The position numbers and the translations under genes are program-made. A stretch of DNA of 64,000 bases from Tateyamaria pelophila. Lineage in GTDB: Bacteria > Pseudomonadota > Alphaproteobacteria > Rhodobacterales > Rhodobacteraceae. Positions within the stretch are counted from its first letter, which is position 1. Each line of letters starts with the position of its first letter. The notes below the pieces were generated by a model. It had not been told where the DNA came from. It saw nothing but the letters and a program-made list of their open reading frames with translations, and searched no databases. The stretch lies in assembly GCF_019966495.1 (NCBI RefSeq), contig NZ_JAIMIA010000017.1:1-64000 (forward strand). The letters are read 5' to 3'. Shown piece by piece: positions 1 to 64,000 of the stretch.

Positions 1-491
1 CTGACCGAGCTGTCCATGTCCAGCACAATATACTTCAGCCCGTTGCGGTCATGAAACCGGTCAATCCATTGGCCGTTCAGATCAGACAGAGCCGCCCGGT
101 TCTCTGCGGTCGCCAGTCCCTCGGTCTCGAACCGGCCCATCTGCGACGTGGATGCGGCCTGCGCATCGACGGCACGGCCACCGACAACCTGGCGCATCAC
201 GGGATCGAGCGCGAGACGGTCGGCGTCATTGACGTCCTCGTATCCTGCCAACCGGCCGTAGACCGATTGCCGAAACAGCCCGTCGAGCCGGTGGATCGTG
301 TTTTTGCCACGGCGATTATCGCACAGGGCAGCAGACGCCAGATTGGACAGACCGAGCGCGTCATCAAGCTCGCGCATCACCAGAAGGCCGCCATCCGAAC
401 TGAGCTGAGCGCCCCGGAATTCCAGCCGCACGCGAGGGTCAAAATCCACACGATCTGCCCGCTGCAAGCCCGCACCCTCTGGGTGATCCAT
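1..491 (-). CDS. IS1380-family transposase, N-terminal part (runs off the window)
   Basis: Reading the minus strand from an ATG at 491 gives about 163 residues starting MDHPEGAGLQRADRVDF and continuing past the left edge. The order of motifs is that of IS1380-type DDE transposases: LSSDGGLLVMRELDDALGL, then a stretch with CDNRRGKNTIHRLDGLFRQ and YGRLAGYEDVNDADRL, then YIVLDMDSSV, which carries the first catalytic Asp region. The remaining catalytic residues lie outside the window, so activity cannot be judged. It sits beside a broken IS3 transposase, which makes this a mobile-element junction. I did not identify a convincing terminal inverted repeat between 492 and 585. Confidence 0.85.
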   Translation of the reverse strand, partial: MDHPEGAGLQRADRVDFDPRVRLEFRGAQLSSDGGLLVMRELDDALGLSNLASAALCDNRRGKNTIHRLDGLFRQSVYGRLAGYEDVNDADRLALDPVMRQVVGGRAVDAQAASTSQMGRFETEGLATAENRAALSDLNGQWIDRFHDRNGLKYIVLDMDSSV

Positions 492-584
492 GAAACACAT
501 CCTCCGCAGCAACCAACGCCATGATATATATAGAAAATATCACGTTCAAGACAGCGAAATCAGAGATCCACTTGGGGAATGCGG

Positions 585-1200
585 GGTGAAGAGGGGTTAA
601 CCATTCGTAAACGGGGCGGTCGCAAGCGTGCAGTCGGGAGCAGGACGCCAATGGCCATCCCACAAACGGTGGAGCCTGAACTTCGTATCTGACAGCTTGT
701 CCTGCGGCCGCAGGTTCCGCATTCTGACCGTGATAGATGACTTCAGCCGGGAATGTCTGGCCGCTGTTGTCGACATCTCACTGTCAGGCGAACGTGTCGC
801 CCACGAACTAGATCGTATTGCCGAGATACGTGGCTACCCCTGCATGGTGGTCAGCGAAAATGGAACCGAACTGACATCAAATGCGATCCTGAAATGGCAG
901 GAAAATCGTAACGTTGATTGGCCTTATATCGCACCCGGAAAGCCGTTGCAAAACGGATTTGTGGAAAGCTTCAACGGTCGCATGAGAGACGAGTGCCTGA
1001 ACGAGCACCTGTTCGACAACCTGCGCCATGCCCGCAATCTGGTGACGGCATGGCGCACCGACTTTAACCAGCAACGCCCGCACTCAAGCCTCGCTGGCTT
1101 GACACCGGCGGAATATGCTAACCGGTCAAAGAAGGACGAAAACCTGAACAGAGCTAGCAATAAACACCCGACTCAATCGGGAGCAGGTCACGGAAAATGA
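585..1200 (+). pseudogene. Decayed IS3-family (IS407-like) OrfB transposase, truncated and frameshifted
   Basis: Two frames are needed to read this remnant. Around 591-657 one frame gives [20 protein letters not shown], a typical IS3 OrfB linker. From about 655 another frame gives [20 protein letters not shown], then the integrase core to the stop at 1198-1200, including [35 protein letters not shown] and [16 protein letters not shown] short deletion near 655-665 explains the frame change. Two catalytic acids look replaced: the usual D-F-V-S-D is N-F-V-S-D, and the usual S-D-N-G-T is S-E-N-G-T. Only the final Glu (FVESFNG) is kept. The 5' half of the gene is missing. This is a dead element. 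Confidence 0.85.
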
Positions 1201-1522
1201 CGCTATTCTCGAAGCCAGACGGAACGATTTGCAGTACGCGTTGCCAGATTGACAGCGTTAGGGCGGGGTTTTGTCGCATGTGATCATCGGACGACAACAT
1301 TCTGAATTGCGATGTTTTCGAAGTGGTATTGGATAACTCACGCCAGGTTGATGTGATGCTTCACGGTTCGCTGATGGCCGAAGACAGGCAAAATATACTC
1401 CTGACAGCAGAGCCCACCATCGTCGGACCCAAATGACGCGCGCCCATCGTGGCGAGGTGCGACGTAAGCGCGGATGAGGCGCTGCGCGCAACTCTTCAGG
1501 GCCCAAAAGCCGGACAACGGGA
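1201..1522. other. Intergenic stretch with a possible gene remnant
   Basis: No complete gene is seen. On the plus strand, about 1282 to 1431 stays open without an ATG and reads SSDDNILNCDVFEVVLDNSR, then ends ILLTAEPTIVGPK-stop. That could be the tail of a protein truncated by the neighbouring insertion sequence, but I cannot name it. The minus-strand operon that begins at 17330 ends at 1523, and I see no clear hairpin-plus-T-run terminator after it. Confidence 0.3.
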
Positions 1523-3583
1523 TCAAGGCGTCGGCTTGGCTGTCATCTTGTTGATCCCGCAGCGGAGCGTCGCCCCCAGCGCCAGACTAAAACCGGCGTC
1601 AAAGGACACCGCCTGACGTGCCGAACAAGTGACATCGGCGGTTGCGGGCACCTGCAAATTCCCCAGATCAATCGTGCCATCCGCATAGAGCGATACGGTG
1701 CTGTCGGCTGGCGCTGTCAGCGCGGCGACGGACATGTCTCCCTTGGAGAAATACTGGGTGTCGGGTGCCAGGACTGTTGGGTCTTGTGTCGGCTGGGTCA
1801 CACGAATGGCGAATACCTGGGCCGTGCTGTAGGCATAGATGATACCATTGGCACCCACGCGCAGATCAATAACTTCGATGCCGTCCGTTTTTGCGGGCAA
1901 GCCGTTCAGGGGTTGAGAAAACAGCATCTCGCATTTGGGATCAAAACCACGCAACACACCGCTTTCCCCTGCATCTTCCTGCCAGAAGAAAATGCTGCCA
2001 GCGCCATCGACGATCAGGTTCGACGTTGCGCCGATGTTGCCGTGTTTGGCGTCCGATGCGCAAATCTGATCGCCGCTTTGATGTGCATAGGCTCGGAATT
2101 GACCGGCCTGCACACAGTACACAACCGGATCGACACCGTCGCCGGGCAGCGGAGAGACACAACGCGAAACCGGCCCTTCCTGCGGGGCGTTCCAACGCTG
2201 GGGCGTGCCCGGCTTATCCAGGTCAAAGAACCCATTGACCATGCCGGAGTCCTCGCCAAAGGCCGACAGATAAACCCAATCAGAAGGGGTTTCGGCACTG
2301 GGATCGGCAAGAACAGTCAAGGGCGGGTGAAACTGCGCAAAATTGCCCAGACCGCTGCCTGTGGGATAGCCTGTAGGCACCGGCTGTATGCCTGTGGTGT
2401 TGTCGAAAATCGACAAACCGGCGGATTGATCCTTGCCCATCACATAGACCAATTGCTGGCCGCGTCGCGGGCTGAGAACGGGCGCAGTGGATTGACCGAC
2501 ATTCGCAGGCGATCGCCACAGCGTCTTGAGGCCCGGCAAAGGGCTGAGGGCATAGATATAATTGCCCGGTTGGGTATCGCTGGATTGGTCCTTGCGAAAG
2601 ACGACCAGACCACCGGCGCTGATCACCGGTCGCTTGGACACATTGATCTCGGGCACGGCGCGCGTGTCGATGGCGGTCGGACCATCGGGGCCAAAATCCT
2701 TGAAGACCGTAATATGCCCATCATTACGGAATGCCAGAAGGTTGCCCAGATCATCCAGTCGCAGGTATTTCCAGCTGGTGTCAGGTAAGGCCGCGGCGTT
2801 GGCGTTCGGATAGCTCCAGGCGACAGCGCCATCTGCGCTCATCCCCCACAGTTTCGTGGCGTCCTTGTCCTTGGCCATGAACACCACGGTATCGCCTACA
2901 AAAGCGGGCCCGGTCAGCACCGTCATGTCGGTCGGTGCAGGCGGGAACAGGACGGATAACAAAGCGCCATCCGGCGCGTTGAACGTCCACGGCGTCGCAT
3001 CATCCGGGGACCCACGATAGCGCAGCTGCGTGCCGTTACGTGTCATGGCCGGACTCGTGTCGGCCCAGGTCACGATCAACCGGGGCCGGTTCGACGCGTT
3101 GCTGTCGGCAAAGGAATAATATTCCCGCGTCGATCGGACAGAGTCGCTTTTCAACACCACATTCAGGCTTTCGGGACGCTCGGAAAGCGCCGCCAACAGG
3201 CCGGTGCCGGTCGAGGTGACCGGGATCGCGGCAGTAGGAACGTTCAGCGCGCCGATCGAGCTGTCCAGATCGCCATCGCGAAAAATGCGAATGAACTGCG
3301 CGCTTGCATCCGGGCCGGTCGGCACGATGCGCAACACCGCACTCTCAAGCTGCACGCCGGGTGGTATGGCGCCGATGTCAAAGGTGATCTTGACGCCGTT
3401 TGCGGAGTCCGTCTCGACGGTAAAATGCGCCCCATCTCCGGTGACGGTGGCGGGAATCACGGCAACTGCAACCGCTCCGGCAAAGGCGGCGGGGCCGATC
3501 AGAACTGCCAGCAAGAGACCGACGCTGATGCAAATTTTCCGAATGAAAAGGGCCATTTTGGCGTTCTCCGACTGCAAGGTCAT
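1523..3583 (-). CDS. Secreted beta-propeller protein with N-terminal DNRLRE/CBM96-like domain
   Basis: 686 residues; last gene of the DUF6603-type operon and the only one with a clear signal peptide (hydrophobic run from about residue 12, ending AAFA-G near 35). Residues about 40-175 look like a DNRLRE/CBM96-type beta-sandwich, with alternating strands such as ITFDIGAIPPGVQLESAVLR and a final SNRPRLIVTW. Residues about 180-610 show repeated blades (for example LWGMSADGAVAWSY, NYIYALSPLPGLKTLW) typical of a PQQ-like propeller. The C-terminus carries ARQAVSFDAGFSLALGA, resembling the A-x(n)-L-x-x-G-F-x(n)-G-A motif of adhesin or coat-hanger-like ends. The ATG overlaps the upstream stop by 4 bp (3580-3583), which supports this start. 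An export or surface role is inferred; the partner is unknown. Confidence 0.7.
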   Translation of the reverse strand: MTLQSENAKMALFIRKICISVGLLLAVLIGPAAFAGAVAVAVIPATVTGDGAHFTVETDSANGVKITFDIGAIPPGVQLESAVLRIVPTGPDASAQFIRIFRDGDLDSSIGALNVPTAAIPVTSTGTGLLAALSERPESLNVVLKSDSVRSTREYYSFADSNASNRPRLIVTWADTSPAMTRNGTQLRYRGSPDDATPWTFNAPDGALLSVLFPPAPTDMTVLTGPAFVGDTVVFMAKDKDATKLWGMSADGAVAWSYPNANAAALPDTSWKYLRLDDLGNLLAFRNDGHITVFKDFGPDGPTAIDTRAVPEINVSKRPVISAGGLVVFRKDQSSDTQPGNYIYALSPLPGLKTLWRSPANVGQSTAPVLSPRRGQQLVYVMGKDQSAGLSIFDNTTGIQPVPTGYPTGSGLGNFAQFHPPLTVLADPSAETPSDWVYLSAFGEDSGMVNGFFDLDKPGTPQRWNAPQEGPVSRCVSPLPGDGVDPVVYCVQAGQFRAYAHQSGDQICASDAKHGNIGATSNLIVDGAGSIFFWQEDAGESGVLRGFDPKCEMLFSQPLNGLPAKTDGIEVIDLRVGANGIIYAYSTAQVFAIRVTQPTQDPTVLAPDTQYFSKGDMSVAALTAPADSTVSLYADGTIDLGNLQVPATADVTCSARQAVSFDAGFSLALGATLRCGINKMTAKPTP

Positions 3584-5301
3584 GTGACGTGAAAAGTCAG
3601 CGTATCCGTAGCCAGATCGCTTAGAATGGATTGCACAAAGATGTAGTTCCCAAACGTCGCGGCACAGAGCCGAAACGGCTGCGCTGTGCTCATCGTGCTG
3701 CTTTTGATTGCCCAGACTGCCTGTTTCGACAGGTTATCGCCGTTCTTGACCAGGTTCGCAGGGTTCATACCTTGCAAGGAATACATGCCTGAATTGAGGT
3801 CTGCATTCTTGGGCTGATAAGTGGCGATCACCCGTAGCTCTTCTTCTTTGCTTTCGTTCTGCGCCGTGGTCATCGCGGCGCCGAACGGATCGCCGAAGCC
3901 AGGGTCGGGTGACTGGACGCTGGTGGATATGAAGAACTTCATCTCGCCCCACCCACCGGTCAACCGTGTGGACCACATGCTGGTATAAGGTGAGCCGAAG
4001 GGTGTATTCAAACCCCCGTATACCCACAATGCTTCGATGCATTGCCCACCGGCCACCACAGAATAGCCCTGCATGGCATGAAAACACATTTCATGAGGCA
4101 GCGTCATGAACCGCTCAGGCAAACCCTGGGCCTTCACCTCTTTGGCGCCAAGCCATGTTTTGCCGTCCGTCGTAAAGTAGACATCGTCCAGCGTGTTGCC
4201 GTTCTCATCAACGCCTCCTGTCAGCCAAAGCCGATTGGCATAGGCGGTGATGGCATGTCCCATCCGGGCAGGCCATGTGATACCTTCCGACTGGTCCTCC
4301 CATTTTCGGGTCTTCGGATCATAGGAATGCACCTGATTGGAGAAGGACGAAGCATCCACCTGACTGCCACCCACCAGAAAAATCTTGTTTTGGAAAAAAG
4401 CCGCAGGGCTTTTCTCCATCGCGTCGGGAACAGCACCGTTGGGACACATCTGGTCTTGCGTGCCCATCGACCCGGTGCTGGGGTCCAAAGGATAGATGGC
4501 CGAGCCCTTGAACGAATTGAAAATTCCATACAGTCGGTTCCCCCCATCCGACAGGATGTTCATCGGCGCGCCCTGATCGCAGGCGATCTTGTTCCAACCG
4601 GAGTTCTGAACCCGCACGAAAATCGTTCGGCTGATGGTCTTGCCATCTTCCGTCGCTTCCAGCCTGTAGGGTTGCAGACCTGCATCGCCATAGTCGGTGT
4701 CCGGATAATCATTCTGTGTGGTCGGTGCCGATCGGCTACCCGATTTCGGCAACAGCAGGGTGTTCAGGCGATAGAGTTCGACCACTGATTTCGGGCTGGT
4801 TTTCCACGACAGTTCCACAGGCATCCTGCTGGTGCGCAACGTCACGACGGAATTTTTAGCGGTAAAGTATTCGATCTTGGGCGCATCGTCCGCGCCCAGA
4901 ACGGAGATGTTCAGGTCAACCGTTTTCAAGTCACCGCCGCGCGGGCCCCATTGCAGTTGCATCGTATACGAACCCGCCGCCACTGCGGTGATATGCGACA
5001 GATGCAGGGTGATCGTCGCGCCCTTGCCAAAGGCAACGCCGCGCGCCGATCCCAGTTGGTACCGCGTCATTCCCGCAGGCGGGTGTGCCAGTGGGCCGGA
5101 CGGCGCAAGGGCCGCCGGGCCGAATCCAATCAGGGAGACATGTTTTTGATCCACAAAGCCCAGAGGAATCGACAGATACAAAACCTCGGCAACATCCGAG
5201 GTCTTGGTATTGGTGATATCCACTAATACAATCGATGTTTCCGGCGCCCCCATTCGGACTTCCTGGGACGAGATATTAACGTCCAACGTATCATCGGCCA
5301 T
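3580..5301 (-). CDS. Kelch-repeat protein with Ig-like N-terminal domains
   Basis: 573 residues, no signal peptide. Two beta-sandwich regions come first (about 1-105 and 115-220); the second contains SVVTLRTSRMPVELSWKTS. From about 265 onward there are kelch-type blades, each with a G-G pair followed by a conserved W: NKIFLVGGSQ with HSYDPKTRKWED, then HAITAYANRLWLTGGVDENG with VYFTTDGKTWLGA, then QCIEALWVYGGL. Such propellers usually bind proteins. The gene starts 3 bp after the 1335-residue gene and overlaps the next gene by 4 bp, so translation is probably coupled. The Ig-like segment resembles the C-terminus of the 1335-residue neighbour, suggesting a shared module. Function unknown. Confidence 0.7.
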   Translation of the reverse strand: MADDTLDVNISSQEVRMGAPETSIVLVDITNTKTSDVAEVLYLSIPLGFVDQKHVSLIGFGPAALAPSGPLAHPPAGMTRYQLGSARGVAFGKGATITLHLSHITAVAAGSYTMQLQWGPRGGDLKTVDLNISVLGADDAPKIEYFTAKNSVVTLRTSRMPVELSWKTSPKSVVELYRLNTLLLPKSGSRSAPTTQNDYPDTDYGDAGLQPYRLEATEDGKTISRTIFVRVQNSGWNKIACDQGAPMNILSDGGNRLYGIFNSFKGSAIYPLDPSTGSMGTQDQMCPNGAVPDAMEKSPAAFFQNKIFLVGGSQVDASSFSNQVHSYDPKTRKWEDQSEGITWPARMGHAITAYANRLWLTGGVDENGNTLDDVYFTTDGKTWLGAKEVKAQGLPERFMTLPHEMCFHAMQGYSVVAGGQCIEALWVYGGLNTPFGSPYTSMWSTRLTGGWGEMKFFISTSVQSPDPGFGDPFGAAMTTAQNESKEEELRVIATYQPKNADLNSGMYSLQGMNPANLVKNGDNLSKQAVWAIKSSTMSTAQPFRLCAATFGNYIFVQSILSDLATDTLTFHVT

Positions 5302-5304
5302 GGT

Positions 5305-8300
5305 CTAGGTTTCCTTGCCCACGTCTAAGTCGAGCGATTTGATGCTGCGGTTTCCCTGGCGATCAGATGCCGTCAAGGTGATCGTGACCTTTTCCGTCAC
5401 AGTATACTTGAACTCTGTCGGCAGGGTCGCGCCATCCTGCGTGGTAAATTCGTCGAGACTGTCGGGCTGATTGCTGGCCTTCAACACCAGCTTGTCCGCC
5501 CCATCCGACATCCAGCCAAGGGTAATGTTGGTGCCGGGCCGAACCGTGACGGCCCCCTCCTTGACCCAGAATGCAGAGACCGCAACAGGGTTCATCTTGA
5601 GCTTGAGCCACCCTTCCTGCAATTGCTGCGGGTCGGTTCCGAAACCGCCACGGTCGCCGGGATCGGTGATCTCGGGATATTCCAGCCAGCGGGTGACCTG
5701 AGGCCGCGCCGCCCACGACCAATTGCCGTAGTCATCCGACGGATTAGGCAAGCGCGGTGCCCCCGGTGGTCCCAGAATGGGAGCGCTTTGAAAGAACACA
5801 TCGCGGATCGACGACAATCCGGCGGTCACATCCTCCGGCAGGTTCAGCGAACGGCGCGGTAGAATACCGGATCTGACATGCACCGCCGCATGCGGGTCCA
5901 TCAGCAAGGTCACCGGTACGGAGGTCTTCGCGTCCAGTGGAATTTCCTTCCCATATTGGAACCCGTCAAAGCTTTGGCCTGAAAGGCCGAAACGCGGGTA
6001 ATAGGTGTCGTCGTCTTCCAGCATGAACCCCGAAAGACCGCCTGCCGTGTCGGAACTGCCGCCAAGACGGGTAGGGAACTGCACCGCGGCAATGTCGCGG
6101 GTGGCCGCATCGTCGGTGCCTGCGACGTCACGATAGGGATCGCCGTTCAGTTCAATCCCCAAGAGCGATCGTACCAACGCCAAAGGTCGGCCCACAAGAA
6201 TCGACAGCCGTGGATCATGTTCCACCGTGATATCGGCCTCGGCCTGAGCTGCCGCTATGGACGTCAGGAAATCGCGCGCCTCGTCTCCGTTAAAGCCCAA
6301 CACCCTTTTGACAAAGCGATGCAGTTCCATGTTTTCGATCGCTTCCGCAGTCGTGTCGGTGCCGGGTACGGGCACCCAGAAAAACCCGGTGTTTGACTGC
6401 TCGCGCATCTGACCACTGCCGCCTGCACCGGCAGCGCGAATGATGCGTTGTAACGCGCCCAGCAATGTGCCCTTGGCGTCACAGATCATCAGGCTTTGAT
6501 CCAGATGGTTTGAGAATATCCAACCGCACAGGGGCGTGCCAACGGGATCATCATCTTCGGCTGAGCGCCACTCGAAGTTTATCCGGGCGGGTTGCAGATA
6601 ACGGGGCGGCAGGACGACACCGGGGGTGTCATCCTCGGGTGTGGGCAATCCGAAGGACGGCACGACACGCGCAGTGGCCCGTGTGGGATCAATCAGCACG
6701 CGGGTTTGACCGAAGGAGTCAACCACCGACAATTGCCGGATGGTCATCTTGCCCGCGCGCATCGGCTGGAACGGATGCAACGGCGTGCCGTCGCGGTCCA
6801 GTGCAGGCGCATACATGTTTTGCGGATCAAGGGCCTCAAACCCGTCAATGCGGTCCGCAACAGGGTCCAGTTTCGGCAATGTGCTGGGCAGATTGGCGTT
6901 CAGGTATTCGGGATTGATCGGGGGCAGTTGCAGGCCCTGCATCAATTGGCCCAGCGCTTCCTGGAAGCCGCCAAGGGATTGGGCCACCACCGGCATACTG
7001 TCCAGATCCGAGATGATCTGGCTGAGCTTGTCATTTGCCTTGGTCTCGACCAGTTTTTCCAGACGCCGACGCAGGACAAAGGCGGCGTTGGGGGCCAGCA
7101 TCGTATAGGACTTGTAGGTATAAGGCGTGGCTTCGACCGCCAGATCTTTCGGAATTTCGAAATCATTGCCGCTGTCGTTCAACTCCCAGCTTGACCAGTT
7201 GCCGGGGATGGGGGCGTCGCCGCCCAACCCGGCCTGCGGGTTCCAGTCAACTTCCCAAACAAGATACAGCGGACGCCAGGGATTGCCTGTCCAACGTCTC
7301 AAACCAAGAGAGTCCGGGACTATCGCCGGGGCCGTGTCGGTCAAGGCTGCAAATCTGAGCTTGAGGTCAGGGTTCGGCAACCGATCGCCCCCCTCCAGCA
7401 GGCGCATGATGCCAGTGGACAGTGCATTCACTCCAGCATCGGACGGGTTCTGAATGTTGCTCAACGCGAACATCCGTTTGGCAATGGCCGACACGATCGG
7501 TGGCATTGCATCCCGTGCCCGCGGATCGACCACATCCAGCAACAGGGTTTCGCGCAGCACTCCATTCAACAGATCGGCATAAGGTGCACCCGCCAGCGGC
7601 GGCAGGGGGGTCAGGTCATCAAGCGGGAACAAGAAGCGGGTCGATACTTCGACGGCACTTGCCACGCTGGGCGGAACGCCTTCGATCCCGTCGATCACCT
7701 CGCCTGCATGGCGACAGAGAAGTTCATTCACCTGAAGGTACTGGTTATAGACGTTTCTGGCCTCGAAATTCTTGCCCGTCACCAGAATGGCAGGGTCCGC
7801 CGGATGATGGAACGGTGTGCCGGTGCTGCGCGACAGTTCGAGGTCGGGCAAAGTATTCTTGAGCTGGGTCTTGAGCGCCGTTTCCTGTGCATCTACGGCC
7901 GTGCGCACATCATCGGCGGCTTTGGCGGCAACACCAACCGCTTTCCGGGCCGCCGCGACCGCTTCGGCAAGATCGGGGTCCGACGCGACCTTGTGGTTGT
8001 AATTCGTGGCCCAACGCATCCATGCGGTGAACAGGGTCTGGCGCGTTCGGGCCAGATTGCGTTGCGCCCGTGCATGGGCCTTGGCCTGCGTGTTCAAGGC
8101 ACGCAGATCGGTTGCGGTTTTCTTGGGTAACACCTGCACCGGGCGCGGCGGCTCCGCCGTCATCGGCGCAGATGCCGACACGCCTTGATCCGGGATTACA
8201 GTGCGTTTGGCGTCAATCGAAAACCTGTCTTCGCTGGCCTGATCGGTAAATCGGCGGCGATGCAGTTCGGCATCCACATCTTGCAGGTTCTGGTCGCTGC

Positions 8301-9312
8301 CCAGCATGTCGTAGTGGAACGCGGTCAGAATACGTTCCAGATCGGCAGATGTCGCACCATCCACATGCATCTTGGGGGCCAGCATGGTGGCCAATGCCTC
8401 GCCAGATGTGTTGCCGACAAACACCGTGGCGTCAGAGCAGGGCACTTCAGACAAAGGCACATGCAAATGATCGACGTTCCATTTGACCCGTGTTGCTGCA
8501 CCGTGGCACAGCACCCGGTTCATCAGACCCAGTTTGGCGCCCGTCTCGCTGATCTTGAATTCAAGCTCGGCCAGACGTTTTGCCAGATCGTCCTCGGTCA
8601 CACCATAAAGCAAATCCTTGGTCGCGTCGGAACACCACCCCGAAACGACATAGCTGACATCCCAATCACCCTCTGCCCCACAAGCCGGATCAGGATCATG
8701 AAAGCCCAGGACGCTTTTGCACAACGGATAGCTGGATGGAAAATCGGCAGTGCCGGATCCCAGCGCCTTCAACTCAAGCCTGTAATTCGCAGGCGCATCT
8801 GTCCAGTCCTGCAAAGGCGTCGCCTGCCCCACGCTGGCAAAAAGCTTGTCACTGTTTTCGTTCAGAAAGGGCACCGCGCCGCTGGCAACCTTGTCTTGGT
8901 TCATTTCATGCAGGAAATCGCTCTGAATGATCCAACTGGCGGTGTCCTTGACCTCGTTGCTTTCAGGATGTTCATCGGTTCCGCGCTTGTAGCGGATACG
9001 TCGAACCAGCCAGCGATTTGGAATGTGGGGGTAATCGAGGCCCCCATGTTCTTTCGACGGCACGCCGTGTCCAAAGGCCTGCGGCAACAGCCAATGCAGA
9101 TGCACGCCGCCGTCTGGCGGAGCAGCCGAGCCACCCTGTGGAAACATGTCGACCAACTGGGGCCCTGCCGTCACCAAATTGCTCCAGATGTCTTGATAGC
9201 CAGGCGTCAGATCGGACCAGACAAGACCTTTTGCGCCCGCATTCTGCCCTACCACCAGCGCCGAAAGCTCCATCGGGGCCAAAAGCCAGCCTGTTCCGGT
9301 TGAACCGTTCAT
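5305..9312 (-). CDS. Very large uncharacterised protein (1335 aa) of the DUF6603-type cluster
   Basis: No function recognised. The N-terminus contains PPDGGVHLHWLLPQAFGHGV followed by IPNRWLVRRI. Phrases of this kind recur, as far as I remember, in an uncharacterised bacterial family, but I cannot check this. Residues about 405-490 are Ala/Lys/Arg-rich and likely coiled coil (KAHARAQRNLARTRQTLFTA). The middle is mixed alpha/beta with many W, P and D residues. The last 90 residues form an Ig-like module (VRPGTNITLGWMSDGADKLV and DRQGNRSIKSLDLDV) resembling one in the adjacent kelch protein. No signal peptide or membrane segment. Its ATG overlaps the stop of the 407-residue gene by 4 bp, giving strong operon evidence. 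Confidence 0.65.
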   Translation of the reverse strand: MNGSTGTGWLLAPMELSALVVGQNAGAKGLVWSDLTPGYQDIWSNLVTAGPQLVDMFPQGGSAAPPDGGVHLHWLLPQAFGHGVPSKEHGGLDYPHIPNRWLVRRIRYKRGTDEHPESNEVKDTASWIIQSDFLHEMNQDKVASGAVPFLNENSDKLFASVGQATPLQDWTDAPANYRLELKALGSGTADFPSSYPLCKSVLGFHDPDPACGAEGDWDVSYVVSGWCSDATKDLLYGVTEDDLAKRLAELEFKISETGAKLGLMNRVLCHGAATRVKWNVDHLHVPLSEVPCSDATVFVGNTSGEALATMLAPKMHVDGATSADLERILTAFHYDMLGSDQNLQDVDAELHRRRFTDQASEDRFSIDAKRTVIPDQGVSASAPMTAEPPRPVQVLPKKTATDLRALNTQAKAHARAQRNLARTRQTLFTAWMRWATNYNHKVASDPDLAEAVAAARKAVGVAAKAADDVRTAVDAQETALKTQLKNTLPDLELSRSTGTPFHHPADPAILVTGKNFEARNVYNQYLQVNELLCRHAGEVIDGIEGVPPSVASAVEVSTRFLFPLDDLTPLPPLAGAPYADLLNGVLRETLLLDVVDPRARDAMPPIVSAIAKRMFALSNIQNPSDAGVNALSTGIMRLLEGGDRLPNPDLKLRFAALTDTAPAIVPDSLGLRRWTGNPWRPLYLVWEVDWNPQAGLGGDAPIPGNWSSWELNDSGNDFEIPKDLAVEATPYTYKSYTMLAPNAAFVLRRRLEKLVETKANDKLSQIISDLDSMPVVAQSLGGFQEALGQLMQGLQLPPINPEYLNANLPSTLPKLDPVADRIDGFEALDPQNMYAPALDRDGTPLHPFQPMRAGKMTIRQLSVVDSFGQTRVLIDPTRATARVVPSFGLPTPEDDTPGVVLPPRYLQPARINFEWRSAEDDDPVGTPLCGWIFSNHLDQSLMICDAKGTLLGALQRIIRAAGAGGSGQMREQSNTGFFWVPVPGTDTTAEAIENMELHRFVKRVLGFNGDEARDFLTSIAAAQAEADITVEHDPRLSILVGRPLALVRSLLGIELNGDPYRDVAGTDDAATRDIAAVQFPTRLGGSSDTAGGLSGFMLEDDDTYYPRFGLSGQSFDGFQYGKEIPLDAKTSVPVTLLMDPHAAVHVRSGILPRRSLNLPEDVTAGLSSIRDVFFQSAPILGPPGAPRLPNPSDDYGNWSWAARPQVTRWLEYPEITDPGDRGGFGTDPQQLQEGWLKLKMNPVAVSAFWVKEGAVTVRPGTNITLGWMSDGADKLVLKASNQPDSLDEFTTQDGATLPTEFKYTVTEKVTITLTASDRQGNRSIKSLDLDVGKET

Positions 9313-10532
9313 CCTGATATCTCTGACTTGAAGGTGACAAAGCCGGGGCTTTCCACCATTTCCACACCGAATTCAGCTGAGGTGAATTTGCTTACATCCT
9401 GACCATGAGCGGCCAGCTTGGCCTGAACGGCGGCCGCCATCTTGGACACCCGCAAAACCCGTGTCGGCGTTGTCGACCCGTTCACCGGGCTGCGCATCGG
9501 GGCCTGAATGCCCGTGTTGAAACAGGTCGGAAAAAACTCACCAGGCGGGATATCGGTTTCGGCGCTGCGGTTTTCCGGGTGGCCCTGTTGCACGATCCGT
9601 GGTGCGCCCCCCTCAAGGCTGACGGTAAAGGGCAGATGCATCTCGCTCACACTCGGCGGCTTCTTGGGGTCGGCGTTCGGCACACTAATCCTCGCAATAA
9701 AGCTGAGATCGGCAGGTCCCGCGCTCAGAAACGCCACCTGCTCTTTGGCAATGGCGTAATCCCAGGTCATGGTGGTGGCCGAAAACCCGCTGGTCAAAGC
9801 CAGCAATTGATCCGGGTTCAAAGAGCCGCCGGACCAATGCGCATCACCGGCATAAGCGGTGGCGACACTGGCGTGGGCATTGGCGCTTTTGTTGTCCAGG
9901 ATACCGTGGATACGGGTGACCGTGACGGTGCCGTTCAAATTGCGCAGCTTGAGGCGGGCATATGCGCCCCCACGCGCCGGCGACAAACCGAAATGCATCC
10001 CCTCTGGCGGTTGTTTCAGGGTCAGATGATCGACTTTGCCGTTAAAGATGCACAGCATGATATCGGGAGCCAGCCGGTCAATGCGCAGGGGCGCAATTTC
10101 GACCCCGTCCGGTGCTGCCGCCGTCGGTTCGGAATAGGCGCGCATTTCCAGCCCCTGCCAGCCTGCAACCACTTCGGACCGCATCAGAAAACCGGTCAAC
10201 GGCCAGTGGGCATCGGTGGCCTTGGGCTCGTCATGTCCGGCACCGGACTCGCGGACAGAGAGCGACTCCGCAAGCGCATCCAGCAATGCCTGGGTGCGCA
10301 GGAACTTATCCATCGGGGTGTCGTCCGGTGTGGGGCGCCCAACACTGGTCGCCCCCTGCACCAAAGTCGCGATCCAGCCCGGATCGACATAGAAAAAACG
10401 GATCGACTCCATTGGCAACATGTGCACATCCGGCACGAGATAGCTGAACGGGACGCCGTACATCAGGACGGACCGGCCCAGAAAGCGTTTCACGACCTCG
10501 GGCAGCGGCGGATAGCTTGGATTATCGGCCAT
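9309..10532 (-). CDS. Uncharacterised 407-aa protein of the DUF6603-type cluster
   Basis: No known domain assigned. The sequence opens with a distinctive block, RFLGRSVLMYGVPFSYLVPD followed by ESIRFFYVDPGWIATLVQGA. Later come LTGFLMRSEVVAGWQGLEMR and LRIDRLAPDIMLCIFNGKVD, then PPEGMHFGLS. The density of aromatic and hydrophobic signatures suggests a folded enzyme-like or structural domain under constraint, not a spurious frame. No signal peptide and no membrane helix. It starts with ATG about 10 bp after a CGGAG ribosome site, 39 bp after the preceding gene, and overlaps the following gene by 4 bp. It presumably acts with the other cluster proteins; the role is unknown. Confidence 0.65.
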   Translation of the reverse strand: MADNPSYPPLPEVVKRFLGRSVLMYGVPFSYLVPDVHMLPMESIRFFYVDPGWIATLVQGATSVGRPTPDDTPMDKFLRTQALLDALAESLSVRESGAGHDEPKATDAHWPLTGFLMRSEVVAGWQGLEMRAYSEPTAAAPDGVEIAPLRIDRLAPDIMLCIFNGKVDHLTLKQPPEGMHFGLSPARGGAYARLKLRNLNGTVTVTRIHGILDNKSANAHASVATAYAGDAHWSGGSLNPDQLLALTSGFSATTMTWDYAIAKEQVAFLSAGPADLSFIARISVPNADPKKPPSVSEMHLPFTVSLEGGAPRIVQQGHPENRSAETDIPPGEFFPTCFNTGIQAPMRSPVNGSTTPTRVLRVSKMAAAVQAKLAAHGQDVSKFTSAEFGVEMVESPGFVTFKSEISG

Positions 10533-10571
10533 TGTGCGTCTCCGATCCGGGGGTGGGCCGCGGCATGGTCA

Positions 10572-11987
10572 TCATCCCCACTCCTTCGAGTTTTCAAACA
10601 GCTTGGCAACGGCGTCTTGCAATGTGCCGTCCTTGCCCATCAGAGGCTGCACGAAAAAACCGGCCGCGATGTCGGCGCTTTTCTTTTCGGCATCCAGCGC
10701 CATTTTGACCGAATTGCGATAGCGGTACATCGCACTGGCAAAGCCACGGTTTTGCAAGGCCAGCATGCGCCCCAACTCGTAGGCCGAGGCGTATTCGGTC
10801 GCAAACATGCCCGTCGCATCGTATCGCAGGGCACGATCCGCAGTCGGGATGAAGGCATAGGGGCTCTGCATGTCCATCTGGAGCGTGATCATCGGGCCGC
10901 GATACCATGACACCGTCTTTTCGCCCAAACGCGTGGTGTGGTTCAGGGGCGCGTAGCCAAGCGCAAAGGCCCCCTGCACCGCCTTGATCGCCGGATCGTT
11001 CCCTTCGGGCCGCACCGCATTGAGGGACAAGAGCGAGCGGTCGTCCATCTGGGTCATTTTGACTTTGAAGTCATTGTTCCCGTAGCAGGTAAAATCCCAG
11101 CTGGCCAAAACGGCCATGCGCACCGTGTGCGCACCGTCCGTATTCGGCAGCGATGGCGTGCCATCCTCCGCGACGACCGGCAAATGATCGGAAAACCCCT
11201 CCAGCGAGACCAGGCAGACACGGTTCTTGATGCCTTCGCTGGCTGTCGTTGTCTGGGGCAAACGGTTGCCAAGCACCACCGTGAACCAGCCATCCTGTTT
11301 CAGCGACAGCGTCTCTTTGCCACCGGTCTTGACCTCGCGGACATGGGCGAGAAAAGGCAGGTCTTCCTGACTGGGGGCGATCTGGGTAAAGACGTTCACC
11401 GGCAGGTCAAGCGTGTTGCACAGGTCGCCCTCGCTTTGGCCATAATCCAGATTGATGCCCTTGGGCCCTGTAAATCCATCACCGGGGTTCAACAATTGGC
11501 CCACCGTACGGCTTTTGACCGCTGGCATGTCGCCCGGCTTGCGATCTTTGGCGACAGCTTCGGGCAAGGTCGTTTCGGCTGCGAAGTCATCGGGGCTGAT
11601 CAGGATCAGGGCCATCCATGGCACCGGAAATTCGGAATTCTGCGACGGATCGGCAGGGTTCAGCGACCGCTCCCATGGCAGGGTGCGGCGGGTAAAGACC
11701 ACATGCGGCAGGGCGTTGTCGAACGGGCCGAAATGACCTTTGGGCGGATAGACCGAATAGACTTCCGTCGGCTTCAGGGTGAACCGCGGACCAACGATGG
11801 CAAAGGGGGTGTCTTGGCCGAACGTGTCCTTTGCGGATGGCAGACCCCCTTGCCCGCCCCCGGTCAGAACCTGATCGACGTTGATATTGTAATCTCCGGG
11901 CGGCAACGCAGGCGGAGACGCCTGATAGAACCGGATTTGGCCGGCAACCAGCGGTGGCAGATCGGCGGGCGGGTTGTCTTTGGTCAT
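10572..11987 (-). CDS. Uncharacterised 471-aa protein of the DUF6603-type cluster
   Basis: No named domain. It begins MTKDNPPADLPPLVAGQIRF, has a beta-rich first half, and a more helical second half with conserved-looking phrases: VSWYRGPMITLQMDM, ADRALRYDATGMFATEYASA and YELGRMLALQNRGFASAMYR. No signal peptide or transmembrane segment. It begins 3 bp downstream of the DUF6603-type gene, whose last codons supply a GGAGCG ribosome site, so it is almost certainly cotranscribed. The function is unknown; I infer a scaffold or accessory role for the giant protein only from the tight linkage. Confidence 0.65.
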   Translation of the reverse strand: MTKDNPPADLPPLVAGQIRFYQASPPALPPGDYNINVDQVLTGGGQGGLPSAKDTFGQDTPFAIVGPRFTLKPTEVYSVYPPKGHFGPFDNALPHVVFTRRTLPWERSLNPADPSQNSEFPVPWMALILISPDDFAAETTLPEAVAKDRKPGDMPAVKSRTVGQLLNPGDGFTGPKGINLDYGQSEGDLCNTLDLPVNVFTQIAPSQEDLPFLAHVREVKTGGKETLSLKQDGWFTVVLGNRLPQTTTASEGIKNRVCLVSLEGFSDHLPVVAEDGTPSLPNTDGAHTVRMAVLASWDFTCYGNNDFKVKMTQMDDRSLLSLNAVRPEGNDPAIKAVQGAFALGYAPLNHTTRLGEKTVSWYRGPMITLQMDMQSPYAFIPTADRALRYDATGMFATEYASAYELGRMLALQNRGFASAMYRYRNSVKMALDAEKKSADIAAGFFVQPLMGKDGTLQDAVAKLFENSKEWG

Positions 11988-11990
11988 GTC

Positions 11991-14900
11991 TTAACGCTCC
12001 GCCGGCAAGGGTTGGCCCAGCGTCGCATAAGTCGGCTCGGACTGGTATATGGTTTCCGCCCGGTCTGCCGTGAGGGTGAGGTCGGTCTTGTTGAGCGGGT
12101 GCGGCGTACAGGCGTTCAGCACGTCCATAATCGGATCGCGCGCCGAACTGGTGATAATATCGGCAAATGTCTTTTCTTTCCCTTTGGGCGTGACCGGTTT
12201 CGGGGTGGGCACGTCGCCCCAAAAGATCGACTTGTCGATCGGCTCATAGGCAAAGGCCTGGATTTCCATCGCCGGGAGGCCGTGGCGAACCTGAGACTGC
12301 TTGCCCTTTTCGCTCAGGGTCACGGAAAGGCCGGCCGGTACCTGTTGCAACAGCTTGCTGCCGGGCGTCTTGAGGTCAGGCTTGCCCTGCCCCCACATCG
12401 CATCGGGAAAACCCTTGCGGATGACCTTTACTTCGAACAGATCCGGATCGACATCGCCGCTTACATCGCTGGCCATCCGGACCTTGAGAGGCGAATCGAG
12501 TGTCTTGGAATAGAGCGGCTTGATGCCCAGCTTGCTCTTGTAATCGTCACCACCAGGAGTCGTTTTACCAAGGTAGCTGACATCGGTACACGGTGCCATG
12601 GTTTGTACGTTCACAACCAGTTCCTGGGCATTGACCAGCGGTATCTTGCGGTCGTTGTCCGTGTCGTCCCATTCCTGCAGCAGGCCACCGGCATAGACGA
12701 CAGAGGTGACAGCCGCATGCTTTGGCAAGAAGGATTTGGAGAAATCATGCCAGTCAATGGCGGCAGGTTCGGCAGATCCATCGGCACCAAAGTGCACGGT
12801 GAAGGATACCACATAGAATTTGATCCGTGCTTCACCGGTAAAGTCAGGTCCACAGATGTGCAGATCGGCGCCCAGCTCGAACTTGAAGGTCATCGAAACG
12901 GTGAACAGGCCCAGATCGACACGCACCGTGGCGCTGGCACCAATGCTCACGCCGATGCGGATGCGGTAAAAGAACGGCTTCCAACTGATGATGAAATCGG
13001 CATAGGCCACGAACCACGCCTTGGCCCAACCGATATCGTAAACTGCCGCCAGTTTGCCGCCCGCCATCAGGCAGGACGGGGTTAGCGCAAAGTACAATTC
13101 GCCGGTGATCCGGATATCGCCGTTTTTCCAGTCCAGCCCAAGGCGGGGCACGACCGGATAGTGATCGGGGCGTTTGAAATCGGGGTGATAGCCGCCAAGG
13201 GTGACCACGAAATCGCCCTCATGATCGCCCTTGAACCAGGTGAAAAAGGCAAACCCACCCGTCAGTTTGCAATCCTTGTCAAAAACATAGGAATTCGAGG
13301 TCAGACGCGCCTCGACCGATAATACACCCACCGCCGGGTTAAACTCGGCACGCAGGGCCAGTTCGGCGTAGCAGATCGGATTTTCGGACGCTTTGAGGTG
13401 CGCAGGCACCGACAATTTGGACAGACCCAGCACCGAAACGCTCAAATCCGTCCCGAATGTCACCGCCAGTAGCGCAACCGTCTCAATCTGCTCGAACGAG
13501 CGGAAGCGGACGCCGGCCGCCAGCCAATAGGATGATGGATCGGGCGGAATCGCCTCGCTCAGCTTTTTGAGCGCCTCTTCGGGGTCATCCGCGTTGGCGA
13601 TATAGCTGGGGTCGGAAATGACCTTGACCAGTGGGAATTCCTGCACCTGATCAATCGAGGGCAAAAGCAGCTTGCGCTTGAACCCGAAACCCGCCGCCAG
13701 TGCCGTGACATTAAAAAACACCGGTCCGCCCAGATTCTTGTCGAGGACGGCAAAGACGAACATCGACGGCGACCCGTCGATCGACGCATAGGAACCAAGA
13801 CCCGTGAGAGAGAAAACTTCTGTCTTGATCAGCGCCGCGCCGGTATATTGCACCACGTCGATCTCGGCGGGGGGCGGATTGGGCGACTTAACCTTGGTGG
13901 TCATTTCAAGGAAGCTGCCGCTGATTTCTACCGGCCCGCCCTGGAAGGTAAGGTCAAGACCGCCCAGGTCGAGCGTGTAATCCTTGATATCCTGCGGATG
14001 CGTCAGTGGGATACCCACCGACAGATTCATCAGGTCGATGCCCAGCGGGCCCAACTCGACCGACCCGTCAAAGCCCACCAACAGATGGCGTTCGCTGTCA
14101 AAACCCAGACCGACCTTGCGGCAGAACATCGGGCCAAAGGATTTTTCGACAGGAATCCAGACTTTGTCACCCGCCTCGGGATCGTCATTGAGGATTTCGG
14201 CGTCGAAGTCGTTGCAATAGGCAATCTGAACGCCGAATTCGGGATTGACCGGATCGCCCTTGGCGACCTCTTTGCCATCTTTGGCCTTACTGTTTCCGGA
14301 TTTGGCATCCTTGTCACCGGAGGACAGCAAGCCACTGGCCACAGGGTTCTTTGTGCCATCTTCGGGCTGTTTCGCGGGCCCCAATGGCAATGAGGCCCGT
14401 TCGACCCGGACGCCGCCGCCAACCTTGACGGGGCCGTCCACGTCGCTGAAGTAGACGCGGGCCTGCATGCCCTCAGCCTTGTAACCCTTGATGTCAAACA
14501 GCGGGTTCTTGTCGTTACCTTCCACGTCAAGACCGACACTGACCAGTTTGAGCTTGAGGTCAAATTCGGGTTTTTTATCTGCGATCTTGATCAAATCAAG
14601 GTGGATACCGCGTTTGGGTGGGTCGGGTTTGGCGTCGCCCCAGGTCTTGGTCAACCAGTTGTCTTTGTCCGTCTCGCTGCCGCCTTTTTCCTTGGCAGCG
14701 TCTTCGCCGTCAGCCTTGTCCTCCTCGGGTGCGTCTTTGGCGCCTTCATCGCCCGCCGTCTTGGCGTCCTTTTCGGCGTCCGACATCCACTTGCCAAGTT
14801 GCAGGATGACTTTGGTTTTTTCGGGTGGATCCTCGGTGTCTTTGCTACCATCTTTTTGAGTAGCGGCCTTGCCCGCCTCGTCCTTGTCGTCGTCTTTCTT

Positions 14901-17330
14901 CTTGTCCCCCGCGACGACAACATCCTTCATCGCGAGGCGTAAACCATAACGCTCGGTGCCCTTTTTACCCTCATCTCCTTCATCGGCAGACCCTTTGGCA
15001 TGGGTCAGGTACAGGCCGTCATCCTTGCCGATCTTGTACAATATCTGTTCGTCGATTTCGGCGAGATATTTGGACAATGCGGCTTTGAAAAAGTCTACCG
15101 GACTCAGGGCCTTGAGCTTGGCAAAGTCGATGGAATAGTCGGGCAGGCTGGGCAACCGCAGGGCCTTGGTCTGATCGGCGGCTAGGGACACGTCATCCGC
15201 CCGGGGCGCATCGTCGACCTCAACGAAAAACCCCCATTCGATCAGGATCGCGGCCCAGGTACAGTCTTGGACGCTTTGGGTGATGGGTGATTCAAACCAC
15301 GCCTTGACCGCTGGAAAATCCAGAACAACAGCTTGCAGCATCGGCATCAGGCGTTCGGCGGTAAAGTCCTCGAACCCCGTCAGCGGAACCATACCAAAGC
15401 GAATGGGCGCGTCCTCGAACCCTTTGATCGGCAATTCGCCGACAAGGGTAAACGCGGGCTTGTCATCCAGATCTGCCGTCAGCTTGGGCAGGGGCACGTC
15501 CTTGGCCGTGCCACCACCAGCATCGGCGGTAAAGGTAAACACAGGCGACGTAGGTTTCGTCACGTTCTTGACCCGCAGCCCGGTTTTCAAACCCAGGTTC
15601 AGCGGGTCGACAGTAAGACCGACATCGGCGTCTACAGAAATACCGGCGTCGCCAGACTTGCCACCACTGAGGGCAACCGTAACCGGGCGGTCCTGGATGA
15701 CCGTATCAAACGCATAATGAAATACGCCCTTGCCATAGGTCAAACCGGAGTCGGGCGGAATAAGCTCATTGAAAAATGCCTGCCACACGCCGTCATCATG
15801 CAGCTTGTCAAGCAGCAGTTCCAAAATGTCGAATTCCGCTGTGCCACGGGTCAGCATTGTGACGAGGGACAAGGTTTTCTTGTCGCCTTCCTCAAAGTCG
15901 CCGAAAGGCACCGGGGCGGGCGCGCCTGCATCCATTTTCAACCCGATATGAAAGCGGGTCGGAGCGATGCTGTAGGCCGGGTCTTGCTTGTCGTCATAGG
16001 TGAAAAGCGTGGTGTTGTCCGGGCGGTTCGCAGTGGCCGAAATCTCGAAACTGGGCTGGATGGTCACCGGGTCGGATCCGCCCAGGGTAATCTTGGCCAG
16101 CGTCGCCTTGCCGGACAGGCCAAAATCAAGACCTTCGATCTTCTTGGTTGGGGCAGACATCCGCGCACCAAGGGTCAGCTCGATGGGGGAACTGCCGTCG
16201 ACGGCAAGGGTGAATTCAAAGCTGGGCTTGCTGTCGCCCCCATCGAAAAAGGTGACGGCAAAGGGATCTTCGAGCGTGCCCGCGCCATGCATGTCCTTGT
16301 CGATATCGCCTTGGCGGTCATAGATATCGAGGCCTTGTGCCATGCAATAGATGCCGTGCAGCCATTGGCGCAACAGAGCCGCGTCATCGACGATGGACAG
16401 GAACCATTTTTCCCAGACGGCGCCGAAATCACTGCCGACCAGCGCAGCCCAGTCCATCGGTGGAATCGCCGAGGCTTGGTTTTTGCGAGAGGGCAGGCCC
16501 AGCAGCCACAACACACCCTGCTCCATGGCCTCGACCATGACCTTGTCCTTGTCGGACATGCCTTTGGCTGCGGCATCCGTCGCGGCATTCAAGGCATAGA
16601 TCAGCAACGCCTTGAACACGTCGCCCAACAGAGTGCTGGGGTCCTTGATCAGTTCGATCGCGTCAAGGTCGTGCACGTCCGCACCACCCAGAACCAAATC
16701 TTTCAGCAGGAATTGCACTTGCGGTGATTTGTTTGTGAAAAGGTCACCGACGATATCCAGGCCCAACACTGAAACAGAGCCGTTGGCCACCGAAAACGGA
16801 GTGCCGTCAGCGCCCCGCAATTGGGTCAAAAGCTGAACAGGTTGATCTGCCTGACCCAACAAAAAGCTCCGTTTCGCCAGATCGATAATGGGCAGTTGGG
16901 CCAATAGGTGGATAGCAAACAGCGGGGTCTTGTCCGCGTCAGTCGAGGCAAAGGGATCATATGCAATGCCCAACGAAATGCGGCTGGCGTTATCGTCCTT
17001 GCGGGCCACCAGGCTCATGCCCGTCGGCACTTGCTTGCCGTCTTTGGGATACTCTATCGCGTACCAGAATTCGCCGCCTTTTTCGTCAAGCGGGCTGGGT
17101 TTTTGGTCGCCCAGAAACGACATGATGACAGTAAGCAGTTCGTGGGGGTTTTTCTCAACCATCGACTGGATCGGCTCGATGGGGTTTTTGAACCACTCGC
17201 CGTTCAGGGTGTATTGATCGTCGCCCACATCATTCAGCAATCCAAGCAACTGGCCAAACACGCCAAGGCGCGGATCGAGACCTTCGAGGACAGGGCCGCC
17301 AAATCCCGAGGCGGGAGCGTCTAAAGACAT
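11991..17330 (-). CDS. DUF6603-type giant protein (1779 aa)
   Basis: The C-terminal half matches what I know of DUF6603 proteins: GGFAFFTWFKGDHEGDFVVT, HYPVVPRLGLDWKNGDIRIT, then GELYFALTPSCLMAGGKLAA, then AYADFIISWKPFFYRIRIGV and ELGADLHICGPDFTGEARIK. The protein is rich in amphipathic beta-strands throughout (roughly 360-780 and 920-1540). Residues about 797-910 are an extremely charged Asp/Glu/Lys linker. No signal peptide. I chose the ATG at 17330; a TTG at 17348 is in frame but neither has a strong ribosome site. It is the first gene of the six-gene operon. The abundance of long strands would suit a rod or bridge-like surface or lipid-contacting protein, but that is speculation. Family call good, function unknown. 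Confidence 0.75.
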   Translation of the reverse strand: MSLDAPASGFGGPVLEGLDPRLGVFGQLLGLLNDVGDDQYTLNGEWFKNPIEPIQSMVEKNPHELLTVIMSFLGDQKPSPLDEKGGEFWYAIEYPKDGKQVPTGMSLVARKDDNASRISLGIAYDPFASTDADKTPLFAIHLLAQLPIIDLAKRSFLLGQADQPVQLLTQLRGADGTPFSVANGSVSVLGLDIVGDLFTNKSPQVQFLLKDLVLGGADVHDLDAIELIKDPSTLLGDVFKALLIYALNAATDAAAKGMSDKDKVMVEAMEQGVLWLLGLPSRKNQASAIPPMDWAALVGSDFGAVWEKWFLSIVDDAALLRQWLHGIYCMAQGLDIYDRQGDIDKDMHGAGTLEDPFAVTFFDGGDSKPSFEFTLAVDGSSPIELTLGARMSAPTKKIEGLDFGLSGKATLAKITLGGSDPVTIQPSFEISATANRPDNTTLFTYDDKQDPAYSIAPTRFHIGLKMDAGAPAPVPFGDFEEGDKKTLSLVTMLTRGTAEFDILELLLDKLHDDGVWQAFFNELIPPDSGLTYGKGVFHYAFDTVIQDRPVTVALSGGKSGDAGISVDADVGLTVDPLNLGLKTGLRVKNVTKPTSPVFTFTADAGGGTAKDVPLPKLTADLDDKPAFTLVGELPIKGFEDAPIRFGMVPLTGFEDFTAERLMPMLQAVVLDFPAVKAWFESPITQSVQDCTWAAILIEWGFFVEVDDAPRADDVSLAADQTKALRLPSLPDYSIDFAKLKALSPVDFFKAALSKYLAEIDEQILYKIGKDDGLYLTHAKGSADEGDEGKKGTERYGLRLAMKDVVVAGDKKKDDDKDEAGKAATQKDGSKDTEDPPEKTKVILQLGKWMSDAEKDAKTAGDEGAKDAPEEDKADGEDAAKEKGGSETDKDNWLTKTWGDAKPDPPKRGIHLDLIKIADKKPEFDLKLKLVSVGLDVEGNDKNPLFDIKGYKAEGMQARVYFSDVDGPVKVGGGVRVERASLPLGPAKQPEDGTKNPVASGLLSSGDKDAKSGNSKAKDGKEVAKGDPVNPEFGVQIAYCNDFDAEILNDDPEAGDKVWIPVEKSFGPMFCRKVGLGFDSERHLLVGFDGSVELGPLGIDLMNLSVGIPLTHPQDIKDYTLDLGGLDLTFQGGPVEISGSFLEMTTKVKSPNPPPAEIDVVQYTGAALIKTEVFSLTGLGSYASIDGSPSMFVFAVLDKNLGGPVFFNVTALAAGFGFKRKLLLPSIDQVQEFPLVKVISDPSYIANADDPEEALKKLSEAIPPDPSSYWLAAGVRFRSFEQIETVALLAVTFGTDLSVSVLGLSKLSVPAHLKASENPICYAELALRAEFNPAVGVLSVEARLTSNSYVFDKDCKLTGGFAFFTWFKGDHEGDFVVTLGGYHPDFKRPDHYPVVPRLGLDWKNGDIRITGELYFALTPSCLMAGGKLAAVYDIGWAKAWFVAYADFIISWKPFFYRIRIGVSIGASATVRVDLGLFTVSMTFKFELGADLHICGPDFTGEARIKFYVVSFTVHFGADGSAEPAAIDWHDFSKSFLPKHAAVTSVVYAGGLLQEWDDTDNDRKIPLVNAQELVVNVQTMAPCTDVSYLGKTTPGGDDYKSKLGIKPLYSKTLDSPLKVRMASDVSGDVDPDLFEVKVIRKGFPDAMWGQGKPDLKTPGSKLLQQVPAGLSVTLSEKGKQSQVRHGLPAMEIQAFAYEPIDKSIFWGDVPTPKPVTPKGKEKTFADIITSSARDPIMDVLNACTPHPLNKTDLTLTADRAETIYQSEPTYATLGQPLPAER

Positions 17331-17348
17331 ATCAAAACCCAATTCCAA

Positions 17349-17849
17349 AACAATCCGACCAAGGTCGTAAAACCCAGATCAGAAATCAAATGTCAGCCGT
17401 TCCAATTCGCAATTCGAACTGGCCGCTTGCTGCGCCCGAATGTGTCGTCACCGGCAGATCAATTCGCCCCGACAGCGGTTCGTTTGCACATACCTTGATC
17501 GTGTTCCGGCCCTTTTGCATTCGGATGTGCAAAACTTGGGTCCGGCATTTTCCCACTGCCGGTTTTCAATGGCTCTCAGCGTCGAAGTCACACAAAAAAT
17601 AACGCGCAAAATGAGATTCCCGTGTCAATCAAGACAAGAATAAAAACCCGTCTAAGGTGAACCGTACCGTGGGCTCGACATATTGCAAGACAATTTACGT
17701 GTTGATTTACAAGCACATTTAACGCAGCGTTCGAGCTATGAAATTGTAACCCGCCTTAATTTCGCAAGATCCCCCCTTGGCCATCCAAGACGTCATCCGG
17801 GGAGTTTCTGAATTGAAAATTCCTTTTTTTACAAAGAGAAAGCCATATT
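17349..17849. other. Divergent intergenic region upstream of the DUF6603-type operon
   Basis: About 500 bp without a supported gene, visibly more A+T-rich toward 17640-17850 than its surroundings. It must hold the promoter for the minus-strand six-gene operon, and probably one for the plus-strand small exported proteins from 17850. I found no strong palindrome or RNA gene. Short open frames here lack family resemblance and I do not call them. Confidence 0.4.
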
Positions 17850-18215
17850 TTGGAGTATGTTGAGAGCCTCTATTTCTCCAAGACAGCGATGGCGGTGGCA
17901 TTTGGAGTTTTCGTCGCTGCGGTGTCGGCGTATGGTCACGAAGCGATCTGTATCGCTCCTTGCGGACAAGTAACCGCAGGTGGCACGGCACAGCGGTCAT
18001 CGTTCGATATTCAAGACGGCGACCGGCTGAGTTCTTCAATACATTCCGAACGGATGTCGAACTTCAACGGGACCGGACTGGCGCTGTCTGTGGAGTATAT
18101 CGGCTTCATGTCTCATCCTAATGTTGAAACCAAGTTCATCATTTACGACAGTCGGGCCACAAAAGACGGCATCCCGTATTTTCCGAAGGGGGACAACCTT
18201 GACCAACATCTTTAA
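17850..18215 (+). CDS. Small predicted exported protein, unknown function
   Basis: 121 residues from a TTG at 17850; an internal ATG at 17889 would give 108 residues. A hydrophobic segment (AMAVAFGVFVAAVSAYG) followed by HEAICIAPCGQ suggests a signal peptide with cleavage near SAYG. The mature protein has two cysteines close together and no recognisable domain. Its last 17 bp overlap the start of the next gene, which also encodes an exported protein, so translational coupling is plausible. Neither start has an ideal ribosome site. Moderate confidence that it is real. Confidence 0.5.
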   Translation: MEYVESLYFSKTAMAVAFGVFVAAVSAYGHEAICIAPCGQVTAGGTAQRSSFDIQDGDRLSSSIHSERMSNFNGTGLALSVEYIGFMSHPNVETKFIIYDSRATKDGIPYFPKGDNLDQHL

Positions 18216-18786
18216 AATCGCAATCGCCTTCCTCGTCCTGACCATCGCGACGTCGGCCATTGCCCAACCTGCAATGAAAATCGACCCGGATGGCAATGTC
18301 GCAATCACAGGCGACGCGTCGGTCACCGGGACGTTCACCGCAAAAAACGTCCAGGCCGACAACCTCAATGCCATTCTTGCCGATATCAAGGCGCAGAACG
18401 CCTTGATTCTGGAAAGCCAGACCTGGGTTCTTTTTGCGCCCAACATGCGTGACGCAATGAACAAGGTGCTTGCCGATAACAGCCTCACAAACACCTACGA
18501 GTTTCTCACAAACCGCAATGTCGGCGCGCGTGGCTTGCATTTTTCCGATTGGAACGGCGGTTTGCGGGCAATGACAGACCCGTTTCTTATAGGTGACACG
18601 CAACCTTTCAGTCTGGGTGGAGCAGCATGGCTTGTCGGCACCAACGACCCAGACCAAGGGACATGCAACGACACCCAGGTGCTGCACCGATATTACCAGT
18701 CCAAGTCCACCGGAATTCAAACCATCTGGGGCAATGGATGTCGGCCGGGCCCTGCGGTCTACGCTCGAAAACGACTGTTCCAATAA
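18199..18786 (+). CDS. Exported protein with I-D-x-D-G motif, paralogue A
   Basis: 195 residues from a TTG at 18199, chosen because an AAGGGGG ribosome site lies about 7 bp upstream and it places a clean signal peptide (IFKIAIAFLVLTIATSAIAQ) at the N-terminus. The mature part starts PAMKIDPDGNVAITGDASV, a short beta motif like those at the start of phage fibre or collagen-like stalks, followed by a short helix (VQADNLNAILADIKAQNALI) and a globular domain ending NGCRPGPAVYARKRLFQ. The protein encoded at 18834 is clearly paralogous: same motif order, the same LHFSxWNxGLRxMT block, and the same terminus. Unknown function; likely periplasmic or surface. Confidence 0.65.
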   Translation: MTNIFKIAIAFLVLTIATSAIAQPAMKIDPDGNVAITGDASVTGTFTAKNVQADNLNAILADIKAQNALILESQTWVLFAPNMRDAMNKVLADNSLTNTYEFLTNRNVGARGLHFSDWNGGLRAMTDPFLIGDTQPFSLGGAAWLVGTNDPDQGTCNDTQVLHRYYQSKSTGIQTIWGNGCRPGPAVYARKRLFQ

Positions 18787-18833
18787 ATCTTTGAACCAGA
18801 CCGTCAGACTCAACCCAGAGGACAACATCCAAC

Positions 18834-19505
18834 ATGACACGTTTTGGAAACGCATTGGCTGCGGTGATCATGGCATTGCCCACCGTTATATTTGCACAGC
18901 AAGCAATCAACATTGACCAAGACGGCACCGTTACCATTTCGGGGCAACTTAAGGCCGGGTCAATTCAGGCAGACAATCTGGATCAGGCGCTGATTGACCT
19001 GATGAACGAGGTCAAAGGGCTGAAATCGGACATTTCCGCGCTCAATTCCAAACTGACCAAAAACATCACCGACGGGCAATGGTTTGAATATGCCCCCAAC
19101 GTCGCGGCGGCGATGAAGAAGGTGAATGATGCCGACGTGTTGAAATTTGAATTTGGAATCGTTCGGAACAAAGGCTTTCGCGAGCTACATTTTTCATCCT
19201 GGAACAAAGGTTTGAGGTTGATGACCGAGCCATACATGACCGGTGACGGCCCGTATGGCAGCACCGTGACCCCGTATTATTTAGGTGGATCCCTCTGGGT
19301 TTCGGGCGACGCGTTGACGCGGGAATACACGGGCTTCAACGTACAAAATGCAACGGTCAATTATCGCCTTGCAAAAGACGTTTGCAGCGGGTCGGAGTCC
19401 TATCACATGTACTACAAGTACAAAGACAGCGAGGTCAGTCCCACGAAAGGCAACGGATGCCGGACCGAAGGGCCAGTTTACGCGCGCAAACGCCAGTTCC
19501 AATAG
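18834..19505 (+). CDS. Exported protein with I-D-x-D-G motif, paralogue B
   Basis: 223 residues with ATG start and an AGAGGA site about 10 bp upstream. Signal peptide NALAAVIMALPTVIFAQ is followed by QAINIDQDGTVTISGQLKAG, then a heptad-like helix (LMNEVKGLKSDISALNSKL) and a domain with ELHFSSWNKGLRLMTEPYM and a final GNGCRTEGPVYARKRQFQ. It lies 47 bp after paralogue A. The helix suggests oligomerisation. No enzyme motif. The tandem arrangement implies a local duplication. Function unknown. Confidence 0.7.
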   Translation: MTRFGNALAAVIMALPTVIFAQQAINIDQDGTVTISGQLKAGSIQADNLDQALIDLMNEVKGLKSDISALNSKLTKNITDGQWFEYAPNVAAAMKKVNDADVLKFEFGIVRNKGFRELHFSSWNKGLRLMTEPYMTGDGPYGSTVTPYYLGGSLWVSGDALTREYTGFNVQNATVNYRLAKDVCSGSESYHMYYKYKDSEVSPTKGNGCRTEGPVYARKRQFQ

Positions 19506-19554
19506 ACGACGCAGGCTCAACTCCGGCCTAGGGCAGCAGGCCCATGCCGACTCC

Positions 19555-20418
19555 TCAGTCGATAATCGCGATGGTGCACCGGCTGCCTGGAAATTGCGTC
19601 CACAGCAACAGCCCAAAGCCGACAGCCGTATCACCGTTGACGGTCGTGCTTTCATACTTTCCGTCGGTGAAATAGCACGACCACTTGTTGATAACGTGTT
19701 TGATGACATTGTCGTTGTCTGTGCCGCCAACCTGCGGACCAACACTGCTGCCTTCTGAAAGAAGCTGTGTGGTTGTACGCCAATGCTTGCAGTCCGCGTC
19801 GCAATACAACCACGTTACGACGGACGCCGGGCCACTCTCGACTGTATCATAGTCGAACATCGCGAGTCTGACCTCGCATCCGTCCCCGTCCCCGCACAGG
19901 CGCGCCAGATCAGCCGCGCTGATATCCGTCGAGACGCCAACCTCTGTCGCCGTGTAAAACAGCCTGTCATTCAAGCCATCCACTGTCAGGTTTCCGGGAA
20001 TTCTGACGTTGCCATCCGAGCTGACAGTCATGCCGTTCATGGTGGTGTCGCCGATTGCGGTCAGGCCCGCGCGTGCGGTCAGAAGACCTTCGGACGTCAC
20101 CGTATTGCCGGTGATCGTGCCTGCCGATACTTCGCCTTGCGTGGTCAGAGAGTTGACGGTCGCAACGCCCTCAATCGTCACGGCACCGAGAATGTGAACA
20201 TTCCCCTGTTCGTCAATGCGCAGCGCATCCACCCCGGCGGCCGTCAGCGCGCCAAAGCCGAGGGCGGATGCCACAAGGATCACGCCCACTGTACTAAGCA
20301 CGCGCGCCACCAAAGATCGGCCACGGCGCGGCAGGTTTTGCTTCAACAGGTTTATTTCTGTTTTGAGGTCATCAATCTCCGTGCGGGATGGCGTATTATT
20401 GTCGCTTCGGTTTTCCAC
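19555..20418 (-). CDS. Membrane-anchored protein with coiled coil and beta-repeat stalk
   Basis: About 287 residues from the GTG at 20418, preferred over the in-frame GTG at 20430 because GGTGGG lies 7 bp upstream. A charged coiled coil (RTEIDDLKTEINLLKQNL) precedes a single transmembrane segment (STVGVILVASALGFGALTAA), so the topology is cytoplasmic N-terminus, external C-terminus. Then come LRIDEQGNVHILGAVTIEG and several further short turns (ATVNSLTTQGEVSAGTITG, VSSDGNVRIPGNLTVDG) as in fibre or shaft proteins. The globular end has six or more Cys (CGDGDGCEV, YCDADCKHW). The stalk motif resembles that of the two convergent exported proteins. Unknown function. Confidence 0.65.
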   Translation of the reverse strand: MENRSDNNTPSRTEIDDLKTEINLLKQNLPRRGRSLVARVLSTVGVILVASALGFGALTAAGVDALRIDEQGNVHILGAVTIEGVATVNSLTTQGEVSAGTITGNTVTSEGLLTARAGLTAIGDTTMNGMTVSSDGNVRIPGNLTVDGLNDRLFYTATEVGVSTDISAADLARLCGDGDGCEVRLAMFDYDTVESGPASVVTWLYCDADCKHWRTTTQLLSEGSSVGPQVGGTDNDNVIKHVINKWSCYFTDGKYESTTVNGDTAVGFGLLLWTQFPGSRCTIAIID

Positions 20419-20517
20419 AATGGGTCCCACCTTTTAGTTAGGTTCAACCTAAGGCAGAAGCGCACGTTCTCAAAGCGCAATCGCGATGCGCCATCCGATT
20501 GCCAAAATTGCGTTCAA

Positions 20518-20542
20518 ACGAAAACGGCGCCCGAAGGCGCCG
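20518..20542 (-). terminator. Rho-independent terminator of the tau operon
   Basis: On the minus strand the arms GGCGCC / GGCGCC flank a TTCG tetraloop (stem 20525-20542), followed by TTTTCG. It lies 25 bp past the tauC stop codon, the expected place for the end of tauABC. Confidence 0.8.
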
Positions 20543-20566
20543 CTTTGCATCCTTGGATTCGGGCGA

Positions 20567-21832
20567 TTAACCCTTGCCTTTCCAGGGCACGAGGATCCGC
20601 TCGGCCCAGCGCATCAGCATGTCGATGCCAAAGCCGATGATCCCGATCAGGATAATCCCCATGATGACAATGTCCGTGTTCTGGAACTTGGACGCGACCA
20701 TGATCATCATACCGGCACCCTGTTCGGCAGCGACCAGTTCAGCCGCAACGACCGTGCCCCAACAGACCCCCATCGCCACCCGCGCACCGGTGAAAATCTC
20801 CGGCAGCGAATTGGGCACGATGACGTAACGCATGATCTGGGCTTTGCTGGCCCCCAGCGAATAGGCCGCGTGCACTTTGGATATCTTGACGCCAGACACC
20901 CCGGATCGCGCCGCAATGGCCATGATCCAGAGGGCGGCCAGGAAGAGCAGGATGATTTTTCCCGTCTCACCAATGCCCGCCCAGATGATGACCAGCGGGA
21001 TCAGAGCAAGTGGCGGCACCGGGCGCATGAATTCGACAATCGGATCGAACCAACCGCGGAACCAGTTGCTGAGGCCCATGGCGTAGCCCAGTGGAATACC
21101 CACCAACGCACCAAAGAAGAAGCCGACAATGACCCGGAAGAGCGAGAACCCCAGATGCTCCCAGAGGGTCGACCCCCGGAAGCCTTCACTGGCAATCTCG
21201 CCGACACGTGTGACGACCGCTTCGGGCGACGGCAACCAGATCGGCTCCATCTGCCAGCCCTTGTTGGGTTGGATGTTCGGCGTGCCCTTGTCCGAGATGG
21301 TCACTGTGCCCCAGCCGACATCCACGGTGTCGCCCGGTTGCACGCTGGCGCCGTTGATCTCTACGATTTCAGCGCCTTCGCCACGGCCCAGTTCGTCGTT
21401 CCGGTCAACGCGCAACAGGCCTGACCGCCACATGCCAATGGCGATGGAATCGTTCTTGGCCCAGCCGTCGCCGGGGTCAACCTCTGGGGCTTCTGTCGGC
21501 GTATCGATCGGATGGACGACGACAGTTACCGTGCCTGTGTCGCGTTCATTCCCGGACTGCACGGTATATTCAAAGGTGCCTGTGCCCTGAAACGGGCCTG
21601 GCGCATGCAAGAAACCCGGCAGCAAGGCAGAACCGGTAAACATGCCCCACAAGAAGAAGATCGACAGAATGGAAACAAAGCTGGCCGCCCGACTGGGCTT
21701 GACCGCGCTTTCATCCCCAAAGGTGACTGTTTTCAGAGAGCCGTAATCGCTGACCGCGGTGCGGGCTGCGAAAGCTTTGACGGCGAAGAAGGCGACCACG
21801 AAAATCGCGACATAAATCAGAAACGGGATCAT
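20567..21832 (-). CDS. tauC: Taurine ABC transporter permease TauC with long N-terminal extension
   Basis: 421 residues from the ATG at 21832, which overlaps the tauB stop by 4 bp. Residues about 225-415 are a standard inner-membrane permease with the ATPase-docking loop AAYSLGASKAQIMRYVIVPN. Residues 1-20 and about 50-75 are extra membrane segments enclosing roughly 150 soluble, acidic, beta-rich residues (TFEYTVQSGNERDTGTVTVV, EIVEINGASVQPGDTVDVGW). Ordinary TauC/SsuC proteins are about 250-280 residues, so the extension is notable. It would lie in the periplasm if the usual topology holds. Context (TauA, TauB, Tpa) supports taurine as substrate. Confidence 0.85.
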   Translation of the reverse strand: MIPFLIYVAIFVVAFFAVKAFAARTAVSDYGSLKTVTFGDESAVKPSRAASFVSILSIFFLWGMFTGSALLPGFLHAPGPFQGTGTFEYTVQSGNERDTGTVTVVVHPIDTPTEAPEVDPGDGWAKNDSIAIGMWRSGLLRVDRNDELGRGEGAEIVEINGASVQPGDTVDVGWGTVTISDKGTPNIQPNKGWQMEPIWLPSPEAVVTRVGEIASEGFRGSTLWEHLGFSLFRVIVGFFFGALVGIPLGYAMGLSNWFRGWFDPIVEFMRPVPPLALIPLVIIWAGIGETGKIILLFLAALWIMAIAARSGVSGVKISKVHAAYSLGASKAQIMRYVIVPNSLPEIFTGARVAMGVCWGTVVAAELVAAEQGAGMMIMVASKFQNTDIVIMGIILIGIIGFGIDMLMRWAERILVPWKGKG

Positions 21833-22635
21833 GATGCGGCCTCCGTGCGGCCCATAATCTCTTCTTCCATATCCCAGATCATGCCCAAAATCTCCTCGCG
21901 CCGTACGGCGAACTCCGGGTGTTTCTTGACGATACGCAAATCCTCTCCGACACCCATTTCGGCGAAGGGGAGACGGTATTCCTTGTGAATGCGTCCCGGG
22001 CGCGGGGCCATGACCACCAAGCGTTCTCCCAGCAACAGGGCCTCTTCGACCGAATGGGTGATGAGAATGATGGTCTTGCCCGTCTCTTTCCACAATTTCA
22101 GAACCAGCGACTGCATCTTTTCGCGGGTCAGCGCGTCAAGCGCGCCCAGCGGCTCATCCATCAGGATCACGTCAGGGTCATTGGCCAGACAGCGGGCCAG
22201 GGCCACACGCTGCTGCATCCCACCCGACAATTCATATACGGCCTTTTCCTTGAAGTCCCGCAAACCGACGACATCAAGCAGGTGATCGACGATCTCGGCC
22301 TTGTCGTTCTTGGGCATGCCTTTCATCGACGGACCGAAGCCAACGTTTTCGCGGACGCTCATCCATTCGAACAACGCCCCTTGTTGAAAGACCATACCGC
22401 GTTCCGCATCAGGGCCGGTGATCTCGTGCCCGTTGAGGATCATCTTGCCGCCGGTCGGGGCCAGAAATCCGGCCACGATGTTCAAAAGGGTGGTCTTGCC
22501 GCAGCCCGATGGGCCCAGCACACTCAGCAACTCGCCCGCCTTGAGGTCAAGCGAGACGTCTTGCAACGCCTGAACCGATCCCCCGTTGGGCAGGTCGAAG
22601 CGCATCGAAAGGTTTTGGATTGAAAGTCCGGACAT
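21829..22635 (-). CDS. tauB: Taurine ABC transporter ATP-binding protein TauB
   Basis: 268 residues. Walker A GPSGCGKTT at 41-49, Q-loop around Q84, signature LSGGMQQRVALA from 136, Walker B VILMDEP at 156-162. Length and layout fit the nitrate/sulfonate/taurine ATPase family. It powers import through TauC on the cytoplasmic face. It is separated from tauA by 121 bp that contains a strong hairpin, and overlaps tauC by 4 bp. Confidence 0.9.
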   Translation of the reverse strand: MSGLSIQNLSMRFDLPNGGSVQALQDVSLDLKAGELLSVLGPSGCGKTTLLNIVAGFLAPTGGKMILNGHEITGPDAERGMVFQQGALFEWMSVRENVGFGPSMKGMPKNDKAEIVDHLLDVVGLRDFKEKAVYELSGGMQQRVALARCLANDPDVILMDEPLGALDALTREKMQSLVLKLWKETGKTIILITHSVEEALLLGERLVVMAPRPGRIHKEYRLPFAEMGVGEDLRIVKKHPEFAVRREEILGMIWDMEEEIMGRTEAAS

Positions 22636-22719
22636 AGGTTCCCACCTGTCGTTTTTGGTTGTCTTGGCAAGCGCCGTGCAACCGATAGGGCGGGGTTTAC
22701 CCCACCTCTGGTGTAAAGT

Positions 22720-22747
22720 GGCCCGCGCGGATCATACCGCACGGGCC
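22720..22747 (-). promoter_or_regulatory. Intercistronic hairpin between tauA and tauB
   Basis: GGCCCG-x-GCGG / CCGC-x-CGGGCC arms around a 6-nt loop, starting 9 bp after the tauA stop, with no following T-run in the transcript direction. Hairpins in this position often protect the binding-protein mRNA or attenuate read-through, so that TauA is made in excess over TauBC. Confidence 0.65.
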
Positions 22748-22756
22748 CGTTGTTTT

Positions 22757-23752
22757 TTACTGGATCGCTGACAGCGGGCCAGTGTTGACCGTACCTGCGT
22801 AGCTGTCCAGCGCGCCATCGATGGAGCCGGAGGCCACGAACACGTCCGCGACACCCTTCATGAACGTCTGGGCCGTTCCTCCCAGCCATGCTTCGCTGAG
22901 CTGTTCTTCGACACTTGGGAAAACAAAGCCAGCCAGTGTTTCTGCTGTCGCGGCTTCGTCCATACCGGCGTCTTTCGCGATCACGGGCAGCATTTCGGCG
23001 GTGTGTTCGCCGCTGTTCCACATGGCGTTTGCTTCTGCGGTGACGGCCAGGAACTGCGACAGCAATGCGCCGTCTTCGGCGATGAAGTTGGCAGGAGCGG
23101 TTGTGGCGTCAAACACCAGAATGCCCAATGCCTGTTTTTCCGCACCTGTCAGCAGAATGTTGCCGCTTTCCTTCATCCGGCGCAGCGCACCGCCCCAGCC
23201 ACATGCCATATCGACAGCACCTTGCGCGAGCGCCGCGGCACCTTCTGCAGGTGCCATGTCAACGATGTCGAGGCTGGCCAGATCGACACCAAAGTGGTTC
23301 ATCTGGCTCAGGAAGCCGTAATGTGCAGCCGTGCCCAGAGGAACGGCGACTTTCTTGCCCGCCAACTCGCCTGCGGAATTCTTGTCGATCTCCAGGGCAG
23401 AGGCCACAACGCAGTTGTCGTTCTCGGAGTAGGATACAGCCACATCGACGATCTGGATATCCTGCCCGGCCGAGGTGGCCACGACGAATGGCGGCACACC
23501 CTGGCTGACAGAAATCTGAACGTCGCCCGATGCCATCGCAGCACTCATCGCGGTGCCGGTGTCAAAGCTGACCCAGTTGATCGTGGTGCCATCCATGGCA
23601 GCCTCGTACATGCCGGTTTCCTTGGCGTACTGGAACGGCATCGGCCATTCGAGGAAATAACCAACCGTGATTTCCTGTGCCATCGCGCCTTGTGCGCCTG
23701 CCAGAACCGCAGTGGCTGCCACTGCACCCATCAGCTTGGATTTGAACGTCAT
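22757..23752 (-). CDS. tauA: Taurine ABC transporter substrate-binding protein TauA
   Basis: 331 codons from the ATG at 23752, chosen for the GGGAGT ribosome site about 10 bp upstream and because it opens directly with a signal peptide (MTFKSKLMGAVAATAVLAGA, cleavage GAMA-Q). The mature protein begins EITVGYFLEWPMPFQYAKET, typical of the SsuA/TauA periplasmic binding family. Mid-protein LAGKKVAVPLGTAAHYGFLS is the hinge region. First gene of tauABC, divergent from tpa across a 396-bp control region. Confidence 0.88.
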   Translation of the reverse strand: MTFKSKLMGAVAATAVLAGAQGAMAQEITVGYFLEWPMPFQYAKETGMYEAAMDGTTINWVSFDTGTAMSAAMASGDVQISVSQGVPPFVVATSAGQDIQIVDVAVSYSENDNCVVASALEIDKNSAGELAGKKVAVPLGTAAHYGFLSQMNHFGVDLASLDIVDMAPAEGAAALAQGAVDMACGWGGALRRMKESGNILLTGAEKQALGILVFDATTAPANFIAEDGALLSQFLAVTAEANAMWNSGEHTAEMLPVIAKDAGMDEAATAETLAGFVFPSVEEQLSEAWLGGTAQTFMKGVADVFVASGSIDGALDSYAGTVNTGPLSAIQ

Positions 23753-24022
23753 ATATAGATACTCCCGTGTTTCGCGCGCAGTCTGAATTGCAGCGCATAA
23801 ATTGATCATTTCGGGCGGTATGCCGCCTCTCATGGCGCGCGTTTGCCGCGCACTCGCGTGATCCGAGCCGATAATCTGCCCCGGATCAATCTTTATTACC
23901 AATAAACGTCACAATTCCGACGTACCGAAGTCAAGCTTTGGAAGTTTGAAATGCAAGACAAAGCTATAATAACAAAGAGAATCATCTGAAAGACAGACCC
24001 TCCAGGCACATGGAGCCAACCT

Positions 24023-24057
24023 ATCTGGCTTTATTTACACCATTGATCTGGCCCTAT
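24023..24057 (+). promoter_or_regulatory. Candidate TauR (MocR-type) direct-repeat site upstream of tpa
   Basis: Two copies of ATCTGGCYYTAT occur at 24023-24034 and 24046-24057, starting 23 bp apart, that is about two helical turns and on the same face. From memory, TauR of Rhodobacter binds direct repeats of the type CTGGACYTAA upstream of tpa, and these copies are close to that. They lie about 90-125 bp before the tpa ATG. No tauR gene is inside the window. Confidence 0.6.
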
Positions 24058-24148
24058 TGTGCTGGCTAGAATTTGATCAAACGTATTCGGCAGAAGGCCA
24101 ATCGAGTCATATTTCATTGGCACCCCATCACATCGAAAGGTTCACGAC

Positions 24149-25543
24149 ATGGACGGCACGTTCACTGAAAACGATATTAGTCGCGTTGTTGAAGCAGACC
24201 GCGCAAATGTTTGGCATCACCTGATCCAGCACCAGCCGTTTTTCACCGGTGCCGATCCGAAAATCATTGTCGAAGGCAAGGGCCTGCGTGTCTGGGACCA
24301 GAAAGGCATCGAACATATCGATGCGGTGTCGGGCGGTGTGTGGACGGTCAACGTAGGGTATGGCCGCGAATCCATGGGCGACGCGGTGCGCGACGCCGTC
24401 GTCAAGATGAACTTTTTCGGCGGCACAGTAGGTTCGATCCCCGGCGCGCTTTTCGCTGAAAAACTGCTGACCAAGATGCCCGGCCTCAGCCGCATCTACT
24501 ATGCCAACTCCGGTTCCGAGGCGAACGAGAAGGCCTTCAAGATGGTGCGCCAGATCGCGCACAAGAAATATGGCGGCAAGAAACACAAGATCCTCTACCG
24601 CGACCGCGACTATCACGGCACCACAATCGCCTGCTTGTCAGCCGGTGGTCAGGATGAACGCAACGCGCAATACGGCCCCTACACACCCGGTTTCGTCCGC
24701 GTGCCCCACTGCCTTGAATACCGCAAGCACGAACAAGACGGCGCGCCGGTCGAAAACTACGGTGAGTGGGCCGCCAACCAGATCGAGGAGATTATCCTGC
24801 GCGAAGGCCCGGACACCGTGGGCGCGCTCTGCCTCGAACCGGTCACCGCAGGGGGTGGCGTGATCGAAGCCCCCGATGGCTACTGGCCGCGGGTCGCCGA
24901 GATCTGCAAGAAATATGACATCCTTTTGCACATCGACGAGGTCGTTTGTGGCGTGGGCCGCACCGGGGCTTGGTTCGGCTACCAGCATTACGGCATCCAG
25001 CCGGACATGGTGACAATGGCCAAGGGCGTCGCGTCAGGCTACGCTGCAATCTCGTGCCTTGCCACGACCGAGGCCGTCTTTGACCTGTTCAAGGACGATG
25101 CCAGCGATAAAATGAACTACTTCCGCGATATTTCGACCTTTGGCGGGTGCACGGCGGGGCCAGCGGCGGCGCTCGAGAACATGCGAATCATCGAGGACGA
25201 GAACCTGCTCGAAAACACAACGCTGATGGGCGAATACATGCTCGACCAGTTGCGTGCGCTCAAGGACAAGCATGAAGTGATCGGCGATGTGCGCGGCAAG
25301 GGTCTGTTCCTCGGCGCCGAACTGGTTGCCGACCGCGACAGCCGCGACCCCGCCGAAGAGAAGAAAGTGCAAGCAGTCGTAGGCCACTGCATGAAACAGG
25401 CGGTGATCATCGGCGCGACCAACCGGTCGTTGCCCGGCAAGAACAACACGCTGTGTTTCTCGCCCGCACTGATCGCGACCAAGGACGACATCAACCAGAT
25501 CATCAACGCAGTCGACAAGGCGCTGACAGAGGTATTCGGATAA
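24149..25543 (+). CDS. tpa: Taurine-pyruvate aminotransferase
   Basis: 464 residues, class III PLP-dependent aminotransferase. It transfers the amino group of taurine to pyruvate, giving sulfoacetaldehyde and alanine, the entry to taurine breakdown. Visible features: NSGSEANEKAFKMVRQIA (cofactor phosphate region), DRDYHGTTIACLSAGG, IDEVVCGVGRTGAWFG with the conserved Asp, and the Schiff-base lysine near residue 292 in DMVTMAKGVASGYAAIS. Length fits Tpa. Divergent pairing with tauABC argues for taurine over another omega-amino acid. The later enzymes (xsc, pta) are not in the window. A strong terminator follows. Confidence 0.88.
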   Translation: MDGTFTENDISRVVEADRANVWHHLIQHQPFFTGADPKIIVEGKGLRVWDQKGIEHIDAVSGGVWTVNVGYGRESMGDAVRDAVVKMNFFGGTVGSIPGALFAEKLLTKMPGLSRIYYANSGSEANEKAFKMVRQIAHKKYGGKKHKILYRDRDYHGTTIACLSAGGQDERNAQYGPYTPGFVRVPHCLEYRKHEQDGAPVENYGEWAANQIEEIILREGPDTVGALCLEPVTAGGGVIEAPDGYWPRVAEICKKYDILLHIDEVVCGVGRTGAWFGYQHYGIQPDMVTMAKGVASGYAAISCLATTEAVFDLFKDDASDKMNYFRDISTFGGCTAGPAAALENMRIIEDENLLENTTLMGEYMLDQLRALKDKHEVIGDVRGKGLFLGAELVADRDSRDPAEEKKVQAVVGHCMKQAVIIGATNRSLPGKNNTLCFSPALIATKDDINQIINAVDKALTEVFG

Positions 25544-25573
25544 ACAAAAACCAGTCAGTGGTTAACGGTATTG

Positions 25574-25602
25574 AGGCCCCGCACCGCTGCGGGGCCTTTT
25601 TT
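25574..25602 (+). terminator. Rho-independent terminator after tpa
   Basis: AGGCCCCGC, a 6-nt loop, GCGGGGCCT, then a run of six T. The 9-bp GC-rich stem lies 31 bp past the tpa stop codon. Confidence 0.93.
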
Positions 25603-25785
25603 GTGCAGTTTCAGGCGCCACCAAACCCGCTTACGCTCTGCCGCGACAACAGACTTGAATGTCGGTTGTTGCCAGTTGCATCAGTTTGATTGATCTGTGT
25701 GCGCAACCTCAATACACAGGTTTCAATGGACGACGTGCTTTTTGGCGCTTAACCCGTCCTCGTCAGGCTGGAGCCCGTTACCTGC

Positions 25786-26832
25786 ATGAAAGATGCGCCA
25801 CTGCTGAACTTCGCGCTCGCCATTTTCCTCATGGTTTCAGTTGGCTGGTTACTTTTCGTGGGGCGGCCCATCATCCTTCCGATCGTGGCCGCGATAATCG
25901 CAGTCTACGTTCTGGTGTCGGCGTCTCACGCGATACATCGCCAACGATTTATGAGCGTTGTGCCTTTGGCCCTGATCAAGCTCTTTCTGGCGATCATTTT
26001 TGGCACCACTTTCATTTTGTTCGCGGCCCTGGCAGCTGCCACCGTGCGGGAAATCGCATCGGTGGCACCAATCTACGAAGCGAATATCGACGCTTTTCTG
26101 ATCGGCATCGCCGAGAAGTATGAACTGGATCAAGAGGAGCTTTGGCGACACTTACGGGCCGTCACAATCGATGCTTTCGACCTGCGTGTTGTGCTGCTTG
26201 GGCTGCTTGGCGGATTCACGAATGTCGGCGCGATGGTCTTTCTGATCGTGATATACTCCGCCTTTTTACTGGGCGAACGATCTGGCTTCCAAGTCAAACT
26301 CCAGGCGGCCTTCCCGAACGAAGAACAAGCAAATAAAGCCATCGAACTGATTGGCAAAATGAACAGCAGAGTCGGGGATTACCTTGCCGCGAAAACGCTG
26401 TTGAACATCCTGCTTGGACTCGTCTCCTTTGTCATGTTGTGGGCGCATGGCGTCGATTTTGCCTTTTTCTGGGCCGTGGTTATCGGACTGCTCAATTACA
26501 TTCCTTACGTAGGTTCGTATCTCGGCGTCTTTTTTCCTGTTGTCTTGTCCTTTGCACAATTCGTGTCGTTGCCGCTTACCCTGTCGCTGGGGGCTTTTCT
26601 GATTGTGACCCAGTTTCTTGTCGGGAGCGTGATCGAACCGCGATTCATCGGTCGCCAGGTCAACCTGAGTCCAGTCGTCGTGCTTGGCGCTTTGTCTGTC
26701 TGGACCGCGCTTTGGGGTATTCCGGGGGCCATCCTTGCCGTTCCGATGACTGCGGTTCTTGCCATCGTTCTCGCAAGTTTCGAATCCACGAAATTTTTGG
26801 CAATTCTGTTGTCGGATCAAGTGGATACCTAA
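25786..26832 (+). CDS. AI-2E/PerM-family membrane transporter
   Basis: 348 residues with about seven to eight membrane segments: two close to the N-terminus, one near 65-85, a soluble part about 90-140, then further segments. The family-typical C-terminal block is present: GLLNYIPYVGSYLGVFFPVV, then VIEPRFIGRQVNLSPVVVLG and WGIPGAILAVPMTAVLAIVL. Members export diverse small molecules or cations; a role in AI-2 export is not implied. It is a single gene after the tpa terminator and has only a weak ribosome site before the ATG. Confidence 0.85.
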   Translation: MKDAPLLNFALAIFLMVSVGWLLFVGRPIILPIVAAIIAVYVLVSASHAIHRQRFMSVVPLALIKLFLAIIFGTTFILFAALAAATVREIASVAPIYEANIDAFLIGIAEKYELDQEELWRHLRAVTIDAFDLRVVLLGLLGGFTNVGAMVFLIVIYSAFLLGERSGFQVKLQAAFPNEEQANKAIELIGKMNSRVGDYLAAKTLLNILLGLVSFVMLWAHGVDFAFFWAVVIGLLNYIPYVGSYLGVFFPVVLSFAQFVSLPLTLSLGAFLIVTQFLVGSVIEPRFIGRQVNLSPVVVLGALSVWTALWGIPGAILAVPMTAVLAIVLASFESTKFLAILLSDQVDT

Positions 26833-27396
26833 GCACGTCCACATTGGATTATCCTGCATTGAAACGCGGTGCAAAGACGCACGGACAAGCGCGCCCCCGT
26901 GCAATGTCAGGGTCGCTTCTCTCCAGCTGAGACCATGGCCCATCTGACACACATCCGTGTGGTTCGGAATCTTTTCTCCGCCCTTGTTTGGTCATTTTCG
27001 TGCCAAAATCATGCGCTTCGCCTTACACGCTCTTGGCGAAAACCCGCACATGTTCCGTCAAAAAAATCGGGACCAGCCTTGACTCGAATCGCACGATGGC
27101 CAACCCTTGCTTGTATATAGGTTTAAGTTTTTCCAATAAATTAGAGTGGCTTAGCTGCTCTACAGCTAGGTAATTTGTCATGAGCGGCACCCAAGACGCG
27201 TGCGGATTTTGTGGGGCAGCAACCGGGGCAGTAACACGGTCGGCCAAAGCAGTCATAATCCTGTACTCGTTTCCAAGTAGCAGCCTCACACACGTCGCCT
27301 TTCCATAATGCATCTTTCACCGGAGAGACTGCTTTCGATCTCTCCGGGGCTGGTATCTGCGCACTGGGCGCATCTCATCCATAAGGAGCTCTGATC
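26833..27396. other. Leader and promoter region of the contractile injection operon
   Basis: 564 bp with no supported gene. A minus-strand frame of 96 codons (27023-27313) is open but resembles nothing I know. The region should contain the promoter of the 24-kb plus-strand operon. The notable structure is the hairpin at 27320-27347. The ribosome site AAGGAG at 27383-27388 serves the sheath gene. Confidence 0.5.
27320..27347 (+). promoter_or_regulatory. 5' leader hairpin upstream of the sheath gene
   Basis: CCGGAGAGA (27320-27328), a 10-nt loop, TCTCTCCGG (27339-27347): a perfect 9-bp stem ending 49 bp before the sheath ATG. It is followed by GGCTGG, not T residues, so it is not a standard terminator. 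It could stabilise the long mRNA or be a protein or operator target. Confidence 0.55.
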
Positions 27397-29679
27397 ATGC
27401 CCGTTTCCGTCTCCTACCCGGGGGTCTATATCCAAGAAATACCCAGCGGCGCGCGCGCGATTGCCGGTGTTCCCACATCGATCGGTGCGTTCGTTGGCTA
27501 CACGTCGCGCGGACCGGTGGACGAAGCCCGACAAATCTTCAACTACGGAGACTTCGAACGCACCTTTGGCGGTCTGCATGTGGACAGCGATCTGTCCTAT
27601 GCGGTGAATCATTTCTTTCTGAATGGCGGCGGAACCTGCTGGATCGTCCGGGTGGCCGAAAACGCCTTGGCGGCTTCCGTCGGTCTCGAGACAGTTGCGG
27701 GAGCCGTGACGCTGACCGTCACCGCCTCCAGTGAGGGCATTTGGGGCAATAACCTGATGCTCAACGTCGACTACGCGACGGCGGACCCGGTCAACACTTT
27801 CAACCTGTCGATCACAGAGTTGGGCGAGCGCAACGGGCGGCTTGTTCCCCTGCGCAGTGAAACCCACCGAAACCTGTCTATGAATGACAGAGCGGCGACA
27901 TACGCACGGGAAGTCGTCAACGCAGCATCGGACCTGGTGGAGTTGACCGATGCCAACCTGCCCGGCACCGAGAACGCCACGGCGACAAGCTCGGTCACCC
28001 TCACCCCGGGAGATGTCACCGGCCTGACCGAAGACACACGGCGGCTGAACGTCTCTGTGGATGGGGGACCGGTGACAGAAATCCGGCTGTTCGACGGGGC
28101 CAACGAACTGGTTGATGTCGATGCTCTGGGCGGGCGCATAGAGACTTTGATCAACGCGCTGGACGGTGTCGCGGGCGTGACCCATACCAACGACGCTGGT
28201 GTTCTCACCTTTGTGTCGGGAACGTCCGGGCGGCGATCGTCCATTTCCTTCCGCAATGCTGCCAGCCAGAATGCGGCGGCTCTGTTGGGCCTTGGCGTCA
28301 TCAATGGGGGGCGCGAAGTCGCAGGGGCGCAGGAAACCCGGCCCGCTGCATCCGGCACGACAGGCGGACGGATCGACGATTTCGCCGCCGTCACCATCAG
28401 CGACAATGATCCGGTCAACGTGCAGCTTGTTGATCTGGACGCCGCAGGGGCGGTCGTGGGAACACCTGTTGAAACATTGGCAATCCCACTGACCCCTGTT
28501 CCGACGTCTTTGGGTCAGGCGCGTGCGCAAATTCAGGCCGGGCTTGCCGGAAGCGGTATTGCCGCATTTGCGGGGGCACGGGTGAATGTGATCGATGATG
28601 CGCTTGTGGTTACCCCCAGCGATGCGGTCCCCAGCCTGGGGTTCACTTTTAGCGGCGCCGGAGCAGATGCATTGAACCTCTCTGCAGCCGATGTCGATTT
28701 CGTCAACATCGCGGCCTATCAACCGGGCATCGGGCAAAGCAAGGCGGCGCAAGCCGCAGGGACAGGCGGCAGTGATGGCATTCCGCCAACTTCCGCGGCC
28801 TTCTATACTGGCAACAGGGTGGCCAAAACCGGGCTTTACGCGTTGGAAGACGCAGATAACATCAACATCATGGCATTCCCCGGGAACAGCGACATCGCGG
28901 TTCTGAGCACGGCCATCGCCTATGCCGAAGAACGCCGGTCCATGATCATCGTCGATATTGATCCCCTGATCGACTCCCTTGACGAAGCGCGGGATTGGGC
29001 GACGGATGCGGCCAACTCCTCTGTCAAAAGCACCAACTCGGTTGCCTATTTCCCGCGCGTACGATTGGCTGACCCTTTGCAAAACGGGCGGCTCAGGTCC
29101 TTTCCAAACTCCGGCTTGATGGCCGGGGTCTGGGCCCGAACGGACAATCAGCGCGGGATATGGAAAGCCCCGGCAGGCATCGAAACAAGCCTGAACGGCG
29201 TGCAGGCTCTCGACTACGTGTTGTCCGATCCCGAAAATGGGGTGCTGAACCCGCTGGGCCTGAACTGCCTGCGCTCGTTCCCGGTCTACGGCACCGTCAG
29301 TTGGGGGGCGCGCACCTTGGTCGGGGCCGATGCCCGCGCCAGCGAGTGGAAATATATACCGGTGCGGCGGGTCGCCCTTTATATCGAGGAAAGCCTCTAT
29401 CGCGGCACCCAATTCGCGGTGTTCGAACCCAATGACGAACCGCTTTGGTCGCAAATCCGGCTGGCTGTCGGCTCGTTCATGAACGGGCTGTTCCGCCAGG
29501 GTGCCTTTCAGGGCGCGTCGCCGAAGGATGCCTATTTCGTCAAGTGCGACGCGACAACGACAACGCAGGCCGATATCGATTTGGGCATCGTGAATATTCA
29601 GGTGGGTTTTGCACCGCTCAAACCCGCAGAATTCGTCGTCATTTCAATCCAGCAAATCGCGGATCAAAGCCCAACCTAG
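27397..29679 (+). CDS. Contractile tail sheath protein (Afp2-4/PVC sheath type)
   Basis: 760 residues. Start VSYPGVYIQEIPSGARAIAG and SIGAFVGYTSRGP are hallmark sheath N-termini, then FERTFGGLHVDSDLSYAVNH. The C-terminal half holds VAYFPRVRLADPLQ, SGLMAGVWARTDNQRGIWKA, and the tube-binding end (WKYIPVRRVALYIEESLYRG, IQVGFAPLKPAEFVVISIQQ). Between about 100 and 480 lies a large insertion, so it is longer than the 350-500 residue core sheaths. The protein forms the outer cylinder that shortens to drive the tube. Only one sheath gene is present, unlike the three of Afp. First gene of the operon, with AAGGAG at -9. Confidence 0.93.
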   Translation: MPVSVSYPGVYIQEIPSGARAIAGVPTSIGAFVGYTSRGPVDEARQIFNYGDFERTFGGLHVDSDLSYAVNHFFLNGGGTCWIVRVAENALAASVGLETVAGAVTLTVTASSEGIWGNNLMLNVDYATADPVNTFNLSITELGERNGRLVPLRSETHRNLSMNDRAATYAREVVNAASDLVELTDANLPGTENATATSSVTLTPGDVTGLTEDTRRLNVSVDGGPVTEIRLFDGANELVDVDALGGRIETLINALDGVAGVTHTNDAGVLTFVSGTSGRRSSISFRNAASQNAAALLGLGVINGGREVAGAQETRPAASGTTGGRIDDFAAVTISDNDPVNVQLVDLDAAGAVVGTPVETLAIPLTPVPTSLGQARAQIQAGLAGSGIAAFAGARVNVIDDALVVTPSDAVPSLGFTFSGAGADALNLSAADVDFVNIAAYQPGIGQSKAAQAAGTGGSDGIPPTSAAFYTGNRVAKTGLYALEDADNINIMAFPGNSDIAVLSTAIAYAEERRSMIIVDIDPLIDSLDEARDWATDAANSSVKSTNSVAYFPRVRLADPLQNGRLRSFPNSGLMAGVWARTDNQRGIWKAPAGIETSLNGVQALDYVLSDPENGVLNPLGLNCLRSFPVYGTVSWGARTLVGADARASEWKYIPVRRVALYIEESLYRGTQFAVFEPNDEPLWSQIRLAVGSFMNGLFRQGAFQGASPKDAYFVKCDATTTTQADIDLGIVNIQVGFAPLKPAEFVVISIQQIADQSPT

Positions 29680-29697
29680 GGAGAGGAGCGTCAAGAC

Positions 29698-30210
29698 ATG
29701 GCTCAATTCAGTGTAAATGCGCAACGCTTTGACCCGTACAAGAATTTCAAATTCCGGGTCCGTTGGGACGGCAAATTTGTTGCGGGCATTTCCAAGGTTG
29801 GATCGCTCAAGCGGATAACCGAGGTGGTCGAACACCGCGTCGGCGGGGATCCGTCGACAGGCCGCAAATCCCCCGGTCGCTCCAAATACGAACCCATCAT
29901 GCTTGAGCGTGGGGTGACCCATGACCTCGAATTCGAGCAATGGGCCAACAAGGTCTGGAATTACGGGACAGGGTTGGGCGCCGAGAGCTCTCTGGCTGAT
30001 TTCCGCAAGGACATCATCATCGAGATGTACAACGAGGCCGGGCAGCTTGCGATTGCCTATCAGGTCTTTCGCTGCTGGGTCTCTGAATTTCAGGCGCTGC
30101 CCGAATTGGACGCCAATGCAAACGCGATCGCGATCCAATCAATCAAACTGGAAAACGAAGGCTGGATTTGTGACACGGATGTCAACGAACCCGCAGAACC
30201 GACGCTGTAA
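29698..30210 (+). CDS. Inner tube protein (Afp1/5, Hcp-like)
   Basis: 170 residues, beginning MAQFSVNAQRFDPYKNFKFR. Conserved tube features are VSKVGSLKRITEVVEHRVGG-type text (here GISKVGSLKRITEVVEHRVG), SPGRSKYEPIMLERGVTHD and WVSEFQALPELDANANAIAI. It stacks as hexamers inside the sheath, and the lumen may carry cargo. It lies 18 bp after the sheath gene with GGGAGAGGAG before it. A single copy is seen, whereas Afp and PVC have two. Confidence 0.92.
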   Translation: MAQFSVNAQRFDPYKNFKFRVRWDGKFVAGISKVGSLKRITEVVEHRVGGDPSTGRKSPGRSKYEPIMLERGVTHDLEFEQWANKVWNYGTGLGAESSLADFRKDIIIEMYNEAGQLAIAYQVFRCWVSEFQALPELDANANAIAIQSIKLENEGWICDTDVNEPAEPTL

Positions 30211-30263
30211 TGCGCCAGAGAACGCGCCGCATCTAACGTGCAGCGCAGGACGAGGACAAGGAC

Positions 30264-30926
30264 ATGCGCTATCAGTTGGCGACATCCGGCATCCTTGCGG
30301 CGTGGGAAACCGGTGCCGCACGGCAGCCGCTTGACCGGGCTCTGGCCATCTTGTGGGCCGCCGGAGCTGCGCAGGATTGCGACCCTGCCGATCTGCCTCT
30401 TGCCGAGCGTGACGCCAGATTGCTCGCGATCCGCGCCAACAGTTTCGGTGCCGTCATGCCCGCGCGTGCAACGTGTCCGGAATGCAAAGCGGAAATGGCG
30501 ATGGACCTGAACGCGAATGATCTCGCAAACGCGCTGGCGCAGGGCAATTGGCAGGAAACCGATCCTCGGCCGCTGACCAGCCGCGACCTTGCCGCCGTGG
30601 CCGAATTGCAAGGTGACGCCGTGTTCGAGACGCTGCGCGCGCGGCTTGGCATCGATGCGGTCAACAGGGATGACATCGGTCAACAGACCGAGGACCTTGC
30701 CGCCGCAGCCGAGCTTTCCACACAGATCACATGCGCCGAGTGCGCCAACGACTGGACCGAAACGCTCGATGTTGCCGCGCATATCTGGGCCGATATCAGC
30801 ACGGCCACGCACAGGCTGTTGGGCGAAGTGGCAGACCTTGCCGCCGCCTTTGGGTGGTCCGAGGCGGATATCCTATCCCTGAGCCCGGCCCGCCGTGCCC
30901 TCTATCTTGAACGGGTGCGCAGCTGA
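30264..30926 (+). CDS. T4-type baseplate hub assembly chaperone with zinc ribbon
   Basis: 220 residues. The segment LPLAERDARLLAIRANSFGA followed by CPEC (Cys71, Cys74) and a second CAEC (Cys157, Cys160) matches the T4 baseplate-chaperone family (gp26/gp51-like) found in tail-like clusters. The four Cys probably bind one zinc. It ends SEADILSLSPARRALYLERV, also typical. It likely assists hub assembly and is probably not in the final particle. It overlaps the next gene as TGATG. Confidence 0.78.
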   Translation: MRYQLATSGILAAWETGAARQPLDRALAILWAAGAAQDCDPADLPLAERDARLLAIRANSFGAVMPARATCPECKAEMAMDLNANDLANALAQGNWQETDPRPLTSRDLAAVAELQGDAVFETLRARLGIDAVNRDDIGQQTEDLAAAAELSTQITCAECANDWTETLDVAAHIWADISTATHRLLGEVADLAAAFGWSEADILSLSPARRALYLERVRS

Positions 30927-31678
30927 TGGCGGGCGCGTTTCAACGATTGATTGCGCGCGCAACCGGCGCGCCAACGACGGGGCTTCGCCCGCAACTGCCC
31001 TCGCTGTTTGAAACGTCTGGCGGGCATGTCGGATTTGAGGAAATCCAGCAAGATACGCCGGTACGATCACCTGCGACAGCCCAATCGCAGCCTTCCGTTG
31101 CTCCATCCGATCCGGCATCCATGCCTCAAGCCATGATCAATTCGGAGCCCGGCGCCGTTGCAGCCAAAGCTCCGGCCGCAGCCCCTGATCCCCGTGAAGC
31201 ACAGACGTCCGCGCCCCAAAGCAGGAGCCTGCCAGCACAATCAAAACAGCAGCACCCCCTGCAGGACCACGTTCAACCTGCTCCGCTGTTGTCGAAACAC
31301 AGTCCAAATACAGCCAGAACAACGACAAGGTCTGCGGTGACCAGCCCTCCACTCAAGACAGAGGCGGATCAAGGGGCAGATCGTCCGCACACGGACACCC
31401 CCTTCGAGGCGACACCCCCGCCGCCGCCCCTTTTGGAGACGACCACGCACGATGCAACCGGCAACGTAGAAACACGTGAGGCGCCGACAGCTCCCTACCG
31501 GGCGGCTGCGTCAAATGCGGCCGCGCAAACCGAAGCGGCAGCACCGGAGATTACCATCCATATCGGACAGCTTGATGTCCGCACTGAACAGCCCCAGACG
31601 ATTGCGCCGCAACGCCCTGCCCCCAGAACCCGCAACTTGCCGTCACTTTCTGATTACCTTCGGGGGCGCGGATCATGA
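30926..31678 (+). CDS. Pro/Ala-rich eCIS-associated linker protein
   Basis: 250 residues. Residues about 40-200 are low-complexity (Ala, Pro, Gln, Ser, Thr) and presumably disordered. The C-terminus has a short conserved-looking end, ITIHIGQLDVR, then Arg/Pro, then LPSLSDYLRGRG. From memory, the same terminal pattern (I-x-V-x-I-G-x-x-x-V-R ... L-x-x-Y-L-R) recurs in comparable tail clusters just before the DUF4255 gene. Role unknown. It is not a classical helical tape measure. Start overlaps the chaperone stop; end overlaps the next ATG by 4 bp. Confidence 0.6.
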   Translation: MAGAFQRLIARATGAPTTGLRPQLPSLFETSGGHVGFEEIQQDTPVRSPATAQSQPSVAPSDPASMPQAMINSEPGAVAAKAPAAAPDPREAQTSAPQSRSLPAQSKQQHPLQDHVQPAPLLSKHSPNTARTTTRSAVTSPPLKTEADQGADRPHTDTPFEATPPPPPLLETTTHDATGNVETREAPTAPYRAAASNAAAQTEAAAPEITIHIGQLDVRTEQPQTIAPQRPAPRTRNLPSLSDYLRGRGS

Positions 31679-33015
31679 GCAACGTGCTGGCCATCGCCGC
31701 AGTGACGCAGCTTTTGAAGGATCTGCTCAACGACACGCTGGTCAATGGTGACGTGTCGCAGGTGCTGGGGGCGGACTTCACCGTGACAGCTCTGCCCCCG
31801 GATCGCATCGTCAGCGACAGCAATGAACAACCCGCACAGCTGAACCTGTTTCTTTACCGTTTGTCGCAAAACCAGGCCTACCGGAACACCGATCTGCCGA
31901 CTCGCGACGCTGCCGGACGGATCACGCAACGCCCGCGTCTGGCTCTGGATCTCCATTACATGCTGACGGCGGTTGCCGGTGAAGAACTGCATGCGGAAAT
32001 CCTGCTGGGCTATGCGATGCAGATGTTCCACGAAACGGCGATTTTCGGCCGCGACAGGATCCGCGCGGCACTTGAGCTTGCGGCGATTGACGACATCCTT
32101 CCGGCCGCGTTCGATACGCTCCGCGCCTCTGAGCTTGCGGATCAGATCGAAGTGATCAAGGTTACGCCCCGGACCCTCTCAATGGACGATATGTCCAAGC
32201 TTTTCACGGCATTTCAGGCCAGCTATCGCACGACAGTTGCCTATGACGTTTCCCTTGTCCTGATCGAGCGCGAGATCCCGGTACGTCCAACCCTGCCGGT
32301 CCTGTCGCGCGGCGGTTTGCGCGACCCTGCCACTGGCCGCGATCCCGGCGTCTCTGTACGTCCCGACGTCATGACCTCCGTGCCCACGATCAGTGGCATC
32401 CGGTCTGTGGACGACCATCCCGTCATGCGCCTTGGTGGACAGATCGAGATCACCGGTTTCAAGCTCGACGGTGGCCCCGGAACCGAGGTGATCGTGCGCT
32501 TCACGGAACCGGGCAGCACGCGGACACTGGAGATGGCGCCTATGTCCCCTTCCGCGCCAACCCGCTTGCTGGTCACGCTTCCGGGCATTGCCCCGCTCGC
32601 CCCTGGAAATCCGGCAATCGGGACAGTCCTTGATCCGGCCAGTTGGCGGATCGGGGCCTATGCTGTCGACGTCACCGTGCGCCAGGCTGACGGCCGCGCA
32701 CAGGTCTCAAACGGATTGCCGCTGGCCTTGGCTCCGGCCACAACGCCGTCTGTGCTTGCCGCACCGCCTGACGTTAACATCACGATGACCTGTGCGCCAC
32801 CTATCCGACCCGGTCAAACAGTCGCGATCCTTGCAGGACAGGAAATGCAAGTGCTGTCCTCGCCGGCTGCCCCGGAAACGGAAGTCACCGCGACCATTGC
32901 CGGTCTTACCTCTGGTTCGGACGTTCCGGTGCGCTTGCGCGTTGATGGCATCGACAGCCCGGTCATCGATCTGAGCACGACGCCGCCCCGTCTGGAAACG
33001 GTGACGGTACCATGA
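31675..33015 (+). CDS. Tail terminator/cap protein, DUF4255 (Afp16/Pvc16 type)
   Basis: 446 residues. Residues 1-190 are a DUF4255 domain: MSNVLAIAAVTQLLKDLLND, then QLNLFLYRLSQNQAYRNTDL and LALDLHYMLTAVAGEELHAE, then LLGYAMQMFHETAIFGRDRI. This domain caps the tube and sheath and fixes their ends. Residues about 240-446 are beta-rich and Ig-like (GQIEITGFKLDGGPGTEVIV), longer than the minimal cap of about 290 residues. ATGA overlaps are present on both sides. Confidence 0.85.
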   Translation: MSNVLAIAAVTQLLKDLLNDTLVNGDVSQVLGADFTVTALPPDRIVSDSNEQPAQLNLFLYRLSQNQAYRNTDLPTRDAAGRITQRPRLALDLHYMLTAVAGEELHAEILLGYAMQMFHETAIFGRDRIRAALELAAIDDILPAAFDTLRASELADQIEVIKVTPRTLSMDDMSKLFTAFQASYRTTVAYDVSLVLIEREIPVRPTLPVLSRGGLRDPATGRDPGVSVRPDVMTSVPTISGIRSVDDHPVMRLGGQIEITGFKLDGGPGTEVIVRFTEPGSTRTLEMAPMSPSAPTRLLVTLPGIAPLAPGNPAIGTVLDPASWRIGAYAVDVTVRQADGRAQVSNGLPLALAPATTPSVLAAPPDVNITMTCAPPIRPGQTVAILAGQEMQVLSSPAAPETEVTATIAGLTSGSDVPVRLRVDGIDSPVIDLSTTPPRLETVTVP

Positions 33016-34934
33016 CAACGCATTTCGAAAACACACACGGGATGACTGTCCCGCAACCCCGCGAAGGGTTGGATGCGCTGCTTTTGCAAGTGACGGCGCG
33101 GCTTGAGGCGCTGGCAGGCGACCAGCGCCTGACGGCCTTTGACACGTCCGAAACATCCGCATTGCCCCGGCTCTGCAAGATCTTTGGGCTGAGCGACGCA
33201 GAAGCCGAATTGCTTGTCCTTGCCGTCGGGTGCGAGCTGAGCGACACGCTCGCGCAACAGGTCACCGCGATCACAGGTTCACCCGGTGTTGGGGTGGCCA
33301 TCGCGCTCCGGCTCTTTGGCAGAGACGTCTGGGACATGCTTTGCCCCGAGGCACCGTTACGACACTGGCACCTGATCGACCTGACAGGCCAAGGTCCGTT
33401 GCGTCAGCGCGAGATACGCGTAGATGAACGGATCGTGCAGGCCCTGCTTGGAAACACCTATATTGACGCGCGGCTGACCGGGTTGCTCGAACGGATCGGA
33501 TTTGACGAACTGGCGACGCCGTCGGCGTCATTCGGCACCGTAATCGAGACCATTTCCCGGAGTTGGTCAAACAGCGATCCGCTTCCCGTCATCCTGCTCG
33601 GCGGCAAGGACAGGCGGTCACAGCGCGGCGTCGCAGCCGAGGTTGCCTCAGAATTTGGACTGGATCTTTTCCGCCTGCATGCACGTGACATCCCCACTGA
33701 CTGGAGCCAGAGCAAGTCACTTGCGCTCTTTGTTGACCGCGAGTTGGCGCTGTCCGGCGCCGCGCTGATCATTGAAACCTCACCGGATGATGTATCCAAG
33801 GCTGCGGCATTGGCCGATCGTCTGACCGGGCCAACCATTATCATCGCGGACGACCCGCCACTGACAGACCGTACACCGCGGCTGCGACTTGATCTCGCGC
33901 CCCACACAATCGGGTCCCAGCGGGACATTTGGCGCATGGCGCTTGGCCGGAAAACCGCTGACAGGCTCGGCCCCGCCGTCGATGCTCTGGCCGGGCAGTT
34001 TTCGCTGGATCCCGCCTCTATCAATTCCTCTGTTGCGATGGTCGGCACTCCTGATCCGAACATGACGACACATGATCTTGGCGCAGCGCTCTGGCACGCG
34101 GCGCGGCTTCAGGGGCGCCGCGCCCTGAACGGCCTCGCCGACCGCGTAGAAAGCGCTGCCGAATGGCAAGACCTGATCTTGCCAGACAGCCTGATATCGG
34201 CTCTGAAAGACGTCGCGGCCCAAGTGCGGGATGCATGGCGTGTGAACAATGACTGGGGCTGGGCCGACAAGAGCCCCCGAGGATTGGGAACGGCCGCCCT
34301 GTTTGCAGGCCCCTCGGGGACCGGAAAGACGCTCGCCGCCGAAGTGTTGGCCAATGACCTGTCCCTTGACCTCTACCGCGTCGATCTCAGCCAGATCATC
34401 AGCAAATATATTGGCGAGACGGAAAAGAACCTGTCGCGCATCTTTGCGGCAGCAGAAGATGGGGGCGCGGTATTGCTTTTTGACGAGGCGGACGCGCTTT
34501 TCGGAAAACGATCCGAAGTCAAGGACAGCCATGACCGATACGCCAATGTCGAGGTCAGCTACCTTTTGCAAAAAATGGAGTCCTATCGCGGGCTCGCCAT
34601 CCTGACGACGAACCAGAAATCGGCGCTGGACACCGCGTTCCTGCGTCGCTTGCGTTACGTTCTGACATTTCCATTTCCCGACACTGGCGCACGGGCAGAT
34701 ATCTGGCGACGTATATTTCCAAACGAGACACCCCTTGAGGCGTTGGATTACGACGCCCTCGCGGGGCTGTCCATTTCGGGTGGTTCGATCAGATCCATCG
34801 CTCTCAATGCATCCTACCTTGCTGCCGGCTCCCATGGCCCTGTCACCATGGCCCATATCCGACGCGCCACTTTCCGCGAATACGCCAAGCTCGGAAAGCC
34901 GGTTACGGCCATCGAAAAAGGATCATTCTCATGA
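33012..34934 (+). CDS. AAA+ ATPase of the injection system (Afp15/Pvc15 type)
   Basis: 640 residues. The N-terminal 400 residues are a divergent, family-specific region. The C-terminal AAA+ module has Walker A GPSGTGKT at 433-440, Walker [21 protein letters not shown] about 485-505, and a sensor/arginine-finger stretch [20 protein letters not shown]. In PVC-like systems this ATPase is needed for particle assembly or cargo loading. It overlaps DUF4255 upstream and the small gene downstream by 4 bp each. Confidence 0.88.
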
Positions 34935-35176
34935 CGCAGAAAAACCCAAACGTCACCGTACGGATCGACCGGATAACTTCGGATCAACCCGGCCTTGAAA
35001 GCGCTGCATTGCAAGCGGCCCTGCTGGACGAAGTGCGCCGGGTTCTGGCGACACAAGGGGCATCGGCTTTTGGAAATGGCGGTCACCATTCACAAAAACA
35101 AGCGACCCTTTCCGAAGGCAGCGGCGCGCTTCACACGCGTATCGCCGCCGCGACGATAAAGGCGGTGTCGTCATGA
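34931..35176 (+). CDS. Small protein between the ATPase and DUF4157 genes
   Basis: 81 residues, [20 protein letters not shown] then ALQAALLDEVRRVLATQG. One amphipathic helix is likely; no domain is recognised. ATGA overlap with the ATPase stop and another with the 24-codon frame after it make translation credible. Possibly an adaptor or cargo-loading factor, judging only from position. Confidence 0.55.
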   Translation: MTQKNPNVTVRIDRITSDQPGLESAALQAALLDEVRRVLATQGASAFGNGGHHSQKQATLSEGSGALHTRIAAATIKAVSS

Positions 35177-35247
35177 ACATGTCACCTGCCCGCCCGCGCC
35201 GCCCATTGCCAAACGTCGGTGCAAAAAGGGGTCGAGCGAACCAATGA
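35173..35247 (+). CDS. Possible 24-residue Arg/Pro-rich micro-ORF
   Basis: Reads MNMSPARPRRPLPNVGAKRG then RANQ-stop. Its ATG overlaps the stop of the 81-residue gene and its stop overlaps the ATG of the DUF4157 gene, both as ATGA. It may encode a peptide, or merely keep ribosomes moving from one gene to the next (translational coupling). Confidence 0.4.
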   Translation: MNMSPARPRRPLPNVGAKRGRANQ

Positions 35248-36587
35248 AATCCGCAACGCATATATCCGACACGGCAACGCCAACGGTTGCAGCGCCCTCC
35301 AGGAACGCCGCTTTCGGGCCAGACATGAATGTCCGGCTTGGCAGTGTGAACGACGCGCACGAACGCGAGGCCGACGCCGTCGCGGACCATATTGTTTCCA
35401 GCCAAAGGACCCCTGAGAGCGCCGGTGCGCAAAGCGATCAGCTTCCGCGTGGGCTGGTCGACACCATCCAGATGAAACCCGACATCATCCAACGCGAATC
35501 CGATGAGCAGGAAGAAGAAGAGCTTTTGCAGGCCAAACCCTCCGGACCGGGCCTGATATCGGCTGGAACCAATGCCGCTGCTGCCGCTGTTTCGACCGGA
35601 GGCCAGCCAATGAGCCAATCCGAACGCAGTTACTTTGAACCGCGCTTTGGTCGCGACCTGTCGCAGGTGCGTCTGCACACCGGCAAGGGCGCGGCACAGG
35701 CCGCCAGAGGGATCGGGGCACGCGCGTACACATTGCGCAACCACATCGCTTTTGGGGCGGGGCAATATCAACCCTCCACCCATGAAGGCCGTCGCCTGAT
35801 GGCGCATGAATTGACCCACACCCTGCAACAAGGTCATGGCCAGACACTGCGCCGCTCGGTCGAGTTGCGCCCGCCGGGGCGGGGCGAGGCAAGCGCGTTC
35901 GACCGGGCCCAGGAATTGGTGGACAGGCTGAACGCCCAGTCTCCTGCCATCAGCTACACGCTGAACGGTCGGGTCCTCGAATATATTGTCGTCGATGAAC
36001 CGCAACTTCAGGATTTTGACCGACGGATGATCTCTTTCATCGACGGCCCGCAAACGCTGCCACTGCGACTGATCAACAGTTCGGGCCGGGTGGGCGGTGC
36101 CAACCTGTTCATAGACAGTTTCATCACGGGCTACATGGATCTGGACGACATGATGGCCAGCGATGACGTCAGCTTCCGGATGAACATGATCCACATCCTG
36201 ACAGAGCGGAATGAGGTGCCCGATTACGCCAGCAAGATCGGCACGAATATGGGTGGGTTCGACCGGGCACACCGCTTGGGTAATGAAGCCGAAGCGGATC
36301 ACCTCAAGGCCGTGGTCGGCGATCCTACGATCCGTTTCATCTATGAGGAAACACGGTCAAACGGCACCACCGTTTTCGGCTTCAGGAGCGACGAAGGCTA
36401 TCGGATCTTTCACATTTTCCGAGGCGCGAATTCGGCGACCCGAGGTGGCATTCTCTTGGTGCGTACCGCAGATGGCCGTCGCATCACACTCGAAGCATTC
36501 CTGGCAGAACGGGCTGCCGCTGCCGCAACAGCGGCGGGTGCGGCGGCAGCAGGCGCTGTGGCAGGCACCGCGGGATCGATACAATGA
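35244..36587 (+). CDS. DUF4157 protein, candidate eCIS cargo
   Basis: 447 residues. After a disordered start, residues about 130-200 form the DUF4157 (eCIS core) domain: MSQSERSYFEPRFGRDLSQV, RLHTGKGAAQAARGIGARAY, then HIAFGAGQYQP and MAHELTHTLQQG. The last contains HExxH (His188-Glu-Leu-Thr-His192), a metalloprotease-like zinc motif. An acidic DEQEEEELLQAKPSG repeat-like stretch precedes it. The C-terminal 240 residues are a separate domain of unknown activity (YTLNGRVLEYIVVDEPQLQD, MIHILTERNE, FDRAHRLGNEAEADHLKAV), ending in an Ala-rich tail. DUF4157 is a known marker of proteins associated with eCIS, often N-terminal to toxins. Cargo or tube-loading status is inferred. Confidence 0.78.
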   Translation: MKSATHISDTATPTVAAPSRNAAFGPDMNVRLGSVNDAHEREADAVADHIVSSQRTPESAGAQSDQLPRGLVDTIQMKPDIIQRESDEQEEEELLQAKPSGPGLISAGTNAAAAAVSTGGQPMSQSERSYFEPRFGRDLSQVRLHTGKGAAQAARGIGARAYTLRNHIAFGAGQYQPSTHEGRRLMAHELTHTLQQGHGQTLRRSVELRPPGRGEASAFDRAQELVDRLNAQSPAISYTLNGRVLEYIVVDEPQLQDFDRRMISFIDGPQTLPLRLINSSGRVGGANLFIDSFITGYMDLDDMMASDDVSFRMNMIHILTERNEVPDYASKIGTNMGGFDRAHRLGNEAEADHLKAVVGDPTIRFIYEETRSNGTTVFGFRSDEGYRIFHIFRGANSATRGGILLVRTADGRRITLEAFLAERAAAAATAAGAAAAGAVAGTAGSIQ

Positions 36588-36603
36588 TCAAGGAAGACAG
36601 ACG

Positions 36604-37260
36604 ATGACCGGATTCCCCAACTCTCCGCGGCTCATTCGATCCGGGCTGGTGCTTGTCTCGCCGCAAAGCGGCGCGGTCGATCGTATCATATCATTGCCAT
36701 ATGCGCCTGAAACCCTCACGCGCCAGATCGAAGCACAAACCGTACAGGACGAACCGAACCGGTCACAGCCTTTGCGCCTGACGGGCCCCGCTGTCGAGAC
36801 CATCAAGTTCGATGCCGTCATCGATGCAACCGATCAGCTCGAATTCCCGGACAAGAACGCAAACGCGACGTCGGCGGGTATTTTTCCCACTTTGTCCGCA
36901 CTGGAAACGATGCTCTACCCCACGACTGCGCAGTTGGAACAGCAAAACGCGCAGGCGTCAGCGGGTACATTTTCGATCGCTCCTGCGCAAACCCCGCTCG
37001 CGCTGTTCGTCTGGAGCGCGCACCGCATCATGCCCGTCCGCCTGACCTCGCTCAAAATCAGCGAAGAGTTTTTTGACGCGAATCTCAACCCAGTCCGGGC
37101 CAAGGTTTCCGTCTCCTTGCGGGTGCTGTCGGTTGACGATCTTGGCTTCAATCATCGCGGCAGCGGGCTCTTCATGGCGTATCTTCAGGCCAAGGAACAA
37201 CTTGCCGCAAAAGCCATCGGTGGGGGGCTTGAAACCCTTGGTGCAGGAGGGCTCGCATGA
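36604..37260 (+). CDS. CIS tube-initiator/hub protein (Afp7-like N-terminal part)
   Basis: 218 residues from the ATG at 36604, chosen for the AAGGAAG site upstream; the frame is open further 5' but that part is antisense-like filler over the DUF4157 gene. It begins SPRLIRSGLVLVSPQSGAVD and has YAPETLTRQIEAQ and RLTGPAVETIKFDAVIDATD, then LFVWSAHRIMPVRLTSLKIS, all typical of the CIS tube/hub family. It joins tube to spike. In Afp7 this unit is fused to a LysM domain; here the LysM part is a separate downstream gene. Confidence 0.8.
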   Translation: MTGFPNSPRLIRSGLVLVSPQSGAVDRIISLPYAPETLTRQIEAQTVQDEPNRSQPLRLTGPAVETIKFDAVIDATDQLEFPDKNANATSAGIFPTLSALETMLYPTTAQLEQQNAQASAGTFSIAPAQTPLALFVWSAHRIMPVRLTSLKISEEFFDANLNPVRAKVSVSLRVLSVDDLGFNHRGSGLFMAYLQAKEQLAAKAIGGGLETLGAGGLA

Positions 37261-37619
37261 AAAACCCCATTCAGGCCATGTTCGAAGCAGGGATCGTCGA
37301 TACAACCGATTTCGCCCCCGACAGCCGTTATTTCGGGCTGCCCCGGCGCACATTCACCGCCCCCGATGGGCGGCAGGTCCCTTACGTCTCCCGCCGCTTT
37401 GTCCCGCCACCCGAAAGCTTTGCCACCTTGTCGTTTCGCACCGTGGCCGAAGGCGAGCGACTGGATCAGATCGCCGCCCAAACAACGGGCAATGCGGAAG
37501 CGTTCTGGATGCATTGCGACGCCAATCGCGCCATCTGGCCCGAAGACCTGGAAGATACTGGAACGCAATTGCGCCTCACCTTGCCCCAGGGCGTCCCCGG
37601 CCCCGAGGAAGACATATGA
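37257..37619 (+). CDS. LysM-like baseplate hub protein
   Basis: 120 residues. The C-terminal half, FRTVAEGERLDQIAAQTTGN followed by AFWMHCDANRAIWPEDLEDT and LRLTLPQG, has the LysM pattern of tail hub proteins. The ATGA overlaps on both sides tie it to the hub genes. It probably corresponds to the LysM end of Afp7, split off. Confidence 0.72.
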   Translation: MKNPIQAMFEAGIVDTTDFAPDSRYFGLPRRTFTAPDGRQVPYVSRRFVPPPESFATLSFRTVAEGERLDQIAAQTTGNAEAFWMHCDANRAIWPEDLEDTGTQLRLTLPQGVPGPEEDI

Positions 37620-38746
37620 TCAAGGGCATCGACATAACCCTGATGGTCGGTCCGGGTGTCCCGATCCCGGTGCCACGGATCGTCGTGGATGCCATCCAAT
37701 CGGTGAGCGTCGAGGAAAATTCGGGCGCTGTTCAATCGGGCTTTGACATTACCTTCGCGCTGGAAAAGGACTCGCCGCTCAATACCCTGTTCTTGCTGGC
37801 CGGGGGTGGCGCTTTGCCAATCCTGCGGGTGGCCCTTGTGGCGACGATTGGCGGACAGGCGCATTCACTGATCAACGGTGTTGTCACCAAGACCGATCTG
37901 AGCCCCGGTGCGGGCGGGGAACCCGGAACCTTGTCGGTCAAGGGCAAGGACCTGACAGCAACAATGGCCGCCGTGGATTTTTCCGGACTGATCCCCTACC
38001 CCGCCATGCCACCCTTTGCCCGTGTGAACCTGATCCTGGCGAAATACGCGTGGCTGGGTGTCATCCCACAAGTGATCCCTAGCCTTGAAAGCCCGCCTTT
38101 GCCGACCGAAAAGATACCACGCCACCAAGATACCGATCTGGACTATATTCGGATGCTCGCAGATGAGGCCGGCTACACGTTCTTTATGAAACCGGGACCT
38201 GCACCCGCGACATCCATTGCCTATTGGGGGCCGGAAATCCGGATCGGGTCTGTTGCACCAGCGCTGACCATAGACAGCGGCTTTGCGACGAATTGCGAGG
38301 CACTCAGTTTTTCCTTCAACAAGGAAGAAGTCGAAATTCCGGTCGTCTATATCCACAATGCGCTGACCAAAGCACCGATCCCCATTCCGATCCCGTCTTC
38401 GGTGCCGTTCAGCCCGCCACTTGGGTTGGTACCGCCGTTGCCACCCAAGATCACACGTCTGCGCGGCACCGCACGCTTGAACCCCGCCGAAGCACTGGTG
38501 CGCGGCTTTGCCCGCGCTGCGCAAAAGGGTGACGCAATCCGGGGAAGCGGAACAATTGATGTATTGAGATACGGAAGCGTATTGCGCGCACGCGGGCTGG
38601 TTGGCGTGCGCGGCAGCGGTCAGGCCTTTGACGGCGTTCACTACATCGACAGCGTCAGCCACCAGATCGAACGCGGCAGCTACAAACAAAGCTTCACATT
38701 GAAAAGGAGCGGGCTCTTGCCAGCCCGTGCATCGGTGCCCGCATGA
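37616..38746 (+). CDS. Baseplate hub protein, late control D / gp27-like (Afp8 N-terminal equivalent)
   Basis: 376 residues from the ATG at 37616, selected because it overlaps the preceding stop as ATGA and opens with IKGIDITLMVGPGVPIPVPR. Other features: SGFDITFALEKDSPLNTLFL, VVTKTDLSPGAGGEPGTLSV, and IRMLADEAGYTFFMKPGP, the classic gpD/VgrG region. It forms the trimeric hub above the spike. In Afp8 this is fused to the spike; here the OB/spike part is the next gene. Confidence 0.85.
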   Translation: MIKGIDITLMVGPGVPIPVPRIVVDAIQSVSVEENSGAVQSGFDITFALEKDSPLNTLFLLAGGGALPILRVALVATIGGQAHSLINGVVTKTDLSPGAGGEPGTLSVKGKDLTATMAAVDFSGLIPYPAMPPFARVNLILAKYAWLGVIPQVIPSLESPPLPTEKIPRHQDTDLDYIRMLADEAGYTFFMKPGPAPATSIAYWGPEIRIGSVAPALTIDSGFATNCEALSFSFNKEEVEIPVVYIHNALTKAPIPIPIPSSVPFSPPLGLVPPLPPKITRLRGTARLNPAEALVRGFARAAQKGDAIRGSGTIDVLRYGSVLRARGLVGVRGSGQAFDGVHYIDSVSHQIERGSYKQSFTLKRSGLLPARASVPA

Positions 38747-39252
38747 CCGAAACATACCTTGGCAAATATCGCGGCACGGTGGTCAACAACGTCGATCCGA
38801 TGAACACCGGGCGCATCCAGGCCATCGTGCCGGATGTCAGTCAGATTGCGCTGACAAGCTGGTGCATGCCCTGTTTTCCGATGGCAGGAATTCAAACAGG
38901 CAGCATCGCGGTGCCGCCCATCGGCGCAGGCGTCTGGATCGAGTTTGAACGTGGCGACCCGGATTATCCCATCTGGACCGGCTGCTTTTTTGGCTCTGCC
39001 GCAGAAATTCCGGCCCTGCATCTGCAAACCCCACCCGGTGTCAGTGCGATCACGATGCAGACGACGCTGCAAAACGGGATCACGATCACCGACCTGCCGG
39101 GCCCAACCGGCGGCATCGTTCTGAAAACCGCGACGGGCGCGTCGCTTATCGTCAACGACACCGGCATCTACATCCAGAACGGGCGGGGCGCTTCGATTGT
39201 CATGGCGGGCCCGACCATCACCGTCAACAATGGTGCGCTCACCGTGATCTGA
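38743..39252 (+). CDS. Spike/baseplate V protein with OB-fold (gp5, Afp8 C-terminal equivalent)
   Basis: 169 residues. KYRGTVVNNVDPMNTGRIQA followed by IPPIGAGVWIEFERGDPDYP-type text (here AVPPIGAGVWIEFERGDPDY, then WTGCFFG) is the gp5 OB-fold signature. Residues about 110-169 are repeating short strands (TITDLPGPTGGIVLKTATGA, LIVNDTGIYIQNG), the triangular spike needle. It forms the membrane-puncturing tip with the PAAR-like protein encoded next. Confidence 0.87.
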   Translation: MTETYLGKYRGTVVNNVDPMNTGRIQAIVPDVSQIALTSWCMPCFPMAGIQTGSIAVPPIGAGVWIEFERGDPDYPIWTGCFFGSAAEIPALHLQTPPGVSAITMQTTLQNGITITDLPGPTGGIVLKTATGASLIVNDTGIYIQNGRGASIVMAGPTITVNNGALTVI

Positions 39253-39266
39253 GGAGGATAAACTGT

Positions 39267-39587
39267 ATGACAGGCCCGATCTTGCACCTTGGCGCGACCG
39301 TCACCTGTTCTCATGGCGGCCAGGCCATTCCGACGGCGCCATCCGCACGCGTATTGCTGAACGGGTTGCCCGCCGTCACGCAGGCATCGCCTTGGACGGT
39401 CGCGGCTTGCCCCTTTGTGCCACCTGCCGGAAATGGCCCCTGTCTGACGGCAAATTTCATCGTGGCCGCGACGCGGGTACTGATCGAAGGCCAGCCTGCC
39501 GTTCTGCAATCCTCGGTGTCGATCTGCGCGCCGACCAGTACGCCACTGATCCCCGTGCAGGCCCAGACACGTGTGGTCGGGATGTGA
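39267..39587 (+). CDS. PAAR-like spike tip protein (Afp10 type)
   Basis: 106 residues, starting GPILHLGATVTCSHGGQAIP, with LNGLPAVTQASPWTVAACPF and VLIEGQPAVLQSSVSICAPT. This is the PAAR-like (DUF4280-type) tip used in eCIS. Cys14, the central Cys pair and the late Cys may hold a metal that sharpens the spike. GAGGA ribosome site lies 5-10 bp before the ATG. Confidence 0.82.
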   Translation: MTGPILHLGATVTCSHGGQAIPTAPSARVLLNGLPAVTQASPWTVAACPFVPPAGNGPCLTANFIVAATRVLIEGQPAVLQSSVSICAPTSTPLIPVQAQTRVVGM

Positions 39588-39590
39588 ATA

Positions 39591-39953
39591 ATGCAACTTG
39601 ATTTCCCATATCACTTTGACGGCCGCGACCGCACCTCCGAAACCTCGGAGACCGATCACATCCGCGACTTGATCGAACAGATCCTGTTCACCAATCCCGG
39701 CGAACGGGTGAACCGCCCGGATTTTGGCGCTGGCATCTATCAGTTGTTGTTTGCGCCCCTCAGTGTCGAACAGGTGGCCACCACCGAATTCGCAATCCGC
39801 GGCGCGCTGCAACAATACCTCGGCCAGCGCATCGAGGTGCAGGAGGTCACAGCCCAGCCGCAGGATGCCGCCATCTACATCAAGATCAGCTACCGGATTC
39901 TACGCTCTGGCGCACTCAATTCCGCAAGCTTCAGATTGGGAGATGCCGCATGA
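39591..39953 (+). CDS. Baseplate wedge protein, gp25/GPW-like (Afp9)
   Basis: 120 residues. HIRDLIEQILFTNPGERVNR followed by PDFGAGIYQLLFAPLS is the defining gp25 motif. It links sheath to baseplate and initiates sheath assembly. The stop overlaps the next ATG by 4 bp. Confidence 0.92.
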   Translation: MQLDFPYHFDGRDRTSETSETDHIRDLIEQILFTNPGERVNRPDFGAGIYQLLFAPLSVEQVATTEFAIRGALQQYLGQRIEVQEVTAQPQDAAIYIKISYRILRSGALNSASFRLGDAA

Positions 39954-42478
39954 TTTATCAATGTTGTGATCCCCGGCGGCGCGAACGCATCCTGACCGAG
40001 ATGGCAGGCGGCATGGATATCAACGGCATCGATTTCATCGAGGTGCTGGACAGCGAAGCACCTGCCGACACACCTGCCCAGCGCACCTTGCTGTTGCGAT
40101 TTCTGGGTGATGCTCCAGCGCTGACGCTCGACAATATCGAATTGACGGGCGGCGCGCGGATCACGGATGTGACCATTGAATGGATTATCCCGGCGAATGC
40201 CCCCGACCCGACATTGGCAGAACCCGGTTTGGTGCTGTGGCTTGGCAACCTGCCCGATCCGGAACAGGTGCTGGTGTTGCGCAGTTCGTCTTGGGGCGAC
40301 TACGCCAGCTATACGTTGCGGCTGGTGGCCTCGGCCGGAGCATTGTCGCCCCCGGTTGGCATCGACCGCGTCCTGTCGGAAATCGACTTTTCCTTCAAAA
40401 TCGAGTGCGCCTCGGATTTCGACTGCGCGCCCGTTCAATCCTGCCCCGAAGAACAGCCGGAACAACCTTCGATCTCCTATCTTGCCAAAGACTACCAGAG
40501 TTTCCGCCGCCTGATGCTGGGCCGCATGGCGCAGATCATGCCCGACTGGCGCGAACGCTCGCCCGCAGATCTGGGTGTCACATTGGTCGAAGCGCTCGCC
40601 TTCACGGCGGACCGCCTGTCCTATGCACAAGACGCCGTCGCGACGGAATCCTATCTTGCAACGGCACGCCGCCGATCTTCCGTCCGTCGTCATGCACGGC
40701 TGGTGGACTATCACATGCACGATGGGGCAAACGCCCGCGCCTGGGTACATCTGGACACCACCGCAGACGGCGTCACGGTTCCAATGGGCTCGCAGTTTCT
40801 GACCCGCCTGACGGGGTTCGATCCCGCGCTGACGGATCCAAACGATGTGCGTGATGCGCTGAATTTATCGCCGCTGGTGTTTGAAGCCCTCGAAGCAAAG
40901 ACCCTGTTCATCGCGCAGAACAGCATCCCATTCTATGAGTGGTCCGATGCCGAATGCTGTCTGCCCAAAGGCGCAACCCGCGCCACACTTGGTGGAAACC
41001 TCACCTCGCTTTCCGTCGGCGACGTTCTGGTGTTCGAAGAACGGCTTGGCCCGCGCACAGGCCGCGCGGCGGATGCAGACCCCAACATCCGGCACGCAGT
41101 CCGGCTGACGGCGGTTCAGGCCGGGTTGACCGACACGCTGGAAGGGGCCGATATTACCGAGATCCGCTGGGCCGAAGAAGACGCCCTGCCCTTTTCGATT
41201 TGCATCTCGTCCGAGCGGGATGAGACCGTGGGCGGTGGCCTGCAACGCGACGTATCACATGCTTTGGGCAACATCCTGTTGGCGGATCACGGGATGACGA
41301 TCCGGGATGAAAATCTGGGCACGGTACCTGCCCCGCATCTGCAACTGGTGCCGGATGGAAGTGCTGCCGCCTGCGACCGTCCAGAGCCGCGCACCGTGCC
41401 ACCCCGGTTCCGCCCGAAGCTGGCCGAAGGGCCCGTGTCGATGATCGCGGAATACGATGCCGAGGCGCCGCCTGCATCCGCCTATGCGACCATGCGTATT
41501 TCGCTGATGGCAAGACGACCCAAAGTCGATTTGCTCTCGGGTGTCGCCCCCGCGCAGGACCCGTGGAGTGCGCAATCCGACCTGCTGCAATCCATGCCCG
41601 AAAGCACCCATTTTGTTGTCGAAACCGAAGCGGACGGGATCGCGCAGCTGCGCTTTGGCGATGATCAGAATGGCCGCCGTCCGATCTCGGGGCATCCTTT
41701 CATTGCATCTTACCGGGTGGGCAACGGGCGGAGGGGCAACGTGGGCGCAGACGCCATTGCGCATGCCATTACAGGCATTTCGCAAGTCTCGGCGGTACGC
41801 AATCCGTTGCCTGCGACCGGCGGCACGGACCCGGAAGGGATGGAGGTCGTGCGGCAGGCCGCACCCCATGCCCATCGTCGACAGGAACGGGCCGTCACAC
41901 CGCAGGACTATGCGGACATGGCCCAGCGTCACCCCGATGTGCAACGCGCGGCGGCAACCTTTCGCTGGAATGGACACGGGCACACTGTCTTTGTCACCGT
42001 TGACCGCTTTGGCAATCGCCCCGTGACCCCCGAATTCGAAGACGAGCTGCGCGAAGATCTCACAACCGTGCGCATGGCAGGCTACGATCTGGAAATCGAC
42101 GCGCCGCGTTTTGTTCCGTTGGAAATCGGGCTTTTTGTCTGTGCTCACCCGGATCACTTCCGATCTCAGGTGCGGCTCGATGTATTGCGCGCTCTGTCGG
42201 CGGTACGAAACCCCGATGGCTCCTCCGGGTTCTTTCACCCTGACAATCTCACCTTCGCGACACCTGTCTATCTGTCGGCGCTTTACGTCGAGGTTATGGC
42301 CATCGAAGGCGTGGCTTCGGTCGAGGCGAAACGGTTTCGCAGACGAGGAACGACACGCCTCGGCCCCCTCAGAGACGGCTTGTTGACCTTCAGGCGGTTG
42401 GAGATCGCGCAGCTTGAGAACGATCCGAACTTTCCTGAACGCGGGTCGCTCGAAATACATATGGGAGGTGGCAAATGA
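39950..42478 (+). CDS. Baseplate J-like wedge protein 1 (Afp11 type)
   Basis: 842 residues. ISYLAKDYQSFRRLMLGRMA and WRERSPADLGVTLVEALAFT, then ADRLSYAQDAVATESYLATA, are typical of the large eCIS/phage baseplate assembly proteins. The C-terminal third has ERAVTPQDYADMAQRHPDVQ and EFEDELREDLTTVRMAGYDL, the baseplate-J segment. It forms the wedge around the hub. Paralogous in plan to the next gene, with ATGA overlaps at both ends. Confidence 0.88.
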   Translation: MIYQCCDPRRRERILTEMAGGMDINGIDFIEVLDSEAPADTPAQRTLLLRFLGDAPALTLDNIELTGGARITDVTIEWIIPANAPDPTLAEPGLVLWLGNLPDPEQVLVLRSSSWGDYASYTLRLVASAGALSPPVGIDRVLSEIDFSFKIECASDFDCAPVQSCPEEQPEQPSISYLAKDYQSFRRLMLGRMAQIMPDWRERSPADLGVTLVEALAFTADRLSYAQDAVATESYLATARRRSSVRRHARLVDYHMHDGANARAWVHLDTTADGVTVPMGSQFLTRLTGFDPALTDPNDVRDALNLSPLVFEALEAKTLFIAQNSIPFYEWSDAECCLPKGATRATLGGNLTSLSVGDVLVFEERLGPRTGRAADADPNIRHAVRLTAVQAGLTDTLEGADITEIRWAEEDALPFSICISSERDETVGGGLQRDVSHALGNILLADHGMTIRDENLGTVPAPHLQLVPDGSAAACDRPEPRTVPPRFRPKLAEGPVSMIAEYDAEAPPASAYATMRISLMARRPKVDLLSGVAPAQDPWSAQSDLLQSMPESTHFVVETEADGIAQLRFGDDQNGRRPISGHPFIASYRVGNGRRGNVGADAIAHAITGISQVSAVRNPLPATGGTDPEGMEVVRQAAPHAHRRQERAVTPQDYADMAQRHPDVQRAAATFRWNGHGHTVFVTVDRFGNRPVTPEFEDELREDLTTVRMAGYDLEIDAPRFVPLEIGLFVCAHPDHFRSQVRLDVLRALSAVRNPDGSSGFFHPDNLTFATPVYLSALYVEVMAIEGVASVEAKRFRRRGTTRLGPLRDGLLTFRRLEIAQLENDPNFPERGSLEIHMGGGK

Positions 42479-45240
42479 GCAATGGACCCATTCGCATCGG
42501 CCACCCCGATCCCGGCCAAGCGCCTGACACCTGTGGGTGCTGCGAGGGCACAGCGCTGGCGACGCTGCAACCGACGGATAACCGGCCCAACCTGTCGGCG
42601 ATTGCCTTTCGCGTCGGCGATCACGCCCGGTTCAAGGCGTCGATGCTCACCAGTCTGGCGTCCTCCGCCTATCCCGCTCTTGGGCGGTTGCGCACACGCG
42701 AGGACGACGATTTTTCCGTTGCTCTGATCGACGCCTGGGCGGCCACCTGTGACGTGCTGACATTCTATCAGGAACGCTATGCCAACGAAGCCTATATGGG
42801 CACCGCCACCGAACGCCTGTCTGTCGGAGAGTTGTCGCGGCTGATCGGGTACCGCCTGCATCCCGGTGCTGCGGCGGAAACAGACCTTGTCATTTTGATG
42901 GAAGACCCGCCAAGTGCCGCGCCGGACGTGGCCAACCTCACTGTGCCGGAGGGTACCCGCGTGCAATCCCAGCCCGGCCCGGAGGAAGACGCGCAGGTCT
43001 TCGAAACCATCGAAACTCTGCAAGCGCAGGTCGCCTGGAATGCCCTGAAACCCAGGCAAGCGCGTCCGATACTGCCCGCTAATGGTGACAGTTTTGCGTG
43101 GCTCACCGGGACGCCCGCCTTGCAAGTCGGTGATCTGATCCTGTTCGTCAGTCGCGAACGCTGGGACAGCGACTTTGCAGGCAGCGACGATGACAGCATG
43201 CTGTGGGACAGCCGACGCATTACCGCCGTGTCACCGCATGCCGACGGCACCCGCACCCTGATCCGGTGGAACGCGCCGCTCGACAGTGTGGACAGCGGAG
43301 CAAACGGACCCACGGCAGGTCTGAAACTGTTCCACCTGCGTGACCGGGTATCCCTGTTTGGCTTCAACGCGCCACATCCTCTGGTTCTGAGCGAGGATCA
43401 GCGCGAGAATTTCGGCTTTGATGATAGCAGCGGCATCGATATGTCCGATTGGACGTTCAGCTTTCCGGGCGATCCGGCGGTGCACCTTGATAACGTCTAC
43501 AAGAGCTTTGTTGCGGGAAGCTGGATGGTGCTGGAATCGCCCAATGGCGTGACACAACCCTTCCGCATTCAGGATACGCGGGACGAGGCGGTGGCGGATT
43601 ATGCCATCAGCGGCAAGGCGCTGCGGCTTGATCTGGACACCAACGGCAGCAATCTGGCCCTGATGCTGAGCGTCTATCGCGGGATCTCTGCCTATGGCGG
43701 CAGTCAGGAGCTTTCCATTTCCGACAAGCCGCTTGTCAATTGGGTGGCTGGAAACGCGATTGAACTCGGTGCCCGCGCAGATGGCCTGCCCAAGGGCCGC
43801 AAACTGATACTTCGCGGACCAAGGCCATACTTGCAGGTCACCGCGCAGATCATTTCGATCACTGCCGATGATGGGGCAATCCGTGCTGTCCTTCGCGGAG
43901 AGATCGTGACGTTGATGGCAGAACCGCAACCAGACGGGAGCAATTACATCTTCCGGATAAGTGATGAAACGGGTTTCGTTGGGACCACAGTCGCACCGCA
44001 AACCGCCTTTGAACCGGTTCCCGCTCCAAAGGCGGCCGAAGAAATCGTCGAAACAGCCATTCTGGAGCAGGTGTTCGCACTGGGCCCGGCCCATTCTCAA
44101 CTCGTATTGACGGCCCCTCTGAACGCCGCCTTTGACCGGAGCAGGCTGACCATCCACGCAAATGTCGCCCGCGCCGCCCACGGGGAGGGAGTCACCGAAA
44201 TTCTGGGCCATGGCGATCCGTCGCAACCGTTCCAGAAGTTCCTGCTGAAACAAGCGCCCGTCACACATCGTCTTGCCACCACTGAAAGCGGGGTCGCCTC
44301 GACGCTTTCGGTACGTGTGGACGGCGTCGAGTGGGAAGAAGTACCCGACCTGTATCAACGCGGCCCAACAGAACGCGTGTTCAAGACGGCGCTGACCGAT
44401 GCAGGCGAAACAGTGGTCACATTCGGCGACGGGATTTCCGGGGCCCGCCCCGGCGCAGGGCGCGACAATATCGTTGCGGAGCATTCGCGTGGCCTTGGCG
44501 CGGCAGGCAATTTGCGACCGGGGCAGTTGAAACTCTTGCTCGACCGCCCGCTCGGCATGAAAGACGTAGACAACCCAATACCGGCAACGGGTGGCGCCGA
44601 TCCGGTCAGTGCCAGTGATGCGCGTCGCAATGCGCCGATCTACACCCTCACACTTGGCCGCGTCGTGTCATTGACCGATTACCGCGATTTCGCGCTCGGC
44701 TATCCCGGCATCGCCAAGGCAGAGGCGCGCTGGGTCTGGCAAGGCGAAACGCGACGCATTGTCGTGACCGTGGCAGGCCACAATGGCGCAACCGTTCCCC
44801 CGGGTTCGACGACGCACACACGCCTGCTTGGCGCGTTCCGCGAACTCGGCGATCCTTTGGTCGCGGTTGACCTGTTGTCGTACCAACCTGCAACGTTCAA
44901 ACTTGGTCTTCGGGTACTGGTGGATGGGGCCTATGAGACCGACACCGTGCTCGCGGCAACGGAAGCGCATTTGCGTACCGCCTTTACCTTTGAGGCGCGC
45001 GACTTTGGCCAAGTGCTAAGCCTGTCGGCAGTCGCGGCATCGGCGCACCGGGTCGACGGCGTCAAGGCCGTGGACATTGACCGGTTCTCGCGCAGCACTG
45101 CGCCGCAGACCAACCCGTTCATCACCTATGCCCGACTGATCTCGCAAACCGGACGGCTGGGCTCAGACGGCACCTTGCTGCCTGCTGAAATCCTGACGCT
45201 CGATCCAGGCCCCCTCGCCAAACTGGAGGTGATGGCATGA
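42475..45240 (+). CDS. Baseplate J-like wedge protein 2 (Afp12 type)
   Basis: 921 residues. The N-terminus carries DTCGCCEGTALATLQPTDNR, then SAIAFRVGDHARFKASMLTS and ALIDAWAATCDVLTFYQERY, then ANEAYMGTATERLSVGELSR. A J-like C-terminal region (TLGRVVSLTDYRDFALGYPG) follows. Same fold plan as the upstream wedge protein but longer. The Cys cluster near the N-terminus (CGCCEG) is notable and may bind metal. Confidence 0.87.
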   Translation: MSNGPIRIGHPDPGQAPDTCGCCEGTALATLQPTDNRPNLSAIAFRVGDHARFKASMLTSLASSAYPALGRLRTREDDDFSVALIDAWAATCDVLTFYQERYANEAYMGTATERLSVGELSRLIGYRLHPGAAAETDLVILMEDPPSAAPDVANLTVPEGTRVQSQPGPEEDAQVFETIETLQAQVAWNALKPRQARPILPANGDSFAWLTGTPALQVGDLILFVSRERWDSDFAGSDDDSMLWDSRRITAVSPHADGTRTLIRWNAPLDSVDSGANGPTAGLKLFHLRDRVSLFGFNAPHPLVLSEDQRENFGFDDSSGIDMSDWTFSFPGDPAVHLDNVYKSFVAGSWMVLESPNGVTQPFRIQDTRDEAVADYAISGKALRLDLDTNGSNLALMLSVYRGISAYGGSQELSISDKPLVNWVAGNAIELGARADGLPKGRKLILRGPRPYLQVTAQIISITADDGAIRAVLRGEIVTLMAEPQPDGSNYIFRISDETGFVGTTVAPQTAFEPVPAPKAAEEIVETAILEQVFALGPAHSQLVLTAPLNAAFDRSRLTIHANVARAAHGEGVTEILGHGDPSQPFQKFLLKQAPVTHRLATTESGVASTLSVRVDGVEWEEVPDLYQRGPTERVFKTALTDAGETVVTFGDGISGARPGAGRDNIVAEHSRGLGAAGNLRPGQLKLLLDRPLGMKDVDNPIPATGGADPVSASDARRNAPIYTLTLGRVVSLTDYRDFALGYPGIAKAEARWVWQGETRRIVVTVAGHNGATVPPGSTTHTRLLGAFRELGDPLVAVDLLSYQPATFKLGLRVLVDGAYETDTVLAATEAHLRTAFTFEARDFGQVLSLSAVAASAHRVDGVKAVDIDRFSRSTAPQTNPFITYARLISQTGRLGSDGTLLPAEILTLDPGPLAKLEVMA

Positions 45241-47384
45241 ACCGGATTACCCCGAAGAACCTATATCAATTACTGCCCGCCGTGCACCGTTTGCGCGATG
45301 CAGATGAGGGCGGGCCGCTTGAAGCACTGGTCGCCGTCCTTGCCCGCGAAGGGGCGGTGGTCGAGGAGAATATCGAACAGTTGTTCGACAACCTCTTTAT
45401 CGAAACCTGCGAGGATTGGGCCGCGCCCTATATCGGCTGCACCATCGGTTACCGGGCGCTCTATCAGATCGAGGGCACGGACGTCGGGAACCGCGCCGAG
45501 GTGGCCAACACCATTGGGTATCGCCGCCGCAAAGGCACAGCCGCCGTTCTCGAAGCCCTGGCCCGCGATGTTACCGGCTGGCCTGCCCATGTGGTCGAAT
45601 TCTTTCAGACGACCGCAACCTGCCAACACACGAACCACATTCGCGCTGACCATCACGCATGTCCCGATCTGCGCAATCCGCTCGCACTTGAGCCTTTGGG
45701 ACGCGCCTTTGATCGGGTGTCGCACACAGTTGATGTCCGTTCGATCCAGCAATCAACAGCGCGCCAGAGCATCGGCGGCAAACACAACTTCTCGAACATC
45801 GGCCTGTTCCTCTGGCGGTTGATCCCGATGGACCACGTGCGGATGCCCGCAACGCGCGTGGACGCGCGGCGCTTTTTGTTCGACCCGCTGGGCGCGCCCC
45901 GACAGTTGGTTAACCTGCCCCAACCAGAGGCGACAATCACGTCGATCTCACGCCCCGAACATGTACCCGGTGATATCACCCGCCGGGCGCTGGATGCAGC
46001 ACCCGCACTTTGGTACGGACCGGAACGTGCCTTTGAAATCTTCGTCGACGACGTGGCGGTACCGGTGACGCAGATTGTGGCCTGTGACCTGTCCGATGAA
46101 GGAGCAGGCTGGAATCACGCACCACACCCTGCCGGGGCCTTGCCCCTTGTACGCGTTGACACGGAACTGGGCCGGATTTCTTTCCCCGGGGATCAGGGCG
46201 GCGAATTACGAACCAGCTTCCGTGTCGGCTTTCCTGCAAGAATCGGCGGCGGGCAGTACAATCGCGCAGCCACGCTGACCCGCGACCCCGGTCAGATACT
46301 GATCCAATGCCCAACGCTCGATCATCCCACGATCCAGGATGCCATTGAGGATGTGACCCCCACGGGCGGCATCGTCGAGATCATCAACTCGGATGTATAT
46401 GAGCAGGCAGTCACAATTGACGCTGCGGCGGATACCGAGGTCATTCTACGCGCCCAAAACGGGCAGCGCCCAATCCTTCGCCCGCCAGCGACCGTGGTGA
46501 TTGCGGGCGGGGAAAATGCACGGATTACGCTGGATGGCGTGGTCGTGGATGGTCAGGATGTTTCGATTGCGCCAAATGCCACCGGAGACAGCCCGAAATC
46601 CGTGACGCTGCGCCATGTCATGCTTATCCCCGGACGTTCATTCACACCTGCAGGCGACCCTGCTGCGCCGGGCGCTGTGTCGCTGTCCGTTTCGACAACG
46701 GGCGTCGAGCTTGAGGTCGACCGGTCGATCATCGGCCCGATCCGGATGACGCAAACCACGAATGCGACGATCCGTGACAGCATTGTGGATGCCGCTGCGC
46801 TGAACGCGCGCCAAACTGCGCAGGGCCTCGCGATTTCTGGCCCCGCCGGCGCGGACGATCCTGCCGGTGCGCTCACAATCATCGCCTCGACAGTGCTGGG
46901 CCAGATCACAGCGCGCGCCTTCCCGCTGGTGTCCGACAGCATTCTGCACGCCCGCGCGCCCGCAGGCGAAGCGCCGATCCGTGCCCGGCGTCGGCAGGAC
47001 GGCTGCATGCGTTTCAGCTTTGTGCCAGACGGGTCTCTCACCCCGCGTCGGTATCGGTGTCAGCCGCAGCTGGCGATTGATCAATCCGTCGCCGCCACCG
47101 AGGCCGAACAAGGCAGTCCTGTCACCCAAGCTCAACGTCGTCTGATCGCCACGCGCGTCATACGCTCGATGCGACCGGGCTTTGTCGCGCAATCGGCAGC
47201 GCACCCCGCCTATGTTCAGCTTCGCCCCGCCACACCGCCGGAGATCCGGTCTGGCGCCTCGGACGAAGGTGAAATGGGCGCCTACCACCTGCTTGCCGCG
47301 CCGCAGCGCGAGGCCAACCTACGTATCCGTATAGAAGAATACCTGCGCTTCGGTCTTGAGGCCGGTGTTTTCTATGAAACCTGA
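45237..47384 (+). CDS. Tail protein I-like baseplate protein fused to a beta-helix
   Basis: 715 residues. Residues 1-130 read as phage tail protein I: LYQLLPAVHRLRDADEGGPL, then EDWAAPYIGCTIGYRALYQI, then EVANTIGYRRRKGTAAVLEA. Residues about 350-600 form a right-handed parallel beta-helix (PTIQDAIEDVTPTGGIVEII, ITLDGVVVDGQDVSI), more typical of fibres or carbohydrate-binding domains. The C-terminus is helical (QREANLRIRIEEYLRFGLEA). It probably joins the baseplate to peripheral fibres. ATGA overlap with the previous stop. Confidence 0.8.
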   Translation: MNRITPKNLYQLLPAVHRLRDADEGGPLEALVAVLAREGAVVEENIEQLFDNLFIETCEDWAAPYIGCTIGYRALYQIEGTDVGNRAEVANTIGYRRRKGTAAVLEALARDVTGWPAHVVEFFQTTATCQHTNHIRADHHACPDLRNPLALEPLGRAFDRVSHTVDVRSIQQSTARQSIGGKHNFSNIGLFLWRLIPMDHVRMPATRVDARRFLFDPLGAPRQLVNLPQPEATITSISRPEHVPGDITRRALDAAPALWYGPERAFEIFVDDVAVPVTQIVACDLSDEGAGWNHAPHPAGALPLVRVDTELGRISFPGDQGGELRTSFRVGFPARIGGGQYNRAATLTRDPGQILIQCPTLDHPTIQDAIEDVTPTGGIVEIINSDVYEQAVTIDAAADTEVILRAQNGQRPILRPPATVVIAGGENARITLDGVVVDGQDVSIAPNATGDSPKSVTLRHVMLIPGRSFTPAGDPAAPGAVSLSVSTTGVELEVDRSIIGPIRMTQTTNATIRDSIVDAAALNARQTAQGLAISGPAGADDPAGALTIIASTVLGQITARAFPLVSDSILHARAPAGEAPIRARRRQDGCMRFSFVPDGSLTPRRYRCQPQLAIDQSVAATEAEQGSPVTQAQRRLIATRVIRSMRPGFVAQSAAHPAYVQLRPATPPEIRSGASDEGEMGAYHLLAAPQREANLRIRIEEYLRFGLEAGVFYET

Positions 47385-47403
47385 TGATTGAAGGAGCAAT
47401 CCC

Positions 47404-50400
47404 ATGAGTGGTGACTACAGCAAAGACAGCTTCGACGCCTTGCGGGACTACGCCGGTGTTTTCCTTCAACAGGGACGGCCCGTCCTGGACAGCGACTGGA
47501 ACGAAATGGTTGCAATCTTCGAACGGCGGATGCGCGCAGGAACGGTGGATACAATCGGTTGCGCGGTCGTGCCGCGTGAAACACCACGCGGTTTCGATAT
47601 CCGGTTCGGGGCTGGCGGGATCGAGGTCGGCGAAGGCCACTTTTATCTGGACGGCGTTCTGTATCAGAACCACGGGCGGGCGAATTTCTTCGGAAATGAT
47701 GCCGCGTCGCCAAACCCTGTCTTTGACCGGGCGCGCCCGGCAACAGAGGCCGGTGTGCCCGACCCCGAAGGCGTGCTGGACGAAATGATCGCGCGCCCCT
47801 CCGGCGACTATATCGCCTACAATGCGCAACCTTACTGGCCAACACCCGCGCCGATGCCGGATGCCGGAACACATCTGGCCTATCTGGTAGGCTGGCAACG
47901 GGATGTCACGCCGATACAGGCCCCCGATTTGCTGGACCCGGCCCTTGGCGGAGTTGACACGACGACACGCCAGCAGTCAGTCTGGCAGGTCCGCATCCTG
48001 CCCAATGTCGGGACGACAGCCACCTGTTCAACACCGGACGATGACCTGATCGGCTGGACCGAAACCACGGCTCCTTCCACGGCCCGGCTGACCACCGACA
48101 CCATCGATGTCGAAGAACCCGAAGACCCCTGCCTTGTCCCGCCAACCGAAGGGTACACCGGGCTGGAAAATCAATTCTACCGCGTTGAAATCCACGCACG
48201 GCACAATAATGACGGGAGTGGGGACGCACCCGGCCAGGGTGACTGGGGGTTCAAGTTCAGCCGCGAAAACGCATCGGTCCAGTCCTCCATCGAGGCAATT
48301 GCAGCCGACAGCGAAAGCGTGACGGTGGGCCGCATTGGTCGCGATGAAGTCTTGCGGTTTGCGCCCGGTGACTGGGTTGAGGTCACCGACGACCTCCGGG
48401 AATTCAATCACCGCTCGGGCCAGATGCTGCGGGTTGCAGATGTCGACCCGGAAACCCGCGAAATCGAATTCGAAGGCCCCATCGAGGCCGACCTGATCCC
48501 TTCCGGTGCAGCGGATGACACGCTGGCATCCCGTCATACCCGCCTGATCCGCTGGGATCAGCAAGGCGTCATCCGGCTGGCTGACGAAACGGTGTGGATC
48601 GATCTGGATGCCGATGGATCGGACGGGTTGATCCCGGTGCCCGCGGACGGGACGGCTGTCGTGCTCGAAAACGGCATCACGGTCTCTTTCGCCACGGCAC
48701 CCGGGCCCGGAACCTATCGAGAGATCGACCACTGGCGGTTTTGGGCACGCACGGCTGGCACCCAAATCCAGATACTGCGGGACGCCCCGCCAGACGGTGT
48801 CCAACGACACTACGCACGGCTGGCAATCCTGACGCCCAATGGCATCAATGACTGTCGTACCTTCTGGCCCCCCTTGGTGACGGAAGGCGGTGAAGGCTGC
48901 GCCTGCACGGTTTGCGTCACAGCCGAGCTTCACAATTCGGGGCAGCTCACGATCAACGACGCAATCGCTCAGGTTGGCGATCTGGGTGGGACTGTCTGTC
49001 TGGAAGCTGGCTTCTATGCGCTGTCTCAACCCGTGCAGATCCGACAACGCAATGCGATCCGGCTTGTCGGGCAGGGGCTTGGGACAGTGCTGGGCTACCA
49101 GGGCGTCGGAGGTGCTGTTCAGGTTGAATCGTCAAACGATATCAAGCTGGAACGGTTTACGGTCATAGCCGAGCCCGGCAATTTGCCAACCAACGTACCG
49201 CCACCCGTGCACGGGGTGACAGGTGTGAATACAACCCTGTTTGCTTTGCGCCAGATCGGTGTGCTTGTCGCATCAGGAAATGCTTCTGATCGGTTTGATT
49301 TCGGCATCGCCATCGACGGGGTTCAGGTGGGCACCAAGATCGAAGAATGCATTTCAATTGCACCGCACGCGCTGGGGTCACGCTCCACTTACGGGCTCGA
49401 TCAGGATGGCGATCTGCAATTTGTCGCGCTGGCCGAGGTCCGTGTTCTCGATTGCATTCTCTTCGGCGGACGTCTTGGCGTACTTTTCGACCGCGCGGCC
49501 ATCAGCATCGCGGCGACGGTCCTGTCACGTAACCTTATCCTGTCGATTGGCAGCGGATTGCGCATCCGGATTGCCGAAATACCTGCGGCATCCTTGTCCA
49601 TCGACGCTTCGACTATCTTCGCGGGCGAGACCGCGGCCCTGCTGTCCGCAGGCACCCTGCGCGTGCAAGACTGTGAACTCACCGGGGGCGAAGACGTAGG
49701 CGATGGGCTGGTTCTGGCCGCGCCGTTGGTCCCGAACCTGATCGGAGACGCGCAGATCATCGGGAACACGGTGTTTGGCGTTGCCGGAGCAGGCATCCGG
49801 ATCTCTGGCGCGCATGATACGATGTTCATCAAGCGCAACATTATCCGGGACATCGGTCAGGCAGGCGTTTTGACGGATGCAGGCACGACGATCCGGCACC
49901 TGGCCGTTGACAACAATGCGATCGACCGGGTCGGCGTCACGGAAGGCGCGCAATTCGGTATTGGGATCGGCCTCACGGGCGTCGAGTCGGGTCAGGTTGT
50001 GGGAAACTCGGTCCGAAACGTCGGCGACGCCGGTTTCTCCGGTCAGATCTACGGCGGCATCGTCGTGCAGGCCGTGGGCAGCGTCGATATCAGTTCGAAC
50101 GTGATTTCAGACATCGGCAGCGGCCAACCGGAAAGCAGAGCGATGGGTATTTTTGCCCGTCAACCGTTCCTCGGGATCAACATCAACGCAAATCGGATAT
50201 TTGGAGCGCTAGAGGAAGGGGAAGGTACCGTCGACTGGCGTGCCATTATCATCGGTGACCCGACGCCAAATTTGCCCACAAGCGGCGATCTGGGCGTTGC
50301 GTCGGCGGGGTTCACGTCAGGCCTGCCGGGCAGGGCCGCAACGGCAGAAGTGTATTTCGCCGCTGAGGGACGCACATGGCGTGCCTCGGCGACGGACCTT

Positions 50401-50763
50401 GCGATTTTGTTGCCCTCAGTCGCATCGCAGATTACCGTAACCGCAAATCAGACCCGTGCGGCCAGGCTGTTGTCTGGCGCGATGATCAGCCTGTTTGATC
50501 CCGGCACACGCGGTATCACGTTTTCCAACAACCAGGTCGCTCTTGAGGCGCGTGGCGGGGTGTCGGAGATTGTCCTGCTGGGGGCACCGCGGGTTGCGGT
50601 ATCGTCCAACACCGTTGTGCACACGACCGATCTTCTTTCGATGCGCATTGTTACCGGATCTGAGGGGGCCGCGACGCCTGTGGGCAATATCACGACGGGC
50701 CGTATCCTTGTCGAACCGGGTGGAATGCCTGCAGCCTTTGCCCCACTGAATGTCAGAACCTGA
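47404..50763 (+). CDS. DUF6519 protein with beta-helix, fibre or receptor-binding candidate
   Basis: 1119 residues. The N-terminus GDYSKDSFDALRDYAGVFLQ then GRPVLDSDWNEMVAIFERRM is the DUF6519 signature seen at the end of tail-like clusters. Residues about 510-930 form a right-handed parallel beta-helix: AELHNSGQLTINDAIAQVGD, RVLDCILFGGRLGVLFD, NVISDIGSG. The remaining C-terminus is beta-rich. Such proteins are plausible surface-binding parts of the particle. No separate phage-type fibre or chaperone gene is present, so this is the best candidate for target recognition. Ribosome site AAGGAG precedes the ATG. Confidence 0.78.
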   Translation: MSGDYSKDSFDALRDYAGVFLQQGRPVLDSDWNEMVAIFERRMRAGTVDTIGCAVVPRETPRGFDIRFGAGGIEVGEGHFYLDGVLYQNHGRANFFGNDAASPNPVFDRARPATEAGVPDPEGVLDEMIARPSGDYIAYNAQPYWPTPAPMPDAGTHLAYLVGWQRDVTPIQAPDLLDPALGGVDTTTRQQSVWQVRILPNVGTTATCSTPDDDLIGWTETTAPSTARLTTDTIDVEEPEDPCLVPPTEGYTGLENQFYRVEIHARHNNDGSGDAPGQGDWGFKFSRENASVQSSIEAIAADSESVTVGRIGRDEVLRFAPGDWVEVTDDLREFNHRSGQMLRVADVDPETREIEFEGPIEADLIPSGAADDTLASRHTRLIRWDQQGVIRLADETVWIDLDADGSDGLIPVPADGTAVVLENGITVSFATAPGPGTYREIDHWRFWARTAGTQIQILRDAPPDGVQRHYARLAILTPNGINDCRTFWPPLVTEGGEGCACTVCVTAELHNSGQLTINDAIAQVGDLGGTVCLEAGFYALSQPVQIRQRNAIRLVGQGLGTVLGYQGVGGAVQVESSNDIKLERFTVIAEPGNLPTNVPPPVHGVTGVNTTLFALRQIGVLVASGNASDRFDFGIAIDGVQVGTKIEECISIAPHALGSRSTYGLDQDGDLQFVALAEVRVLDCILFGGRLGVLFDRAAISIAATVLSRNLILSIGSGLRIRIAEIPAASLSIDASTIFAGETAALLSAGTLRVQDCELTGGEDVGDGLVLAAPLVPNLIGDAQIIGNTVFGVAGAGIRISGAHDTMFIKRNIIRDIGQAGVLTDAGTTIRHLAVDNNAIDRVGVTEGAQFGIGIGLTGVESGQVVGNSVRNVGDAGFSGQIYGGIVVQAVGSVDISSNVISDIGSGQPESRAMGIFARQPFLGININANRIFGALEEGEGTVDWRAIIIGDPTPNLPTSGDLGVASAGFTSGLPGRAATAEVYFAAEGRTWRASATDLAILLPSVASQITVTANQTRAARLLSGAMISLFDPGTRGITFSNNQVALEARGGVSEIVLLGAPRVAVSSNTVVHTTDLLSMRIVTGSEGAATPVGNITTGRILVEPGGMPAAFAPLNVRT

Positions 50764-50778
50764 CCGGAGGAAAAACCC

Positions 50779-51324
50779 ATGCCGACAATGATCGGAAAAC
50801 TCGGGCGTGAGAAATCAATCGCCACATTGGCCAAACGCATTTACGCCATCGAAGGACGCAATGCGGACCTGATGCAACGCAAGGCGGAAAAAGCGCTGCT
50901 TGCCGCCAATCCACGGCTTTCGAAAAAGGAAGGGTTTCGGACCGGTTCGGCCATCAAAGTACCCCGGATCACCGGCCTCAAGGTCAAGGGAGATGTCGAA
51001 GAGGCCAAGGCGGATGGCTCAGGTGTCGTGGCGGAGAGTAGTTTGCGCCTGCAATTGCTCGCCAGTCGTATCGAAGACGGATTTCGGACTTCGCTGGACC
51101 GACAGGAACAAGCGCTCGAGAAATTGGCGGACCGGCAATTCATCACGCAGGCCCTCAAGTCGCTGCCCGACAATCGCGAGGTGCTCAAGTCGGCAGCCGA
51201 TCGCCTCAAAGAGCAAACGGTCAAGGATCAAGAGGCGGCGAAACGGTTTGAGACGGTGCTGAAGGAGGCCCAGGAAAGCCTGGCCGCGCTACAGGATTTA
51301 AGCAAAAGATTGCCCCGCCGGTAA
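50779..51324 (+). CDS. LysM-like and coiled-coil protein ending the eCIS operon
   Basis: 181 residues. Residues 10-65 (SIATLAKRIYAIEG, AEKALLAANPRLSKKEGFRT, GSAIKVPRITGL) have a LysM-like pattern. The remainder is charged coiled coil (RIEDGFRTSLDRQEQALEKL, AAKRFETVLKEAQESLAALQ). It lies 15 bp after the fibre candidate with CGGAGGA before the ATG. Possible roles are cell-wall attachment of the particle or a length-control helper; both are inferred. It converges on pssA with 13 bp between the stops. Confidence 0.65.
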   Translation: MPTMIGKLGREKSIATLAKRIYAIEGRNADLMQRKAEKALLAANPRLSKKEGFRTGSAIKVPRITGLKVKGDVEEAKADGSGVVAESSLRLQLLASRIEDGFRTSLDRQEQALEKLADRQFITQALKSLPDNREVLKSAADRLKEQTVKDQEAAKRFETVLKEAQESLAALQDLSKRLPRR

Positions 51325-51337
51325 ACGGCCCGAAGCA

Positions 51338-52105
51338 TCAATCCGGAGCGCGCGTATCCCGGTCTCTCAGTTCCTTGGCCTGTTTTGCCTGTGCGCGGTA
51401 GGAAAGCGGCAGCGAGATGAGATAGCAGATGTTTCCGGCGATCAAAGTGGGCCACGGATAGACCATCAAACAGACAATCAGCGAGACGAAGGCAACAATG
51501 GCCATAGGCAGATGGGACCGTTTGATCGACGCATGTTTGATCGAGAACGTGGGAACCGTACTGACGGCCAAAAGCCCCACACCGATAATATAGGCCGCCC
51601 GCAGCAGCGGAAGCTCCGTATTCTCCCAGCCATAAAGATGCATGAACACCGGCATAAGCGCGAGACACGCCAAGGCCGGGGCCGGCACGCCGACAAAAAA
51701 GTTGTCCTTGTTCAAGGCAACCTCTTCGCCCTTCGACGACAGGTTGAACCGCGCAAGCCGCAACGCGCAGCACACGGCCAGTACAAGCGTCGCAAGCCAG
51801 CCCAGATTTGCATATTCGGTACCCTGATACAGGGTGTGGTAGATCATGATCCCCGGCGCAATCCCGAAGTTGAAGAAGTCAGCCAGCGTATCAAGCTCGG
51901 CTCCGAATGGACTGGCGGTATCGAGAAACCGAGCAAGCTTTCCGTCCGCCGCGTCAAGGAACACAGCAAGCAGAATGAAATAGAGCCCTGCCTCGACATG
52001 TCCTTCCATACTCATCCGGACCGACGTCAAACCAGCGCAGATCGCAAATACGGTTACGACGCTGGGGATGATATGGCGCAGTTTGATACGGGCGGATTCG
52101 TTCAT
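51338..52105 (-). CDS. pssA: CDP-diacylglycerol--serine O-phosphatidyltransferase
   Basis: 255 residues from the ATG at 52105, which overlaps the psd stop by 4 bp. The CDP-alcohol phosphotransferase motif is complete: D51-x2-D54-G55-x2-A58-R59-x8-G68-x3-D72-x3-D76 ([10 protein letters not shown] and onward). About six to eight membrane segments. It makes phosphatidylserine from CDP-diacylglycerol and serine, the first committed step to phosphatidylethanolamine. Confidence 0.93.
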
Positions 52106-52794
52106 TCGGCGACACCGATGCGTTGTTTCTGGGGCGCTGCCAGATCCGCAAGGATGGTCTCGCCGGCCACGGCGGTCTGCCCGACAGCCACAAGCGGGGA
52201 TACGCCCGCAGGCAGATAAATGTCCAACCGACTGCCAAAACGGATCAAGCCAAAGCGGTAGCCCGCACCCACAGGATCCCCCACTTTCACGAAACATACG
52301 ATCCTTCGTGCCACCAACCCGGCGATCTGAACCACGCCGATGCGCGCGCCACTCGTCGTTTCGATGCTGAGACCATTGCGTTCATTATGCTCGCTTGCCT
52401 TGTCCAATGACGCGTTCACAAACTTGCCATGATGATAGACAATCTGGGTCACGGTGCCTGCAACGGGCGCGCGATTCACGTGGCAATTGAATACGTTCAT
52501 AAAGACCGAAACGCGCGTCAGTGCCGCGTCACCCAGATCAAGATCAGCGGGCGGAACGACGTCTTCGATCAGCGAAACGATACCGTCTGCGGGCGAGATG
52601 ACTAAATTCGGATCTTGCGGAATGATCCGCACCGGGTCGCGAAAGAAATAATAACACCAGACCGTCACCCCGCACCCCAGCCAGAACAGGGGCTCCCAGA
52701 GAAAGAACAGGCCAACGGAAATAGCGGCAAAGATCGCCACAAACTTCCGGCCTTCCTTGTGCATCGGGACGGCAACGATCTTGAGCATGTTCAT
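52102..52794 (-). CDS. psd: Phosphatidylserine decarboxylase, short proenzyme form
   Basis: 230 residues with one or two N-terminal membrane segments. The self-cleavage site Gly187-Ser188 lies in [14 protein letters not shown] and gives the pyruvoyl cofactor. Further conserved blocks are [20 protein letters not shown] and [20 protein letters not shown]. It decarboxylates phosphatidylserine to phosphatidylethanolamine and forms an operon with pssA. Confidence 0.93.
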
Positions 52795-52924
52795 CTATAG
52801 CGGTCTTTCACTCGGTCCAGCACTGCTGCACTAAGGCCAAAGACAGATAAACGCAATTCGCGAAAATTGGGCGCCGTGACAAATGACACTCAACCCAACG
52901 GTATTGCGTGCAGATGAAAATACC

Positions 52925-53317
52925 CTATGCCGACTTTGTATCCGGTTCCGGCAAATTGTCCTCCGGCACTTTGTACGTGGCCCAGGTTTCGTCGTTGACG
53001 GGGGGTGGCGGCGTTTCACAGGCTCGCTTGTGCATGTTCACCTTCGCAATGAAATTGGCCGAAATGGGTGCGGTGACAAACAAGAAGCTCATGATCAACA
53101 GTTCCTGGATCGACCAGCCTCCGCCATAGACCGAAGAGTATACCATCGAGGCCAAAAGAAACGCGCCAACGCCAATTGTACCGACCTTGGTCGGTGCGTG
53201 CAGCCGTGTCATTGAATCCTCAAATTTCAAAAGCCCGATCACCCCCACGAGCGAAAAAATCGACCCGATCAACAGGCACAATGCAACTATTATGATAGCG
53301 ATGAATTCCAGGATCAT
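52925..53317 (-). CDS. mnhG: Mrp Na+/H+ antiporter subunit G
   Basis: 130 residues, three membrane helices; GVIGLLKFEDSMTRLHAPTK, then VGTIGVGAFLLASM, is the MnhG signature. Last gene of the Mrp operon, overlapping subunit F by 4 bp. The hydrophilic C-terminal 30 residues are longer than the minimum. Confidence 0.92.
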   Translation of the reverse strand: MILEFIAIIIVALCLLIGSIFSLVGVIGLLKFEDSMTRLHAPTKVGTIGVGAFLLASMVYSSVYGGGWSIQELLIMSFLFVTAPISANFIAKVNMHKRACETPPPPVNDETWATYKVPEDNLPEPDTKSA

Positions 53318-53601
53318 TCGATGATATCCCCCCGTAGTACAAATCGCGCATAGGCAACGGTCGACACAAAGCCAAGCATGGCGATGATCAAGGAAACCTC
53401 GAAGTAGATCCGCGTTCCTTGCGCTACGCCCAGCAAGACAACCAAAGCGATCGCATTCACGACCATTGTATCAAGCGCGAGAATCCGGTCGCCCGTGCCC
53501 GGCCCTATCACCAGCCGGATCATCGACATGATTTGCGCAAGGATGACCACGACAAACGAAATAACGAGCGCTATGTTCATGAAGCCAAGGGCAAAGCTCA
53601 T
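53314..53601 (-). CDS. mnhF: Mrp antiporter subunit F
   Basis: 95 residues, three helices; MIRLVIGPGTGDRILALDTM is the family motif. Overlaps subunit E and G genes by 4 bp each. Confidence 0.92.
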   Translation of the reverse strand: MSFALGFMNIALVISFVVVILAQIMSMIRLVIGPGTGDRILALDTMVVNAIALVVLLGVAQGTRIYFEVSLIIAMLGFVSTVAYARFVLRGDIIE

Positions 53602-54098
53602 ACGAAAATCTCCTTGAGGCGGCGTTCGTAACGATTTTTGATTTCATCCCGGACAGCATCCGGATCATCCGTATGCAACACATGAACCAACAGACTGTGC
53701 CCTTCGTCCGACAGATCCGCCGAGACCGTACCGGGCGTGAGCGTAATCGTTCCGGCCAGGACGGTGATTGCTTCGGGCTGGACGAGATCCAGTGGAATGG
53801 CAATCCATGCCGGTTTCAATTCGGAATTTGGGACGGTCAGCACGATCTTGGCGACTTCGATATTTGCAACCATGATGTCCCACAACACAACCATCGCGTA
53901 GGAGAACATGTGTCCCAGACGGATCGTTTGCGGCCTGTCCGGCCACCAGGCTGCCGTGATCTGGGGAATGATTATTCCCAGGATCACGCCGAACACCACC
54001 ATCCCGGCAGAGACGTCGTTCTGCAACAGGGTCCAGACCACAACAAGCAGTAGAGTCAGCAGGGGGTGTGGCAAAAGCCAATTGAATGCCTTGGCCAT
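53598..54098 (-). CDS. mnhE: Mrp antiporter subunit E
   Basis: 166 residues from the ATG at 54098, chosen because it begins 1 bp after the subunit D stop (an in-frame ATG at 54122 lies inside it). Membrane segments at the N-terminus and the soluble end KPAWIAIPLDLVQPEAITVL then TLTPGTVSADLSDEGHSLLV are typical of MnhE. Confidence 0.92.
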   Translation of the reverse strand: MAKAFNWLLPHPLLTLLLVVVWTLLQNDVSAGMVVFGVILGIIIPQITAAWWPDRPQTIRLGHMFSYAMVVLWDIMVANIEVAKIVLTVPNSELKPAWIAIPLDLVQPEAITVLAGTITLTPGTVSADLSDEGHSLLVHVLHTDDPDAVRDEIKNRYERRLKEIFV

Positions 54099-54099
54099 G

Positions 54100-55650
54100 C
54101 TAGTGATCCTCCTTCTCATCATCGTACTCGCTCAATTTGCCCGGCGTGCCGACAACTGTTTCGATGTAAGGCTCCGGGGAGAAGAGCTGTGCGGATGTCG
54201 CAATCATATATCTATGCGCTTGCCCCGCAAACACAGTGTACACCACAAGCAGTGACAACAGGCCGGCCACCGCAACATAAGACAGCGTGGTTGGCATTTG
54301 CAAAGGCGCGTCATCCTCTGCGGGTTGCTCGCTTTGGGCCTTCCAGAACACGACGCTGCCCGCACGGGCAAATCCAACGATGATGAAAAGGCTGGACATC
54401 AGAATGATCGCCCATACCCACGCCATGTTCGCATTTTCATAGGCTGCACTCAGCACCATCAGCTTGCCGATAAACCCCGAAAGTGGCGGCAGACCGGCCA
54501 TCGCAATGGCCGCGACAAAGAAAACAGCGGCTGTCAAAGCCGCGCCGGACACCGGAGCCTGCGCATTCAGAACAAGATTGGCGCGCCCTGTGCGCACAAG
54601 ATCTACGATCAGGAACAGCGCGGCACCCGCCAGTGTCGAGTGCACGATATAGTACAGCGCCGCCGCAATGCTCTCCGGTGTGAACAGAGAGATGGCCACC
54701 ATGACCATGCCCATGGACCCAATGACGGAAAACGCCACAAGCCTGTCCAGTTTGCGCGCCGCCAACACGCCGAAGGCCCCAACCAAGAGCGACAGCAAAG
54801 CGGCCCACAAAAGCCAATGCGACTGCAAGCCGTGCGTCACAGCAAGATCGGGCGGGAAGATCATCGTATAGACCCGTATGATCGCGTAGGCACCGACCTT
54901 TGTCATGATTGCAAAGAGGGCGGCCACGGGTCCGGGCGCTTCGGCATAGCTGGACGGCAACCAGAAATGCAGCGGCACCACAGCCGCCTTGATCGCGAAC
55001 ACCAGCAAAAGCAGAACGGCAGCGACCCGAATACCGACGGTAGCCGTTTCATCGATCAATTGAACCCGCTGCGCGAGATCCGCCATATTCAGTGTCCCGG
55101 TCTCGGCGTAGATCGCGCCCAGCGCAAACAGGAACAGGGTCGAGCCGATCAGGTTGAACAACACGTATTGAACCCCAGCCCTCAGACGCGCGTCGCCGCC
55201 CGAGTGGATCATCAATCCGTAGGATGCGATGAGCAGGACTTCGAAGAAGACGAACAGGTTGAACAGGTCACCCGTCAGGAAGGCGCCCATGATCCCCATC
55301 AACTGGAACTGATACAGCGCATGGAAATGCCGCCCGCGCGTATCCCAATCCGAACCAATCGCATAAAGAAGTACGAACAGGGCCAGGATCGATGTCAGCA
55401 AGACCATCAGCGTCGAGAGCCTGTCGCCGACAATCACAATTCCAAAGGGCGCCGCCCAATCCCCGAGCTGGTACAGTATGACGGTGCCATCAGAGGCCTG
55501 CCAGGCCAGACCCGCCGCAATCGCGATAATGGCCAGAACACCCACAACGGAAAACACCCGCTGAATGCCCAGATGGTAGCGTGCCGCGAGGATAATGAAT
55601 GGGGCCATGATGGCCGGCAAAATGATGGGAGCGATGATCCAATGGGTCAT
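54100..55650 (-). CDS. mnhD: Mrp antiporter subunit D
   Basis: 516 residues, about 14 helices, related to NADH dehydrogenase ND4/ND5-type subunits. Visible: FLTGDLFNLFVFFEVLLIAS with the acidic residue in the membrane, AIKAAVVPLHFWLPSSYAEA, and GLPPLSGFIGKLMVLSAAYE. One of the two proton/sodium-path subunits. ATGA overlap with mnhC. Confidence 0.93.
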   Translation of the reverse strand: MTHWIIAPIILPAIMAPFIILAARYHLGIQRVFSVVGVLAIIAIAAGLAWQASDGTVILYQLGDWAAPFGIVIVGDRLSTLMVLLTSILALFVLLYAIGSDWDTRGRHFHALYQFQLMGIMGAFLTGDLFNLFVFFEVLLIASYGLMIHSGGDARLRAGVQYVLFNLIGSTLFLFALGAIYAETGTLNMADLAQRVQLIDETATVGIRVAAVLLLLVFAIKAAVVPLHFWLPSSYAEAPGPVAALFAIMTKVGAYAIIRVYTMIFPPDLAVTHGLQSHWLLWAALLSLLVGAFGVLAARKLDRLVAFSVIGSMGMVMVAISLFTPESIAAALYYIVHSTLAGAALFLIVDLVRTGRANLVLNAQAPVSGAALTAAVFFVAAIAMAGLPPLSGFIGKLMVLSAAYENANMAWVWAIILMSSLFIIVGFARAGSVVFWKAQSEQPAEDDAPLQMPTTLSYVAVAGLLSLLVVYTVFAGQAHRYMIATSAQLFSPEPYIETVVGTPGKLSEYDDEKEDH

Positions 55651-56003
55651 TTCGGCTCCTCCTTGGCGGTATTAGACGTGTCCACCGGATCGTCCACATG
55701 GTCGTCATCCGACCCCAGATAGGCGCCAAGCGCGATCATCACCACCACGGCCGTCATCCCAAAGGAAATCACAATGGCCGTCAGCACCAATGCCTGCGGC
55801 AGGGGATCGGTATAGGTCGAGACACCATCCTGAAGGATCGGCGGCGCGCCGACCTGCAGTCGCCCCGACGCAAAGAGGAACACGTTGACGGCATAGGTCA
55901 GCAACGAAATTCCCAAGATTACAGGAAAGGTGCGCAAGCGAAGCAGCAAATATATCCCGGCAGCCGTCAACAGGCCGATGGCAGAAGCGACGAGGAATTC
56001 CAT
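55647..56003 (-). CDS. mnhC: Mrp antiporter subunit C
   Basis: 118 residues, NuoK-like with three helices; GIYLLLRLRTFPVILGISLL and DPLPQALVLTAIVISFGMTA are characteristic. It begins 1 bp after the subunit AB stop. Confidence 0.92.
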   Translation of the reverse strand: MEFLVASAIGLLTAAGIYLLLRLRTFPVILGISLLTYAVNVFLFASGRLQVGAPPILQDGVSTYTDPLPQALVLTAIVISFGMTAVVVMIALGAYLGSDDDHVDDPVDTSNTAKEEPK

Positions 56004-56004
56004 A

Positions 56005-58884
56005 TCACACGCCCCCCTTCAAAGTGGCCTGACTGGGGTCATCACCATCATCCCGTGACGGGTCAATATCCATCGGGAAATCGGTATCCGGCACTTCCGA
56101 CCGACGCGCCAGCCGCGAAAAGCTTTCCAGTGACAGCATCACAGCGCCCACAACGGCCAGAAAGACACCCAGATCGAACAGGGCGGCGGTGGCCAGCTCG
56201 AATTTTTCGAAGGGCGGGATGCGCACATAGGTAAAGTCCGATGTCAGGAAAGGTTTGCCCACAAACCACGAACCAATCCCGGTGAGCCCCGCAATCAAGA
56301 CCCCCGCACCAATGATCCCATGATACGGATAGCGCAGTCGCGCCGAAGCCCAGTTCGAACCACTGGCCATGTACTGCATCACCACCGCGATCGACACGAT
56401 CAGCCCCGCGATGAATCCGCCGCCCGGCTCGTTGTGCCCGCGCAGGAAAATATAGAAGCCGACCATCAGGGCCACAGGCATCAGGACGCGGGTCAGGACA
56501 ACCATCATCATCGGGTGCATATCGCCCGACCGCGGCTGATCCGGTTCGCGGTTCAACAGACGCGCGCGCACGGGGCCGCCCAGAAGTGTTTCCGTCAACG
56601 CGTAGATCAAAAGCGCCGCGATCCCCAAAACGATGATTTCGCCATAGGTATCAAAGCCCCGCAGATCGACCAGGATCACGTTGACGACGTTCGTTCCGCC
56701 GCCGCCCTTGTAAGCATTTGCGAGGTGGTATTCGGAAATCGATGGGGCCACACTATCTCGCAACAGGTAATGCAACGAAAGACCCATAACGGCGAGGCCT
56801 GCAATCACGCCGATCCCTGCATCGCGTACGCGCAACAGAACGGAGCTTTCGACCGGTGTCTTGTTCGGAAGGAAGTTGAGCGCAAGCAACAGCAGGATGA
56901 TCGTGACGACCTCGACGGTGATCTGGGTCATGGCAAGGTCGGGGGCACTGAAGTACACGAACCCGATCGATACCATCAAACCCACGATACCAATCAGGAT
57001 CAGCGACAACAGCCGATTGCGATGCAGGAACACCAAGGCGCAGACTGCTGCGACAAGCATCACCCAGCCCCCCACCAAAACAGGTGTCACGGGCTGCATG
57101 CTGTACGTCGCCGCAGCCACTGTACCGGTGGCCCAGGCATAGTAACCGGCCCCGACAATCGTCAGCGCCGCGATGGCCGCATAGCGCGTGAACGACCCGT
57201 TATGCGATCCCTGAATGAGAACCTGCGTCAGCTTCACTGCACCCGCGATGATCGCGTCGAAAATCGTCTTGGCCTCGGGCCGGGGCAGTGAATCCCAGAA
57301 CTTGAGGGCGGGGAGGTAAAACTTCAGCAGAACAAAACCACCAACAACCGCAACGATCGACATATAGAGGGCCGGAACGAAACCATGCCAGATCTTGAGG
57401 TAAGCGGTGGGCATTTCGGCCGCGTCGCCAATGACCGACGCCGTGACGAGGCGCACCAGCGGTTCCGCCAGAAACGGCGCAACACCAATCAGAACGACAA
57501 GGACCACAAGGAATGCGGGCGGCAGCCAAAGACCCGACGGCGGGTCATGCGGCTTGGCCGGGTAATCGTCTCGCTTTGGGCCAAGGAACACGTGGCTGAT
57601 CAGGCGGAAGGAATAGGCCGCCGAAAACAGCGACCCGATGACGGCCAGCCCCGGCACAAGCCACCACGCTCCGAAGAGTACGGTATGTATCGTTTCTTCG
57701 AGCATCATTTCCTTGGACAAGAATCCGTTCAAAAACGGTATGCCCGCCATGGACAGAGCCGCGAGGCTGGCGATGACAAAGGTGATCGGCATCAAATGGC
57801 GCAAGCCACCCAACCTGCGGATGTCGCGCGTATGGGCTTCATGGTCTATGATGCCCGCAGACATAAAGAGGGCAGCCTTGAACGTGGCGTGGTTCAGTAT
57901 GTGAAACACCGCCGCCATTGCACCGAATGCGGTGCCTGTACCTAAAAGCATCGTGATCAGTCCCAGATGGCTGACGGTGGAAAACGCCAACAGCGCCTTG
58001 AGATCATGCTTGAAGAGCGCGATGACCGCGCCAAGCACCATCGTGATCAAGCCGACAGTCGTCACAATCATGAACCATTCTGGTGTGCCGGACAGGACCG
58101 GCCACATGCGCGCCATCAGGAAAATGCCTGCCTTTACCATCGTCGCAGAGTGCAGGTAGGCAGATACGGGGGTCGGGGCCGCCATTGCATGCGGCAACCA
58201 GAAGTGAAACGGAAACTGCGCCGATTTTGTAAAACAGCCCATAAGGATCAGCAGCAAGGCGGGCAAATATAGAGGTGAGCTTTGGATCAATTCGCGGTTC
58301 TGCAATATGACGCTCAAATCGTAACTGCCCGCGATCTGGCCCAAAATCACCATCCCGGCAATCATCGCGAGGCCACCCATGCCGGTGACCGTCAAGGCCA
58401 TCCGCGCGCCCTGTCGCCCTTCGGGCAGATGCTTCCAATAGCCGATCAGCAGGAAGGAAGACAGCGAGGTCAACTCCCAGAACACGAGCAAAAGCAGTAT
58501 GTTATCACTCAGGACGATCCCGACCATCGCGCCCTGGAACAGAAGCAAATAGGTAAAGAATTCGCCCATATTGTCGTCACGCGACAGATAGAAACGGGCA
58601 TAAGTGATGATCAACAAGCCGATGCCCAGGATCAAACAGGCAAAGAAAAAGCCAAGGCCATCCAGCATCAGCGTAAAGTTCAGCCCGATCGCCGGCAGCC
58701 AATCAACCCGCGCCATCACAAGATCGCCCGCCATAACCGCGGGCAAATTACTCAAGAGGCCGACCAGGGCCGCCAACGATACTGTGAATGTCACACCAGC
58801 ACAGGCTTGTCTGCCAGCAGAGTTCATAAGGCCGGGCAGCAGCGCTCCCAAGAAAGGCAATGCAACGATCAAAAAGAGAGACAC
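56005..58884 (-). CDS. mnhA: Mrp antiporter subunit A fused to subunit B
   Basis: 959 residues. The first about 520 are the ND5-like antiporter unit (LLLLVFWELTSLSSFLLIGY, KSAQFPFHFWLPHAMAAPTP, HATFKAALFMSAGIIDHEAH). The next region carries the DUF4040/MnhB-like helices (LAMTQITVEVVTIILLLLAL), and the last about 150 residues match MnhB (MVGFYIFLRGHNEPGGGFIA). The A-B fusion is the alphaproteobacterial PhaAB-type arrangement. The complex exports Na+ (or K+) for H+, important for a marine cell. First gene of the operon. Confidence 0.93.
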   Translation of the reverse strand: MSLFLIVALPFLGALLPGLMNSAGRQACAGVTFTVSLAALVGLLSNLPAVMAGDLVMARVDWLPAIGLNFTLMLDGLGFFFACLILGIGLLIITYARFYLSRDDNMGEFFTYLLLFQGAMVGIVLSDNILLLLVFWELTSLSSFLLIGYWKHLPEGRQGARMALTVTGMGGLAMIAGMVILGQIAGSYDLSVILQNRELIQSSPLYLPALLLILMGCFTKSAQFPFHFWLPHAMAAPTPVSAYLHSATMVKAGIFLMARMWPVLSGTPEWFMIVTTVGLITMVLGAVIALFKHDLKALLAFSTVSHLGLITMLLGTGTAFGAMAAVFHILNHATFKAALFMSAGIIDHEAHTRDIRRLGGLRHLMPITFVIASLAALSMAGIPFLNGFLSKEMMLEETIHTVLFGAWWLVPGLAVIGSLFSAAYSFRLISHVFLGPKRDDYPAKPHDPPSGLWLPPAFLVVLVVLIGVAPFLAEPLVRLVTASVIGDAAEMPTAYLKIWHGFVPALYMSIVAVVGGFVLLKFYLPALKFWDSLPRPEAKTIFDAIIAGAVKLTQVLIQGSHNGSFTRYAAIAALTIVGAGYYAWATGTVAAATYSMQPVTPVLVGGWVMLVAAVCALVFLHRNRLLSLILIGIVGLMVSIGFVYFSAPDLAMTQITVEVVTIILLLLALNFLPNKTPVESSVLLRVRDAGIGVIAGLAVMGLSLHYLLRDSVAPSISEYHLANAYKGGGGTNVVNVILVDLRGFDTYGEIIVLGIAALLIYALTETLLGGPVRARLLNREPDQPRSGDMHPMMMVVLTRVLMPVALMVGFYIFLRGHNEPGGGFIAGLIVSIAVVMQYMASGSNWASARLRYPYHGIIGAGVLIAGLTGIGSWFVGKPFLTSDFTYVRIPPFEKFELATAALFDLGVFLAVVGAVMLSLESFSRLARRSEVPDTDFPMDIDPSRDDGDDPSQATLKGGV

Positions 58885-59371
58885 TGGAACTCCTGTGTTG
58901 GAAATCGGCGGCGGGCTTTGGAAACTTGGCTACAAATAGGGGCGCTTTGCAACCCTGACAGAGCCACGATGCGCTTTGTGACGAAAAAATTCAGGAAATT
59001 CACCGCAAAACTGCAATCCGTGCACGTACCAGTGGACTGATAGAGACGAGACAGGCGCGCAAATTCACATGCCACCAGCAGAGCGGGTGCTCGGCTAGCA
59101 GTTTCATGCGATCACTGAAAGCTCAGCCCATGGCAGGCCCGAGGTCAGAAAAAGTCTCAAAGGAGGCTTTGAGGCTGGATGTGTCGCGCCGCGCCGTCGC
59201 AGCGATGCTTTGAAGTATTACGGCATTCAACGCTGGCAGGTCGCGAGGCAAACACGCGATATCTTCCGATTACGTAAAAATTCTGACCTAGATATTTTCA
59301 CGTGTAAAAATATGTCGACGCGTCGATCAGAACACGTATAGTGCGGGTAGGGTAACTCGAAGGAGTGCAGT
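58885..59371. promoter_or_regulatory. Divergent control region between mnhA and the LacI-family gene
   Basis: 487 bp without a gene. Visible structures: a hairpin CTCAAAG-GAGG-CTTTGAG (59156-59173); a near-palindrome around CACGTG at 59293-59314 flanked by A/T tracts; and a perfect 12-bp palindrome TCGACGCGTCGA at 59315-59326. The last two lie 45-80 bp before the regulator start and are candidate LacI-type operators for autoregulation. AAGGAG at 59360 serves the regulator. Confidence 0.5.
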
Positions 59372-60409
59372 TTGCCGAAGCCAAGAATTAACACGATGGA
59401 AGAGTTGTCGGCCGCGATAGGCGTTTCGCGGCCGACGCTTTCGCGATTTTTTCAGGACCCAACTTTGGTCAAAGCGAATACGGTCGCCCGTATAGAAAAG
59501 GGACTGGCGCAGGTGGAATATGTGCCAAACTTCTTTGCCACCCGGCTGAACCGCAAGTCGACCGGCATGATCGGCGTCATCATTCCCTACCTGAATGATT
59601 TGTTTTTTACCAAGCTGCTGGAATCGATCGAACGGACCGCGATGGATGCAGGGTTAACGGTCCTCACAAAGTGCTCGCATTCGGACCCTGTGATTGAAGC
59701 AAAAGCTTTGGAAGGCTTTATCGCGATGAACGTCGATGGTGCGCTTGTCGTACCGCTGGGCAATCAAAGCGACGTGCGCAGCTATGAAAGATTGCGGTCT
59801 CGCATACCATCCCTGCTCGTGGATTCGCGGCCCGACACGATGCTGGACGTCGACTATGTTGGCACCAACCACCAACAAAGCATGGGGCTCGCTGTTGAAT
59901 ACCTGTGCCGCGTCGGTGGCCCGCCGGTCTTTCTGGCGATGCCTCCGGTCAACTTCAACGCGCTTGGCAACGAACGAGCCTACATTTCCAAAATGGAAGA
60001 ATTGGGCTTTGAGCCGCGTATCATCGGGCGCGAGCACCTCAATGATCAGGGACACTACGAGGCGCATGGCCACTCCGTGATGGATCAGGCGTTTTCAATC
60101 GGCGATCTGACGGACCAGTCAATCTTGTGTGCCAACGACAGGGTTGCCATCGGTGCGCTCAAGGCGGCATCCCAGCACGGACTGGAGCCCGGAGCCTTGC
60201 GCAAGGGCGGCCTGCGCATCATGGGCCATGACGATTACCCCCTGTGCCCCTACTTGACGCCAAGCCTGACCACCGTCGAACAAAACCTACAGGGAATCGG
60301 CAGTCGGGCGGTAAACTTGCTGGTCAATAAAATACACGGGGAAAAAAATTCAGGTGATCAGATCGTGGAATTGTTCGACGGAGCACTGCAAGTCCGTGAA
60401 TCCGCGTAA
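59372..60409 (+). CDS. LacI-family transcriptional regulator of the polyol operon
   Basis: 345 residues from a TTG at 59372 with AAGGAG about 7 bp upstream. The N-terminal helix-turn-helix (TMEELSAAIGVSRPTLSRFF) and hinge (YVPNFFATRLNRKSTGMIGV) precede a periplasmic-binding-like effector domain (NVDGALVVPLGNQ, SILCANDRVAIGALKAASQH, LRIMGHDDYPLCPYLTPSLT). It directly precedes smoE in the same orientation, so it probably senses a polyol or derivative and represses the transporter genes. Confidence 0.87.
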   Translation: MPKPRINTMEELSAAIGVSRPTLSRFFQDPTLVKANTVARIEKGLAQVEYVPNFFATRLNRKSTGMIGVIIPYLNDLFFTKLLESIERTAMDAGLTVLTKCSHSDPVIEAKALEGFIAMNVDGALVVPLGNQSDVRSYERLRSRIPSLLVDSRPDTMLDVDYVGTNHQQSMGLAVEYLCRVGGPPVFLAMPPVNFNALGNERAYISKMEELGFEPRIIGREHLNDQGHYEAHGHSVMDQAFSIGDLTDQSILCANDRVAIGALKAASQHGLEPGALRKGGLRIMGHDDYPLCPYLTPSLTTVEQNLQGIGSRAVNLLVNKIHGEKNSGDQIVELFDGALQVRESA

Positions 60410-60456
60410 CAATTGCGTCCATACTGCGCTGCAGCAATTTATTTCTTAGAAATATG

Positions 60457-60482
60457 TTGACGGAAGGTAACAAGTCCGTCAA
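60457..60482 (+). promoter_or_regulatory. Inverted repeat upstream of smoE, candidate operator
   Basis: TTGACGGA, a 10-bp spacer, TCCGTCAA: perfect 8-bp arms, ending 31 bp before the smoE ATG. The preceding ATTTCTTAGAAAT (60440-60452) is a second small palindrome. The 10-mer CGTGTAAAAA at 60491-60500 also occurs at 59301-59310, in the regulator's own upstream region. One or more of these may bind the LacI-family protein. Confidence 0.5.
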
Positions 60483-60513
60483 TTTGAACGCGTGTAAAAA
60501 ACGGGAGGACACG

Positions 60514-61818
60514 ATGTCTATTAAGAACGCACTACTCACCAGTGTTGTCGGCTTTGGCCTGACTGCTGGGATCGCCGCAGCGCAAAGCACGATCACAATC
60601 GCCACAGTGAACAACGGCGATATGATCCGCATGCAAGGCTACACTGACACATTCACCGAACAAACCGGCATCAACGTCGAGTGGGTGACACTTGAAGAAA
60701 ACGTGCTGCGCCAGCGTGTGACAACGGACATCACCACCAAAGGTGGCCAGTTCGACATCATGACAATCGGCATGTACGAAACACCCATCTGGGGTGCAAA
60801 CGGCTGGCTCGTCCCACTCGACGACCTGTCGGAAGAATACAATGTTGCTGACATTCTGCCGGCGATGGCAGGTGGTCTGAGCCATGAGGGAACGCTTTAC
60901 GCGGCACCATTCTATGGTGAAAGCTCCATGATCATGTATCGCACGGACCTGATGGAAGCCGCTGGCCTTGAAATGCCAACTGCGCCAACATGGGAATTCA
61001 TCGCCGAAGCTGCGGCTGCGATGACCGACCGTGAAAACGAGATCAACGGTATCTGCCTGCGCGGCAAGGCCGGCTGGGGCGAAGGTGGTGCGTTCATCAC
61101 AACGATGTCCAACTCCTTCGGTGCGCGCTGGTTCGACATGGACTGGAACCCACAGTTCGATACAGAAGCATGGGCCAACACCCTGAACTTCTACAAGAGC
61201 ATGATGGACGCATCCGGCCCAGCGGGTTACGCGACAAACGGTTTCAACGAAAACCTGTCGCTGTTCAACCAAGGCAAGTGCGGCATGTGGATCGACGCGA
61301 CTGTTGCTGCGTCTTTCGTCACGGGCGACGACTCGACTGTTGCGGACCACGTGGGCTTTGCACTGGCACCCGACACCGGCTTGGGCAAACGCTCCAACTG
61401 GCTGTGGGCCTGGGCTCTGGCCGTTCCTGCAGGCACACAGCAAGAAGCTGAAGCCAAGCAGTTCATCGAATGGGCAACAAGCACCGACTACATCGATTTG
61501 GTCGCTGCAAATGAAGGTTGGGCCAACGTGCCTCCGGGTGCGCGTAAATCGCTGTACGAGAACCCAGAGTACCTGAAGGTTCCATTCGCTCAGATGACAC
61601 TGGACTCGATCCTGTCCGCTGACCCGAGCAACCCAACGGTTGATCCGGTGCCCTATGTTGGTATCCAGTTTGCGGCCATCCCAGAGTTTGCAGGCATGGC
61701 AACAGAAGTCAGCCAGGAATTCTCGGCTGCCTATGCAGGTCAGCAGACCGTCGAAGAAGCGCTGGCGAAAGCACAAGACATCGCCAATGAAGTTATGGAA
61801 GGCGCCGGCTACAAATAA
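60514..61818 (+). CDS. smoE: Polyol (sorbitol/mannitol-type) ABC transporter substrate-binding protein
   Basis: 434 residues from the ATG at 60514 with GGGAGGA before it; it opens with a signal peptide (IKNALLTSVVGFGLTAGIAA, cleavage near AAA-Q). The mature protein has TITIATVNNGDMIRMQGYTD and TFTEQTGINVEWVTLEENVL, then GGQFDIMTIGMYETPIWGAN, typical of SmoE/MalE-like binding proteins. The SmoEFGK gene order matches the Rhodobacter sorbitol/mannitol system; the exact substrate is not shown by sequence. Confidence 0.85.
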   Translation: MSIKNALLTSVVGFGLTAGIAAAQSTITIATVNNGDMIRMQGYTDTFTEQTGINVEWVTLEENVLRQRVTTDITTKGGQFDIMTIGMYETPIWGANGWLVPLDDLSEEYNVADILPAMAGGLSHEGTLYAAPFYGESSMIMYRTDLMEAAGLEMPTAPTWEFIAEAAAAMTDRENEINGICLRGKAGWGEGGAFITTMSNSFGARWFDMDWNPQFDTEAWANTLNFYKSMMDASGPAGYATNGFNENLSLFNQGKCGMWIDATVAASFVTGDDSTVADHVGFALAPDTGLGKRSNWLWAWALAVPAGTQQEAEAKQFIEWATSTDYIDLVAANEGWANVPPGARKSLYENPEYLKVPFAQMTLDSILSADPSNPTVDPVPYVGIQFAAIPEFAGMATEVSQEFSAAYAGQQTVEEALAKAQDIANEVMEGAGYK

Positions 61819-61831
61819 GCCGCGCTCCCAA

Positions 61832-61861
61832 ATCAGAGGGCGGTATACGTCGCCCTCTGAT
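61832..61861 (+). promoter_or_regulatory. Hairpin after smoE
   Basis: ATCAGAGGGCG, an 8-nt loop, CGCCCTCTGAT: a perfect 11-bp stem 13 bp past the smoE stop, followed by CTTTCTTCCCC. It could be a partial terminator or a 3' stabiliser that makes binding protein more abundant than permeases. Confidence 0.7.
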
Positions 61862-61948
61862 CTTTCTTCCCCCAACCTCACCTAGATTTAACCATCGCCG
61901 AAAACAGGGCCGAAACCGGCTGCCTGTTCACAAAGGAGATGACTCAAG

Positions 61949-62815
61949 ATGGCAACCAAAGCTTCCCGATCTGCAGCACGCCTGATGATGGCGCCCGCTG
62001 TCGTCCTGCTGCTCGGCTGGATGCTGGTCCCTCTCACGATGACACTGTGGTTTTCTTTCCGGACATACCTGCCGCTGCGTGGCGGTGACCAGGGCTGGAC
62101 CGGATTTGACAACTATGTGCGCTTTGTGACGTCCAGTTCATTCTGGCCCGCTGTATCAACGACTCTGATCATTCTGATCGGTGTTCTCGTTATCACAATC
62201 GCACTGGGTGTCTTGCTCGCGATTTTGCTGGACCAACCCATGTGGGGACAAGGCGTTGTTCGTATCCTCGTCATTGCTCCATTCTTTGTCATGCCAACCG
62301 TTTCGGCTCTGGTTTGGAAGAACATCTTCATGGATCCGACAAACGGCTTGTTTGCCCATTTATGGAAGTTCTTTGGTGCTGAACCCGTCAGTTGGCTGTC
62401 CGATGCCGCAATCCCGTCGCTGATCCTGATTGTCTCGTGGCAATGGCTGCCTTTTGCGACATTGATCCTGCTGACCGCCATCCAGTCGCTGGACAGTGAA
62501 CAGCTTGAAGCTGCCGAAATGGACGGAGCCTCGCCGCTGGCACGCTTTGGGTTCATCACGCTGCCGCACCTGAGCCGCGCGATTACCATCGTGGTTCTGA
62601 TCCAAACGATTTTCTTGCTCGCGATCTTTGCCGAGATTTTCGTAACCACCGGCGGCGCCTTTGGCACCCGAACCCTGTCGTACCTGATCTTCCAGCGTGT
62701 TCTGGAAAGCCAGAACATCGGACTTGGGTCTGCGGGCGGTGTCTATGCCATCATACTTGCCAATATCGTTGCGATCTTCCTGATGCGCATCGTCGGCAAA
62801 AACCTGGACAACTGA
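61949..62815 (+). CDS. smoF: Polyol ABC transporter permease 1
   Basis: 288 residues, six membrane helices. The ATPase-docking EAA loop EAAEMDGASPLARFGFITLP is clear. N-terminal SAARLMMAPAVVLLLGWMLV is the first helix. AAGGAG lies upstream of the ATG. Paired with smoG to form the membrane channel. Confidence 0.87.
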   Translation: MATKASRSAARLMMAPAVVLLLGWMLVPLTMTLWFSFRTYLPLRGGDQGWTGFDNYVRFVTSSSFWPAVSTTLIILIGVLVITIALGVLLAILLDQPMWGQGVVRILVIAPFFVMPTVSALVWKNIFMDPTNGLFAHLWKFFGAEPVSWLSDAAIPSLILIVSWQWLPFATLILLTAIQSLDSEQLEAAEMDGASPLARFGFITLPHLSRAITIVVLIQTIFLLAIFAEIFVTTGGAFGTRTLSYLIFQRVLESQNIGLGSAGGVYAIILANIVAIFLMRIVGKNLDN

Positions 62816-62828
62816 GGGAGGACGAAAC

Positions 62829-63659
62829 ATGGCACGTGCAATTACGACAAATCGCAAAGCGGTCAACACCGCACTCGCTTGGGCAATCGGTCTGCTGATC
62901 TTCTTCCCAATCCTTTGGACCATGCTGACCAGCTTCAAAACCGAAGCACAGGCAATCAATGATCCACCTCTGTTCCTGTTCTTTGACTGGACCACTGAGA
63001 ACTATTCCACCGTCATGGAGCGCTCCAACTACGGACGTTTCCTTTGGAACTCAATTTTCATCGCCGGGGGCTCTACCATCCTCGGGATCATCATTGCGAT
63101 CCCGGCGGCGTGGTCCATGGCCTTTGTGCCCTCACGCAGGACCAAAGACATCCTCCTCTGGATGCTCTCGACCAAGATGCTGCCGGCAGTAGGTGTTCTC
63201 TATCCAATCTACCTGCTGTTCATTAATCTGGGCTTGTTGGACAACGTGTTCGGACTGACCTTTATCATAATGCTGATAAACCTGCCGATCATCGTCTGGA
63301 TGCTGTACACGTACTTCCGCGAAATTCCCGGAGAGATCCTGGAAGCGGCGCGGATGGACGGAGCAACGTTGAAGTCCGAGATCCTTTACGTCCTCACACC
63401 AATGGCCATTCCAGGCATCGCTTCGACCTTGCTCTTGAACTTTATCCTGGCATGGAACGAAGCCTTCTGGACCCTCAACCTGACCGCGGCAAAAGCGGCG
63501 CCGTTGACGGCCTTCATCGCAAGCTACTCAAGCCCTGAGGGCTTGTTCTACGCAAAACTCAGTGCGGCCTCGACAATGGCCATCGCACCAATCCTGATCT
63601 TGGGTTGGTTCTCACAGAAACAGCTCGTTCGGGGCCTTACATTCGGAGCGGTAAAATAA
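62829..63659 (+). CDS. smoG: Polyol ABC transporter permease 2
   Basis: 276 residues with six helices; EAA loop [20 protein letters not shown]. Starts 13 bp after smoF with GGGAGGA before it. The last base of its TAA is the first base of the smoK ATG. Confidence 0.87.
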
Positions 63660-64000
63660 TGGGACAGATTACCCTTAACCAAGTCACCAAAAGCTTTGGC
63701 GAAACCCAGGTCATTCCACCTCTGGACCTTGAGATCAACGAAGGCGAGTTCGTCGTCTTTGTTGGCCCCTCGGGGTGCGGTAAATCCACGCTGTTGCGCT
63801 TGATTGCCGGGTTGGAAGACACGACCTCCGGGCATATCAATATCAACGGCAACGATGCGACCGATCTGCCGCCTGCGAAACGCAGTCTGGCGATGGTGTT
63901 CCAATCCTATGCGCTTTATCCGCACATGTCGGTCCGCAAGAACATCGCCTTTCCGATGCGGATGGCCGGGATGGACCAAGCGACACAGGATGCCAAGATT
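63659..64000 (+). CDS. smoK: Polyol ABC transporter ATPase, N-terminal part (cut by the window end)
   Basis: 114 residues visible. Walker [10 protein letters not shown] at 36-44 and the Q-loop [20 protein letters not shown] are present; the signature and Walker B lie outside. The text matches the sugar-importer ATPase class (SmoK/MalK/UgpC). It supplies energy for SmoFG. Confidence 0.85.

Follow-up and report, generated by a model that had tools for sequence, protein, structure and literature searches.

Six closely coupled genes for mostly very large proteins lie in the window, the whole 64,000-nucleotide stretch of Tateyamaria pelophila DNA analysed here. Do these genes belong to one system, and what might it do? 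The sequence-only reading had proposed an undescribed multi-protein system around a DUF6603-type giant protein. This reading was supported, since the first four genes are often neighbours elsewhere and no assigned function was found for the families.

The six-gene block

The six ORFs are on the minus strand and span 1523-17330. The features, from F1 to F6, are as follows.

11991..17330, minus strand: F1 (P0001), giant protein of 1779 aa that contains DUF6603 (PF20248); its C-terminal region is conserved among F1 proteins
12666..14150, minus strand: DUF6603 domain of F1 (residues 1061-1555); profile match E=4.4e-140, the sole match in the genome
10572..11987, minus strand: F2 (P0002, 471 aa), family profile; fused to F3 in 49/80 loci
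9309..10532, minus strand: F3 (P0003, 407 aa), family profile
5305..9312, minus strand: F4 (P0004, 1335 aa), family profile
3580..5301, minus strand: F5 slot (P0005, 573 aa), N-terminal region and C-terminal kelch propeller; one among several fifth-gene groups
1523..3583, minus strand: F6 slot (P0006, 686 aa), likely exported, with a hydrophobic N-terminus; one region weakly DNRLRE-like

The junctions are, in order, 3 bp, 39 bp, a 4-bp overlap, 3 bp, and a 4-bp overlap. The earlier description of six coupled genes with about 5,250 residues was borne out, as the ORFs give 5,251 aa. A TTG start 18 bp farther upstream would extend F1 to 1785 aa. The ORFs are mechanical longest ORFs; therefore, starts and gaps are unreliable in high-GC genomes.

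Pfam searches (E<=1) recognised only two kinds of domain in the six proteins: DUF6603 in P0001 (E=7.5e-139; 464 bits, curated cut-off 27 bits; profile positions 1-479 of 502) and kelch repeats in P0005 (e.g. Kelch_4, 4.8e-12). The P0002, P0003, P0004, and P0006 proteins have no Pfam family above cut-off. Searches of all six proteins against NCBIfam, PHROGs, and PADLOC gave nothing informative, and the only PHROG matches in the block are two to the kelch part of P0005. PDB sequence searches with P0001 and P0004 found no informative relative, nor did comparisons of the F1 and F2+F3 profiles with solved structures. The F4 profile gave only weak matches to helical chains, either coiled-coil or designed (E=0.07-0.19), which did not confirm the coiled coil earlier read in protein 4. 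The propeller assigned to protein 6 was not recovered either; its sole match is a sub-threshold DNRLRE (E=0.011). A phage or prophage origin was not supported, with P0004 and the DUF6603 region matchless in 50,697 phage records; DUF6603 also had no match in viral contigs.

A crude hydropathy scan showed a clearly hydrophobic N-terminus in P0006 (score 2.98, versus <=1.93 in the other five), which fits the earlier claim that the last protein alone has a signal peptide. Most core proteins lack signal-like N-termini across the loci: such N-termini were found in 0/88 F1, 0/85 F2, and 1/86 F3 ORFs, and in 0/27 and 0/12 ORFs of two F5 groups; a hydrophobic N-terminal stretch occurs in 12/83 F4 ORFs. 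The C-terminal region of F1 recurs in 86 F1 ORFs; residues 1-420 have counterparts in 12 F1 ORFs, as well as in three ORF fragments from L034.

A co-inherited core of four families

The loci analysed are the best 80 of 94 DUF6603 relatives from one pattern-based scan, and represent about 11 phyla; two of them (L078 and L086) share one genome. In this set, F2 was found in 79/80, F3 in 78/80, and F4 in 74/80 loci. The F1-F2 gap is <=100 bp in 76/79 loci, and F2 and F3 are frequently fused. The gene order is nearly constant across many unrelated bacterial groups, which include marine and soil bacteria as well as Lachnospiraceae. In the window, all four core families are encoded on the same strand in the order F1-F2-F3-F4, and they are the families found in the 74 loci. 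A comparison of 248 genomes from the window's family showed F4 in 8/9 DUF6603-positive and 0/239 DUF6603-negative genomes (Fisher 3e-14). The F1 and F4 distances are strongly correlated (Mantel r=0.944, 62 loci). Therefore, the F1-F4 core is a real, co-inherited module. Co-occurrence as a block in other phyla, the check suggested by the sequence-only reading, was found for these first four families; as for the proposed six-gene unit, F1-F4 stand as the universal core, and genes 5 and 6 form a variable part. Some of the loci sit on plasmids.

The F1 set (A5, 75 rows) omitted L010, L043, L034, L070, L084, L083, L049, L039, L020, L024, L042, L051, and L028. The F4 set (A7, 68 rows) omitted rows <950 residues and L007, L034, L043, L066, L067, L074, L086, and L089; A9 contains 40 F4 rows. 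Several fused rows with insertions were omitted from the F2-F3 set (A6).

A second DUF6603 operon type was observed in G237 (L010-L012) and G557 (L119). Here too, a DUF6603 gene accompanies a protein that fits the F2 profile over its N-terminal part (E=8.8e-13). However, neither F3 nor F4 was significant among the G237 proteins examined, and F4 is absent from genome G557. Both G237 and G557 have a 1716-aa family, and G237 has a 589-aa protein.

Exchangeable positions beside the core

A hydrolase-fold gene (MBL, DNase-I-like, lipase-like, or papain-like) was found 5' of F1 in 29/85 loci, many by sub-threshold matches; no hydrolase was recognised there in the other 56/85. Of these 29 genes, 22 are located at -60 to +80 bp of F1, four overlap a probably over-long F1 ORF, and three (L006, L023, and L034) are 1-5 kb away. 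The MBL-type proteins form one profile family in 18 loci, all with the HxxxDH motif (18/18); 12 of the 18 loci are actinobacterial, so they are not independent. Exo_endo_phos was found in three upstream proteins and in one more by motif, and Peptidase_C70 in one locus. Lipase_3-like proteins from six loci all have GHDxGG (6/6), in which Asp takes the place of the expected nucleophile Ser; because of this replacement, they may be inactive or have a different chemistry.

The Pfam scan of 17 upstream proteins placed three above cut-off (L032 MBL, L052 Lipase_3, and L077 C70) and seven below it (L051, L053, L074, L037, L057, L062, and L039). Nothing useful was obtained for L071 (a member of the MBL profile family), L066, L050, L014, L031, and two proteins of L049. 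In the window, the MBL, EEP, and lipase profiles have no match at E<=0.1, and no upstream hydrolase was recognised. Thus the earlier statement that the block contains no enzyme holds for the recognised domains of the window, but not for the system as a whole.

The fifth position also varies. Among 16 fifth-position proteins scanned, seven contain Pfam modules above cut-off: kelch in P0005, L016, L037, and L039, other propellers in L018 and L056, and F5/8 type C (discoidin) in L006. Two more have sub-threshold matches (Collar in L051 and FapA in L080), and seven have no Pfam module. Tandem F5 genes differ in their C-terminal parts: the three of L121 align only across about 200-280 residues near the N-terminus, and the two of L008 only across the first 269 residues. 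Homology of the fifth-gene groups as a single family was not supported, since groups c0 and c1 gave an hhalign probability of 85% with 8% identity outside the N-terminus, and other pairs were weak or gave no match.

Ten other loci contain profile relatives of P0006, which in the flavobacterial loci lie directly 3' of the kelch gene. Hydrophobic N-termini are present in 10/11 proteins of this P0006-related group (cluster 2). Three further ORFs flank the block in the window, and their association with it is uncertain.

18121..18786, plus strand: likely exported, with a 'DPDGNVAITGDASVTG' stretch; relatives adjoin the F1 gene in L013, a locus with 89% identity
18834..19505, plus strand: paralogue of the 18121 ORF (E=8.6e-28)
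19555..20430, minus strand: hydrophobic segment and repeated 'D.NV.I.G...V.G' (translation read by eye)

The similarity of the 19555 ORF to the 18121 ORF is E=0.11 only. Exported-type neighbours with 'NGNV.I.G' stretches flank the block in the window, in L013, and in five flavobacterial loci.

A putative delivery assembly, its alternatives, and known systems

The combination of a fixed core, a swapped enzyme, and a swapped tip suggests an enzyme-delivery assembly. The operon may encode a self-contained multi-protein assembly with F1-F4 as the constant core and two exchangeable positions, a reading that we hold tentatively, at somewhat less than an even chance. From sequence, we infer physical assembly, export, and the payload and tip roles. 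The core proteins would assemble in the cytoplasm, with F2-F3 acting as one unit. F5 might dock through its group-conserved N-terminal region as a recognition tip, and its varied C-terminus (kelch, other propellers, discoidin, and weakly phage-collar) might bind the target. The upstream hydrolase would ride along as payload. The assembly may leave the cell by a non-Sec route or by lysis, and may attach to other cells or a surface via F5 and exported P0006-type partners, where the enzyme would be exposed or delivered. In the window, the tip would be the kelch protein; because no hydrolase was recognised there, the payload, if any, would be within F1 residues 1-1060 or elsewhere. No immunity genes or export machinery were noticed in passing. 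More doubtful is the bolder version, in which F1-F4 would be a delivery particle independent of phage tails, Tc toxins, and known secretion systems, and would have travelled as one unit across about 11 phyla; in it, a giant DUF6603 scaffold would carry interchangeable hydrolases and be aimed by interchangeable tips (propeller, discoidin, or collar).

The block might instead build a surface or extracellular-matrix assembly, an adhesive or matrix structure in which propeller and discoidin adhere and the hydrolases remodel the substrate, with no killing. The recognised F5 modules are of binding type, and both the 'NGNV.I.G' neighbours and the hydrophobic N-termini of the P0006-related group are consistent with this. 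However, the core proteins mostly lack signal-like N-termini, and nucleases and proteases are odd matrix partners. This explanation is improbable, if the best of the alternatives. Slightly less probable is a cytoplasmic enzyme scaffold or compartment, in which F1-F4 would form an intracellular body holding the neighbouring hydrolase, encapsulin-like with exchangeable cargo. The same lack of signal-like N-termini favours it, as does an enzyme gene <=80 bp from F1 in 22 loci; but the enzyme folds are unrelated, and the F5 binding modules, the tandem tip paralogues, and the exported-type neighbours better fit an outward role.

The window also contains a separate eCIS operon (27397-50763), 10 kb from the block, which the sequence-only reading named as a conceivable partner. 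A complex loaded on, or working with, such contractile injection systems is an unlikely explanation of the block. The tail-terminator marker Pvc16_N is enriched in the window's family, although these statistics ignore phylogeny: it was found in 5/9 DUF6603-positive versus 22/239 other genomes (p=0.001; 4/8 and p=0.005 without the window genome), and in 4/8 F4-bearing versus 23/240 other genomes (p=0.006; 3/7 and p=0.03 without the window genome). Likewise, in the family of L024, Pvc16_N was present at 5/7 loci (assigned by title) versus 22/147 others of any F1 status (p=0.002, phylogeny again ignored). The T6SS marker, as a control, was not enriched (1/9 versus 56/239, p=0.69). On the other side, Pvc16_N is absent from 38/77 F1-positive genomes, including 12/12 titled Bacillota (L034 and L043 were left out of this test; L043 shares a contig with G262, which is marker-negative). 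In the class sample, the window genome alone has both DUF6603 and eCIS (p=0.07). In the family's four remaining genomes with both, the two are on different contigs of draft assemblies, and physical closeness was seen in the window only. Pfam identified no sheath, Pvc16_N, baseplate, or AAA+ gene among the six proteins, such genes being located in the operon at 27397-50763, and the F1-F5 profiles have no match to the window eCIS proteins at E<=0.5; membership of the block in the eCIS was therefore rejected. The proposed partnership is thus supported by co-occurrence at the genome level but not by physical closeness elsewhere or by the Bacillota-titled genomes, and the association is retained as a correlation only.

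Very improbable is a defence system, anti-phage or inter-element, whose effectors (nuclease, MBL, protease, or lipase-like) are swapped: defence systems typically exchange effectors around a constant core and some loci are plasmid-borne, but no PADLOC model fits the six window proteins (0 families at E<=0.1, by which a known defence system was rejected), no NTPase or sensor domain was recognised in them, and the binding-tip modules and exported-type partners argue against it.

DUF6603 (PF20248) is described in Pfam as a family of unknown function, and its operon context is what is new here. No paper naming DUF6603, PF20248, or IPR046538 (which we take to be the DUF6603 entry) was found in a search that excluded subscription papers and preprints. 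The available parts of the eCIS-neighbourhood, toxin-delivery, and DUF literature (e.g. PMC12923769, PMC11297309, and PMC8213781) yielded no description of the operon. Four large families are co-inherited in about 11 phyla with no assigned function or literature mention found. If the block is a true delivery assembly, it would be of a kind that escapes searches based on the sequences of known secretion systems and toxins. The arrangement of a constant core with interchangeable enzyme and tip offers direct handles for testing, namely association, enzyme export, and tip targets.

The putative assembly can be compared with two known systems. The Tc (ABC) toxins consist of very large proteins without Sec signals that are encoded together and have exchangeable toxic parts, with a pentameric pore-forming A subunit and a BC cocoon. 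The DUF6603 block is similar in its co-encoded very large proteins, mostly without signal-like N-termini, and its exchangeable parts. However, the enzymes are separate genes in the DUF6603 loci, and no Tc, VRP1, or RHS-type Pfam family was found in the six proteins at E<=1. Unlike the eCIS, the block lacks genes for a sheath, tube, baseplate, or AAA+ protein. In the eCIS (Afp/PVC), the core is constant and the payloads can be exchanged; the fibres vary, in that a conserved N-terminal part anchors them while their C-terminal binding domains are swapped, and a phage-collar domain is described in Pvc13 (PMC12923769). The DUF6603 loci resemble them in a fixed core, putative swapped payloads, and variable putative tips with a conserved N-terminal region, including the sub-threshold phage-collar match of the fifth-position protein of L051, which recalls Pvc13 as described there (PMC12923769).

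Conserved core of the block

The six-gene set of the window is a real block. All six ORFs (1779, 471, 407, 1335, 573, and 686 aa) were found with the positions and couplings claimed in the sequence-only reading. Pfam matched only DUF6603 in the first protein and kelch repeats in the fifth. DUF6603 occurs once in the 5.65-Mb genome; the window lies on a 67,473-bp contig (C88). By eye, an ORF beside the operon 3' end (628-1200, +) resembles the tail of an IS3-type transposase.

One genome per species was scanned, which gave 94 DUF6603 relatives (loci with L-numbers). The best 80 of the 94 span about 11 phyla by our reading of the record titles: Pseudomonadota, Acidobacteriota, Bacteroidota, Bacillota, Actinomycetota, Cyanobacteriota, Desulfobacterota, Fibrobacterota, Chloroflexota, Eremiobacterota, and Myxococcota. 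Among these best 80, the DUF6603 protein (F1) is accompanied by the second (F2), third (F3), and fourth (F4) proteins in 79/80, 78/80, and 74/80 loci, respectively; the proposed recurrence of the block in other phyla holds for F1 to F4. F1 and F2 are separated by no more than 100 bp in 76/79 of these loci, and F2 and F3 are fused in 49/80. The same genes adjoin DUF6603 on five inspected plasmid records of Paenibacillus, Streptomyces, and Embleya, where F2 and F3 form one fused protein. F4 is absent from L048, L070, and L083, where the sequence stops within about 2 kb past F1, and from L022, L031, and L045, where 7.7-9.4 kb downstream is present. It lies upstream of F1 in L032, L044, L049, and L063.

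In L034 (Marinomonas rhodophyticola), F2, F4, and a lipase-like gene are split into several frames; the ORFs of its relative L035 are unbroken. A DUF6765 protein lies between F3 and F4 in L054 (16056-17981, E=3.9e-23), and an ORF of L041 (9938-11950) resembles it. Repeats of the F3 profile (about 80 residues) were seen in F3 of L046, L066, and L067, and also inside the F4 ORFs of L066, L067, and L089.

The core is also co-inherited. Among 248 genomes of the window's family, DUF6603 occurs in nine and F4 in eight, all of them among those nine; F4 is found in 0/239 DUF6603-negative genomes (Fisher p=3e-14). The F1 and F4 distances correlate over 62 shared loci (r=0.944, Mantel permutation p about 0.0005). 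Leaving the near-identical L013 aside, the window F1 is closest to L015 (Rubrivivax MAG) and L014 (Acidobacteriota MAG), and the window F4 to L015, L016, and L014 (L016 being, like L014, from Acidobacteriota). L017, L019, and L063, which are of the Rhodobacteraceae type, are farther from the window, except that for F1, L017 and L019 rank just before L016. These distances suggest that the core block moved between lineages as one unit.

The ninth DUF6603-positive genome (G557, locus L119) is F4-less and carries a second operon type. There and in G237 (L010-L012), DUF6603 adjoins a 1716-aa family and a protein similar to F2. The F2-like protein of G237 matches the F2 profile (E=8.8e-13); that of G557 matches F2 at E=3.3e-5 and the G237 protein at E=3.2e-86. 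The G237 proteins examined include no significant match to F3 or F4, and no F4 was found anywhere in G557. DUF6603 is thus part of at least two related multi-gene systems. The G237 operon also has 589-aa and 979-aa proteins, the latter with a weak pre-toxin TG match (E=0.016).

Variable genes on both sides of the core

Both positions flanking the core hold differing modules. Downstream of F4, 7/16 fifth-position proteins scanned contain modules above the Pfam cut-off.

Fifth-position modules above the Pfam cut-off
Window, L016, L037, L039: kelch
L018: propeller (Cytochrom_D1; better WD40-type match below its own cut-off)
L056: propeller (Lactonase, NHL)
L006: F5/8 type C (discoidin) domain

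Two others matched below threshold, L051 to phage tail Collar and L080 to FapA, and Pfam gave no module in the remaining 7/16 (L008, L017, L019, L029, L034, L053, and L066). The three tandem fifth genes of L121, the third incomplete as the sequence stretch ends within it, align mutually only across some 200-280 residues close to the N-terminus; the two of L008 match at 79%, in the first 269 residues alone. Receptor-binding tips show this pattern, with a putative constant docking end and a variable business end. The two largest fifth-gene groups match outside the N-terminus (hhalign probability 85%, 8% identity). The remaining group pairs reach at most 15%, and the fifth-gene groups may not all be homologous.

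Of the 88 F1 ORFs, 39 have an upstream ORF that runs in the same direction, is 150 aa or longer (some are mechanical), and lies within -60 to +80 bp. Profiles and Pfam indicate hydrolase-fold genes at 29/85 loci: metallo-beta-lactamase (MBL)-type proteins at 18 (HxxxDH motif in 18/18), Exo_endo_phos (DNase-I-like) proteins at three and, by motif only, at a fourth (L066), Lipase_3-like proteins at six, and Peptidase_C70 at L077. Of the 29, 22 lie within -60 to +80 bp of F1, four (L058, L059, L071, and L089) overlap an F1 ORF probably called too long, and three (L006, L023, and the broken L034) are more distant. The MBL type is spread over Actinomycetota (12/18 loci), Acidobacteriota, Pseudomonadota, Bacteroidota, Bacillota, and Myxococcota; the DNase-I-like type over Bacteroidota and Actinomycetota; and the lipase-like type over Pseudomonadota and Eremiobacterota. 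The Pfam cut-off was passed by 3/17 upstream proteins scanned.

Upstream proteins above the Pfam cut-off
L032: MBL, E=1.5e-9
L052: Lipase_3, E=1.4e-26
L077: C70, E=3.9e-9

Pfam matches were sub-threshold for the DNase-I-like proteins (E=9e-5 to 4e-3) and for the MBL-type proteins of L037, L057, and L062; L071, an MBL-profile member, had none. Pfam gave nothing useful for the upstream proteins of L066, L050, L014, and L031 and both of L049. The L039 protein, outside the 29/85 count, has a sub-threshold hydrolase match and a GHSLGG motif.

Lipase_3-like proteins upstream of giant F1 genes
L023: 1364-2899
L034: 3006-3836
L035: 2274-3836
L052: 2321-3835
L058: 126-2699
L059: 3-2615

In 6/6 of these loci, GHDxGG replaces GHSxGG, placing Asp at the expected nucleophile Ser, so the proteins may lack activity or work by a different chemistry. 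A Hint-linked family occurs near the block at 10 Bacillota-type loci (L029:19129-20997 and nine others); in L029, the one member scanned, a C-terminal Hint module is sub-threshold (E=2.3e-5). A Bacillota family of about 190 aa lies directly upstream of F1 in L041, L047, L054, L055, L064, and L070, and downstream in L077.

Cellular location and the eCIS operon

One rival explanation is an adhesive surface assembly. Beside the block, the window (18121-20430), L013, and the flavobacterial L020, L024, L025, L027, and L061 encode exported-type proteins with 'NGNV.I.G' stretches; the window and flavobacterial proteins are weakly similar (best E=0.005). A signal-like N-terminus was called in the sixth protein, P0006, and in 10/11 proteins of the group with its flavobacterial relatives. 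Another rival is an intracellular enzyme scaffold. The same crude hydropathy scan called signal-like N-termini in 0/88 F1, 0/85 F2, 1/86 F3, and 12/83 F4 ORFs, and in 0/27 and 0/12 fifth-gene ORFs (two sets). The three proteins encoded at 18121-20430 of the window are likely exported and carry 'D.NV.I.G...V.G' stretches; proteins one and two are paralogues, both with YARKR.FQ at the end.

The block might also be an accessory of the extracellular contractile injection system (eCIS), which forms the second operon of the window (27397-50763, +).

eCIS genes of the window
27397-29679, +: sheath
31675-33015, +: Pvc16_N
33012-34934, +: AAA
39950-42478, +: Baseplate_J
42475-45240, +: Baseplate_J, just under cut-off
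47404-50763, +: DUF6519 plus beta-helix protein

DUF6519 is the fibre anchor of the type named eBAP5 in PMC12923769. In the window's family, the eCIS marker Pvc16_N occurs in 5/9 DUF6603-positive vs 22/239 other genomes (p=0.001), or 4/8 without the window's own genome (p=0.005). For F4-bearing genomes only, the counts are 4/8 vs 23/240 (p=0.006), or 3/7 once the window's genome is left out (p=0.03). In the Flavobacterium L024 family, Pvc16_N was found in 5/7 F1-positive loci, assigned by title, vs 22/147 background genomes of unscreened F1 status (p=0.002); the background was 24/149 before removing two known F1-positive genomes. A T6SS marker showed no association in the window's family (1/9 vs 56/239, p=0.69). 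Overall, Pvc16_N occurs in 39/77 F1-positive genomes, and in 0/12 of those with Bacillota titles. In a wider class sample, DUF6603 (3/385) and Pvc16_N (9/385) coincide in the window genome only (p=0.07). The suggested eCIS partnership therefore stands as enriched genome-level co-occurrence, and closeness is seen in the window only: in the four other double-positive genomes of the family, all draft assemblies, the two lie on different contigs. The statistics ignore phylogeny, and a common ecology and a common function are equally likely explanations of the co-occurrence.

Putative assembly and relation to known systems

The simplest reading, and a tentative one, is an assembly in which the fixed core would carry an enzyme and the tip would aim the core-enzyme assembly. 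The parts would associate physically, and the assembly would be released and delivered. The window has a candidate tip, the kelch protein. Because no recognised enzyme occupies its slot upstream of F1, the payload would have to lie inside F1 (residues 1-1060) or elsewhere, or be absent. F1 residues 1-420 have counterparts in 12 F1 ORFs, among them the giants L023, L035, L052, L058, and L059.

A defence system is the last rival; scans of the six proteins with PADLOC, as with NCBIfam and PHROGs, gave nothing informative. Sequence searches of proteins 1 and 4 against the PDB gave no informative match, and family-wide profiles and member scans of F1 to F4 matched no known family. The literature searched, with preprints and subscription papers outside the search, held no mention of DUF6603, PF20248, or IPR046538 and no description of the operon; consistent with the earlier view of an undescribed system, no assigned function was found there for these families. 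A structure may yet bring a known fold to light. By sequence, the core lies outside every known system tested.
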